From Argopecten irradians (Eukaryota > Mollusca > Bivalvia > Pectinida > Pectinidae): 64,000 bases of DNA. Below are positions 1 through 64,000 of the stretch, in pieces (positions within the stretch are counted from its first letter, which is position 1; each line of letters opens with the position of its first letter). The position numbers were made by a program, and so were the translations under genes. The notes beneath the pieces were generated by a model that searched no databases, had not been told where the DNA came from, and saw nothing but the letters and a program-made list of their open reading frames with translations. The stretch spans positions 22,613,655-22,677,654 of the forward strand of contig NC_091137.1 of assembly GCF_041381155.1 (NCBI RefSeq). The letters run 5' to 3'.

Positions 1-99
1 CCTGAAATAGGAACAAGCCTGACAACATGTCTTTGTGTGTCAACTTTTATTGTAATAAACACTGAACATTTTAAACACAACCAGAACTACGCAATCTAT

Positions 100-483
100 T
101 CAGTAAGCATGAACAAGGAATCCGGAGAAGGCATTGTACAAATCGCCATATATCCGTTTTCCTGCTTGGTCTATATACTCCACCCGGCTTGGAGTTGCAC
201 AACTACAAATTTGCTTTCATTATCATAAAAATGTCCATTTGCAAATGCTCTGCCTGTCATCAGACCACCTCTCATGATGGTGACATGAACATTTGCCACA
301 TCTTCATTACACATGACAGTCACGGAGAAGGTGCTATGGGGGCAGTGAAGTGGCCGTGTCTGGAGTCATAACCGTTACCGTTGTTGGTTACCACAGTGTC
401 AAACACTATGATCTGGTGATCACCAAGAGTTGTGGTAGCGGAGAGAGACGCAGAGAAACCAATACCTGTTCCGTTATCTGAAA
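100..483 (-). pseudogene. Degenerate C1q-domain terminal exon of locus B
   Basis: On the minus strand this starts after an AG acceptor with TTTCAG, as in all paralogues, and ends in a TGA after FSGFLVHAY. The core beta-strand text is clear (IIVFDTVVTNNGNGYDSRHG). The block is 384 nt against 410 nt in four paralogues. Two small deletions, one within the codons matching APVTGLYAF and one near the GQxVWVEH stretch, shift the reading frame. A possible AATAAA poly(A) signal lies downstream at 46-51 on the minus strand. It is best read as a C1q exon that has lost its coding function. Confidence 0.75.
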
Positions 484-1781
484 CTATAGACACGCACAAA
501 AGTTACAAAACTATGTCTTGCAGTTAGGGGATCTTCTCTGGTGAGGTTTCAGTCTCGTTTCAACATTGATTAAAGAAATTTTGTGATTAAAAAAAATAAA
601 TGTATCTGTTAGAAGCAAGTTGTTATATGAAAAATGTTTGCTTTTGCTGTTTGTAGAATATATTTTATACACGAAGCTTGAAAATGACCCATTTGACGAC
701 CATTTAAAAAAAATGCGTGCTTCTTGGACTTCAAAATTTTCATTTAAATCGCGATTGCGCCCACACATTGAGCTTTATCAAGTTCAATCCTATTGTACAT
801 CTTTCGAAAGTTCATTGTGACAAAAATGTTAAGCATTCAAAACGAAATTTAGACGTATTTGCTCTTTAATTGGTACTTTTTGGGACTAAGAATATATTGA
901 ATTATTGGAAGAAAATGTCGAAAAATAACAAATATTATGACGGACAAAAAATCAAACACACTGATCCCCATTGTTATGCCGGTTTTTGAAACAGCAACCG
1001 TTTTTCGTTTAAGTTGCATTAAGTTGCAAATGAATTGACTGTGTGTGTTACTATCATTTTATCAATTATGCAAACTATCATACTTATCAGACAAGCAATT
1101 TGGATGCTATTGCTGTAGCCTGTCGTCAAAACAGTAAAATCCCGGTTAAATGTTATATAGCGTCAAATGTATGTAAATAGTTAAAACATAAAGGACAAAA
1201 CCATATGATTTTTCTTCCATTTTCAACATTTGTATGAACTACTATTTTCAAAAATTCTTTGTTTGAAAAAAGTTAAATAGGTCGATGGGATTTTTCCAGG
1301 TAGTGTGGCGATCTATCATCTATATGACCCGTTTCGTCCTTAAACTTACAGATACGGAGGAATTATTCCTTCAATGGTATGATAAATTCTGGTTCATGTT
1401 ATTGCTTTGTTCAGCTAATTACCTCTTTTTGGAAGAGTCTTGGGTTGAGAATGCCAGTTTTCTGCAAAGTGAAAGAAGAGGAAGAAGAAAATATTACTAT
1501 AAAATAAACAATGTGTACTGGTAGGTACTGTATGCTCGTTGTTAATTTGTATTTATTTATGTAACATGTAGGAATGTTTCGACATCCTTTTAATAAAATT
1601 AGAGTTTAATAAACAAACTCAAAAGCAGAGGAATTTCAGTAATTACTAAATCATCATTAAATATTCATTTTTATTCTTATATCAATGGAGAGTATTTCTT
1701 AGGGATTAAAGCAAACAGCTTAAATTACTCAATAAATTCTAAATCTTAAGATAATTAAAATCAATAGCTGCAATAAAAGAC
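484..1781. other. AT-rich stretch without recognised genes
   Basis: This is presumed intron or flank of the locus B C1q exon. The short open frames here show no family signature, and I see no coiled-coil micro-exon or TIR element. Confidence 0.4.
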
Positions 1782-2375
1782 TTAAAGTGAACAGTCGGGC
1801 AAGGATGGCTAAAGTCGGTAAACATGGTGTGAATGTATCCAGTATAATTTCTTATGAAATGGAAAAATAAAATCTCTCGTTAAAGCGAATAGTCGGGCAA
1901 GTGACTGTAAAATCGGTAAAAATGGTATTAATATATCCGGTATAATTTCTTATGAATTAGAAAAATAAAACTTTCCGTCAAAATCGCTGTACATGCGAAG
2001 AAAATAATAATATCTATGGGAATCCTAAAAGTCCTCCCGGACGGCTAAGAGTGCAGTTCAATCTTAACGCATGCGCAACACCCACCACTCTCCGTAGTAA
2101 ACAAAACATGGCTACCGTAGTTTTGAACCAAAATGTTTCCGCCAAAACAACCAACTGACTCACCTAAAATGCGAAAGGAAAGGCAATGGAGCAGCGACAA
2201 TCCCAACAACTGACTCGGTAAACATTACGACGCATGGAGAGTGTTAATACAACTTGTTATAGTGAAGAGAACAGTTCAAACGAGCACGCGGCTCCGGACC
2301 GCTACTGTACGTACCTAGGCCTACTACCCGGTACTCCCTGCTCAGCTGATAGTGAGTGAGTCTTCGTATTTTGAT

Positions 2376-3098
2376 CATTATGTAAATAGTCCCTAGCAGT
2401 ATTTTTTCATAAATGAGTGGTCACATATGGTCACATGTTTCATACCTGTTCCCCAATCGCGTAAAACGTAACCCTGGGGTAAATAGCGGTTCTTTAGTGG
2501 GGCCTCTTTAGGGGTAATGAATGCCCTGTATGCTACCGGTCAATTCATACAGTTTCTGATGTATATATTTATAGATTTTTAATTTGTAAATTTTTTTTCT
2601 GTACATGTTCTGGTAGTGTTATACACATACATTGTATATAGGATTTACATTGTAGGTTAATTGGTAAAATTGTATTGTATATGTTCTGATATACACATAT
2701 ACATATGTACATGTAGGTTTTAGCTTGTTCTTTAGATATATTTGGAGGACACATACAGTATTATTTCTGGTCATAATAATAAATAGTGTTTTGTATATTT
2801 ATTACAACTGTACCTGGTTCATGTGTATATGACAAACTTTACAGAGTTGAAATGTACTGCAGCCATGTATCATTTATAATTATTCTGAATTTTTGTTGGA
2901 ACTATAGATAATGAATTTTGTATCTTTTTTGAAACAATATTTGATTCTATCAAATGCATCAGTGACACATTCACAACTTATAAAATGTTTTCTCTAAAAA
3001 TAAAAAAAAACCTGTAGAATGAACCTACATTTATTCATTTATATATATTTGAAATTGATCATTTCAATTTTTGTCATATTCAACAGATATAAAAAATA
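2376..3098 (+). repeat. Direct repeat, left copy, flanking the Gypsy fossil
   Basis: This segment of the TTAA/TIR element is repeated almost base for base at 7,661-8,346 and again at 48,410-49,206 in the other copy of the element. In the other copy it occurs once. It is far too long to be a target-site duplication of the retroelement. Either a local duplication or an assembly overlap explains it. Confidence 0.75.
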
Positions 3099-6000
3099 CT
3101 GTGATCCGTTGTGTAGCGGAGTTGATCTGTATGTTAACAGAGCATATATACGGATCGCTTGCTTTCTTAAGCATCTTTTTCACAGTTTGCACAGCTCTTT
3201 CTGCCATCCCGTTACTTTGTGGATATCTAGGGCTACTTGTTGTATGGTGAAATCCATACTCTCTTGAAAACTGTCTGAATTTGGCAGAGGAGTACTGTGG
3301 ACCGTTGTCCGATACTAACACTTCAGGTATCCCGTGTCTAGCAAAAATAGAACGGAGATGGTTAATGACAGTGTTTGAATCGGTTCCGTACAATTTTGCT
3401 ATCTCTATATAGCGCGAGTAATAATCTACAACCAATAGATACGTTTGACCGTTTAAGTCCAAACAAGTCCTGTGTAGCAAGTCTTTGCCACGGACGTGCA
3501 GGATATTCCGTCGGAATCATTGGTTCGACCTGCTCATTTGTAATTTCAATACACCTTTGACATGATTTAACAACTTGTTCCAGTTGTTTGCTGAGTCCCA
3601 TCCACCAAATGGATGATTTTGCTCGCTCTCTACATTTTACAATGCCTTGATGCCCATCGTGAATTTTATCAAGCATTTCTTTTTGTAAGTTTTCTGGAAT
3701 TACTAACCTATTGCCTTTAAGCAATAAATCATGTTGTACTGTAAACTCGCCTCTGTGAGTCCAATACGGTTTCATAGTCTCCTCTAGAGCAGATTTTTCT
3801 GGCCAGCCCTGCTTACAATAAGTCAGGAGTTTTTCACAAACTTTGTCATTCTTGTATTCTGAATATATTTGTTCCAGACGACCTTTTGAAGCTGGAAAGC
3901 TTTCTATCACCTGGTCTACAAAGGCCATAACTTCCTCTTGAAGTTCAATATCATGCTCTGAGGGTTTGTTTACCGGAGATCTCGATAGTGTGTATGCGGT
4001 ACAAAGGCTTTTACCCGTGACATGGCCTATTGAGAATTGAAATCTCATTAAGCGCATTTTGAATCTCTGAATTCTCGGCGGTAATTCTGATAGGTCTTTT
4101 GTGCCTAACAACGGTACCAACGGTTTGTGGTCGGTTTCAACCTCAAATTTCTTTCCAACGAGGTAGCAATGAAATTTTTCGCAAGCCCACGTTATGCCTA
4201 AAGCTTCCTTTTCTATTTGAGCATACCGTTTTTCAGTTTCGGTCATCGATCGAGACGCGTATGCTACAGGTTTGAGTACTGGCCCGTGTTTTTGTCGCAG
4301 TACAGCGCCTAGTCCAAATGATGAAGCATCAGCTGACAGTACTATGTCTTTATTTGGATCATAGTGAGCTAAAGTGGGTGAGCTTGTCAGTTCATGTTTT
4401 ATTTCAGCTAAACATTTTTCCTGAGATGCACCCCATAGCCATGCTCTGTCTTTTTTTAACAGTGCTCTAAGAGGTTCTGTTTTGTTTGCCAAATTTGGTG
4501 AGAATTTGCTTAGCTGATTTATCATACCAAGCAATCTGCGCACATCAGACACATTTTCTGGTGTGTTCATTTTCACAATAGCCTCAGCCTTTTCAGGATC
4601 AACTCTACATCCATCAGCATCTATAATCTGACCGAGGAACTTAACTCTCGGTTTTGCGAACTCGCATTTCTTGTTTAGCGTTATGCCCGTTTTTTCTAGC
4701 AGTTTCAGAACCTTTTCTAACCGCTTGTCATGCTCTTTTAGGGTTGGAGCATATATGAGTATGTCGTCCATATGACAAAGGACGCCCTCATGACCCTGTA
4801 GCATTTCTGACATTCTCTTTTGGAAAAATTCAGATGCTGAACTTATCCCGAAAGGTAGGCGATTGAAACTGAATCTGCCGAATGGTGTTATAAATGTTGT
4901 TAATGGACGTGATTCTGGTGCTAGCTTAATCTGCCAAAACCCTGAGTTTGCATCTAGTTTAGAAAAAATCTTGGCTCCTGACAATTGACCCAACGATTCT
5001 TCTACCGACGGTAACGGATGATTTTCGCGCTTGACTGAATTATTTAATTTGGTCAAATCAACACAAATGCGTATCTCTCCGTTTGGTTTTGGTACAACAA
5101 CCATACCCGCGCACCATTCGGTTGGTTCGTCAACTTTCGAAATGACCCCTAGTTTTTCCATTCTTTCCAACTCATTTTTGACCTTTGTCATCAAGGGTAT
5201 CGGTACCCTGCGCGGAACGGATAGAGAGTAAGGCTGAGCGTTACTGTCTAACTTAATTTTGTATTCCCATTCTGTTTTGCCAAGACCAGTGAAAAGTTTG
5301 GGAAATTCCGCGCGGTATTTTGCGTCATCATTCGCGGATGTCGCGTTTGGTGATTTTTCGTGAACAATAGATATATTTACCTTTTCTATTATCCCGAGTG
5401 CCTGTATTGCTGGTCTGCCCAGAAGTGCCTGTGATAGTCCTTTGACTACGAAAATTTCCTCAACACTTATTTTATCCCTAGATTCTATTTCACAATGAAA
5501 TTTGCCTAAAACACGTAATTTTGAATTTCCTGGTCCATGTAAGTTTTTCGTGGACTTTGACAGTTTCACATTGTTCATCTTCTGGTGTTCTCTCTCCGAT
5601 ATGACTGTGACGTCAGCTCCTGTGTCAATTTTAAATGGAATGTCCACGTTTTTTATTTTAATGTTCGTGATCCATGGGTGACTCTTTTCTTTGTTCACTG
5701 CTCCTAGGAAATCCTGGTCTTCCTTTCTGCTATTGATGTTTCCCAGCGTTGATTTGGTCAAACAACATTTTGCAAAGTGTCCCGTTTTCTCACACTTAAA
5801 ACATTTCGCATCCCGTGCTGGACATTTATCTCTGCCGTGAGATTTAAAACTGCCGCATCGTTTGCAACCCATTGTCCGCTTGGCTGGGAAATGTTGCTGT
5901 TTTGCGTAGGTCTGGTTCTTTGTTTTTGGTCGGGCATTCTTTTGTTTCACTCTGTTCACAGTATTTTCTGTGGTTTCCTGGCTGGTGTTCTCTGTCCCCC

Positions 6001-6810
6001 TTACTATGGCTTGTTGTCTCCTTACAGCTTCGCTTTGTCTGGCATAGACAACAGCTTTTTCCAGCGTTAGTTTTGCGTCTAACTGCATTTTTTCTGAGAC
6101 TTTATGGTCCCGAACTCCGACAACAATACGGTCTCGTATCATTTCGTCATGCAGTGCACCAAAGTTGCAATGATCTGCGAGAACATGAAGGGCAGTGACG
6201 AAACTGTCTACTGTTTCTCCTTCCTCCTGTTTCCTGAGGTTAAACTTGGAGCGTTCAAATATGATATTTCTTTTGGGAATGAAATATTCGTTGAATTTCT
6301 CAACCACATTCTTCCATTTCTTTCTGTTTGCTTCCGTTAGGCTAAATGATGTGAAAATGTCATCTGCCTCACTTCCCATTGAATATATCAGAGTGCTGAT
6401 TTGAATCGTCTCATCCTTCTCAGCTAATCCCGAAGCTTGGCGAAATCGCTCAAATCTCTGAAACCATTTTTCCCAGTTTTCAGGTTTCGAGAAGTCCAAC
6501 TTGTCCGGATTAGTAAATTGGAAGGAAGCCATTGTGTCAATATAACTGCAACAGTTTTGCACGTTAAGTTTTCATTCGTGGTTTTTCTTAGTTTACCGCT
6601 GCCACCATGTTATGTTACATACGACTCGGAGACTGTTTACTCTAGCTCTACAAGTTTTAATCTGAATCAATCTACAAGTATTTGTTCTAGATACATTCAC
6701 ACGGTTCCCATCATCATAAACATGACACCAGGGTCATAGGTAACACCTGGGTAGTTGATCTAGCAGGCGGTGCCTCGCTGGACCTAATTGGATAGATAAC
6801 GAACCACACA
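3099..6810 (-). mobile_element. Incomplete Ty3/Gypsy LTR retrotransposon (fossil)
   Basis: Minus-strand gag-pol of the Ty3/Gypsy (Metaviridae) type, gag end at the right. In element order the parts are a terminal repeat at the right edge, a gag-like region, CCHC zinc knuckles (CFKCEKTGHFAKCC), an aspartic protease (DTGADVTVIS), reverse transcriptase (HMDDILIYAP), RNase H (LSADASSFGLGAVL), and an integrase with a zinc-binding module and part of the catalytic core. The most similar annotated proteins I know of are the K02A2.6-like polyproteins common in molluscs and cnidarians; the clade is not resolved. The copy is broken, with roughly two or three breaks, and only one terminal repeat is recognisable in good order. 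The long open gag-pol stretch suggests a fairly young insertion. It lies inside a TTAA/TIR element. Confidence 0.85.
6608..6810 (-). repeat. Probable LTR of the Gypsy fossil
   Basis: On the minus strand this runs from TGTGTGGTTCG to CATAACA, so it has TG...CA ends, and it is about 200 bp long. It is followed by TGGTGGCAGCGG, a plausible primer-binding site just upstream of gag. A diverged copy of the same block lies at about 7,310-7,590. Confidence 0.6.
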
Positions 6811-7660
6811 ATGATCTGCGAGAAACATGAAGTGACGAAAATACTGTTCTACTGTTTTACTCCTGTCCCACCTGTTTCCTCAGAGGTTAAACGTTAGGAG
6901 CGTTCAAATATTATATTTCTTTTGGGGAATGAAATATGTCGTTGACATTTCTCAACCACATGTCTCTCCATTTCTTTCTGTTGGCGCCTTCGCGTATAGG
7001 CTAAATGATGTGAAAAATGTTCATCCCCCCTGCCTCAACTTCCCATTGAATATATCAGAGTGCTGATTCTGGAATCGGGTCATCCTTCTCAGCTAATCCC
7101 GAAGCTGTGGCGAAAAAAAAAAATACCGCTTCACAATCTCTGAAACCATTTTTCCGCAGTTCTATTTCAGGTTTCGAGAAGTCCTACTTGTCCGGATTGG
7201 TAAAATATGGAAGTGAAGCCATTGAAACCAATATAACGTGCCGAACAGATTTTGCACAGTTTTCAAGGTTTTCATCTCGTGTTTTTCTTAGTAGTTAACC
7301 GCTGCCATACCATGTTAATGTTACACTACGACTCACGAGGAAGACTGTTTCTAACTTCAGAGCTCTACAAGATTCTTAATCTGACTCAGATCTACAGTAC
7401 TTTTTGTTCTAGATACATTCCACACGTTCTTCTCCGCATCAACATAAACACTCTCACACACTAGTGAGCTTCATCACGGCGGTAGACACCTGGTATGTAA
7501 TTACTACTAGAATCCTAGCTTGGATCCCAGTGGGTGCCTCGCTTCTCAGGGAAGCCTCAATGATAGAGTATACGAACCACACCACACGTACTAAATTATT
7601 TATGTGGTCACTCCTATGATAACACTACACTCAACAGTCTAGCAGGCAGTTTTGTTTCAC
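6811..7660. repeat. Disordered second copy of the 6.17-6.81 kb block and adjoining sequence
   Basis: This stretch repeats, in the same order and orientation, the neighbouring 6.17-6.81 kb sequence. It then runs into the sequence that begins the direct repeat at about 2,376. The match is littered with small insertions of one to a few bases, unlike the near-identical repeats on either side. That texture resembles uncorrected long-read sequence more than natural decay, so I treat it as a suspected assembly seam. Confidence 0.5.
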
Positions 7661-8346
7661 AAATGAGTGGTCCAACATATCGGTCACACTTTTTTCATAC
7701 CTGTTCCCCAATCGCGTAAAACGTAACCCTGGGGTAAATAGCGGTTCTTTAGTGGGGCCTCTTTAGGGGTAATGAATGCCCTGTATGCTACCGGTCAATT
7801 CATACAGTTTCTGATGTATATATTTATAGATTTTTAATTTGTAAATTTTTTTTCTGTACATGTTCTGGTAGTGTTATACACATACATTGTATATATGTAT
7901 TTACATTGTAGGTTAATTGGTAAAATTGTATTGTATATGTTTCTGATATACACATATACATATGTACATGTAGGTTTTTAGCTTGTTCTTTAGATATATT
8001 TGGAGGACACATACAATATTATTTCTGGTCATAATAATAAATAGTGTTTGTATATTTATTACAACTGTACCTGGTTCATGTGTATATGACAAACTTTACA
8101 GAGTTGAAATGTACTGCAGCCATGTATCATTTATAATTATTCTGAATTTTTGTTGGAACTATAGATAATGAATTTTGTATCTTTTTTGAAACAATATTTG
8201 ATTCTATCAAATGCATCAGTGACACATTCACAACTTATAAAATGTTTTCTCTAAAATAAAAAAAAACCTGTAGAATGAACCTACATTTATTCATTTATAT
8301 ATATTTGAAATTGATCATTTCAATTTTTGTCATATTCAACAGATAT
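7661..8346 (+). repeat. Direct repeat, right copy, flanking the Gypsy fossil
   Basis: Near-identical to 2,413-3,098. Here the sequence continues past the repeat end into the rest of the TTAA/TIR element, exactly as in the copy at 48-51 kb. This is therefore the side on which the host element is continuous. Confidence 0.75.
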
Positions 8347-9056
8347 AAAAAATTGCTGGTTCTTTTTTTCAGGCACCATGCATGCATAGTGACATGAATA
8401 CAGAAAGATCATCCCTTGGACCTGTATACAAGTGTATGTATACATATACATACAATTAGCATCATATGAAGACTGAAGAATGTTGATTTGAGTGCTCTTG
8501 AAAGTAAACTTTTCCAATATGGACCTAGAAGATCATGAACAGAACATTTAAACAGTATTAATTTATTAAATGTTCCTTTCAACTGTAATCATTAAATAAA
8601 ATTATGATGCAATACTTTTTCATTGTTTAACTTTGTAGAAATATTTGTTTATATTAGTCCTCTAGATCCAGTGATTATAATTCTTGCATCCATATGCCTG
8701 CCCATTTGTTTGTCAGGGCTTGTGAGATAGCTTTTCAATTACTTTTAAAATATAAGGATTTTTTTTTACATATATCAATATAGATAACATTGTCTTAGGA
8801 TTTCTAAATTCTACTTTACAAGAGAGTAGACTCAACATATAAATAAAACCATAAAACTAGCAAGTTATCTGAAATGTTAAAAATCTTTTTGTCTGAACCA
8901 AATTTCACATTTATTGTCTATGTGTAACTTGTACATAGACCATTTATGTATTAATACTGTAGTAACAGTGATTACAAACACATAGACTAAAATGTAGTAT
9001 GTAGTACTATGTACATCTGTCTTTGATTTGAGTTCTAAACAAAAAAGTGGTACCTA

Positions 9057-9305
9057 TTGGGAAGTTGTGACTTGGGCGGAGGGTGAAATACCGAAGAAAT
9101 AGCTACACATGGAAAAAAGAAAGATATACAGTACCATATGGATTCAAAGTTGTTCCAAAATCAATGAGACTAAATAACCAAAAAAAAGCCATGTAAACCC
9201 CAAATATGCAATGACCAGATCAATGATAAAGCACCCTTCCACTTCCAGTTATCTGTAGCTATTTCTTCTATATTTCAACCCTCCACTCAAGTTACAACTT
9301 CCCAA
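9057..9305. mobile_element. Small nested TIR element (MITE), about 250 bp
   Basis: The ends are long imperfect inverted repeats starting TTGGGAAGTTGTGACTTG. They include the block GAAGAAATAGCTACA, which reappears reverse-complemented as TGTAGCTATTTCTTC. There is no coding frame. The target duplication is unclear. The element is present in both copies of the host element, so it inserted before that element moved. Confidence 0.6.
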
Positions 9306-9329
9306 CCTCATGATTCTTCTGTCTTTTAG

Positions 9330-9363
9330 CCCCCCCCCCCCCCCAACCCCACCCCCACCCCCC
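9330..9363. repeat. C-rich simple tract
   Basis: A run of C with a few A interruptions. It is absent from the second copy of the host element near 50,180, so it is a length-variable tract. Confidence 0.8.
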
Positions 9364-11639
9364 AACACACACATACCTGATTGATTGTCATGTTATTTCA
9401 GGTTCCTATTCAGGTATTATTCCTAAAAACCTAAAAGGGTATACACACTGTGTACTCTCAAAGGAGGGGAACCACTTCATTCAAAAATGGAATTTACAAT
9501 TTCATCTTAATTTTGAAATTTTCAATTTAATTATTAATTACTGGACTATTAAAACAGTATAGAACCCCTCGGCTACAGACAAAGTACTGTGGTACACATT
9601 TCTCTTAATTAATTACTTTTCTTCAACTCAATCATCTTTTTCTCCAGAGCACAAAAAAGAACCGGAAACAACAGAAAAGGAAAGTAACATACATGTAGGC
9701 CTTTATGTTTTCTGGAAATATATATGATGTGTTAATTCTCACAGCATAGGCCTACATGAATGTGAAGAATTAAATATTATCAATGTTTGAGAGAATTTCC
9801 TAGTTGTGATTCTATAGCAGCTACATGGAATGTACGTTTACATATATACATTGTACGATACATATACATCATAAAAGTTTCTTTCCTTCCAGCTGGACAT
9901 TCATGTCATCTCTCTCCAGAAACTCAAATATTGTTTACAAAAAAAAACCAACCAGAGACATAGATAATTTAATTAAATCTCTGCAAAAAAACTACACGAA
10001 TAATTGAACACATATATTGTACTTGTAAAATATCTATGTATGAGCTAATTTATTTTCACATCTTTGACAGCTACATGCATGGACGTTCTATGGAACGTTT
10101 TCGTGTGGTTTTAAATGGGAAATTATGTTACGATTATTTGTATTTAACCTTCATGATTCGGTTGATGTAAAATACGACGAATGCTATGCTGCAATAATTA
10201 CCCCTTGCCGGGGCCCCCATCTCTGCATCGGCCGAATATTTGTGTCGATTTCCATGTACAAGATGCTTTTATCGAAAAATGATTACAAAGCATTGTCATT
10301 AATGTAAAGAATACTTCATTTGCATCAAATGTATCATCTCAAAACAACAATTTGCATACCGCATTAGTGGTTTATCACACGAAACGAAACCGACACGACT
10401 GAGAAACACATGTCCATGTTGACATTTCCACGCAGCCTCGTTTTCAAAGAGTTTGGCGAATTTATATTTAGAACTGTGCTAAATTTACACGGGCTTCCCC
10501 AAAATTTCAATGGTCAAAACTGGACACCGTGAGCAGAACTTGACCATCATTATGGTATACAATGACTTTTGGAAGGCCAAAGAACGCATTTAGACTGGTT
10601 TCCTTTGCCCGACTATTCACTTTAAAATCTGTCTGCGTACGAAGAAATTAATTTAAAAGTATGGAAATTCTAAAACGTCCTCCCGGCTCACTATGTCCGT
10701 GGATACATTTCCACGCAGCCTCGCTTTCAATGCTTTCAACTTTTCTTTACTTTAATGGTCAGAACTGGGAAACTAAGCAGAACTTGACCGTCGTATTAAT
10801 ATGTGAAGAAGGCAAACTTTTGGAAGGCCAATGAACGCATTTTCATAATTTTAGTTACCTGTTGGTTTTCTTTGCCTGACTGACTGACGTTCACTTTAAT
10901 GATCTAATACTTTCAATTTAATTGTACAAAAAACCGACATTCCGTTTAAGATTTTCGTGAAATAATAACTTTAAATTCTATATTAGTTGAAAAACTTGTT
11001 CATAGCGTCTGCTGCAACTTATTCTTCTATGCGTTCTGGAAAAAATGGTGCTTCATGATAAGTAAACACTTAAGAATTCAACTAAGAAATCAATATTCAA
11101 ATATACCATAATTAACCAACAAAATTATCAATTACAACCCCATAAAAATAATTGAGGTGATATAATAACTAAGTTCACTTACCCATTTGTGTCCTATTTT
11201 CATCTTCAAGATCCTCAATACGTTTTTTTTTGGTCAAAATTATGTATGCGCATTAGTGATTTGAAATAAAAACGCTATTACTTTGCTGTAAGTACAATAA
11301 TTTATTTCAAAGATGTATTACCGTGTTTTTTTCATTCACTGTAAATAAGGTAGCAATGTAAGGTATATTTGTTAACTTCAGAACAATTAGGCACATTTTT
11401 AAGCCTTTAAGTTTGTAAACACGGCTACCTAACTGTAAATATTTGCTACAAAAATTTATAGATAATTTCAATAGACATAACATTTACAATTGTTGTACAG
11501 CGTTCAAATAAAATAAAGCTAAAATTTAGAATACTGCTAAAACATATACACATATAGTACTCAATATTGTGTATTGTTTTTATTTTGCACCATTATTCCC
11601 TTTTATATAAGATTGACAACAAAAGTTTTGCTATTCTGT

Positions 11640-12128
11640 TAATCGATCATCGCTAAAAGATGTTTCTACCACAATATGCGGTGTTATTCAACTCTCAGGG
11701 TATCAAATAAACGATGCAGCTGTTGATTACCAATTTGTTTATACCACACGTGGTATAAACTCTGTACGCATTCTGATTGGCTGACACGATGAACTTTGAC
11801 CGAACTGCGTCTTTCTCGGTGTCGTGTCTTCATTTGTCAACGTCATCAATAATCGAGTGACGTCATGCTATGCTGTGATCGCTGCTTGGCGCCAAAACTG
11901 CTGTTGGATAGCGTACTTATCCTCGTCGTATTTTTATCGGCTAAAAGCGGATAATTGTGGTAGAAACAGGTCACACGACTCGTGGTTGTTGCATATGGAA
12001 TTTATTCCACACTCGTAAGTTATTTTTTAAAAGTTACAAAAGACACTCGCTAAAGCTCGTATCTTTTGTAATTTTAAAAAATAAACTCACTCGTGTGGAA
12101 TAAATTCCATATCCAACAACCACTCGTT
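11640..12128. repeat. Foldback region with two inverted repeats
   Basis: The stretch TGTTTCTACCACAAT near 11,660 recurs inverted near 11,960. Immediately to the right, 11,976-12,128 is an almost continuous palindrome: CGTGGTTGTTG through AATTTATTCCACACTCG on the left is mirrored on the right around a short centre near 12,052. There is no open frame of note. It looks like a foldback-type MITE with a CCAAT-like TCTGATTGGCTGA block inside. Confidence 0.6.
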
Positions 12129-15100
12129 ATGTAACCTCTATGTATATGCTTTCTTTTATGACAGTCCTACATTCCCATTTCTACATGGCTTTGTAATGTG
12201 TTTGCACCTTACATTGTGATAAGAATAATAATTTATATCTAATACATATACTGTACCTATTTTATTTGGTAAGCTTGAAATGTATACATCACTAATGTTA
12301 TTTTTATCACTTTTGAGAAAATATCGTGGATTTGTTTTTTGATAAAAATGTTACTTTACCCTTTAGATTCTGGTTTTCAGCTGCAGAAAAAAAAAAAAAA
12401 AAAATCAGAAGTAAAAACTTGGAAAAATAATCAATAGCTGAAAACAAATAAAGCTGATTATAAAATGGAAAATGATAATTTTTTTGAAAAGGATGAAGAA
12501 CATTGCAGTTCAGTAATGTAATGTTCTCCTCGATTGTTTTTGTCAACCTTCGACTGTTAATTTCTATATACATATAGTTGGCATCTAACACATAAATGTC
12601 AGAAGTCATTGATATCAGGCGTACACTAACAAATCTTTTCAGAACTATGTTGAATTAAAATTGTTTGGAAGATGGTAAATACATTTCTACTTTAGTATAA
12701 AAGTCACTTGGTTAAAATGACTGGTTCTCGACTTTTTCGAAACATCCGCTCAGCTTTGTATAATTTCTATATGCTTGGGAGCTGCTATACCCGAGTCTCG
12801 CTTGGGAAACCAGAACTTTGTCATATCCCATTATTTAACTGTATGGTAACGTTCAACGTTATTTTTTGTTGTAAAATAAAACATTGGTTATAAACGAAGC
12901 ATAACCTGGTTTAATATGAATTGTATTTATCTGAATTTTATATATATTTATATATATAAAACCTTAGTAGATGTCTATGGCATCTTCCATAACCTTTCAA
13001 CATAAATTAGAAATAGACTCGTTCTGAAGTATAAATCACCAGCAATATATTTGTTATACTTTTTATTAGTTTGGTCAAGAATAAATCATTTGTAATGCTA
13101 TAACATAAGCATGAAATCAACCAAGAATAAAAGGCTGATTGATAGTTTACAACCTTCATTTCAGGGGAAAGATTTGTTTTACCAGACGACTAAGTGAATT
13201 CAATTGCGTTCCAAGCTTATGAGAAACTGTTTTCATAGAAAAAATCTTATCTAGAAATATGAATTCATAGACATATATATGGTATGCTATGGTAGTTTAG
13301 ATGTAATTATTTATGAATTAGTTTACCTTTCATTTCATTGTTTGCAGCTACAAGATCTTTTATTCGTCTTCCAAAGTGTTCTGTGAAATAACCAGATCTT
13401 TGTGGTGATGGAAAGTACAAAATACATTTATTGTGATATATATATCATATATACTTTTGCAATAGGACGGAGCCTACGTCAACTTACAAACTTCTACATA
13501 ATATTCATACAAAGGTACCAAAGTTACAATTACTTAATAAAGTATTAGAAAACATCAAGCCTCCTGATCTATGTTCTGTTAGTAATCCATATGGCGTGGC
13601 AAATTAGATCTAATTTCATGCGGATTTGTGTAGATTTAAAAAAGGTTACCATATCCGTTTGCACATATACCCAAGTCAATATTTGCATGGAATGTTCGAG
13701 CGTGGATGTATTTGTGGAGATTTCAACTTTACATCTCTCGAAATATTGATAGTCAATTTCGTTATAGTTGACATTGTCACAGAAATCATGGACGTCGTTA
13801 AACATGCAGTAACCACAGAAACAGGTATGTGAAATAGAAATAGTATTGGGAATGTATGGAAGTATAGCATTCGTGGTTAGTTTTATAGTAAAATGACTCG
13901 TTTGTGTTTTAACGGAGATCAAAGTAAGGCATCTGAATAACACAAAATGTATTGTTCTGCATTTTGATATCAAGTGGACTTCGTGATACATGCATGTCAT
14001 ATTGAGCAATAGAGTGTTTTGTTTCTATTCTCGTCTTGAACATATTTTTGTTTATAGCTGATAAGTGCTGACAATATTCACCTTAATGAGGTGAATGCAC
14101 GGTTTATATTGAGTTGGGTTATCTGTCTCATGTGAACTTTGTATATGTGAGCATTCAGTGTTGAAGAGAAAATCGGGCTAACAAGACCTATTCTATTTAT
14201 ACCACCTATATTCAACTGGTAACTAGCTACCCATGAACGATCACATAGAATTAATGGCTGATATACAGGGTCATCTGCAAGTCAGTTAACATATTTGTTC
14301 TTATCTCATCACGAATGTTTTTAACTCGCATTGTCAGCTTTAGGCCAAATTTTGAGGTCAATACATTTTCATGTTTTTATACTTGATATGCCGTGCTACA
14401 TTAACCATATGCTTTGTATATGTATCTAAAGCTTAGACATATTGTCATCGAAATCTTAATTCAGGAACAGCAAAAATACATATTAAAACTGAGAGAAAAT
14501 ATGAAGAATCTTAGTTGATATACCTTTTATTTTCCAATTTTCATCTGTGAGTTCTTCAATACGTTTTCCAAAGTTTTCTGAAAAAGTTAAAAAAAAAAAA
14601 CCGTATTTTGTCAAAGTTGTTTATAGGTATTATAAGTAATTGAAATCGCCTTTTTGTTAATCACCAAGCAAAACCTAGTTATGTATATAGATTAACAAAA
14701 CACAAACACATGAAAAAAATAAAGACTAAGTTGAAATGCCTGGAATTTGAAATATGCAGTAAACCAGTTACAGGGAAGCAGGTATGTGTATTATATTAGA
14801 AGTATCAAAGGTTTATTAGCAGGTATGTGTATTATATTAGAAGTATCAAAGGTTTATTAGTAGTCAAATAAAACGGTTGATTAATGCAGATCACAGTGAG
14901 GAATTTGGCAAAGATTTTTGTTTTTGTATTTTAAGGGAGACCTTATAGTAGTCAACATCGTTTTTATGATTATATGTAGAAACGCATTTTGCCAAAGTTA
15001 TGAAAAAAGGAGAACAAACATAAAACAAATCAAATATTAGAATAAATACAGCAGATTACATTGAAACCATCAATCTAATCATTTAGATGTTGGAAGCCTA

Positions 15101-15255
15101 CCTGTAATGTCTGCATCTGCTGCTGGAGAGACGGCGGAGTGTCACTGGCACAGGTAACTAGTACGGCAAATACACAAACAACGAAATGTAATGTGGATAC
15201 AGACATGTCTGGTTGTGAATGCAGGTCTCCACACTCGATGAAAGCGACGACCCCC

Positions 15256-15276
15256 GTTTTTATCTCAACGATAAGC
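15256..15276 (-). promoter_or_regulatory. Shared GATA/TATA-like upstream motif, locus B
   Basis: Read on the minus strand this is GCTTATCGTTGAGATAAAAAC, about 50 nt upstream of the start codon at 15,206. The same layout, CTTATC then AGATAAAAA, occurs upstream of the paralogous genes. It could serve as a core promoter; that role is inferred from conservation. Confidence 0.5.
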
Positions 15277-16919
15277 GCACAAGATGTAAATATATGTCAT
15301 TCAATCGGCACATGTATGTTAAAAGTGCGTCAAGATGAATTATAGATATGCGTTTTGAAGATCAAAGTAGAAAGCAAATGAAGCTACTGAAAATAAATTT
15401 GAGTGGCGCTGGACTGACATGACTGAAGTCTATGCAGTGCTGTGACATATTTTGGTGCTCTACGTGTTCGGTTACATATAGTAATATTTATTGTTTCTTT
15501 GTTTTCATACTAAATCTGGCTTTCTGATTGGCCGATTCTATTTTCTCTATCACTATTAAAAATAATCCGTTAATGGCTCGAAATTCCGACGTTACTGTGA
15601 CGTCACAATAGAAACATTGACGTTGCGTATTGATTTGTAAAAAGACTCCCTTCGAAAGTCTATTGAATCGTACCTGTAAACGTATTTTATTTTATCACGT
15701 ACTCTGGAAAATTAATTATACGCATTAGTATCGGAGTCTCACAAAAGTTTGCAAACAAAATGTATTTCATAGCCCGATGAAATGAAAAATAGTGACATTT
15801 TTGCATGACGAAGTATTACCCTTTTTGATTTTTAACTTCTTTTATCTATTTTTTTTCAAATAATGCATCAAATAATACATTCACCACATATTCAAGAAAG
15901 ATTGATTAAAAAAAGATATCTTCTATGCAGATTTTTCACTCAACCATTCATTCATCAGTAAGTACGCACATAGTTTTTTTAGAGAGGTGGAGGAAAACAG
16001 AATTGGGAAGGAAAGAGGGAGAAGAGGGGTGAAGTAGAATGAAGAATGTTTATGAACAACAAATATAAAAATAAATATATTCTTATGTGAAAAATAGTAT
16101 GTTTAGAAGACATTACTTATATTGTATATATACATGTATTTATCATGCAACTGTCCTACGTACTAACAGATATATAACTACTGCCGGATAAACTTGTTCT
16201 TTATCCGTCAATACGAAATGCTTTATCCGTCAAAACGATCACTTGAATTTGTGTCACATCTTGCGGAACTTTTTCTTATTTGACCCAGAACTTTAACCTT
16301 TCGGTGAATGAAACATCATGAAGTCCCGCTAAATAGTGACGTCATATTCACCGGAATGAATATTTTTACGACACCGAAAATCTCGTATGGCGGTGTCGTC
16401 TTTTTCATGGCTAATGGCAAAGGTATGTATTGTAAAGCAATTTTTTGATGAGTAATTATTGTTTTTGGAGTATTTACATATTGTTTCAGTGATATTTTAC
16501 AGTGAATAGAATTACTGGCACTGATTGCGAATGCGCTTATATATTCCCCACAGAAGTAAAAAAATAAGTACACTCTCACCCCCCCCCCCTTCAAAGAAGC
16601 GTTTCGCTTCGAGCGAAACCAAGTAAACACGGAATACACGGTCATCTCCGCTTTCCTAAGTCTCGCACCAAAATAAACCCTGAATTGTAAGATACTAACC
16701 ATGTGTTCTCTTTATATGTATATAATTCATTTTTGCTTGTTACGAGCATTTTCATTGGCTTAAAAATTTACTTTATCAGCCCATAAAGGAAAAAATGGCG
16801 TCGCCGTTTGTAACGTCGCTTCTGATTGGCTGAGATGACGGCGCATTAATTTCATAGACAAAAGAGTCCCAAAATGAATTTTAAATGTTGAAGAGATTAT
16901 CTTTAGTAAATTGAATTAT
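15277..16919. other. Gap between loci B and C: AT-rich, repeat-derived
   Basis: No gene is recognised. The stretch holds two TCTGATTGGCYGA blocks, scattered TGACGTCA motifs at 15,597-15,606 and 16,337-16,344, repeated TTTATCCGTCAA near 16,200, and a short C tract near 16,580. These are typical of small non-coding mobile elements. I could not set their boundaries. Confidence 0.4.
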
Positions 16920-17076
16920 AAGGATTAATTTGAATAGATTTTTTATGTTATGGAGATATAACACAAAAATCTGAGTGTACTCTCATCATAAACCGCTTCG
17001 CGGTTTATTTAGAGTACACTCAGATTTTTGTGTTATATCTCCATAACATAAAAAATCTATTCAAGTTAATCCTTAA
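16920..17076. repeat. Long near-perfect palindrome
   Basis: Arms of about 65 nt (left 16,920-16,985, right 17,011-17,076) match almost throughout, for example GTTATGGAGATATAACAC against its reverse complement. The loop carries its own small stem, AAACCGC-TTC-GCGGTTT. It has no coding potential and is probably the end or core of a foldback element. Confidence 0.8.
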
Positions 17077-18639
17077 TTAATGCGGCATGTCTAAAATTGT
17101 TGATATTTATTGAAATGTATATATATATATAATTTATACATATAATAAAACAGTTTACTTTATTCATGCCTTTAGTAAGGATGTTGTATATATACATGTA
17201 TAACAATATATTTGTCAATGAATTCGATCTGATCGGTGTCCTTTTTTAGCTTTCAATATTTGAATATGCAGAACGTTTTGCCTCGGCTTTGGGTTACGTA
17301 AACAAGTATTCGTTCATTTTGTACCTTTTCCTTGTTTATCCTAACACTACAACACATTCGATATATTGCCATCTGTGAATCAAAACTACGGCAGCTAACC
17401 CTCTATTTGAAAGAATACCAAGATTTATTGTTTGTTTTAGGATATAATCCCACAAGTTGTAATCTTAACCATCGTAATTTCAAACTTTTCTACAATAATA
17501 TATATTTCGCCTTCATTCTCTACTGTTATTTCTTTATGAAGTATTCCTAAAAACCACACCTAAGTGTCTATGTCCTGAAATAAATCTACAGAAAAGATGT
17601 ACTTGGTAAAGTATGTCTCTGTACCTTATAGCGGTATGAGAAAATTACATTATTGATGTGTTTTTTTAACCCCAAAAGCTTTCCTTCACCAAATTTGAAA
17701 AGTACTCATATAAGTGTGTAATGGTTGTTAATTGGAAACAACACATTCTTTCCCATGTTGATTATTTACTTTCTCATGAGGTGTTTTATTTTCTTCCCAG
17801 TTTGAAATGGCTACTATTAACACAGCGCCAATCAATCAGACGATGAACGACTTTGGAGTTTTGTTCTACTACATACATGTTTGACTGTAAGACTATTCAT
17901 CTCGATTCGTGGTGTAAATCTCACAGGCGTTTATATACCCACAGGAGTTTGACGTTCTGTCAATAATATATAGTATACATATATAAAAATACCCCTATAT
18001 ACTTTAGGCCGCATTTGAATTAATCGCTCAATTTATCCTGATTTGATTGTTCCCGCCAGCCTTTTGGTGGGAAATATCGTCCAATGAAGATTAATGGAAC
18101 AGTTTTTAATGGCGCAGCCATCTTTTCTGTTGGTATCGTATACAAATTACGGTTTCTCTTAGCAAGAAATTTCAGATGCCTGGTATTTGATGTGCCAATT
18201 TATGAATTCATGAATTTCTATTATAATCAAAGCATATGCGGTCCATGTATATAAGAGTAAATAAATGTAAGTGTTATATACAGCTGAGAATATTGATGGT
18301 GTTGCCATGGTAACCGTGTGTTTATTTTAATTTCGAGCATTTGAAGACAATAAAAAACATTAACCTCCACGAGCAAGTTTCAATTATATTTAGATCGTAT
18401 TTCAATGTGAAATGCGAACAAAAATCGTCATTAAGGAATCTTAGGCGTCAAAAGGATTACTAAGTCGAGGAGGAAATAAAGTGGTCTGCAATATTTTCCA
18501 ATTCAGATTTCTCATTTGAACTTCTGTGAGGTTATCTGTCGTTTACTTAACAATTAAAGAGTACAAATGTAGAAAATGTATTACTTTATACCTCCATGGA
18601 AACAAAAGAAGGAAAATGTAATTTGTGATGCTAATATGT
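17077..18639. other. Intergenic AT-rich stretch downstream of locus C
   Basis: I see no gene, micro-exon or TIR element here. Short open frames lack any signature. Confidence 0.4.
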
Positions 18640-19049
18640 TTAATAGGCTTGGATAAGGAATCCAGAAAAGGAACTATACGCATTGCCATGTATCCTGTAT
18701 CCTGATGGGTCAAGAGCGTGTTCCACCCAAACCGACTGGCCTTGCTGAAGCGGTACAACAACAAGTTTGCTTCCGTTGTCAGAATTGTTACCATTTGCAA
18801 AGGCGACACCAATCTGATGACCATCTTTGATTATGGCGACATGAAGATATGACTCACTCCCGTAACACATGACAGTCACGGAAAAGGCGTACAGACCAGT
18901 TATGGGGGCAGTGAAGTGACCTTGATGGGGGTCATAACCGTTACCGTCGTTGGATACAACAGTGTCAAACACTATGATCTGGTTTACACCAAGGGCGGTA
19001 TGCGCTGACAGGGTCGCAGAGAAACCAATACCTGGCATGGCGTCTGAAA
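18640..19049 (-). CDS. C1q-domain terminal exon, locus C
   Basis: A 410-nt exon whose codon phase continues from the linker exon, giving VSDAMPGIGFSATLS and ending FSGFLIQAY then TAA. It fits the C1q signature spacing F-x5-N-x4-Y-x6-F-x5-G-x-Y-x-F (F of FDTVV, N of NDG, Y of YDP, F of HFT, G/Y/F of GLYAF). The later conserved parts are LHVAIIKDG, NGSKLVVVPL and QGQSVWVEH. It holds the complete jelly-roll domain of about 130 residues, with no collagen repeat before it. It is closest to locus D, with which it shares the QAY end. Confidence 0.9.
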
Positions 19050-22000
19050 CTAAATATTTCACATACGGGTAACTGACTCTTAAGTAACATGCTCAAATAT
19101 TTTTGCAATTGTTATGAATGTATTTCTAAGAGAAAGTCCGATGTTTTGACTTAGATATACAAGTCCATAGTGAATGAATGTCGTTGTTGAAGTGAAGACC
19201 GCTTACTCTTCCTGTGCATCTTGTTATAATATCCCACAACCATTAGTTCTGCATTAATCTAATATACATGTTCTTTTCGTGAAATTAATCTCAGAAGATG
19301 AAAACTAGTCCCATCTTTGTTTTACCTCTTTTTTGAAGAGTCTTCGGCAGTAATTGCCATTGATCTACAAAATTAAGTAAGAAATGAATCAAATTTATGC
19401 ATAAAAAATGCTTAATTTGTCGTCTTTATTTTGTAGTTTTGTCGGTTTCAAATGCATGCATGCGTTAAACATATTCAATTTTATTTAAATAGATAATCAA
19501 TTATATCTAGATTGTTGTAGCTTGATATGAAAGGGACAATTCAGTGAGGCTACCTCTGTTACATAACTACGAAGCAAAATATGGTATAAATGTTTTGTTC
19601 TACAACAAAGATGCTCCATAACATTGTTCAGTATTTTAATTGATACTGTTGACATTTCTAATCGTATAGTAACACGATTAAGCAGGTACAATATGTGCGC
19701 TGTATCCACAACCGAGGCAATGTCACGTAAGTTTAAAATTGTAATACAAAACCACCGATGAGTTTATAAAATTGTTTTAGTCTGGAACATACCACAATAT
19801 TTAAAGGAGGACAGTGAGAGAGTTTGAACAATTCACACACATTTTGCCACAGTGGGCTTTCCTGTCATACTTCAGTAAAACCAGATAATCTAAATTCCAT
19901 TAGAACATGTTTGTTTCCGATATATGTGCAAATTTTAATGTACTCTTAGACTGAATTGTCCTTTAAGATTCGTTCTGAAATACATTTAATGTATAGCTAG
20001 GTAGCTTGCTGCATAAAGAGAAAACAATTTTTTGTATAACATATTGTAGAAACTTTATGACATAGAGGTTACCTTTTAGTTCATTATTTTCGGCTGTAAG
20101 ATCCTCTATCCGTTCTTCGAAGTGTTCTGTAACGAAATTTAACTTTTCGATGATGTTACAAACCATAATCATCAAAACCAATATTCTGGGAATTTCAAAT
20201 CAGCTTCTTTATACGTATTGATGTAAATAAGACAAATAATAACATTGAATTACAAAAGTAAATTGACATACCCTTTAGCTCTTCTATACGTGTTTCGAAG
20301 TGATCTGTAAAAAAGAACAAGGAAATATATCCATGATATATAATATTATCTTAAATGTGTCACGTTTAGATTATTTTCGGTCACGACTTTAATCACTTGC
20401 AAGGACAATTTCTTCAAATGTGAAGAATTACAGCAAACTACGACACTTGATTTATTCTGTTTTGGTGAACTCATTTAACTTGCATATCTTAACCAGTATC
20501 AAAACGGTTGCTTTTTAAGCATGAAATCACGATCAGGAAACAGGGACTAATAGGCATACCTTTTTGTTCCTGTTTATCAGTTGGAAGCTTTTTGATGCTA
20601 TCAGAAAAAGGATTTTTCTCTGTGACAACGAAGCATTAAATCGAACTATGGTATCCTTGATCTTTTGATAATTACAATATAAAATATTTATGTATAAAAA
20701 AATATACAAATATATCTTTAAAGGAAGAAAAAAAGTAATCGCTAATTGCGGAACTATGTTTTTTAAACTTCAAAATTACGGTATTTGTACGTTTAATACC
20801 TTGTGTATAGCAATCAAATTCAGTCATGGACTACATTGGTATTTTCCTATCTCATTACATCTTACAACTTCTATCAACCGATGCCTCCCCCCACAAAAAT
20901 AATTATAATAAATAAATAATAAATCAATAAAAAAAAAACATCCCAAGACATGATAATTCAGAAACAGATGAAAATTGCAAATGTGGATTTGTAAGTAATC
21001 GGTATAACACGCATGAATATAAATGTAGTTACAATATCTAAACAAAAATGCTAAATATTTGTGTACTCGTGTAAGGATATTTGATACCCCGAACTCCCCG
21101 CACTGGTATTGTATATCTGTTGTATAATTCTATTTTAACTTATACTACTACTGATAATACGTGAACTAATTTAATATATTTTGACCAACTCCTATTATGA
21201 ATTGTTTTTAACAGATCTTTTGTACCAAACTGAAACGTGAAGCAAGAATCATCCATGATACATATATCGTATACTACTCATCACTCGACTCACATCAATA
21301 TACCCTTGAGTCCTCGGTGCTCAGCAGCAAGAAAATACTAAAGATATAATTTCATAAACATTCAATGAAACATATATTGGATATAGGCAATCGGGTTTAT
21401 AAGGAATGGGTCTTGATTTTTAAGATGAAAAGAATTGTCATCATTTAAATAAAACAACCTCTATCATATCAACTTATGCCTTGTTGCTGATGCGCAAACT
21501 GACATAAGAAATGACCTAAATTTTTAAATAATTTTCTCTCTCTGAGATTTTTCCCCTTGCATTTTATAAACTTGAAATCATGATCCTTCTGTCTATATTA
21601 CTGTAAAAGAAGAATTATTCGCGGTGTTGATGTTTTCGGTTAGTTAACTAAAAAGCACGTATACAGTAAATTATAGCCTTTATAGTTTCGCTTGTATTAG
21701 TAGGTGATGCAATATAAATTTCAATGAAATCAACATACCTTTTAGCTGCTGGTTTTCAGCTACAAATATAAGAGACCCGTAAACATCAAAAACGAAAATG
21801 ATTGAATCACGTTTCTTTTCTTTTATTGTATTATATAGATATATTCTAAATTAGGAAAAATAAAGAAATTAATGTGTTTCATTAAGGACGCCGATGCACA
21901 AACATTTAGGAGATATGCGATGTGACTTTGCAGAATTACATGTATTTGGAAGTTGAACAAAACGTTTATATTTAGCAATTTTTAGTTTTTCTCTGCTAAA

Positions 22001-22301
22001 AGTGAATGCTAATTTTAAAACATGATATATATGTAAAGTGTCACTTGATTATCAAATGAGGTTGAAATAGTTAACTGCACTAAACGATAATGTAAAGAAC
22101 TCAATAATAAAGAAAACATATTAAATGAATTGGAATGGAAGGGGAAATCATCTTACCATTCTGACGCAGGAAGGCGGTCTGTAGTGCCTGAACCTGTTGC
22201 TGAAGAGACGAGAACGTTTCCTTGGTAACTTCAGTATCACAGGTAACCGTGGTAGTTACCATAGAAATACAAACTAGATATAATATTACTATGGACGACA
22301 T
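18640..22301 (-). CDS. Locus C: secreted coiled-coil C1q-domain protein
   Basis: Eight minus-strand exon modules are visible: 22,157-22,301 (signal peptide, MSSIVILYLVCISMVTTTVTC, then SLQQQVQALQTAFLRQN); 21,739-21,759 (AENQQLK); 21,304-21,324 (AEHRGLK); 20,560-20,601 (DSIKKLPTDKQEQK in the paralogous frame); 20,272-20,304 (DHFETRIEELK); 20,073-20,126 (EHFEERIEDLTAENNELK); 19,326-19,364 (linker DQWQLLPKTLQKR); 18,640-19,049 (C1q). All are phase 1 to phase 1. The exons at 21,304 and 20,560 follow CTG instead of CAG, so their acceptors look lost. Skipping both keeps frame and predicts 233 residues; all eight would give 254. An in-frame upstream ATG exists at 22,328; I chose 22,301 because the paralogues start there. 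As for related bivalve proteins, the product is probably secreted and oligomeric, binding microbial or self ligands through the C1q head; that role is inferred. Confidence 0.8.
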
Positions 22302-22352
22302 AGCTGTACGACAAGTATTGTCACACAAGTTAAAGGAACGTCACAAATTTTA

Positions 22353-22378
22353 TTTTTATCTTACAGATAAGCTGACAC
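22353..22378 (-). promoter_or_regulatory. Shared GATA/TATA-like upstream motif, locus C
   Basis: On the minus strand GTGTCAGCTTATCTGTAAG is followed by ATAAAAA, 52-77 nt upstream of the start codon. CTTATCTGTAAGATAA forms an inverted pair of GATA-type sites. It is nearly identical to locus D and conserved in layout in B, F and G. Confidence 0.55.
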
Positions 22379-22639
22379 ACTTTACTACCGATATTCTCTC
22401 GGACAGTATCTGGTATAAATACATATACATGTATATGATCTTACTCGTACATAAGTGTTCATTTCATATCAGATTTTATGAAACAAGTTTTTATTTTTGC
22501 GAGCTTTGGCAGGCAAGTATTAAAACTTCGAGACGAGTTTCATAAAATCTTACGAAACGAAAACTAATATAGCACAGTGTATAATTTCCAACTGATTCAT
22601 TTTGACTTCATTGTAGATGTAACCCTGGTCAATACTAGC

Positions 22640-22718
22640 CGCACTATATATCGCTCGGCTAGAGAGCATCAGACTAGTAATCCAGAGGTCACGAGTTCGA
22701 TCCTTGGCAGAGGCAGGT
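22640..22718 (+). repeat. tRNA-like SINE head
   Basis: The stretch contains a good RNA polymerase III B box (CGAGTTCGATCC at 22,692-22,703) and, 26 nt upstream, an A-box-like CTCGGCTAGAGAGC. The text between resembles a D arm and an anticodon arm (CATCAGACTAGTAATCC), but the stems pair poorly. I therefore read it as the tRNA-derived head of a SINE rather than a functional tRNA gene. I did not find a clear tail. Confidence 0.55.
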
Positions 22719-24778
22719 ATTAAATTTATTGTAAATCCTGCACCCATACATATGCCAAAATGCGTAGATTTTGGTAATTAAACTTTTAAATTAGTATTAA
22801 ATCATGACTTGCTGCTATAAATACATGTAGTAATAATCTACTGTACAAGTATATAAGCAATTATTTTTAAAACATTGTTTTCCTCATTGCTACTGACGAT
22901 AATTGTGGTACAAGTATCTAGAGTGTCAATTAAATTGCCGAGAAATGAAATTTCACTTGTTATGATCAAACTTAATGCAGTTTACATTTTCAAAACAAAG
23001 TAAGTAACTTTGGTCTAAGAATACCAGGAAGTTGCTAGAGAAAAGATCAATGTGTAACATTCATAATTTGATAGGGAGATGTACATGTGTTCGGTAATAC
23101 GATTTGCATCCACATTTTTTTTCAACCATGTATGTGCCCCTTAGATTGTCACTGTTTGTGTCTGGGCATTAGTAAATGTTTTTAGTAAATTTCAATAAGA
23201 ATTTGAAAGATAAGCTGTTGATCAAGATAAAAAAAAATCTAAATTGATTTAAAGTGCTAATTAAACTAACAAAATAAAAATACACGAACGTTATGTCACG
23301 GTAAGAAGCAAAGTGATCATTGTTTTTACATAAACATTCTTTTCCTTATTTATAATTTTTTTTTAATCATTTGTGCATTCTTCCGTTGTTCTAAAAGTAA
23401 CTTCACCATACAATGTACAGTGATCAATCTGCAATACATTTGAAAAGAAGTATAGTTTAGGTTTTACTTGGATTACTCGATGCATGTACATATCAGGGAC
23501 CGTCTCAAGACTAGATGCTTAAAATGAATAAATATACAATAAGGACAGGTCATGAAACATATGTCGGGTGCGCATTAGGTTTAAATTCAACTTTGCTAGC
23601 CAAGCGTATTCACTTCTCCCTGTTTCAGAAAAAAAGGATCGTGTATTCAGATAGATCGTGCATACCATTTTTCGAAAGAAAGTTTGCATGTGTACTTGAT
23701 TATTTTCATATCGGATATAATTTGATAATTTAAAATCTCTATTTACATGACAAAGTGTTTATGTCTATGATAATGATACTGAAAAACCCCAATTTTATAG
23801 TCAGTCGAAATCTAAATCTTCCTATTAGTGTTCATACGAACCTGCAAATGAAGATCATGGTTTTCATTCCAACACAGTCTCGCTGATATTGAAATACGGA
23901 AAAATATCTTTTCAACTATATTTTTCTCGTTTGGTGCGACCACATCGAAAGAACATTTTTAGGAGTATAATAAACAATGTGTATTTTATTTCATTGAAAA
24001 AATGTGTTCCACGGTTCCAAGTTGGTCCTCAGATATGCGCTCTATAAAAATTGGGAAAACCCCCACTAAAATTCGCGAATCGCACGACTATGCAGCATTG
24101 CTGTCGTGTTATAGATTATCTATTGCATTTTACAAACTGTTTTTTTTTCACAAATGCATTGTAGATTTATATATATGATGTAAAATATATAAACATATGC
24201 ATTTAGAAACCTCATATTTGACATTTATTTGTAGGTCTACTTTGATAATGGTCACCCATATACTAAGTCGAGACGGCCGATATATCACGAGTGGAACCAT
24301 GCCTCTTAATAATTATCAATGTTTGTTTTCTTATCTTTTTTATTTCCTGTATGAAGTTTATATACACTCTAACTTCCAAATATGCAGATTTTATCCATAG
24401 CGCTCACGTACTAAAGACTAACGTTAGCTATGTTTTGCTGCTTTAGCTTATATGTTAGTTTTCGATAAATCACCAAATTTCTTTAATTTTTAAATCCTTA
24501 CTGATTTATGTTGTAATTGTGACGTTGACAACTCAAGAAATGAAATGGCAAATCTCATTATTAAAGTTTAAACGAATTGTGATTCATAGAAGTAAGCACT
24601 ATTGCATATTTAGCCGCTTCGGTAACTTGTCCGGTTGTTCCGGTTGCCGCTGAGGTGTTTAAAAAAATCGCTTACATTATTCAGAACCCGCGAATTGCCT
24701 ATTAGAGAGTAAAATTGTATTACTTTTATACCTGCATTGAAATAAAAGACGACAACGTAATTAGTGATGCTAAAATGT
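22719..24778. other. Intergenic stretch between loci C and D
   Basis: AT-rich, with only short frames lacking recognisable domains. No micro-exon pattern is seen. Confidence 0.4.
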
Positions 24779-25188
24779 TTAATAGGCTTGGATAAGGAAT
24801 CCAGAAAAGGAACTATACGCACTGCCCTGTATCTTGTACCCCGATGGGTCATAATAGTGTTCTACCCAAACCGATTGGCCTTCCTGGAGAGTAACAACAA
24901 CAAGTTTGCTTCCGTTGTCCGAATTGTTACCGTTTGCAAAGGCAACACCAATCTGTTGACTGTCTTTGATAATGGCGACATGAAGATATGACTCACTCCC
25001 GTAACACATGACGGTCACAGAGAAGGCGTACAGACCAGTTACGGGAGCAGTGAAGTGGCCGTGTCTGGAGTCATAACCGTTACCGTCGTTGGTTACAACA
25101 GTGTCAAACACAATGATCTGGTGATCGCCAAGAGCGGTGGTAGTTGATAGAGACGCGGAGAAACCAATACCTGATGTAGCGTCTGAAA
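24779..25188 (-). CDS. C1q-domain terminal exon, locus D
   Basis: 410 nt, starting VSDATSGIGFSASLS and ending FSGFLIQAY then TAA. The C1q signature spacing is met: F of FDTVVTN, Y of GYDSRHG, F of HFTAP, and GLYAF. The back half has LHVAIIKD, NGSKLVVVTL and EGQSVWVEH. It is very close to the locus C exon. It is a full C1q domain with no frame problem. Confidence 0.92.
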
Positions 25189-28100
25189 CTAAAATCAGGT
25201 AGCTAAAACATGCAGAAGGCTTGTGATACGATAGCTCAATATAAGCGTTTGTCTGAAGCACCTATGTTTGGACTTTCGGTTAGCTGCTCAAATGTTACAA
25301 ACTTGGAGAACATTGAATTTTTGTTGCAAAGGGAATACGTGCTTATGTTTTATATACTTAAAAATATCTTTTGTCAGAAGCGAGGAATGCATTTCCAGAA
25401 CATTATGTAGTATATGGGTAACTAAATCTCATTGTGTCAAACACAAATGTTTTTACCTTATATGGTAATAAATTTATACGACCTTTTGACTACGACATAC
25501 AAGCCAATATGAAAGGTGTTTGGCCTGATTCACTCGATAATTACTCATAACTTTTCCGTCGTTTTCACTCTGCCTAATTCTCATGATATAAATGGATATT
25601 ATGGATGTAATTGGTAGCGTGAAGATCGCTTACTATCACGATGCACTTCCTTAAAATAGCATAGAATTATAAGTTCTGAATTATTGCAAAATTTATGTGG
25701 CTATCACGAAATTGATTTCGAAAGATGAATACTAGCCGCATCTTTGTTTTACCTCTTTTTTGAAGAGTCTTCGGCCATGGGTCTACAAAGTTGAGTAAGA
25801 CATGATTTAATGTTTATACATAAATCTATTTAATTTGATATTTTTTTTCGGTTTTCAGATGCATTCGTGCTTGAGACATATTCCATGATACTTGAATAGA
25901 TAATGACATAATAATAGATAATTAAGATTCGTTTTGAAATTATCTTAATGTATAGCAAAGTATTTTTGCATTAAGAAACAATGTTTTATATAACATATTA
26001 TTAGATTTGTGGCATAGAGCTTACCTTTTAGTTCATTACTTTCGGCTGCATGATCTTCTAAACGTTTTTCGAAGTGTTCTGAAATGAATTATTTTTATGA
26101 CGATGAAATGCAAATCAACTTCATCAAAACCAATATTGTATGAATTTCAAATAAGCTTCTTCATATGTATCGATGTAAATAAGCCAAAATAAAAATAATA
26201 TTGCATTACAAAAGTAAACTGACATACCCTTTAGTTCCTCTATACGCTTTTCGAAGTGATCTGTAAAAGGAACGAAGAAATACCTCAATGACAACGATAA
26301 ACTAATATCTAAATAAAATTGTTTTTAACGTGATACATCTAGATTACTTGCGATTACTACTTTAATCACTTACGAGAGACTTTATGAGAGAACTAATTTA
26401 ACATATCCAATTTGGAAATAATTAATAACTAACAACCTTTAGACGGATCTACTTACTTAAGAAACGATCGAGATCCTTTGTTTACTTGATTGGGCATTTT
26501 ACAACATTAACAGGGGAGGCTGAAGTTGGTTCCGCTTAAACGGAACTTGGAACTCGGAACTAACTTCAGCCTCCCCATTTACAGCAATATATATGCACAA
26601 CTGGATATGTCAACAGACGACCTGGGCAGTTCTTCTGTCCTTATCGCCTACATAACCTATCGTCGTACCGGCGGTATGTTCTACACTGCCTCAGTGTTGT
26701 GTTCTCTAACCCTGGCTTCCCAACTAGCCAGTGACCCGTACTCTTGGCATACACGATTCCTCCGCGTCCCCTTGTCGTAAACACAGTAGATGAGAAGACA
26801 ATATCCTACTCCGAGGTATGTCACTACCCTCTATCCCTGTTATACTCCGGGGACAACCTCTGGCACCACTGCCAGTGTCCTATTCCGAGCTATGTCACTA
26901 TCCTCTGTCCCTGTTATACTCCGGGGACAACCCCTGGCACCACTGCCTGCCCTTGCCTGTGTCCTACTCCGAGCTATGTCACTACCCTCTATCCCTGTTA
27001 TACTCCGGGGACAACCCCTGGCACCACTGCCTGTGTCCTATTCCGAGCTATGTCACTACCCTCTGTCCCTATTATACTCCGGGGACAACCCCTGGCACCA
27101 CTGCCTGTGTCCTACTCCGAGATATGTCACTACCCTCTATCCCTGTTATACTCCGGGGACAACCCCTGGCACCACTGCCTGTGTCCTATTCCGAGCTATG
27201 TCACTACCCTCTGTCCCTATTATACTCCGGGGACAACCCCTGGCACCACTGCCTGTGTCCTACTCCGAGATATGTCACTACCCTCTATCCCTGTTATACT
27301 CCGGGGACAACCCCTGGCACCACTGCCTGTGTCCTATTCCGAGCTATGTCACTACCCTCTGTCCCTGTTATACTCCGGGGACAACCTCTGGCACCACTGC
27401 CAGTGTCCTATTCCGAGCTATGTCACTACCCTCTGTCCCTGTTATACTCCGGGGACAACCCCTGGCACCACTGCCTGTGTCCTATTCCGAGCTATGTCAC
27501 TACCCTCTGTCCCTGTTATACTCCGGGGACAACCCCTGGCACCACTGCCTGTGTCCTACTCCGAGATATGTCACTACCCTCTGTCCCTGTTATACTCCGG
27601 GGACAACCCCTGGCACCACTGCCAGTGTCCTACTCCGATCTATGTCACTACCCTCTGTCCCTGTTATACTCCGGGGACAACCCCTGGCACCACTGCCTGT
27701 GTCCTATTCCGAGTATGTCACTACCCTCTGTCCCTGTTATACTCCGGGGACAACCCCTGGCACCACTGCCAGTGTCCTATTCCGAGCTATGTCACTACCC
27801 TCTGTCCCTGTTATACTCCGGGGACAACCTCTGGCACCACTGCCAGTGTCCTATTCCGAGCTATGTCACTACCCTCTGTCCCTGTTATACTCCGGGGACA
27901 ACCCCTGGCACCACTGCCTGTGTCCTATTCCGATCTATGTCACTACCCTCTGTCCCTGTTTATACTCCGGGGACAACCCCTGGCACCACTGCCTGTGTCC
28001 TACTCCGAGATATGTCACTACCCTCTGTCCCTGTTATACTCCGGGGACAACCCCTGGCACCACTGCCTGTGTCCTACTCCGAGATATGTCACTACCCTCT

Positions 28101-30945
28101 GTCCCTGTTATACTCCGGGGACAACCCCTGGCACCACTGCCTGTGTCCTATTCCGAGCTATGTCACCTACCTCTGTCCCTTTTTTACTCCGGGGACAACC
28201 CCTGGCACCACTGCCAGTGTCCTGGTCTGAGTCGCCTGCAATACCTTTGCCACTCAAGTGTGAAAAATACAAAACCTCTGTCACTCCTCTGAATAACCTC
28301 TGGCACGACTGCCAGTTCTGAGCCTTCCTGGCGTACCCAGGGCCGTTCACACTCCGTCACTGACACTGACAATGTGTACATCACCAGACAATCTTTGCAA
28401 GCAACCCCTTACTCAGGACCTTCCATCGATATACACAACGTACCGATACCAATGTTGCCTTTTCAGACAACCCCCTTATTCAGGTGCTGCTGGCACCAGT
28501 ACTTTGTACAGCGATCAATCTAAATCTCAAAACAAGTTAGTTTTCGCTAACGTTTACTTTGAGCAGTGTATCCAGCTCTGATTGTTGATTTTTGGGTGTT
28601 TATAGTCAAGATTTAAGTAACAACTTTCACACGTTACTATGACCGTCCTCTTTTCTCAACACAGTCTTGGGACCGGCTACGGCGGAGTTAGTATCCAGCC
28701 CTTTTGATTAATTGATGGTCCTTATTCCGGTTATAACCGAGCCTAGGACAAAGTATCCAGCCCAACACATTTCGGTATGATTGTGTAATAAGTCATGTTC
28801 CCTGACAATGGTATAATTCATTTGCATACAGTAACTTGCAGTTGTAAGTTCTTTTTTATATCACCATCATATTGTAAGGTACATATTACCATTTTGGCAA
28901 AAATCACTATAAGCAAACCTAATTAGTCAAATTGTAGTATATGTATCGCCAACGATATTTTTTCTGACAACTTACCAGACTTAAAATACCCTTAACAGTT
29001 ATCAACTATGGATCTTTGTTGAGGTTCACTTGGTGATATACTACCCTGGTAGAATTATATAATGACATGTACAATGAGCTATACCCTCTTGTCATTAGTT
29101 GATATTCTTCCAGTATGACATCAATAGACCGAATTAAAGGACGATATGTTATTTATTACTTTTTTCAATGTTGTATGAAAAAAATACAAAAAGAGCAACC
29201 CAAGTACATTTTCCCGAACAACTCGGGATATTTTTACGTCACAGTAGCAATAGCCAATGCGAATAATGATAAATCGTAGCATGTCTAAATAGTATCCACA
29301 AAAAACGCATTTTCAATACATGAAATCATAAGGAAAGTGAGAATAATTGGCATACCTTTTTGTTCCTGTTTATCAATTGCAAGCCTTTTCATGCTATCTG
29401 AAAAAGAATTTTTCTTTGTGATAATGAGGCCTGAAATCAAACTTAACATTGCAATTATGTTAATTACAATATGAAATATTTATCTAAACAGGAAAAAAAT
29501 CAGGAAAAAGAAATTCAGCTAAAATAAGTTTTCAGCTTAAGTATTTGTGTTCATGTGTAAGGATATATGATACACAAGATCCTAATTTCGACGGAACTCC
29601 CCGAACTGGTATTGTATATCTGTTGTACTAATTCTGTCTTAATTATTACTATTGATGCAACTGCTACGTGCACTATTTGAAGTATTTTTAACCAACTCTG
29701 ATGATGAATTGATTTTAACATATTTAATGTTTTCTTTTACTAAACTGAAACATGAAGAAAGACTACTCATTACCCGACTTTTTAAACTGAACACTTGATG
29801 TGGTAATTTTCGTTCAATGAATTGAAAAACATACCCATGAGTTCTCGGTGCTCAGCTGCAAAAAATAGAAATATGCAATATAATGACACAGACATTAAAT
29901 AAATTATATATTAGATATATGTAATCGAATATATAAGATTGATTTTTCAGATGAAAAGAACTGCCATCATTCAAATAAAAACAACCTCTATCACATCCAC
30001 TTACACATTGAAGCCGATATGCAGACTGAGTAGACGGAAAAATGAGGCAATTTATATTTTAAGTAATTTGATCTCCATCTTGTGTGTTCATTACATTTAA
30101 TAAAATTGTCTATATAATTGTAAAAGTGGAATTAATCTCGGTGTTAATATTTCGCTTAATTAGCTTTCATTAAATATCCTCGTGCAAACATATTGACAGG
30201 CCAGATTGTTTTACATGTAAATAATTTTACTATAGGTGTTCAGTGTGTGCCTATTGTTACATCGTGAATAGGTTTAAGCCATGCTTTGCGATAGACGAAC
30301 ACGCAAAAATTATGTGCATGTTTTTTCGGGAAGTATAGCCTTAATAATTTTGCTGGTATAAGTCGGTGATAAAATATAAATTTCATTTGAAACAACATAC
30401 CTTTTAGCTGCTGGTTTTCAGCTACAAAAATAAAAAACATGTTAAGTATAAAAACAAATATGATTGAATGAATTTTTTTTCTATTATTGTATTATACAGA
30501 TATATTCTAAAATAGTAACAATAAAGAAATATTTAAGACGCACATGCACATACATTGAGGGAATAAGCGATGTGACTTTGCAGAATTACTTGTATTTTGA
30601 AGTTGAACAAAATGCTAATATTTAGTTAATTTTAGTTTTTCTCTGCTGTCAGTGAATGCTGATTTTAAACAATGAAATGTAAATTGTCACATAATTATCA
30701 AATGAGGTTGAAGTAGTTAATTACAATAAACAGCAATGTACAGAATTCAATAATAAAGTAAATCTATAAATAAAATGAATGGAAGGGGAAATCATCTTAC
30801 CATTCTGACGTAGGAGGGCAGTCTGTAGTGCCTGAACCTGTTGCTGAAGAGACGAGAACGTTTCCTTGGTAACGTTACTATCACAGGTAACCATGGTAGT
30901 TACCATAGACATACAAACTAGCTGTAAAATTGTTATGGGCGACAT
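24779..30945 (-). CDS. Locus D: secreted coiled-coil C1q-domain protein, intact
   Basis: All eight exons have AG acceptors, GT donors and phase-1 junctions: 30,801-30,945 (signal peptide MSPITILQLVCMSMVTTMVTC plus SLQQQVQALQTALLRQN); 30,401-30,421 (AENQQLK); 29,835-29,855 (AEHRELM); 29,358-29,399 (DSMKRLAIDKQEQK); 26,228-26,260 (11 codons, DHFEKRIEELK); 26,025-26,078 (EHFEKRLEDHAAESNELK); 25,753-25,782 (linker DPWPKTLQKR); 24,779-25,188 (C1q). The sum is 756 nt, or 251 residues plus stop. The stalk exons code 7, 7, 14, 11 and 18 residues, lengths that suit coiled-coil heptads and hendecads. The linker is three codons shorter than in C. The intron between 26,260 and 29,358 holds a 74-bp minisatellite. 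Secretion and trimeric or higher assembly are inferred from the signal peptide and stalk. This is the best template for annotating the family. Confidence 0.87.
26513..26576. repeat. 22-bp inverted repeat beside the minisatellite block
   Basis: Arms 26,513-26,534 and 26,555-26,576 pair with one mismatch (GGGGAGGCTGAAGTTGGTTC on the left) around a 20-nt loop. It sits at the left edge of a less AT-rich block that holds the minisatellite, so it may mark the end of an inserted element. No partner is seen at the right edge. Confidence 0.7.
26805..28222 (+). repeat. 74-bp minisatellite, about 19 units
   Basis: About 19 near-identical head-to-tail units run across the block, each with TATACTCCGGGGACAAC and CTGGCACCACTGCC. 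One unit is 73 bp and one is 75 bp. Variants of the unit start (CTACTCCGAGATATG against CTATTCCGAGCTATG) and CCCTATTATAC against CCCTGTTATAC recur in pairs, showing duplication of multi-unit blocks. The unit has no stop in any plus frame, so all three frames stay open for 470-525 codons. Because 74 is not a multiple of 3, each frame spells the same 74-residue cycle. The array lies in an intron of locus D, antisense to it. I regard the open frames as a consequence of the unit, not as evidence of a gene. Confidence 0.92.
28223..28800. other. Unexplained stretch flanking the minisatellite
   Basis: Richer in C than its surroundings, with a degraded fragment of the repeat unit (CCTCTGGCACGACTGCCAG near 28,298) and AGTATCCAGCCC twice (near 28,690 and 28,755). 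It is probably part of the same inserted block as the minisatellite. I recognise no gene in it. Confidence 0.4.
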
Positions 30946-30990
30946 AGTTGTGTATGTACAAGTATTGTCAGAAAAGGTAAAGGATTCTTA

Positions 30991-31016
30991 TTTTTATCTT
31001 ACAGATAAGCTGACAC
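30991..31016 (-). promoter_or_regulatory. Shared GATA/TATA-like upstream motif, locus D
   Basis: The minus strand reads AAGTGTGTCAGCTTATCTG then TAAGATAAAAA, 46-71 nt upstream of the start codon. The sequence is almost the same as in locus C. Confidence 0.55.
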
Positions 31017-31679
31017 ACTTTACCGATATCCTCTTAGACGGTAGTTGGGAGTCTATGTTTACTAGAACCTTGTACACGTGACAGGGGAGATAATTTTATT
31101 TCTTACAACACAATCAGCAATTATATATGAAGCAATTGATATTAAAAAAAAGCCCAATCATTCAGGCCATGAGCGAGGTCTTTGTAACACGTGTGTAAAC
31201 TTGTGAAGTGAAATCGGTTGATAGCTGGGATCTGACGCACTATTCCATACTCAGAACATACTCGTACGGCCTTCCACAATAAATATCGTGCAGTAGGCCT
31301 ATGTTGTACCGGTATTATTAAAGCAATGATATAATGACAATCCTCATCAGACATATGCCAAATGAAGTGGAAGTTATCTGTACTTTTAGAATCTCGATCG
31401 TTACAGTTTTCACGACATGCCGGAAAATGTTCCCGATACAATTATCATAAGGAATATTTTACCCTTATGAAACTAAAGATTATTTGTAAATACATTGAAC
31501 TTTCAAAAGCATAATTCTATAGCTAAGGTATGTTGTGTATATATATATTTACCTGTGTTTGTAACACATTTCATTTAGATATTGATATGAGAAAAATGTG
31601 TCGGCTTATCAATTAGCCATCAATATATTTGAAGTCAATAAATCGTTCTGACCGACACGTATGAATTCAAAAGGGAGAT

Positions 31680-33055
31680 TAACTTCCGGATGTTTCGGTC
31701 ATCTTGAAATTGTTAATCAAAGGAAATCCTACGTAATGTGTAGATTACTTAAGTGATAGCGGAAGCTATCTTATTGTCATAGAATATGTTTTTTTACCCT
31801 TTGGCACCGTACGGCGGTCACCATTGTATTTGTGTCGGCTGTCAAAAGTTTAGCTGAAAAAGCCGGTTTACCTAACACCTGAAGCCATCTAGTGCCTATA
31901 TAAGTCATTGGTCATTACCAATAAACCTCTGAACCTTATTGATGGCTTGACTATTATTTCTGGTAAGAAATTCTATGTTATTGCATACATTTGTTTGTAA
32001 CTTATTTTTACTATTATGATTACTTATTAACTGTATATCTTCAAATTGTCAATTATTCATTGATTTAATTATTATTTTTGTACTTAATAACACAATGCGA
32101 TTAATCAGGTATTATGATTGTAAAATGTATTTCAAACTCAAAAGTAAATAATTGGAATTGATGTTAATTAATTTTATTATCGTCCTAAGTTACTTATATG
32201 TTAGAAATCTATCTTAATTATGGAAGTCGATAATATAATTGAAATTAACCATCTTTGATAAGGTCCCGCAAAGCGGAGACCGCCATATTGTATTTAAACC
32301 TATTGAGTTACGTCTCTTTACATTGCACTGTGTAACGTTAACTTTACAGGTTAATCATAATGGTGTATCTTTGTAAATATAATCATTTTAATTATAATAA
32401 TATCGGCATATGTTAATTATTGTAGGCATATAGATCATTAGGATTTGAATAATAAATCTTCTTGAACAGACATGATTATTTTGAGACAACAGCCGTGACC
32501 TGTTTGCTTTTAATACTTGTTGTAAATATGAAATTATTACATGTTGTAGTCATGGAATTGTTAGCCATAACTAGGTTGTTGTCTTTAGAATTAGCATATT
32601 TACTCATAAATCTTTCTGTATTTTATAATTAAGAGCATCGGTGATGTTGTCATCTTCGGAAGTAATGTCATTACATGCTCATTGCTATTGCTTTGATTAT
32701 TTCATATTAAGAAATTATCTTGTTTTGCTAAAATCTGTAGTTGGTCAATTTATTGAATTACTTATAATTAAGATTTTAATATTGTTAATTTTCCCGTCGG
32801 CTCCTTTCACGCAAAGCGTATATTATGTACTCTACCATAAAATAATTATTTCCCCCCATTTTATGAGTATTTCCCCAGAACAAAAGAATTGTTTATTCAA
32901 TATTGTAATCAGTTTATATTACTTAGAAAATAATTTGTATTGAACTACTACAATGTAAATGATGATTTCTTAGTTTCGATTGTATGTTTGAATTATGAAA
33001 CATCATGACCAATAAACCTCTGGACCCTATTGATGGCTTGACTATTATTTCAGAA
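31680..33055 (+). mobile_element. Possible LTR-like remnant bounded by a 43-bp direct repeat
   Basis: The block CCAATAAACCTCTG...GACTATTATTTC occurs at 31,918-31,960 and again at 33,009-33,051 with a few differences. The first is preceded by a TATATAAG box at 31,897 and contains AATAAA, the promoter and poly(A) layout of an LTR or another terminal repeat. Nothing between them codes for a recognisable protein. I call it a possible old LTR-type remnant, broken. The outer boundary near 31,680 is a guess. Confidence 0.35.
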
Positions 33056-34871
33056 CCAACTACAGCTATATAGACCAACTACAACCAAACAACAAACCAC
33101 AAAAAAACTACATAAAACAATAGACAAAGTTGTCGTATATGTGATGTCGGTATTACTATTTATATTACGTGAAACATTATCAAATAAAACAACATAATGC
33201 CTGTTAACTGTTTACTAAATAGAGTATTAACATCAAAACTTGTCGTAAGCGTTAGTCTTAGTTTAGAGAGTGTGTCTACGACATTCTTTTGTGAAACAAA
33301 TGTGTTAGTCAGGTGATTATTCAGTGCGGGAAACACAGGTATGTGTGTTTGTTTACGTAATGTCTGATTGCTGAATGTAAACAAATACGGACACATACTG
33401 CTTGGCTTACAACCGATGTTGGCCATGCTTATATTTTGATACACTGGAGAACATAGACTTCATGAGGACAGCAGAATAGTTCTTCAATACATCGATGTTT
33501 ACAGTATATATGGCTGTTTTAAATTACGACCGGTAGGTGTATCACATGCATATATGGCTAACTTCACAGTAATATTTTGAGAGATGGAGTTATTTACCAC
33601 GGCTGATTAATTTGTAATTATTGACCTTAGCTAAGATATTTATTTTTAGTACCTGCTATTTTAATGTAATTAAAAGACATTATAGCATCTTTGTTTTTTT
33701 AACCAGCAAATTAAAATTAAAACTGGGAAATTAAAAACAATAAGGCCTCCTACTGAGTAGACTATATCAAATTGATTTTTATTTTTGGTTTTGAAATATT
33801 TGTATATTAATTAGATTAATTTACCATGCAATCTGAGTGAGATATATCCAATTTGATTATGTAGTATATATCCTAATTAATAAACTACATAATTGTGTCA
33901 TCATGCAGAATGAGAATACATTCATTCCAGATTTGGCTGATCAATCATGAATATCACAGAGCTACATGTCCTCTATTATGAAGTCATTCAAACAGATATG
34001 ATTGTAGTGTGATTCTGAATTGATCAATGTGAAAATTACAAAAAGTCATGATATATGTATATGATGACAAAAAAATGTTATTTAAATTTAGTTTTAAAAA
34101 ACTTACTTTTTATCAAGTGACATTTGATATTTTTTATCTGGAAATTATTCTGTGCAATTTTAAGTTCAGATATTTGCATTTCAAAATTTAATTTGCATTG
34201 TATTAAGAATCTAAATATTATTTTTGTAATCTGTGGTATTCTGTGGTTTAAAAGGTGTATTCTCGAAGAAATGAAGAGCTTACTAAATGTTTGTTTTATT
34301 GTTTTTGAAGAAATGCACAAGAAATGAAATCTGTATCGCCGGCCTACAATAATGGAAACTGTCATCAATATCGACCTCACTGCGGGTACAAATGTGTAGT
34401 CTGATGATCCAAATCCTTAATTTATACTGGGTATATACTTAGTAAGATATATGAAGATGTTTTTGATTTATAAAAAAAGATGGTCAGTATATTATAGTTA
34501 TAAGGCCTTCCATTTTGTAATTGATTAAAACCCCTTCTTGGGAAGCAGTGGCCTTATGGCTATATACATTGAGTCATCAAATTACCACCACCTGTGTTAC
34601 AAGTTCAAAACCTGTTAATAAGAAATCTCATTCACACATGCAAAAATTATTAATGTTTTCTTTTTTATTACATGTATTTCAGACACTGAAATAGACCGCG
34701 ATGACAGAAAGACATATGCTGTTTACAAAAAGACACTAAAAACAACATGTGAATTATTTCAAAGTTAATCTTAACAAAGGAAAAAGAAGCCAAATGAAGA
34801 AAATGAAAACTCATGGATTTTGACCAAACTCATTAATTATAAAATATGATTGTGTCTCCTCATATAACACC
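33056..34871. other. Intergenic AT-rich stretch
   Basis: No gene or repeat boundary is recognised; short frames only. Confidence 0.35.
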
Positions 34872-35060
34872 TATTCCATCTTTGCATATTACAGAATTGC
34901 CTCCCTTGCGGGTAGGTATCCATTGTGATGTCATTATTTTGTTTGCGAAATTCTGGTAGATTTCTCTTAAAAGTATGATATTGTGCCTGCAAACACATGA
35001 CATCACAACCAATAACTACCCGCTAGGTCATATAACTCTATTATATGCAAATATAGAATA
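34872..35060. mobile_element. MITE, about 190 bp, copy 1
   Basis: The inverted ends TATTCCATCTTTGCATATTA and TATTCTATATTTGCATATAA (right end reverse-complemented) continue inward as TCCCTTGCGGGTAG and its degraded mirror. A related copy is at 41,541-41,680. Confidence 0.6.
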
Positions 35061-35483
35061 CCATTAGTCAAGATCTATACTATAAAGTAATGACTGTGCT
35101 GTTATATTACAAAATATATAATTTGAATTGAGCATTTAGGGAATTATATGTAGATGGACATGCATGTTGTCCTGTAATTTTAGTATTTATTTCTAATTTT
35201 TATGTGCACTACCATTCAATATTTTATTTATGAATGTATTTGAAAATAAAGAAAGAAATAATAATTTATATGAAATACAATACACTATTATTTAGTTGTC
35301 ACTTTTGTTATTTTTCATAAATAAGAGCTATTCCAGTAAAACATCTTTCACAAACCCCTAGACTCCAGGTTTGCTTAGATATTCAAACAACAGCTGTTAC
35401 AGGAGTTGTTTTTTTATTTCTTTTAAGCCAGAAGTTACCAAAGATGATTTTAATGAAATAACTCTTGTTAAGCACCACTTGAT

Positions 35484-35805
35484 TTTTAGACGCTTTAAAT
35501 CCCCTAAGTGAGACCCCTTCAAATCCCCCTAAGGATACAACTTCAAATCCACTGGTGTCCTTATTTACATATTGTAGACGTTTAAAATCCCCTATGTGTG
35601 ACCGCTTCAAATCCCCTTAGCTGGACCACTGCAAACCACCTTATTGGGGCCACTTCAAATTCCCTTATCAAAACCACTCGATAACCTCTTAACTAGACCA
35701 CTGCATATCTCCTTAGCAGAACCACTTCAAATCCACTGGTAAATAATTAAGATATTTTAAATGCTTAAAATTCCCTTAGGTGACTTCAAATCCACTTAAA
35801 CTATC
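35484..35805. repeat. Degenerate short tandem repeat (TTCAAATCCCCTTA type)
   Basis: About ten loosely spaced copies of ACCACTTCAAATCCCCTTA occur with a period of roughly 25-30 bp, well diverged from each other. It is an old decayed minisatellite with no coding reading. Confidence 0.65.
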
Positions 35806-35879
35806 GTAATTACGATTGCAGCATACATTTTACATTTTTAGGTCACCTGACCAAAGGTCATGATGACCTGTGATAGTCT

Positions 35880-36250
35880 TTTGTCAAATCTTTTGAACAC
35901 GGTAATGTTACGGAGTTATTGCCCTTTGCGCTAATAATTATTTTTGGATCTTGTGAACATGATAACTTGAGTAATAGACCAACATTGGAGAATTCTTTGA
36001 AAAGTTCGAAAATCAGCGAGATTTAAATTTAACTTACATAGTTATTGCCCTTTGCAATAAAAATAATGAACGTAGTGAACACTTTGAATTGAGTAAATAT
36101 GCACCGATCTTAATGAAACTTAAAAGGAGACTAACATTAGAAAGGTCTCGTACGAGTTCGAAAATTAGCTTGATTTGACTGTAACCTACGGAGATATTGC
36201 CCTTTGCAATAATAATTGTTATTGGACTTTGTCTTTTTATAGAAACTATC
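35880..36250. repeat. Old tandem repeat with period about 140 bp
   Basis: The block GTTATTGCCCTTTGC occurs three times (near 35,915, 36,040 and 36,190). Each is preceded by matching text such as AGTTCGAAAATYAGC. Divergence is high. The adjacent 35,840-35,875 carries AGGTCA/TGACCT half-sites. Confidence 0.55.
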
Positions 36251-37179
36251 CATTTATTTCTTATTTTCAATTTGTTATACCTATTTAAATGATTTTTCTC
36301 TCTTTCTCAATAACTATTAGCATATATATAAAATTTGTCTCTATCTAGAATCCAATAATTTCGTGCTAGTCTCGGAAAAGTACATACATAGGCCAATTTA
36401 CTCCTTTCAAAACAATGGTAATAGTATTGCTATAAGAACCAACTTGATCAGGGAGCCTTTGTGTTTCAGTACTATCAGTACTTTGATTATTTCCTATCTG
36501 TTGTATAAAATAAAATGAGAACTAAGACTTTGTAATATTAATAATCCTAAAAAGGGCCAAAATAAATTCAAAGTGAAATAAAAAAAAAAGGACTTTGATT
36601 ATAGCACATGAAAACTGACTTTTAAATTAATTCAGCTGATGCAATCCAAAAAATTAACAACGTAGTCATTGGAAAATCATTTGGTTGGTTTCTCTTAGAA
36701 TCATAAATCATATATCGAAGAATAGGATCATAACACATCACCTATACAGGTAAGTTCACCTGATTGAATCAACGACTCCTGCATTTATGTATAATGTTTT
36801 AAAATATATTTTTGCACATTATCAAACTTCACCTATTTGTCTAGAAATGACATGATGCATGTCGATCGTGTAATCCGATATAGATTCCTCTAAAGTCCCA
36901 CCTCTAAATTTAGCAAATGATAGCAGAAAAGTTATATGAAATATATATATTCAAATGAAATACATTTACACATCAATTTCAAACATTGAATCATTAACTA
37001 AATATTTCAACTAAACAAAACCCACCTCTCTAAAATTAATATCGAACTTTGATCTTCGACTTTCATTTCCAAGATAACACATCGAAACGTGACACATATA
37101 ATTTTCGCTGGTTGTATAACACTATCATTACATCAACCATACTTAACAATCTGAATTAATTGTTAAGAAATAAACCTAC

Positions 37180-38186
37180 CTCTTTGTTCCAGTTTTTAAA
37201 CTGTAAGTTCTTCTATGCTTTTTTTGAAGCATTCTGAAAAAAAATCCTATAATTTCTACAGTTCAGTTCTCGGGTATGGCATATGTCTTCCATCCAATGG
37301 TGTTTAAATGTACATACATTTAGTTAGGTTAATATTTCGGAATAAAATACCATTTCAAAGTTATGAAGACTCTATGTATCAATTCTTATTGGTGTATTTC
37401 AAATTATGATGTCATTTTAAATTATTTCGCATCATTAAATCTCTGCATTATTTTAATCTGCAATATTTTTTTTATATCTGATTTAGCGATAATTACCAGC
37501 AAACACACTTAATTTGACGGATATGCATTTATGATTTTTTCATTAATTGTTTTCTTATTTCTTATGACGGAAAAGCTTCTCAGCAATATTACTAATATTT
37601 TATTATCTCCCAGTAAGGCAAAGACAAGCCGCACTATTTCTTTGCACATGCTCAACAATTACATGATGTTGTCATCTTAAGACAATAAAATATTAACGTT
37701 ATCATGACGACGATGATGCTTCAACCAAGACACTTTGCTTGCATTACAATTGTTGACACGTTTACACATGAAAAGAATTAGAGGATAAGAGGGAAACACA
37801 CTAGGCAAAGTCTTCCGTATGGCATTTTAAGAATTTTTAACCATTTGGCTCGAGATTTACCTGTTTGATAGGGATACCTTTCTGAATACTAATATTTGTG
37901 CGTGTGAAAACGAACTATTTTATTTAAACTAGTTTGACAACTCTCGGGAATAATTTAAGCAAAAATCAACACCTCTCAGAAAAAAAATCTACAAAGATAT
38001 GATATTATGATAAACTTGATAATATATGTTAATAAAAACTGTAAAAAACATAACCATTCTAACATTGCATACCTGCACCTGTTAATGGAGAGAAGAAATA
38101 GTTGCCTTGGTAAAACCATTGCCACATGTAACAAAAACGGTCGCAGCAAAAATGCAATTAAGGTGTGACAATGTTACAGACGTTAT
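37180..38186 (-). pseudogene. Locus E: relic first exon and one micro-exon of a C1q gene
   Basis: The block 38,073-38,186 matches the signal-peptide exon (TSVTLSHLNCIFAATVFVTC), but its start codon reads ATA and a stop interrupts the SLQQQ stretch. The block 37,180-37,233 matches the 54-nt coiled-coil exon, with good splice signals but an internal stop (ECFKKSIEELTV then TAA). No C1q exon lies between here and locus D. An upstream TATAAAAGG survives. This is a dead copy that has lost its C-terminal part. Confidence 0.75.
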
Positions 38187-38219
38187 ACTAGTGGACAGGG
38201 TTTTATCGATAAAACAATG

Positions 38220-38242
38220 CCTTTTATATTAAAAAATAAGGC
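38220..38242 (-). promoter_or_regulatory. Decayed shared upstream motif, locus E relic
   Basis: The minus strand reads GCCTTATTTTTTAATATAAA then AGG. This is the CTTATC-TATA layout of the live paralogues with the GATA-type site altered, as expected of a dead promoter. Confidence 0.4.
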
Positions 38243-39639
38243 AAGTTAGGTTAAGGTAAATTTGAAGGTAACCTTTTAATGTATTTGAGTCTACAAAAGT
38301 ATCAAAATCGTGTTAAATTAACATTTCAAAAACTAAAAACCGTTTTGGTTAAAGAAACACTCTGAGAATGTCACGTGATCTGTAGTGTCGTACTCGGCAA
38401 ATTTCAGGCACACTTAAGAAAATATAAAAGGCAAGAAAATGTGTTGTAACTAACGTTTTACGGAACCGATTTTTTTTTGCGGTTTGGGACACTTATAAAA
38501 TGATTTATTCAAGATATGGTAGTGTTTTGGGCAACTTCGATTCCGTGGAACAAAGACGTAGACATAAATTGTTGCGCGGATTGTTAGTTTTAAAGTGTAC
38601 CTTACTCTACGAGTGTAAACTACATTTTTAGAGAATATAAAGAATCGCATTGTAGGTCCGTTACACCAAACCACAACACAATCGGTGTAATAAACATTAA
38701 TTATGGTGCATTTTCTCACTGAAGACATTCCTGAAAGGAGGGGTATCACTAAAGTACAAAAATTCAAATTCAAGCTATCAAATTGTTGAAAAATCTTAAA
38801 TTTCAGCAAAAATATTAAAGTTTTAATGTTAAAATAAAACAAATGCTTAACTAGGTCACTAGGTGACCTATTTTTTTGAATTTTTCATCAGTTTCCTGAA
38901 CTGAATTTTACACATTAGGACTGAAAGCATTACATGTGAAATTTCACCCTTTGACCTTTTGACCTCTGAAATTACTATGAGCTGTGAAAAAAACGAATAT
39001 TCAGAATAGCATACAATATGCAGCTGACGCTAAGGTATTTTCATGCAAAATATCTAGCTTATCACTGAGCGGCCGTAATACGGCCCAAAGCAATACCCTC
39101 CTTGCCATGTACGATACGTTGTGATCCCGTGGCTTCCTCATACAGGGTATGCACATTTAACACATGTAAATATAGAAATAATTCAGGTATCGATCGTAAA
39201 GTCATAACATCGACCATAATGTGAAATCAGATAACAACGATAGTTGGAGAAATTGTATGTAATTTATTGTGATTTTTGAAATATAGCGTTTCCAGTTACA
39301 GGGCTCAGATTCATAAACACTTATTCACTTTAAAGACTCCATTACTTTAAATTCTCCATAGGGAAACATTACAGAAGTTAAGAAAAAAACTTAACTTAGG
39401 AGCCTTCCTTAAACTCTGTAATACTTTCCTGTGCAGAATTTTTATTAATGGGTTCCTTAAATTTAAGGAATATTCTTGAAACTTTGCCCAAGTAGTAATA
39501 TTTTGTTGTATTACCAAAACTCAACCATATCTTTCTTTCTAGCCACCATTAGTGATCGACCAGTTTCATATATGTTTGCACGGGTTCTAAAATTATTGTA
39601 ATAAAAAAGCTAACGAGTAAATACTAATTATACAGGTTT
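38243..39639. other. Intergenic stretch between locus E and locus F
   Basis: No gene is recognised. TAGGTCAC-TAG-GTGACCTA at 38,852-38,870 is a short inverted repeat. Confidence 0.4.
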
Positions 39640-40049
39640 TTAATAAGCCATGATCAGAAACCCCGAAAAGGCGCTGTGGCCATAGCCGTGTATCTTATAC
39701 CCTGACGGATCGGAAAAGTGCTCCACCCAAACCATCTGTCCAGCCTCCAGTTGTACAACCACGAGTTTGCTCCCATTATCATAGCTGCTTCCATTGGCGT
39801 AGGCTTTTCCTATCATCTGACCGTCTCTCATGATGGCAGCGTGAAGATTCGACTCGCTTCCATCACACATGACAGTCACAGAGAAGGCGTAGAGACCTGT
39901 AACGGGGGCAGTGAAGTGACCTTGATGGGGGTCATAACTGTCACCGTCGTTGGTTACCACAGTGTCAAACACTATGATCTGGTGTTCACCAAGGGCCTTG
40001 GGTGTTGACAGGGACGCGGAGAAACCAATACCTGCTCCTTCCTCTGAAA
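39640..40049 (-). CDS. C1q-domain terminal exon, locus F
   Basis: 410 nt, from VSEEGAGIGFSASLS to FSGFLIMAY then TAA. The C1q signature spacing is kept (FDTVVTN, SYDPHQG, HFTAP, GLYAF), with NLHAAIMRDG, NGSKLVVVQL and AGQMVWVEH. The MAY end groups it with locus G. There is no frame defect. Confidence 0.92.
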
Positions 40050-42017
40050 CTAAATACCAGAACCTAGGTAATATATAGAATATGTAAGCTAATATTTATT
40101 CCATAAGCAAAGTCGATCCGGTTTTTCAAATTATTCATACACGATTAATCTTGTTTTTCTCTGAGATTTCAGCAATACACGGGAGCTGACATTGATGATG
40201 CATACCAGTGTATCACGAATGTAAGTGTCGGATTTCTCTGTTTTATTTCACAGCAAATTATATCCTTTAAAAGCAACCTATACTTTGAGATATATGTTTA
40301 TGGTGTTAGCAAATAATTTAAGTTTTTATCATTATCTTCTTTCTTTCTATTATTTATATAATTTGCATTTAAATTACAAATAATGTACCTCTCCTTTGCT
40401 GGGAGCCGTCAGATTGCAAGTAATCTGAAAATTTGAAAATAAGATTTAAAATTTACGAATGATTAAGAAATGTATTTCATATATTATATTTGCCATACAT
40501 GACTATTTCATAAAACAGAAAAAAAATATCCAAGTTTCATATCATTAGATATTAAAATTTAGAGATTGAAAATCACAGTATATCGCATGCTTTATGAATC
40601 AGAAAGAGTTTTGCATATTAGATATATAAGATTTTTAATCCAATAAATCAATTACCTTTCAGAAGCTTATTTTCTGCTTCAAGATCTTCTATCCGTTCTG
40701 TGAAAGTAATAGACATTTTAATGATATATAAAATCAGTACTTTTTTCAAATTTATCATTTCAAGTAAAATGCTTACTCAGTAAACCAGTTAAAAGCTATA
40801 AATTCTATAACTACGTCAACATATCTTCTTTGCGAATTGCGAAGTATTCTGTAAAAAGGATATTCATCTGTATAATTACAAAACATCAAACCATATATAA
40901 GAGTCGCTATATCCAAATGGTCTTTATTCGATTAGGCATGTGTTTCGTTATTATAAGATCTCTGACTAGAGATTACTTTTATGAAATAATTTAAACCGCG
41001 AACATATTGGCTAGCGAAGTTGTGTTTAGATGAACCCCGCTAGAGTTCATATTCACAGCTTATTATCACGTCTGCTTAGTTGATGGAAATGCCCATTAAG
41101 CAGTTGGGCTTTATATGGAGGTGGTCACGTAGTCAAGATTGGCTGTAATTTATAGATCATAAAAGAAGTATGCAATTGAAAACGTCAAATTACGATCCGA
41201 AACTAATCTGACCTACCGTTTTGTTTATGGTTTTCAACGGTAAGTCTTTTGATGCAATCTGTAAAAGGAATGGTTTTGTTACTATGCGTAATTAATTCCA
41301 ACATCTCTTCTCATTTTACATGCATTTACAAATGAATATGTAAATGAAAAATGCATCTACATGATACATCTTAAGACACATTTATAAGAAGTGAATCGTA
41401 TGGTCACTGCCAGTAGCTTTAATTCCACATTTACGATTTAATTGCTATTTGCTAAAATTTAGACATACCTTTAAATTCCTGGTGCTCATCTGCAAAAATA
41501 ATAATTTAGAAGTTAATTATATACTGATAATAATAATGGCAATTCCGTCTTTGCATATTACAGAGTAAGCTCCCTTGCGGGAAGGTTTTCTCTGAAAAGT
41601 ATGACGTTACGCTCGCTAACACATGACAGCACAATCAATGCCACCGCACGGACAGATAACTCTGTAATATTGAAATACAGATTATATTAACTAGAATAAG
41701 CTAAATAAAGGCTATGTAGAAATTGAACTAATGGGAAATTGATATTTAAGCCATACATATTACAGAATATTACAGTTATTCGTTATTCAAACGTTATTCA
41801 AATTAAATGTACACACTTAAAACATATTTCACACTTATTGACTTAAGCTAACAAAATGTCGATAGATCTTACCATTCTGACGTTGGCAGGCTGCCTGTAA
41901 TGTCTGCACCTGCTGCTGGAGAGACGATAGCGTTTCCTTGGTAACGTCACTGTCACAGGTAACTAGGGAAGTCAAGACACACAGACAAACAAACTGTACC
42001 AATGCTATGGACGGCAT
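39640..42017 (-). CDS. Locus F: secreted coiled-coil C1q-domain protein
   Basis: The usable exons on the minus strand, all phase 1, are 41,873-42,017 (signal peptide MPSIALVQFVCLCVLTSLVTC plus SLQQQVQTLQAACQRQN); 41,469-41,489 (DEHQEFK); 41,217-41,258 (DCIKRLTVENHKQN); 40,656-40,697 (ERIEDLEAENKLLK); 40,389-40,424 (linker DYLQSDGSQQRR); 39,640-40,049 (C1q). They total 696 nt, or 231 residues plus stop. A further exon-like block ending at 40,848 (EYFAIRKEDM) keeps its acceptor but has no donor that preserves frame, so I leave it out. This is the most compact gene of the family (2.4 kb). A MITE lies in its first intron at 41,541-41,680. Its C1q exon and following intron were copied to 59,216-59,690. 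A secreted lectin-like or opsonin-like role is inferred from the family. Confidence 0.83.
41541..41680. mobile_element. MITE, copy 2, in an intron of locus F
   Basis: It starts AATTCCGTCTTTGCATATTA and shares TCCCTTGCGGG with the copy at 34,872. The right end, reverse-complemented, holds ATTACAGAGTTATCTG. It is shorter than copy 1 through internal loss. Confidence 0.55.
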
Positions 42018-42067
42018 GTTTGCCAATAAATTTTGCACTTTGAACTAAGTAATCTCTATGACCGTTG

Positions 42068-42093
42068 CATTTATCTCGAAGATAAGCTAACAC
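42068..42093 (-). promoter_or_regulatory. Shared GATA/TATA-like upstream motif, locus F
   Basis: The minus strand reads GTGTTAGCTTATCTTCGAG then ATAAATGC, 51-76 nt upstream of the start codon. The CTTATCT-nn-AGATAA pairing is kept. Confidence 0.55.
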
Positions 42094-42923
42094 AGTTTTA
42101 AGACATGTTGTCAGTACGTATGCGTAAGTTATGAATTCATAAAATTGTCTTTCTTTTTTTTCCGGACTGGATAACAAATGAATATAAGCACATTGTTATG
42201 TGAGGCACATTAAAAGTAAAACAAAACATAAAATATTGTTTTTCTACTCAGGTATAGTTGAATTTCAGGTGAGGTGACTATTTTGCTAGAGTTAAATCTA
42301 GTATCTGCAAGAATATATCTGTTATACTTAAGCAACAATATATTAAGGAAACTCCAAATAACTAAGCTGACATTAAAAGCATACCGATGTATGTATCAGT
42401 CGTAATGCAAATGGAATACTAACCTAAGAAAACTCGTCTACAGCCTTTACAAAATATTGAAATATGATACAATGCTATGAAGATACAAGAACCCAAGAAT
42501 GATTATTTTCTCTTTTCTCTTTTGGCTTACTGGTCTTTTATATTACTATAATGCTATTATTAAAATACTGATATGAAATATATTTTAAGACTTATATACA
42601 AATGTATCTATAAAAAAATAATTTGATTTGTATAATCTCTGGCTATGAGAGGGCTTATATAGCCCTATCCTATTGATTTAAAAAAAATGAAATGAAATTT
42701 TCAACAAAAGGAAAATTTCGATAACAAATGGAAAATGATCCGCCAACTTGGACCCAAGTGGAACGCTCTAAGACACTAAACATATGTACCGGTTCGATTC
42801 GACTGACATGACGCATTCCATTATATATAGTAGGAACTCGCTAGTGGAACGCATGGCTACAGTATTCTATATAGCTATTCTCAATATAAAAAATAACACA
42901 TATTAAAGATTTATGTCAATGCT

Positions 42924-43333
42924 TTAATAAGCCATGATAAGAAATCCAGAAAAGGCACTATGTCCGTTACCATGGATTTTATACCCGGATGGGTCAAACT
43001 CATGCTCCACCCAAACCATCTGCCCAGCATCAAGCTGCACAACCACAAGCTTGCTGCCATTATCATAATTGTTCCCATTGGCAAATACCCTGCCTATCCT
43101 TTGGCCGTCTTTCATGATAGCAACATGTAGATTCGACTCGTTTCCAACGCACATGACGGTCACGGAGAATGCGTACAGACCTGTAACGGGAGCAGTGAAG
43201 TGACCGTGTCTGGAGTCATAACCGTTACCGTCGTTGGTTAGAATAGTGTCGAACATTATTATTTGGTGATCGCCAAGGGCCGCATCAGAGGACATGGACG
43301 TAGTAAAGCCAATACCCGCTGCATCGTCTGAAA
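42924..43333 (-). CDS. C1q-domain terminal exon, locus G
   Basis: 410 nt, from VSDDAAGIGFTTSMS to FSGFLIMAY then TAA. The signature spacing holds with FDTILTN, GYDSRHG, HFTAP and GLYAF, followed by NLHVAIMKDG, NGSKLVVVQL and AGQMVWVEH. It is closest to locus F. Confidence 0.92.
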
Positions 43334-46300
43334 CTAGATTTAAGAGGCTTAACAGTATTGAAGCCGAACTTGGCAAAGTCGATTATACATTAACATGCTA
43401 GAAAGTATTTTACATTTTCTTCTCTGATTTGAAAGATCTCTGTTGCGAACTTTAGTTGGTTAGCTACAATTTCTATTTAAACGCAACATGCATAAATAAT
43501 GGTACGTGCGTTGTGGACACAATTATTAAATTGCTAAACCGTCCGATCATTGTCGTTACATTCGTCAGAATTTTATGCAAGATTGATATATAGATGGAAC
43601 TTGATCAATACTTGCATTGGGGATGTACGCCCCTTTCACACATTCAAGGATTATGCTCCGGAACACCACGGATTGGAAATTTTGTTCATCCGGGTACATA
43701 CCAGATGATTCACGGACAGTCAGGAGCACTACGGATTGTGTCGGTCTCTACACGATTATTTCACGGAGGAACCTGGTGTTGAAACGGATATTCAAGGAAT
43801 ATCATGACACACGAACTTGTTAAGTCCGTGAAGCTTCCGGGAACACTCCGTGTGCAATCCGTAGATTCAGTGTTCTTCCGCAGGAAAAAATCGTACGCAT
43901 ATTTAATTTTTCTCCCGGACAAACGTTACCATGCCGGACGGCCCCGGATATCCCCGGATGCATACACGGCCTTAACACGGTGATGGAGGATTGTCAAATA
44001 TTGTCCAGGATTGATCCGTGTTGATCCGGCGCCTCTTCCTTGAATGTGTGAAAGGGGCTTATTGCCGATAAATCAAAAAACGTTTGCACTTCTGGATCTA
44101 TTGTTCTGTTCTAAATTCACTTTGAAAATGTTTGAATACAATTATAATGTTTTACCTCTCTTCTGCTTGGTCATAAGTTGTAATTGCAAATAGTCTGAAA
44201 ATAATATATATATATATATGTATATATAAGATATACTGAATGGTTATGTATATCAGTTCAAAACTGTACTAATAGTTTTAATACTGTACAAACATTATGT
44301 TTAAATGAGTAAAACTTTATCAGAAATACTTCACAAAAGAAATAAACTCAATGATATCAAGTAGCGTGTTTGTAAACCGGGATTGACTAGAAATGTAGTT
44401 AAATAAGTACCTTTAAGTTCATTGTTTTCTGCAGTAATATAGTCTATCCGTTCTGTAAAAAACATATGAAGGTGGTTTTCAAATTTAGTTTTTAGTGTTT
44501 TTATTTCTGGTACCACATAATACAGATACAGGCCAGGTAGGCCAATATTATAATAAGTAAGACTAAGAACTGATGAAGAATGAGACTCAATTACACCAAT
44601 TTATTTTCCTATATAATGGATGTCTTTCTAACAAAAAATATAAATCAATATTAAATATTTTAACAAGTTAATTCACATTGGAGTTAAGTTTTACGAGAAA
44701 AAAATAAGTAAATAACATACTGAAATGATGTATAGATGTTATGCTGAAATGCACACAATGTATTGTAAAATTAAAGAAATATTGAATATATGTACATCAA
44801 TTATAAATAATAAAAATGTTGAGGTATTTTTCCCTGGTGTTTTGTATGTTTATATATCACTTCCTGGTATAGGTGGTCTTGAAGTTAATAACAATGGAAT
44901 ATAACTAATGGGGTTAAAAGTTGCGTTGTAAAGTGTTGTGCGCTTGTTATTACCATGTACATGCCATTTAAATGTCAACAGTATTCTCTAATATTAGCCA
45001 TGATGTATATAAACCCTTGATCACTTTTGGTTTGTTAATTGTACCAAAGACTTCATTAAAAGGCTTGAAAACGATCACTAGATTAACATTTCAAGTCATT
45101 ATATGAATACTCTGTTTTTTTCTTTAATACAGATTAAATAGACATACCCTTTTAATTTTGTTGTTTAGTTGTAGAGATAACAAAATAAAAATTCAAATTA
45201 TAAATATAAATACGAATTGAACAAACTGATATTTTTTGATATCTTTCCTAGTAATTGGAAATCATTTTTGATGTTCAAGGCATTCCTATATACAGTGCAA
45301 GCAACGGGATATCTTTATATTGGAAAACAATCTAAAATAAAGTTTATGAACTATCATTATCTTTTGTCGAATTTCATCTGCAATAATACCCCGTTCATAT
45401 CATGCTGTACATTTTTAATAATGTTTAACATTATTAAGAAGGTAATCTTATGCAGACGGTAAAATTCAATTAATTAAACAATTAAAGAATTGATATGATA
45501 ACAGAAATCAAGTGCATGTGTATCTTACACATTTAAGATAAAGAGTGATTTGTTTAAATGAAATCATGCAGAACAACATCACCGAGGAAACCTTTGAAGC
45601 ATTATAATCGCTAATATGTGTACATTACTTTAAACTATATCACGATATGATTGATCATTATGTTTTATTCTTTAGTAATAGCGTCATTTAAAAACAACTA
45701 ATAAAGACTGCTTTTATACCGGGATTGATAAGACTAACCACTGATGAGGAATGAGACTCAACTACATCAAATTGTTTTTCTATATAATGCATGTCTTTCT
45801 TTTCAAACGATCAATAACTCAATAACAAAAAATATCTTTAACAACTTAAGTTCACATTGAATTTTAATTTTAAGAGAGAAAATAAAAAATAAGTAAATAA
45901 CATATTGAAATAGTGTATGAATGTTATGCTGAAATTCGTAAAATATATCATAAAATTAAAGAAATGTTGAAGACATGTACATCAATAATGAATAATAAAA
46001 AATGGTCCCCTGTTTAAGTAAGTGTTGTTTTGTATGTTTTTTATCACTTCTTAAATGGACTTGAACATAACTAAGTTGATAAAAATGAAACATAACTAAT
46101 TGGGTAAAAAGTATGTACATTGTTGACTCGTAAAGTGATGTGTTTTTATTTTTTTTATTTAGACAAGGTATATGAAATAATTTACAAACTACACAGCAAT
46201 ATACGAGTCAACAGTTTTTCCGTATTTAAGCCATGATGTATCTAAACCTTTACCAAACAAGCGATTTATAGTTTTGCCAAATATCACTAATTAAACAGGG

Positions 46301-49300
46301 GGTAATGCCTTCGATTTGTTATTTCCTGATTTAATACCTTTAGTGGAAATTATTTGAATATTATGCATTTTTCTTACCTTTTTGATTTTGTTGTTCAACT
46401 GTAAAGATAACAAAACAAAATTCAAATTATGGATGAATATATGAATTTAACAAATCGATGTTTTTTCATCTTTCCTAGTAATTGGAAATCACTTTTGTAA
46501 CAAGCAACGCATTATCTCTATAACGGACATGCAAAAAAAAATCGTAAATAACTTTTGTGAACTTTCGTTATTGTTGTTTGCAGCAATAAACCGTTCATTC
46601 TTTTCTATTAAGTTTAAAACAAAAACCAACCTTTTACATTGATTGAATCTACGACAATTTTCTTACAACGTTTAACATTAATGCGTAGGTTAGATTTTCC
46701 AGACGGTCAAATTCAAGTAATCAATTAATTAAAAATTTGATATATAAAAAAAACTTTACGTAAAATAAAGAGTGTTTTGTTTAAATCAAATCAAGCAGAA
46801 CAACACCACCGAGAAAACTTTTAAAGCATTATAACCGCTAACATGTTTACATGGCTGTTTAAAACAATATTATGATAATATAAAATTAACATACCCTTAA
46901 GTTCCTTATTTTCAGCTGAAAATAATAAAAAAGACACACATCATCTTATTAAGCAAACTTAAACAACACGGATACGCGTTTGGTTTATCCCATTCATGAA
47001 GCAGACAAACATAGATATTTTAAGCAAAACATATTTCCAATAGCTCGTAAATAAAAAATAATCGACATATAACGTTTGTTAAAGCGAATAGTCGGGCAAG
47101 TGACTGTAAAATCGGTAAAAATGGTATTAATATATCCGGTATAATTTCTTATGAATTAGAAAAATAAAACTTTCCGTCAAAATCGCTGTACATGCGAAGA
47201 AAATAATAATATCTATGGGAATCCTAAAAGTCCTCCCGACCGGCTATGAGTGCAGGTCAATCTTAACGCATGCGCAACATCCACCACTCTCCGTAGTAAA
47301 CAAAACATGGCTACCGTAGTTTTGAACCAAAAGGTTTCCGCCAAAACAACCAACTGACTCACCTAAAATGCGAAAGGAAAGGCAATGGAGCAGCGACAAT
47401 CCCAACAACTGACTCGTTAAACATTACGACGCATGGAGAGTGTTAATACAACTTGTTATAGTGAAGAGAACAGTTCAAACGAGCACGCGGCTCCGTAGAA
47501 CGAATAATCATACCCTGCCTCCACTCCGTTCCCGGCAGGGTATGAATTCCACCCCGTTGCCGCTAGTGTTGCAAGCCCCGATGTGATCCACATCGGGCAC
47601 TTTGAGACTGATAAAAATATATTTTTCGGGTATTATCCTTATGTAACTGTATTGTTCTGACAACTATGATCAATATTCAATTCACAAACCTTTCGATTAT
47701 AATCTTTCATCAACTATTAGTGGTAAAATCGACGGCAAACACAACACATGTATAATTCTGTTCAAATAGCCGCCATGTTTGATTTACCGGAAACCGTGAC
47801 GAAATGAAACAAATATGTTTAAAAGTTTTAAAAAGCCAACAAACTAAGAATAAATATGGTGAAACTGAACAAATGTAAGTATTATTAAGAATTAAGCAAA
47901 AAAGAATTTTTAAAGTTCATGTTAAAAACTTTGTAACATTTATTTCTTTCGTAGTGAAAATTTGTAGGTCATTCCATATATGGTACTAGGTGCCATATTT
48001 GGAGCGCGAGACTTTCTAACGAGAAGCATCATGGCGGCCAAGTGAGCCGTGTCGGAGATGCGAGCCATTCAAAAGTGCTTCAAAACATAATTTTGACAAG
48101 GAGGTGGGTAAATAAATAATCATTTTATGTTAAAAATGTTTGATATTGTTGAATTTAATTAAAAAATTACATGACACACATGAAATGCAACATTTTCACC
48201 GCTGGATGTTTTGCAACACTACGGGCAATGGGACGGAATCGTAGCTCTGACGACGACCATCTGTCAGAAATCTTCCGTCCGTCGTTCAGAGCTACGTCAT
48301 CGCAGCTAGCGGCTCCGGACCGCTACTGTACGTACCTAGGCCTACTACCCGGTACTCCCTGATCAGCTGATAGTGAGTGAGTCTTCGTATTTTGATCATT
48401 ATGTTAATAGTCCCTAGCAGTATTTTTTCATAAATGAGTGGTCACATTTGGTCACATGTTTCATACCTGTTCCCCAATCGCGTAAAACGTAACCCTGGGG
48501 TAAATAGCGGCTCTTTCGTGGGGCCTCTTTAGGGGTAATGAATGCCCTGTATATTTATAAAATGTACCGTTGTAATGCATGTACAGTTAGAATGTAACCG
48601 CTAGTGCATTATCAAGTTAAGATTTGTTTCAATTAATCTATAATATTATGCTACCGGTCAATACAGACCTGATGTATATATTTATAGATTTTTAATTTGT
48701 AAATTTTTGTTCTGTACATGTTCTGGTAAGTGTTATACACATACATTGTATATAGGATTTACATTGTAGGTTAATTGGTAAAATTGTATTGTATATGTTC
48801 TGATATACACATATACATATGTACATGTAGGTTTTAGCTTGTTCTTTAGATATATTTGGAGGACACATACAGTATTATTTCTGGTCATAATAATAAATAG
48901 TGTTTGTATATTTATTACAACTGTACCTGGTTCATGTGTATATGACAAACTTTACAGAGTTGAAATGTACTGCAGCCATGTATCATTTATAATTATTCTG
49001 AATTTTTGTTGGAACTATAGATAATGAATTTTGTATCTTTTTTGAAACAATATTTGATTCTATCAAATGCATCAGTGACACATTCACAACTTATAAAATG
49101 TTTTTCTCTAAAATAAAAAAAAACCCTGTAGAATGAACCTACATTTATTCATTTATATATATTTGAAATTGATCATTTCAATTTTTGTCATATTCAACAG
49201 ATATAAAAAATTGTTGGTTCTTTTTTTCAGGCACCATGCATGCATAGTGACATGAATACAGAAAGTTCATCCGTTGGACCTGTATACAAGTGTATGTATA

Positions 49301-52300
49301 CATATACATACAATTAGCATCATATGAAGACTGAAGAATGTTGATATGAGTGCACTTGAAAGTAAACTTTTCCAATATGGACCTAGAAGATCATGAACAG
49401 AACATTTAAACAGTATTAATTTATTAAATGTTCCTTTCAACTGTAATCATTAAAAAAATTATGATGCAATACTTTTTCATTGTTTAACTTTGTAGAAATA
49501 TTTGTTTATATTAGTCCTCTAGATCCAGTGATTATAATTCTTGCATCCATATGCCGGCCCATTTGTTTGTCAGGGCTTGTGAGGTAGCTTTTCAATTACT
49601 TTTAAAATATAAGGATTTTTTTTTTACATATAGCAATATAGATACCATTGTCTTAGCATTTCTAAATTCTACTTTACAAGAGAGTAGACTCAACATATAA
49701 ATAAAACCATAAAACTAGCAAGTTATCTGAAATGTTAAAAATCTTTTTGTCTGAACCAAATTTCACATTTATTGTCTATGTGTAACTTGTACATAGACCA
49801 TTTATGTATTAATACTGTAGTAACAGTGATTACAAACACATAGACTAAAATGTAGTATGTAGTACTATGTACATCTGTCTTTGATTTGAGTTCTAAACAA
49901 AAAAGTGGTACCTATTGGGAAGTTGTGACTTGGGCGGAGGGTGAAATACAGAAGAAATAGCTACACATGGAAAAAAAGAAAGATATACAGTACCATATGG
50001 ATTCAAAGTTGCTCCAAAATCAATGAGACTAAATAACCAAAAAAAAGCCATGTAAACCCCAAATATGCAATGACCAGATCAATGATAAAGCACCCTTCCA
50101 CTTCCAGTTATCTGTAGCTATTTCTTCTATATTTCAACCCCCCACACAAGTTACAACTTCCCAACCTCATGATTCTTCTGACACACATACCTGATTGATT
50201 GTCATGTTATTTCAGGTTCCTATTCAGGTATTATTCCTAAAAACCAAAAAGGGTATACACACTGTGTACTCTCAAAGGAGGGGAACCACTTCATTCAAAA
50301 ATGGAATTTACAATTTCATCTTAATTTTGAAATTTTCAATTTAATTATTAATTACTGGACTATTAAAACAGTATAGAACCCCTCGGCTACAGACAAAGTA
50401 CTGTGGTACACATTTCTCTTAATAAATTACTTTTCTTCAACTCAATCTCAATCATCATCTTTTTCTCCAGAGCACAAAAAAGAACAGGAAACAACAGAAA
50501 AGGAAAGTAACATACATGTAGGCCTATATGTTTTCTGGAAATATATATGATGTGTTAATTCTCACAGCATAGGCCTACATGAATGTGAAGAATTAAATAT
50601 TATCAATGTTTGAGAGAATTTCCTAGTTGTAATTCTATAGCAGCTACATGGAATGTACGTTTACATATATACATTGTACGATACATATACATCATAAAAG
50701 TTTCTTTCCTTCCAGCTGGACATTCATGTCATTTCTCTCCAGAACTCAAATATTGTTTACAAAAAAACAAAAAAACAAAACAGAGACATAGATAATTTAA
50801 TTAAATCTCTGCAAAAAACTACACGAATAATTGAACACATATATTGTACTTGTAAAATATCTATGTATGAGCTAATTTATTTTCACATCTTTGACAGCTA
50901 CATGCATGGACGTTCTATGGAACGTTTTCGTGTGGTTTTAAATGGGAAATTATGTTATGATTATTTGTACTTAACCTTCATGATTCGGTTGATGTAAACA
51001 AGGATTTATAAGTGAGACCATATACGTCCTTGATGTAAAATACGACGAACGCGATGCTGCAATAATTGCCCCTTCCGGGGCCCCATCTCTGCATCGGCCG
51101 AATATTTGTGTCGATTTCCATGTACAAGATGCTTTTATCGAAAAATTATTACAAAGCATTGTCATTAATGTAAGAATACTTCATTTGCATCAAATGTATC
51201 ATCTCAAAACAACAATTTGCATACCGCATTTGTGGTTTATCACCGACACGACTGAGAAACACATGTCCATGTTGACATTTCCACGCAGCCTCGTTTTCAA
51301 AGAGTTTGGCGAATTTATATTTAGAACTGTGCTAAATTTACACGGTGCTTCCCCAAAATTTCAATGGTCAAAACTGGACACCGTAAGCAGAACTTGACCA
51401 TCATTATGGTATACAATGACTTTTGGAAGGCCAAAGAACGCATTTAGTCTGGTTTCCTTTGCCCGACTATTCACTTTAAGGTAAAATCTGAAGTCCTGAA
51501 TTATTTTCAAATATCAAATCATTTGGATATATTTTTTATCTTTAAATAAAGGCATGCGCAAAGCCCATTCATTCATATCATAAATACTTGTTTAGTTATA
51601 TTCCCACTAGTATTTTACGTTGTGCAGAACATTTCAGTGTTTTAGTATTATAGCATAGCATTTTAAACTACGAAATACCCCTTGAGCATCTGATGTTCAC
51701 CTGAAAAATAATATAGCGGAATGAACTGATGAATTAACAAAAGTGTGGCATACATATCTTACTTTAAAGATGCTCCACCGCTGACAAACCGTATTTTGTT
51801 CTCTATCAAAACCAGGAGCAGACAAATAAGTATTTAAAAGTGTGGCATATATATCGCATATCATTTGTAATTCATTGAGTTGTGTAAAAGTTATGATGGT
51901 GTTGATTTCAAGAATAAATGGTCCTATACAATACTGTATCATCCAATATGCTTTTAATGTAAACTATATAAACGTACCTTTTAGCTCATGGATCTCAGCT
52001 GCAATTATGAGAAATAAATCACATACAACGACATGAAATTTACAACAATTTTAGTCATATTTAATCATGTTGTAAAAGACGAAAGAATGAAAACAAATAC
52101 AGAATGTTTCATAAAAACCTGAATTATTTTACATACGTTTTTCGTTGCCTTATCAACCGCAATCTCTGAAAACTTATTATTTAATTATTGTTGATAAGAT
52201 TGGAGTTGTCACATATCATATGTTATAATGTCAGTAATTACCTATGTGGACAATTCTAGGAATCAATTACTAATACAACAAGGATATTAGGAAGAAACTC

Positions 52301-53181
52301 TTTTAAAAAAAAGACATTTGCTGTGGAGATAAAGATATAAAGCCGATTTTAAGTAATCTACAAGTTAACTTCACAGAGTGGACAAAGTGTGTAATGCTGA
52401 CAACGCAAGTTGAAAATTTTCGTGTTTAGATAATACAAAATCTTTTTAATGCTTTGTAGACTACCCTTGTATATCGGCCTAATATTGACAACACGTACAG
52501 GTTACACATGTATTACACATGTACATAGCACAAACTAGATTGTTTTATTTCTATTTTCGTCTTGAACTTATTTTGGATATAACTGATAAATACTGACAAT
52601 CTTCAGGTCAGGTCAATGAAACGATATCAGGTGACTGTGTTGTTTATTTTGAGTTATGAGGCTCGTGTTCTACGGTGTACATGTGCGCGTTCAGTGTTTC
52701 AATGAACAACACAAGACTGGTCACTAGGTGCCCTAAAATAATGGCGGCCCACTTTCCTTAGAAATGATGGCCATTTGAAAGAAAAATATTTCCCTCCCAT
52801 CAGTAATGCTTTTAATTTGTATTGTCAGCTTTATTTTGATAATCTATATAGTTAATGAATATGTCCTACTCAATCATAGACCTTAACACTATTTACGGAT
52901 ACCATGCATAACATATATAGAAATCGAAATATTGCAAAGCAAATATTTGTAAAGTTCATCACTCTGATATATTAAATGATTTATAAAGCATAATGTACGC
53001 CTATTGACTAATTTAAATAGAGGAAAAAATTCTGACCATTTTGGCTTTGAAAGGCGACCTGTAGCGTCTGCATCTGCTGCTGGAGAGACGATAGCGTATC
53101 CTTGGTAACGTCACTGTCACATGTAACTGGGGCAGTCATGGCAAACATACAAACCAACTGAAATAGTTTCCGGAACAACAT
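42924..53181 (-). CDS. Locus G: secreted coiled-coil C1q-domain protein, transposon in intron
   Basis: The frame-keeping exons are 53,037-53,181 (signal peptide MLFRKLFQLVCMFAMTAPVTC plus SLQQQMQTLQVAFQSQN; donor GTCAG rather than GTAAG); 51,978-51,998 (AEIHELK); 46,895-46,915 (AENKELK); 46,378-46,398 (VEQQNQK); 44,411-44,452 (ERIDYITAENNELK); 44,156-44,194 (linker DYLQLQLMTKQKR); 42,924-43,333 (C1q). They sum to 699 nt, or 232 residues plus stop. Three more exon-like blocks look lost: 52,137-52,165 (29 nt), 51,679-51,700 (22 nt, GEHQMLK-like) and 45,148-45,168 (acceptor AG gone). The introns hold a 4.4-kb TTAA/TIR element, a MITE and a tandem duplication. Expression is uncertain given the long intron insertion, but no essential part is missing. 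Confidence 0.75.
43629..44057. mobile_element. MITE, 429 bp, PIF/Harbinger-like ends
   Basis: Perfect terminal inverted repeats begin GCCCCTTTCACACATTCAAG at 43,629 and are mirrored ending at 44,057. There is no transposase frame. The CCCTTTCACAC-type end and the TAC/TTA flanks suggest PIF/Harbinger, without certainty. It is more GC-rich than its surroundings and carries several CCGG/CGGA-rich blocks. It lies in the last intron of locus G. Confidence 0.7.
44560..46890. repeat. Tandem duplication of about 1.2 kb carrying a micro-exon
   Basis: The text from GACTAAGAACTGATGAAGAA (44,561) recurs as GACTAACCACTGATGAGGAA (45,732). Similarity continues through TGTCTTTCT, AAATAACATA-TGAAAT and the micro-exon block (45,148-45,168 against 46,378-46,398) to GAACAACA-CACCGA near 45,570 and 46,797. 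The copies differ by many substitutions and small indels, so the duplication is old. The right copy keeps a working micro-exon; the left has lost its acceptor. Confidence 0.8.
47496..48308. mobile_element. 813-bp insertion with 9-bp target duplication
   Basis: It is flanked by GCGGCTCCG on both sides (47,487-47,495 and 48,309-48,317). The sister copy has the site once, uninterrupted, near 2,290, so the insertion is exactly bounded. It starts TAGAACGAATAATC and ends ATCGCAGCTA. It has a hairpin CATACCCTGCC/GGCAGGGTATG at 47,512-47,546 and a TCGTAGCTCTGA/TCAGAGCTACG inverted pair near the right end. No long TIR is seen. The 9-bp duplication suggests a MULE-type non-autonomous element, which I cannot confirm. 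Confidence 0.7.
49915..50164. mobile_element. Small nested TIR element (MITE), second copy
   Basis: Counterpart of 9,057-9,305, with the same TTGGGAAGTTGTGACTTG ends. Its presence in both host copies shows it moved as a passenger. Confidence 0.6.
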
Positions 53182-53232
53182 AGTTGCTTATTATCTTCTA
53201 TTATACTTACTTGAGTATGACTATGCAGTCTA

Positions 53233-53255
53233 CCTTTATATTAAAGAGATAAGCC
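53233..53255 (-). promoter_or_regulatory. Shared GATA/TATA-like upstream motif, locus G
   Basis: The minus strand reads GGCTTATCTCTTTAATATAA then AGG, 52-74 nt upstream of the start codon. Here the second half is a canonical TATAAA rather than AGATAAAA. Confidence 0.5.
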
Positions 53256-54114
53256 GAAAACTGTACTATATGTGTGAGAGAGTACAGCTACGAGGCCGAG
53301 TGCTGTACCCTATTACATATGAATGATATGTGTACGTTGTTCAAGATACAAATTTCTCATAGAAGTGATTTGAAACTCTTCTGAAAATGTTTTTACCTTG
53401 AGACGTCGATGCTGTGCTAAGGATTTACCTTTTACTGGTTTATAAGTGACTGTCCAAAAATGATAACATATAAACCGAGCTACAGGTCACTTATAGACCA
53501 GTTATGATAACCCTGTATATTCCATGAAATATAACATAACTAGAACAAAAGAATATACGCTTATTATGTTTTAATTTACATATAAGCTGCCACACTTTAA
53601 GGCTATCAGTAATTAAGACGCAGTCGGGTGTGTTATCAAGGTATCATCTCAAATTGAAACATTTTTTACATTCAAATCATTTTAATAATTAGTAATGTAA
53701 TCATTGTGTTTATAATATTTTATGGGATAAGCAAATTATCACGTGTTGTCAATTGATAGGGTTTATTGTCTAATTAATTGCAACTTACAAGTGTTAATCA
53801 GGCTTGTCAAATTACGGGAAAAGAACCAATGTGTGTTACCTTTGCCCTCAGATAAATGTTTATCAATACATTTGTTTAATATGTTAATTGCAACACCACA
53901 ATGTAAAGTCATGTTATTTTTAAAATATTTGCTAATCTAATTACAAACCAGTCCCAAATGAAATCCTCTTTCAGAGTATTTAATCAGAATCGCCGCGTGA
54001 ACATAGAAAATGACCGAAACGTAAACAATCAAAACGAGCATATGCATTATTTTGGAATGTAGAGTATGAATTTTGTAAAACAACGAATAAATCAGAATAG
54101 GTTCTCAAATCCTT
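53256..54114. other. Intergenic stretch upstream of locus G
   Basis: AT-rich, with no gene recognised. A short inverted repeat (CTGGTTTATAAGTGAC with its near mirror) lies at 53,435-53,509. Confidence 0.4.
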
Positions 54115-55205
54115 GCTACCGGTCAGGGTTCTCGTGTAGGCAAAAATGATATTTTAGGCCGGGATGTAGGTGGGGGGGGGGGGGGGGGGGATCGGGGGCT
54201 GTCCATGTCAACTTAACGAACACAATGTTTTTCTGAAGCCTTATGACCACTGATCCTCACATAACATTGTGATAAACGTTGTCTCGCTCAAACTCGGGAT
54301 TGAATTTCCGGTTATGACTTCATCAAGATGGCCGCCATCTCGAATTTCACTAAAGATTGAAAAATAGTCATAACAAATGACTTTTTGCAACCGAAGAAGA
54401 CAATGTGATGGCATCAAAATGCGCCACAATATAAAACATCAAATACATTCTAAGGACCATATAATCCAATATATGTAGTTATTTTTCTACGCAGGAAATT
54501 AAAAAAATTGATTATTTTGAGCTCAAAATATGATAATTTTTAAGCAAAAATTTTTCATATTTGGCTTGAGCGCAGCAAAAAAATGTATGCCAACAGAAAC
54601 TTTTATTTCTAATCAGTTATTTGACCTCTTATCAATCAGTAAAAACAAACACCAACAAAAAAAACCAATGTTAACATTGTATAAGCTCCGGTTATGACGT
54701 CATCAAAATGGCCGCATCTCGAATTTCACTAACAATTGAAAAATAGTCATAACATTAACATTTTTCAAACCGAAGTAGACAAATGAGGTATCAAAAAGAT
54801 CATAATAGAACAACAAATTCATATCGGGACCACATAATTCAATATATGTAGTGATTACTAGGTAGGAAATGAAAAAAATCGAATTTTAAGCTCAAAAATG
54901 ATAATTTTTTAGCAAATTTTTCATACTTGGCTTGACGCAGCAAAATGTTTACCAACAGCAAACTATTATTCGTAAACATTTATTTGACTTCTAATCACTC
55001 AGTAAAACAATAAAATATATAGAGATACAAAAAAGAATTATTATTATACCATCATTAAGTTTACAAAACATCACCGGGTGCGTATACTGGGTATATGCTA
55101 TTTTTCTAACTCCAAACCGCTGACACTACAGTTTCCTGGTGTATTATAAGTTCCTTAAATAAGTTTGACTATTGGCGATTTATAAGTAGGAGACATGAAT
55201 GTAAA

Positions 55206-57350
55206 GTTGACAGAATATCTAAAAAGTAGCTATAAGTTTATTTTATTATATAAAACAAAACCAAATGGGGTCAAGTAGACAGTTAGACTTTACTAAACTA
55301 ATCAGGTATAGAGGCTGTCACAGCATGCTATACATAAATTGAATTGAATGCCATAATGGACCCCCTGGGGTTAAAGAAACTAGGTATACCTTACCTGTGA
55401 CGCCAGACTGATCATCTCAGGTAAGGTGTCACCTCTGGTGGTGGGATGGGGAAATAGGGAGAAAAGGGCCCTAGGCCTTGTGACCATATATAACGACAGA
55501 CCTGTGTGCCTAGAGTTTACAGTATACAAGTCATATATGCGGGTACAGTGTATACCTGTATCCCCGTGTACAATGTACAGTACATGTATATCAGTGTATG
55601 TGACAGACTTTTGTACCAATTACACATCAGTAAAATATGATAACAATTAAATAATTAATATGTACACGTATGCAGTTAGAAATCCTTGATATGAATATGA
55701 TAAAAATATTGTATTTTATGTGTATATGTATAAACACTAAAAACACAACATGAATTATATGCGACACTTACATTATTTTAATGTACATGCGGGTCGATGA
55801 TCATCACTTTAAGTTATTAATCTTTTAATAAATATACACAACTTTTGCTGCTTAATATTGATATAGATTTCATATGTTTATACAAAGATATATATAGAAA
55901 TAAATCAAAATTTAATATATCAATCAAAATATATTTAAGATATTATGATGTAATATTACATGTGTAGAAATATATGTTTAAACAGAAATAAGGATTTGAT
56001 TTAAATGATTAGACTCATCAACGTGGTCCGTTTATCATATGGAATGATTTCGCAAATTTTATTGACTGATCGTCCCAATCGCACAGCTGTTAAATAAATA
56101 TATGAAATTTCTTAACAGAGTTAGAGACATATAAAATATATATTTGTATGTCTCTGACTGAGTTATTTGGGTACAAAGGTAGCTAATAATAAGAATTTTT
56201 TAATAAATTTCAACTTAATTTATTTCAGTTAAATTGTTGACTATTGACAAAATACAAAGTTCTGTAACTTTTCAAAAATCAAAACCCATAGGGCACCTGT
56301 TCACCTGTATTTTCAGGAATCACAATTTGTGTGTTAATTGAACTGGCTTCATAGGTAATTACAGGATTAGGGGAAGGACAGTCATGCATGACAAGACAGG
56401 TGATTCCTAGCTTAGTTTCTTGCCCTGGGGCCTGGCCAGTTACAGGTAAAATTCACCAAGCGACTAATGAGGGTATAATAAAAGTGTAATAGACAAAACT
56501 GCTAAATGTACAAAATCTGACATTCTAAATGTGAAATACAAGTATATATAGCTGTTAATTTCTAGAATGGCAAAAACGAAGATATATGATTCAAATAAAT
56601 AAATAAAAAAATCAAATAAAAAAATTAATTTAATACATGAAATAAATTAAAAAATAGATATAGCTATTTATATCTAGAATACCTAATATTTGATCTGAGT
56701 AAAAAATGTAGCTATTAGTAAATGTATTATAACAAGTATAAAATATTTGATCCTAATAAATAGATAAGTTCATTTATTTTCTGAAAAAATTATCTATAGA
56801 AAGGTGTATGTGGTCAAGTCATATCGCTACGGTATATTCTTTACTTTAATATAAAACTCATATAAGGCTAAATCACTCAGACGAAACCCATATTTGTACA
56901 CCAATAAAAGTAACCATTTTATTTAATAAATTAATTATTTACATACTAAACTTAGTTATGCTAAGTTTTAATTTACAGAGTACATTTAGTAATTCATCTA
57001 AAATAATTGAAATATATTTAAAACCATTCAATGAAATATATACATGAACAGATTGTACATTCCTACTTATGCAATAAGTAGGAATATCAGGCTCATTTAT
57101 CTTGTGCACTTCGATGTGAACTCTAGTGCACTACAGTGTTAACTCTAGTGCACTACGTTGTTAACTCTAGTGCACTACAATATTAACTCTAGTGCACTAC
57201 GATGTGAACTCTAGTGCACTACGATGTTAACTCTAGTGCACTAGCTAGTGAACCGGAGTTAAATTTTTACTTGTGCACTCCAGTGCACTTCACTACCAAG
57301 TTTAGCTTGCTCTCAACTGTAGGTAGGACAAGTCACAGTTTCGGTTTTTT
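55206..57350. other. Sequence of about 2.1 kb inserted in the left arm of the older foldback
   Basis: It has no counterpart in the right arm or in the second foldback, so it arrived later or was lost elsewhere. It is AT-rich, with no recognised gene or clear termini. It contains the 22-bp tandem repeat at 57,110-57,250. Confidence 0.5.
57110..57250. repeat. 22-bp tandem repeat with palindromic core
   Basis: About six copies of the unit GATGTTAACTCTAGTGCACTAC. Each holds the perfect palindrome TAGTGCACTA, and most hold GTTAAC. Units differ at only one to three positions. Confidence 0.85.
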
Positions 57351-59215
57351 TTCCCTATGCATAGTATAAGCAAAATGTCAGATGGTTACCACAATGTCTC
57401 ATATTTCTTTCACTGGTTCTCAATTATAACCATTATCATTGTGCGTGCTTTCCCACCTCACTGAACTATCCTCTGACGTGACTCAGCATGTCTGGTAGCT
57501 GGTACATGCAGTCCGAATCAGAGTAATCGAGATATCAGTATCCAATTCGTCGAAAGCCAGAGCGTCGTTTCGATGTCGATGAGCTGATGTGACACTACAT
57601 TACCAGTGGTGTTCTAGCCTGTCATCTTTCATGACCCATCCATGGCCAGAGTTTATATCAGGAACAACAGGTTCAGGGATGTGGGATCTCCTTCAGATTC
57701 TAACATTTCATATATGCTGTTTGCAGACTCCTCAGGAAATTACACAAGATCCAATTTCTTCAAATGGTGGAATGATTCAAGCACCATTCATCAACCTTGT
57801 GGACACTCGTGCGACTATAGATGGCACAGGTGATATCCTCGAGGTCGTTAATGAGGTCATACATGTAAATGTTAAATGTTTTTCATTGGTCAAACGTTCC
57901 CTAGTCCCTTGAAGGTACTGGTTGTGTCGCATCTGGTGTATGCGTGGATACACCATTGAAGACTCTCCAGAAAAAGTTTTCTGCAGTGCTCTCCAGACTT
58001 GGCAAAGAGAGAAACTTCACTGTAGACCTCATTTATGACCTCAAAGAATTCACCTGTGCCATCTATGGTCACTGATGGTTCACAAGAATGAGGAATTGTG
58101 CTTCATACGAATTAAGGAGAAGCAACTCAACCCTTCGCAGGATGTGGCTCTAGTGTCTTTTCCATCCAACCGGAGAAGTCTGGAACATCATATACGATAT
58201 GTGAATCACTAGGTTGTAAACAGGATGAACTCCCACATCCGCGAACCCGATGTTCTTAATGTTACCTCTGGCCATGGACGGCTGATAAGTTAGAACCACC
58301 AAGGATTTATTAGTCCTTGGAACCACGATGGTGAACCGGTAATGTAATGTCACATCAGCTCATCAGCTGATCGACACTCTGGCGAGAAAGCACGCACAAT
58401 GATAATGCTTATCATTAAGAACTATTGAAAGAAATATGTGATACTGCAGTAACCATCTGACATTTCCTTACGTTATACACAGAAAAATAAAGTTAACAGT
58501 GGATGCGCTATTTCTAAAAGAAACAAATTTCGGAAAGTGTCGTGGTATTAACGGAAACAAACGCTTTCTTCAGTTTTAATTTGATACCCTATTAGTTGGC
58601 GTTGTGCTGTAAAAAATCATTTTGAGACGCTACTGGTCTACAAACTCTCGAACATGATAATAGATTATGTTAGGAAATTGTCAAGTCCCACTTAGATATT
58701 AAGCCAACTTAAAATTAAAATGTGTTAAGATATGAATCGTCAATTGCCAATGTTATCTTCAGGAAATTCTAAGGCATCCGGTTTGTCAGCGGTTTGGAAA
58801 AAACAGCAATCATATACCCTGTATACGCACCCGGTGATGTTTTGTAAACCAAATAATGGTGTAACAATAATTCTCTTTTGCATTTCTATATGTTTTTGTT
58901 GTTGTTGTTTTTACTAATTGATAAGAGGTCAAATAACTGATTACGAATAATAGTTTCTTGTTGGGAAACAATTATGGCTGCGTCAAGCCAAATATGAAAA
59001 ATTTGCTAAAATATTACCATTTTTGAGCTTAATTTTTTTTTTCATTTCCTGCGTACACATCACTATTTATATAGGATTATTTGGTCCTTATATTATTTTT
59101 TGTTCGATTGTGGTAATTTTGATACCTTATTTGTCTACTTCGGTTGAAAAATATCTATGACTATTTTTAACTTTTCGCATAGCGAGCTAGCTAGCTCGAG
59201 ATAGAGGCCATCTTG

Positions 59216-59690
59216 ATGCTTATCATCTGACCGTCTCTAATGATGGCAGCGTGAAGATTCGACTCGCTTCTATCACACATGACAGTCATAGAGAAGGCGT
59301 AGAGACCTGTAACGGGGGCAGTGAAGTGACCTTGATGGGGGTCATAACCGTCACCGTCGTTGGTTACCACAGTGTCAAACACTATGATCTGGTGTTCACC
59401 AAGGGCCTTGGGTGTTGACAGAGACGCGGAGAAACCAATACCTGCTCCCTCCTCTGAAACTAAATACCAGAACCTAGGTCAGATATAGAATATGTTAGTT
59501 AATAGTTATTCCATAAGCAAAGTCAATCCGGTTTTTCAAATTATTCATACACGATTAAGCTTGTGTTCCTCTGAGATTTCGGCAATACACAGGAGCTGAC
59601 ATTGATAATGACTACCAGTGTATCACGAATGTAAGTGTCGGATTTCTCTTTTTTATTTCACAGCAAATTGTATCCTTTAAGAACAACCTA
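59216..59690 (-). pseudogene. Fragment of a C1q gene copied from locus F
   Basis: The block 59,216-59,459 matches the first 60 percent of the locus F C1q exon (FDTVVTNDGDGYDPHQG, GLYAFSMTVMCDRSESNLHA). The block 59,460-59,690 matches the intron beside it at 40,050-40,285, with only scattered differences. The C-terminal part of the domain is absent because the older foldback abuts at 59,215. The newer foldback abuts the other side. No signal peptide or linker exon accompanies it. It is a non-functional duplicate. Confidence 0.85.
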
Positions 59691-59694
59691 TATA

Positions 59695-62600
59695 GGCCAT
59701 GGGCTAGGAGGGTCCCACATGCACCCCCCCCCCCCCAAACCTCCGAACCAATCTTTTTTCTTAACCCTTATGACCCACTGATCACAAATCAAAATGTTAA
59801 CATTGCATAAGTTGGGATGAACTTCCGGTTATGACGTCATCAAGATGGCCGCCATCTCGAATTTCACTAAAAATTGAAAAATAGTCATAACATTAACATT
59901 TTTCAACCGAAGTAAACAAATGAGGTATCAAAATGACCACAATAGAACAACAAATACATTTCAGGACCAAAAAAATCCAATATATGTAGTGATTTCTACG
60001 CAGGAAATGAAAAAATCGGATTTAAAGCTCAAAAATTATGATTTTTCAGCAAATTTTTTCATATTTTGTTTGACGTAGCAAAAATGTTTCCCAACAACAA
60101 TCTATTATTTCTAATAAGTTTTTGGACCACTTATCGATCAGTTTAAACAACAACAACAACAAAAACCAATGTTAACATTGTATAAGTTCCGGTTATGACG
60201 TCATCAAGATGGCCACCATCTCGAATTTCACTAAAAAATGAAGAATAGTCATAACACTGATACTTTTCAACTAAAGTAGACAAATGTGGTATCAAAAAGA
60301 CCACAATAAAACGACAAATACATATCAGGACCAAATAATCCAATATGTGTAGTGATTTGTACGGAAGAAATAAAAATTAAGCTTTTAAGCTCAAAAATGG
60401 TGATTTTTCAGCAATTTTTTTATACCTGGCTTGACGCAGCAGAAATATTTCCCAACAACAAATTATTACTCGTAATCAGTTATTTAAACTCCTATCAATC
60501 AGTAAAAACAAAAACAACAACAAAAATATATAGAAATGCAAAAAAAAAATTATTGTTATACCCTCAATTTTATAGATTATCAGCGTCTCAAAAATAACAC
60601 AACACCTACTGATAGCGTAACAAATGTAACCTAATTAAGCTAAGCCTGTGTTTCCATTAATATCAATAACAGTTCCAAAAGCGTTTGTGTCTTTGAAAAT
60701 GAGCACATTCATTGTTTATTTCCAATGCATAGCATAAGCAAAATACCAGATGGTTACTACAATATAACTAATATGTCTTTCACTGGTTCTCAATGATAAC
60801 CATTATCATTGTGCGTGCTTTCTCGCCTCACTGACCTATCCACTGAAGAGACTCGGCATATCTGGTAGCTGGTACATGCAGTCCGAATCAGAGTACTCGA
60901 GATATCAGTATCCAATTCGTCGAAAGCCAGATCGACGTCTTCGATATCGATGAGCTCATGTGACACTGCATTACCAGTGTTGTTCTAGCCTTTTATGACC
61001 CATCCATGGCCAGAATTCATATCAGGAACAACAGGTTCAGGGATGTGGGATCTTTTTCAGATTCTTACATATCGTACGTATATGCTGTTTCAGACTTCTC
61101 CGGCATAATGGAAATTACACCAGACAGATGCACATTCTTCCAATGGTGGAATTGGTTCTCCTTAGCACATAACTCCATAATTCGTATGAAGTACTATTCA
61201 TCAATCTTGTGGACCCTCGTGCAACCATAAATCGCACTGGTGATATCATCGAGGTCATTAATGAGGGCATAAATGTTAAATGTTTTTCATTGGTCTGACT
61301 TTCCCCATTCCCTTGAAGGTGCTGGTTGTGTCACATCTGGTGTATGCGCAAAGAGACCATTGGACACTCTCCAGTAAAAAGTTCTCTAAAGTGCTTTCCA
61401 GACTTGGCAAAGAGTGAAACTCCACTGCAGACTTCAGTTATGACCTCACAGAATCCACCTGTGCCACCTATGGTCACTGAGGTCCACTAGAATGAGGAAT
61501 TGTGCTTCATACGAATTAAGGAGAACCAACTCAACCCTCCGCAGAATGTTGATCTGGTGTGTTTTCCATTGTGCCGGGGAAGTCTGGAACATCATATACG
61601 ATATGTGAATCTAGGTGAAACTAGGTTGGAAACAGGAAGAGCTCCCACATCCCTGAAGCCGATGTTTCTGATCTTAACTCTGACCATGGACAGTTGACAA
61701 GTTAGATCCACGATGGTAACCCGGTAATGTAATGTCACATCAGGTCACCGAGGTCGAAGACGACACTCTGGCGAGAAAGCACGCATAACGAAAATGATTA
61801 GCATTAAGAACTAGTGAAAGAAATATGTGACACTGTAGTAACCATCTTATATTTCCTTGCGTTATACACAGGAAATAAACAATGGATGTGCTCATTCTAA
61901 AAGACACCATATGTTTCGAAAAGTGTCATGGTATTTACGGAACTCTAATTTGATACCCTATAGCTATTAGTTAGCGTTTTGCTGTAATAATTCAGTTTGA
62001 GAGGCTACTAGTCTACAAAATTTCGAACATGAAAATGGATTATTACTAAGTCCCACTTAGATATTCAGCCAACTTTAAATTCAAATTTGTTAAGATATAA
62101 ATCGTCAATAGCCAATGTTATATTCAGGACATTCAAAGACACCAGGAAACTGTAGTGTTAGCGGTTTGGAAAAAATAATAATCATATGCCGCATCCGGTG
62201 ATTTTTTGTAAACCAAATGATGGTATAACAATTCTCTTTTGCATTTCTATATATTTTTGTTGTTGTTGTTTTAACCGATTGATAAGAGGTCAAATAACTG
62301 ATTGTGAATAATAATTTGTTGTTGGGAAACAATTTTGCTGCGTCAAGCCAAATATGAAAAAATGCTGAAAAGATTACCATTTTTGAGCTTGAAATATTAT
62401 TTTTTTTCATTTCCTGCGTTCAAATTACAACATATATTGGATTATTTGGTCCTGACATGTATTTGTTGTTCTATTGTGGTCATTTTGATACCTTATTTGT
62501 CTACTTAAGTTGAAAAATGTCAATGTTATGACTATTTTTTATTTTTCAGTGAAATTCGAGATGGTGGCCATCTTGATGACGTCATAACCGGAACTTCTAC

Positions 62601-63080
62601 GATGATAACATTGGTTTTGGTTGTTTTTGTTGCTTAAACTGATTGACAAGTGGTCAAAAACCTTATTAGAAATAATAGATTGCTGTTGGGAAACATTTCT
62701 GCTGTGTCAAACAAAATATGAAAACTTTGCTGAAAAATCATAATTTTTGAGCTTTAAATCCGATTTTTTCATTTCCTGCGTAGAAATCACCACATATACT
62801 GGATTTTTGGTCCTGATATCTATTTGTTGTTCTATTGTGGTCATTTTGATACCTCATTTGTCTCCTTCGGTTGAAAAATGTTAATGTTATGACTATTTTT
62901 CAATTTTTAGTGAAATTCGAGATGGCGGCCATCTTGATGACGTCATAACCGGAAGTTCATCCCAACTTATGTAATGTTAACATTTTGATTTGTGATCAGT
63001 GGGTCATAAGGGTTCAGAAAAATATTGGTTCGGAGGTTTGGGGGGGGGGGGTGCATGTGGGACCCTCCTAGCCCATGGCC
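59695..63080. mobile_element. 3.4-kb foldback element, nearly one giant inverted repeat
   Basis: The ends are GGCCATGGGCTAGGAGGGTC and its exact mirror, with TA on both outer flanks. The two halves pair almost to the centre near 61,370. The outer 900 bp carries two or more units of CCGGTTATGACGTCATCAAG-ATGG. The inner part pairs CCATGGCCAGAATTC near 61,005 with CCATGGTCAGAGTTA (reverse complement) near 61,690. No protein is recognised. It is a non-autonomous foldback DNA element of a family I cannot name. Confidence 0.75.
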
Positions 63081-63082
63081 TA

Positions 63083-64000
63083 CGTACTATGAGGCAATAG
63101 TGTCCTCTCAACCAGGCCATAATGGATTTAGTACATCACCCTCATATGAGACCCGTTTTCATGTCATCGTAACAGAAGCACCTCAAACGACGCGACGCAA
63201 CGCTATCTCCATTTCCACACCACGTTGTTACATTATACAGTACAACATATGAATTGTTGCAGAAATCTGTGTTTCTATGAAACGGGATTCGTCTTCAAGA
63301 AGATTTAAACGTCGATCAATATAGAACATGAGTAACTGTCTTTTGTAGAAAAGCAACAGCTTCCATCCTCGCACACAACAGTCTGTCCACCATTTTGACG
63401 TCTTTGTCGGAACGATACGTTATAATGACGTCATGTAATGGTGACATCACAATACATTCACGTTCAATTTCGCGACACTTCAATAGTGCCCGCTTGCCCG
63501 TGCCCGTTTGCCTTGGCACTTTTGCAAATAGTACCCATGTGTGTAACCAATCAGAATCAGGTATTCTGTCACATGATGTACTAATAACTTTTATTTTTAT
63601 AAATTTGCAATAGCGGTGTAAGACTATTCTGACTTTGATGATAATAGCAGTTGTTTACCACAAAAAGCTCAAATGAAAGGACTATTCATCAGGTAAGATG
63701 GTTTCAGTTGGCGATGATAAATAAAAGAAAGATTATTGCAGCAAGAAAAATATGTCTTATGACATAATCCTTGTATGTTGGGTAAATAAATAAAAACTAA
63801 ATACAGATATTCCTTTGACTATGTCAACGAGGTAATTTGGTGTTTACAGAGACCTTTCGTGCGCTCCATTTTTAATTTTTATGCCAATTGTACTGAATTG
63901 ATAATGCACCCCCTAATGGAACGCGTTGGGATTATTCTATTACAGGGGCACACATATGAAAAAAAGCAATACCTATAAAGATTAAAACTGCATTGAAATA
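63083..64000. other. Right end of the window, no gene recognised
   Basis: Unassigned sequence with a CCAATCAGAAT block at 63,547 like those near 11,770, 15,520 and 16,820, plus a TGACGTCA at 63,426. Short frames show no family signature. Confidence 0.4.

Follow-up and report, generated by a model that had tools for sequence, protein, structure and literature searches.

Fibrillar collagens encode their rod in repeat-quantised exons of 54 bp. The rod is a Gly-X-Y triple helix, with neither a coiled coil nor a C1q type II stalk, and what it has in common with the genes described here is the presence of rod exons quantised to a repeat, together with exon changes that keep the structural register. 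A bivalve genome may contain C1q genes by the hundred, most of them with a coiled-coil stalk replacing the collagen tail of vertebrate C1q, and in the excerpts of the paper drawn on here the six C1q-like type II paralogues of Crassostrea virginica shown in its Figure 3 have two exons (PMC6835236). Schistosome MEGs consist, according to excerpts of two papers, of ~80% short symmetric exons of 6–36 bp (PMC5825161), with exons of up to 81 bp (PMC10526429), and generate protein variants via alternative splicing (PMC10526429, PMC5825161).

Within the window analysed here, a stretch of 64,000 nt from Argopecten irradians (contig NC_091137.1), there are four C1q-type genes, designated C, D, F, and G (Table 1). 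Their products match PF00386 of Pfam (E values of 1.8e-24 for C, 1.5e-25 for D, 3.7e-25 for F, and 1e-24 for G), that of gene D also matches C1q and cerebellin structures in the PDB, and the translated N termini, read by eye, have a hydrophobic start followed by VTCD or similar. As in C1q-like type II proteins, the C1q domain is C-terminal and a coiled-coil region precedes it. The cluster would encode secreted-type proteins of this kind, similar to those of Crassostrea virginica in a putative secreted-type start, stalk, C-terminal C1q domain, and tandem clusters, but, compared with the two-exon paralogues in the excerpted part of that work (PMC6835236), the stalk is split into three to five micro-exons plus a linker exon. 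With schistosome MEGs, as the excerpts of PMC10526429 and PMC5825161 portray them, the cluster shares putatively secreted proteins, runs of very short symmetric exons, long introns, and a plan in which exons could be gained, lost, or skipped with the frame unharmed; in contrast, each of its stalk exons has the length of whole coiled-coil repeats, an ordinary C1q domain forms the head, and, against the ~80% of PMC5825161, modules and linker make up 147 of 696–702 nt in gene C. Taken as a whole, the exon anatomy, conservation, register, duplication, broken splice sites, and differing module sets present in the sequence are very probably best explained by a stalk of heptad and hendecad micro-exons that has changed by exon duplication and splice-site loss.

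All four genes have the same order, namely a 145-nt coding exon 1 that ends in phase 1, the stalk modules, a linker of 30–39 nt, and the C1q exon. The 15 intact stalk exons are 21, 33, 42, or 54 nt long, and all of them, together with the four linkers (15/15 and 4/4), are preceded by AG, followed by GT, a multiple of three in length, open, and joined in phase 1. Modules and linker measure 21, 33, 54, and 39 nt in C, 21, 21, 42, 33, 54, and 30 nt in D, 21, 42, 42, and 36 nt in F, and 21, 21, 21, 42, and 39 nt in G. These lengths, phases, and sequences are those given by the original prediction. Its quantisation into units of 7 and 11 residues applies to every intact stalk module but leaves out the linkers (10, 12, or 13 residues), and the constant 410-nt C1q exon it described has two possible acceptors, separated by 6 nt; in the four genes the first gives 410 nt and the second 404 nt, with the phase unchanged. 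Splice sites are broken in two exons of C and in two of G. Outside the window lie five relatives built in the same way (I, J, N, A0, and X, the last partly fetched).

Table 1. Predicted features of the C1q cluster, in window coordinates.
Locus	Feature	Position	Strand	Comment
C, D, F, G	C1q-type genes, coiled-coil stalk in micro-exons		-	all four on this strand
B	exon 1-like match	15081-15206	-	locus span 12360..15206
B	54-nt module	14524-14577	-	
B	54-nt module	13327-13380	-	
B	21-nt module	12360-12380	-	
B	C1q region	103-487		three frame-shifted pieces
C	exon 1, signal-peptide-like start and first heptads	22157..22301	-	145 nt coding, ends in phase 1
C	21-nt module AENQQLK	21739..21759	-	
C	21-nt module, broken acceptor	21304..21324	-	CTG where D reads CAG
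C	42-nt module, broken acceptor	20560..20601	-	CTG where D reads CAG
C	33-nt hendecad module DHFETRIEELK	20272..20304	-	
C	54-nt hendecad + heptad module EHFEERIEDLTAENNELK	20073..20126	-	
C	39-nt linker	19326..19364	-	ends QKR
C	C1q exon	18640..19049	-	410 nt (404 via second acceptor)
D	exon 1	30801..30945	-	
D	21-nt module AENQQLK	30401..30421	-	
D	21-nt module AEHRELM	29835..29855	-	
D	42-nt module DSMKRLAIDKQEQK	29356..29397	-	
D	33-nt hendecad module DHFEKRIEELK	26228..26260	-	
D	54-nt module EHFEKRLEDHAAESNELK	26025..26078	-	
D	30-nt linker	25753..25782	-	ends QKR
D	C1q exon	24779..25188	-	
E	remnant of locus	37180..38186	-	exon 1-like match with stop (38073-38186)
E	54-nt module with stop	37180-37233	-	
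F	exon 1	41873..42017	-	
F	21-nt module DEHQEFK	41469..41489	-	
F	42-nt module DCIKRLTVENHKQN	41217..41258	-	
F	42-nt module ERIEDLEAENKLLK	40656..40697	-	homologous to last 42 nt of 54-nt module
F	36-nt linker	40389..40424	-	ends QRR
F	C1q exon	39640..40049	-	
G	exon 1	53037..53181	-	weak donor, GTCAGA
G	21-nt module AEIHELK	51978..51998	-	
G	21-nt module, shifted donor	51680..51700	-	extra G before GT would give 22-nt exon
G	21-nt module AENKELK	46895..46915	-	
G	21-nt module VEQQNQK	46378..46398	-	
G	broken copy of module at 46378	45148..45168	-	acceptor reads CAA
G	intragenic tandem duplication	44558..46877	-	46877-45729 vs 45647-44558, 67% over 1.19 kb
G	42-nt module ERIDYITAENNELK	44411..44452	-	
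G	39-nt linker	44156..44194	-	ends QKR
G	C1q exon	42924..43333	-	
I	module	65897-65917		weak donor, GTTATG

The gene models were chosen by homology and conservation out of a lax list with 48 open symmetric candidates in C, D, F, and G (11, 17, 7, and 13, respectively), and 29 of these fall outside the models against 19 within, a proportion that would suit splice-like sequence arising by chance and mistaken for exons. The controls speak strongly against this explanation, which we consider hardly credible. Eight cluster genes (C, D, F, G, I, J, N, and A0) had their introns scanned for stretches of 15–74 nt, with a generic, self-made splice matrix and no frame filter. At strict scores (acceptor of at least 10, donor of at least 7) there were 18 candidates, every one of 21, 33, 39, 42, or 54 nt, whereas the opposite strand of the same eight genes gave 0. 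A looser scan (at least 9 and at least 5.5) gave 33 sense candidates, 24 of them in module or linker lengths, and five on the opposite strand, none in such lengths. Over 183 kb of sequence preceding 20 other C1q exons, the strict scan returned eight sense candidates (one of 21 nt and three of 30 nt) and four antisense ones (one of 30 nt).

Conservation also argues against chance. All 17 islands aligned between D and F, C and F, G and F, and D and J overlap predicted exons, the introns being past alignment, and three of the four islands aligned between D and G do so too. C/D and G/I are well-supported sister pairs, and here micro-exons plus linker differ by 0.094 substitutions per site vs 0.192 in alignable intron (C–D) and by 0.089 vs 0.186 (G–I), with 1 gap vs 48 and 0 vs 71, respectively. 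With almost no gaps and half the substitution rate of intron in these two pairs, the micro-exons are constrained in sequence. The C1q head is under purifying selection, judging from a dN/dS of 0.11–0.25 for the C1q exon in each of the 10 pairings among C, D, F, G, and I (several with dS >1, near saturation), and in C–D the stalk is less constrained than the head (dN/dS of 0.55, exon 1 plus modules). One 42-nt candidate occurs at corresponding positions of C (19207-19248) and D (25634-25675), but its two versions differ at 17 of 42 sites, more than in intron, and we did not accept it as an exon.

In the register used here, which was chosen by the analyst, every module starts at heptad position f and finishes at e. 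The 33-nt exon is one hendecad, and the 54-nt exon combines a hendecad with a heptad (the sequences had already been seen when the hendecad labels were given). To this extent module addition does keep the register of the stalk, as had been claimed. Among the 22 distinct modules, hydrophobic residues occupy hendecad positions a (6/6), e (6/6), and h (5/6), and heptad position d (23/28) but never b (0/28). Heptad position a is hydrophobic in 9 of 28 cases and mostly polar (Asn in 12), so the coil may be weak. The hydrophobicity of core positions was reached by none of 20,000 shuffles in eight of nine stalks, while the A0 stalk, scored without its exon 1, had a p of 0.0045. All four module classes are 0 or 4 modulo 7 in length, with a chance probability of 0.007 to which we give no weight, as it was computed post hoc and the classes share a common ancestry, which makes their lengths non-independent.

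That the stalk is evolutionarily modular is well supported by comparison of the paralogues. Two exons that are live in D have lost their acceptor in the sister gene C (at 20602-20603 and 21325-21326), and on the simplest reading the stalk modules of C would therefore be 21 residues shorter than those of D; the C linker is 3 residues longer, and the predicted proteins differ by 18 residues. DNA searches for an intact second copy of the broken C exons found none in the assembly, matching C itself and D only. An AG located 18 nt further upstream, absent from D, might take over as acceptor for the 42-nt module of C; the result would be an open 60-nt exon in phase 1 (acceptor score 6.9), a module of 20 residues that fits neither 7 nor 11. 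In G, a tandem duplication of ~1.2 kb copied a 21-nt heptad module. With the C1q exon retained in both genes, these cases bear out the proposal that stalk length changes by gain and loss of exons with the frame intact. A broken neighbour has a 42-nt exon in three copies within ~640-bp units. Across paralogues the predicted modules total 14, 18, 28, 32, 35, 36, or 57 residues (36 in C and 57 in D, which at 0.15 nm per residue would differ by about 3 nm), and gene I would reach 42 with its fourth heptad exon used. The two broken acceptors in C and two broken copies in G, like the weaker constraint on the C–D stalk than on the head, would also be in keeping with a neutral by-product, in which exon number drifts, a heptad can come or go without harm, and the length of the stalk is of no adaptive consequence. 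This is a real possibility, although we lean against it, since the near absence of gaps in the micro-exons of two pairs, and a rate half that of intron, point the other way.

The modular plan has a narrower reach than the original prediction implied. Three sequence-only models made from cluster exons were run on the window, on 49 kb next to it, and on 313 kb in 20 further C1q stretches, these loci being among the best-scoring of 150 scored C1q matches apart from the cluster and its close neighbours. All matches with E <1e-3 lie on the minus strand of the cluster, where the seed exons match by construction, and weak ones appeared in two other C1q loci (L031, E of 0.014; L029, E of 0.044). Genome-wide searches with the pattern and with exon 1 matched only the cluster and two unplaced contigs, which again counts against chance; the confinement refers to the 20 loci and these genome-wide searches, which diverged modules escape. 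Among the matches listed for open-licence PMC articles, searched by titles and starts of abstracts, none described C1q genes with heptad micro-exons.

In the seven readable loci among the 20 others the stalk is one long frame (7/7). The C1q gene at C14:33.39 Mb of the same genome (L032) shares with the cluster a modular coiled-coil-like stalk before C1q and the KR-VS junction, but there a unit of 14 residues is repeated in tandem inside one long open frame, and the modules form no separate exons. Both observations, and the Lys codon plus G, near the donor consensus, that ends 13 of the 15 window modules, would fit introns having been inserted into one long repeated coil exon at AAAG/G proto-splice sites on the e|f boundary, their spacing reflecting the 21-nt repeat rather than exon shuffling. 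Later change by duplication of an exon with its flanking intron and by splice-site loss speaks against this explanation, which seems to us rather unlikely, though intron insertion could still account for the first origin of the micro-exons.

Very small exons within long introns are a common setting for skipping, and any subset of the modules keeps the frame and, by the register, the hydrophobic seam. The stalk might then be tuned by splicing, each gene producing several lengths across animals or tissues. The modules have fair to strong splice scores (acceptor 6.6–14.3, donor 6.1–11.2, with the self-made matrix), which if anything suggest constitutive use, and symmetric exons follow automatically from exon duplication, so a role in splicing is unnecessary to explain them; we therefore find such tuning unlikely. 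A combined version, with the coil rod inherited repeat by repeat (e/f introns, GNN at f), its micro-exons multiplying through tandem duplication and disappearing through splice-site mutation, and RNA-level shuffling giving graded stalk lengths of an immune recognition protein per locus, is in our opinion similarly doubtful.

Returning to the micro-exon stalk that changes by exon duplication and splice-site loss, we propose that it is assembled from small paralogous exons, each of whole heptads, hendecads, or both, and probably spliced as modelled. Each intron would interrupt the frame in phase 1, at the step from heptad position e to position f. The G before the donor is both the last base of the exon and the first of the next codon, so the junction residue is GNN-coded (A, D, E, G, or V), and it would sit at the exposed f position. 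Intragenic tandem duplication would add exons and mutation of splice sites would remove them; the exons being repeat-sized, the stalk would change in repeat-sized steps, keeping frame and hydrophobic seam. We infer that the C1q proteins of the cluster form trimers and that stalk length affects how the heads are spaced or how avidly they bind.

In this cluster intron position clearly matches a protein repeat, and stalk length is encoded in countable units that vary among paralogues. Such natural stalk-length variants offer direct tests of the effect of length on assembly and binding. For C1q-type immune genes, it would mean that the stalk could change its length by exon gain and loss while leaving the protein unbroken.

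The C1q genes of the window (C4:22613655-22677654, in a genome of 846 Mb) form a tandem cluster on the minus strand. In the C1q search, 150 of 241 first-look candidates were scored and all 150 were positive. Four complete genes (C, D, F, and G) share one predicted plan: a first exon with 145 nt of coding sequence, a stalk of three to five micro-exons (modules) of 21, 33, 42, or 54 nt, one linker exon of 30–39 nt, and a terminal C1q exon. Neighbors beyond the window (I, J, N, and A0) follow the same plan, as does gene X of the unplaced contig C455, whose C1q exon is only partly covered. Broken members are loci B and E, a fragment at 59203-59463, K, and M. On C455 (L034, C455:11000-20000), a stretch of 2.3 kb is 99.4% identical to the region of gene J and is followed by gene X (7+7+14 stalk) in place of the chromosomal gene I, a possible haplotype difference in gene content. 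Other features are listed in the table; the minisatellite leaves three reading frames of the plus strand open over long stretches, which are probably not genes.

Features of the C1q cluster and of locus L024 (window coordinates unless a locus is named)
Feature	Position	Strand	Remarks
Linker exon	19326-19364		dibasic KR or RR directly before C1q head
Linker exon	25753-25782		dibasic KR or RR directly before C1q head
Linker exon	40389-40424		dibasic KR or RR directly before C1q head
Linker exon	44156-44194		dibasic KR or RR directly before C1q head
Candidate exon, 30 nt, phase 1	L024:4402-4431	+ of locus	DGVKK(M/I)SKRV
Candidate exon, 30 nt, phase 1	L024:7886-7915	+ of locus	DGVKK(M/I)SKRV
Candidate exon, 30 nt, phase 1	L024:8879-8908	+ of locus	DGVKK(M/I)SKRV
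Gag-pol-like retroelement open frames	3064-6571	minus	within locus B, flanked by its modules and its broken C1q region
74-bp minisatellite, roughly 20 units	26648-28363		intron of gene D
Several related repeats	54303-62958		spacings about 360-380 and 3360-3405 nt

A lax scan of C, D, F, and G returned 48 open symmetric candidates, only 19 of them in gene models, so other evidence was needed to choose the exons. The paralogues have diverged until only short islands still align, and these overlapped predicted exons in 17 of 17 cases for D-F, C-F, G-F, and D-J and in three of four for D-G, the fourth lying upstream of exon 1. Using generic splice scores and lengths of 15–74 nt, without a frame filter, a strict scan of the introns of eight cluster genes gave 18 candidates, every one of them 21, 33, 39, 42, or 54 nt long; the opposite strand of the same introns gave none. 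With looser scores, module or linker lengths made up 24 of 33 sense candidates versus none of five on the opposite strand. Applied to 183 kb preceding 20 other C1q exons, the strict scan yielded eight sense candidates, of which one was 21 nt and three were 30 nt long, and four antisense candidates. C/D and G/I are sister pairs (99–100% support) in a tree with seven of ten inner branches unresolved; differences per site in their micro-exons and linker taken together amount to 0.094 (C-D) and 0.089 (G-I), versus 0.192 and 0.186 in the intron that can be aligned, and gaps number one versus 48 and none versus 71, respectively. The C1q exon has dN/dS of 0.11–0.25 in 10 of 10 pairs, dS exceeding 1 in some. 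Islands, splice scan, and sister-pair divergence support the predicted exons, and the micro-exon stalks originally described in C, D, F, and G are confirmed at the sequence level.

At the start of the C1q exon, C, D, F, G, and I have two acceptors 6 nt apart (e.g., 19043-19049, 25182-25188), so that Val-Ser would be either included or dropped. Use of the upstream acceptor yields KR-VSD in four genes (C, D, G, and I) and RR-VSE in F, in agreement with the KRVSD or RRVSD preceding C1q in other loci (L015, L022, and L023), which favors the predicted 410-nt exon; in gene J the upstream site is a poor GAG. KR or RR precedes the head in L022, L023, L032, and L015 too (KRVSD, RRVSD, KRVSP). RQKR and RGKR at the stalk-head junction fit a furin-type site, and cleavage there is possible. 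The three candidate exons of L024 (C16:10.13 Mb) lie upstream of a different C1q family, so the small KR linker exon may predate the cluster.

Anchored on the first-exon tail (L..QQQV..L...), every module spans heptad positions f through e, with register labels given after the sequences had been read. Exons of 21 and 42 nt are one and two heptads, those of 33 nt one hendecad (11 residues, with F in position a, I or L in e, and L in h), and those of 54 nt a hendecad plus a heptad. Among 22 distinct modules, hydrophobic residues occupy heptad d in 23 of 28 cases and b in none of 28, and hendecad a, e, and h in 6/6, 6/6, and 5/6. Heptad a is hydrophobic in only 9/28 and Asn in 12/28, which counts against a strong coil. 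Eight of nine stalks scored above all 20,000 shuffles; that of A0, scored without its first exon, gave p 0.0045. Cysteines occur within the coil of F (41873-42017, 41217-41258) and, in most members, just after the signal-like start, and might form interchain disulfides. In each of the 15 window modules the last base is a G followed by GT, and in 13 it comes after a Lys codon. As this G would open the codon that follows, each module would have to begin with A, D, E, G, or V. Heptad position f is the most exposed, and we infer that a residue forced by splicing would cost least there, hence phase 1 at the e/f boundary.

Stalks appear to have changed in several ways. Exon gain is seen in G, in a tandem duplication (46877-45729 against 45647-44558; 67% over 1.19 kb) with a copy of one 21-nt exon in either unit, and in locus M, with a 42-nt exon in three copies in units of about 640 bp. 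The G duplicate has lost its acceptor; a further copy in G has a shifted donor, and the counterpart of that copy in I (66752-66772, GEHQMLK) is intact. Gene C keeps 21-nt and 42-nt exon sequences with both acceptors CTG versus CAG in D, whose counterparts have intact predicted splice sites. The simplest reading of these sequences is that C would have three heptads fewer (module sums of 36 versus 57 residues); its linker is three residues longer, so the predicted proteins differ by 18. An AG 18 nt upstream of the 42-nt sequence gives an alternative 60-nt phase-1 exon (20 residues, out of repeat), through which that sequence could still be used, and, C being a single copy in the assembly, an assembly error behind the CTG acceptors is possible. 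Length also shifts inside exons: a 42-nt exon (ERIEDL...) corresponds to the final 42 nt of the 54-nt exon, its acceptor 12 nt further in; the difference between 33- and 54-nt exons reads as an inner heptad; and the first exon of A0 exceeds the others by one heptad. Of the modular, evolvable, or splice-tunable stalk of the original prediction, these gains, losses, and shifts, read from the genome, support well a modular, evolvable one.

In an oyster study, type II is the commonest class of C1q gene, with two exons in each of the six paralogues under comparison (PMC6835236). Schistosome micro-exon genes resemble the cluster in short symmetric exons and, putatively, in secretion, but consist mostly of micro-exons and undergo alternative splicing (PMC10526429, PMC5825161). 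Among the matches listed from the open-licence literature, none pointed to heptad micro-exons in C1q genes. Across the whole genome, all matches to the 21-nt pattern (13), exon 1 (16), and a second pattern (2) fell in the cluster or the unplaced contigs C455 and C908; a reversed control of the 21-nt pattern gave four matches (places not shown). In L032 (C14:33384899-33394898), C1q is preceded, within a long open frame, by a tandem repeat of 14 residues, LEKQRQTDQLRISD, a modular stalk built by tandem repeat rather than by the separate exons of the cluster. Among 20 other C1q loci, 15 end in a predicted C1q exon of 392–452 nt entered in phase 1, four have coil and C1q in a single long frame, and one lacks a good acceptor. 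A coil was readable in seven, the four single-frame ones plus L015, L026, and L027, where it lies in a single long frame that precedes the C1q exon (exon ends predicted). The phase-1 C1q exon therefore looks common to other C1q genes, and the micro-exon stalk a local elaboration.
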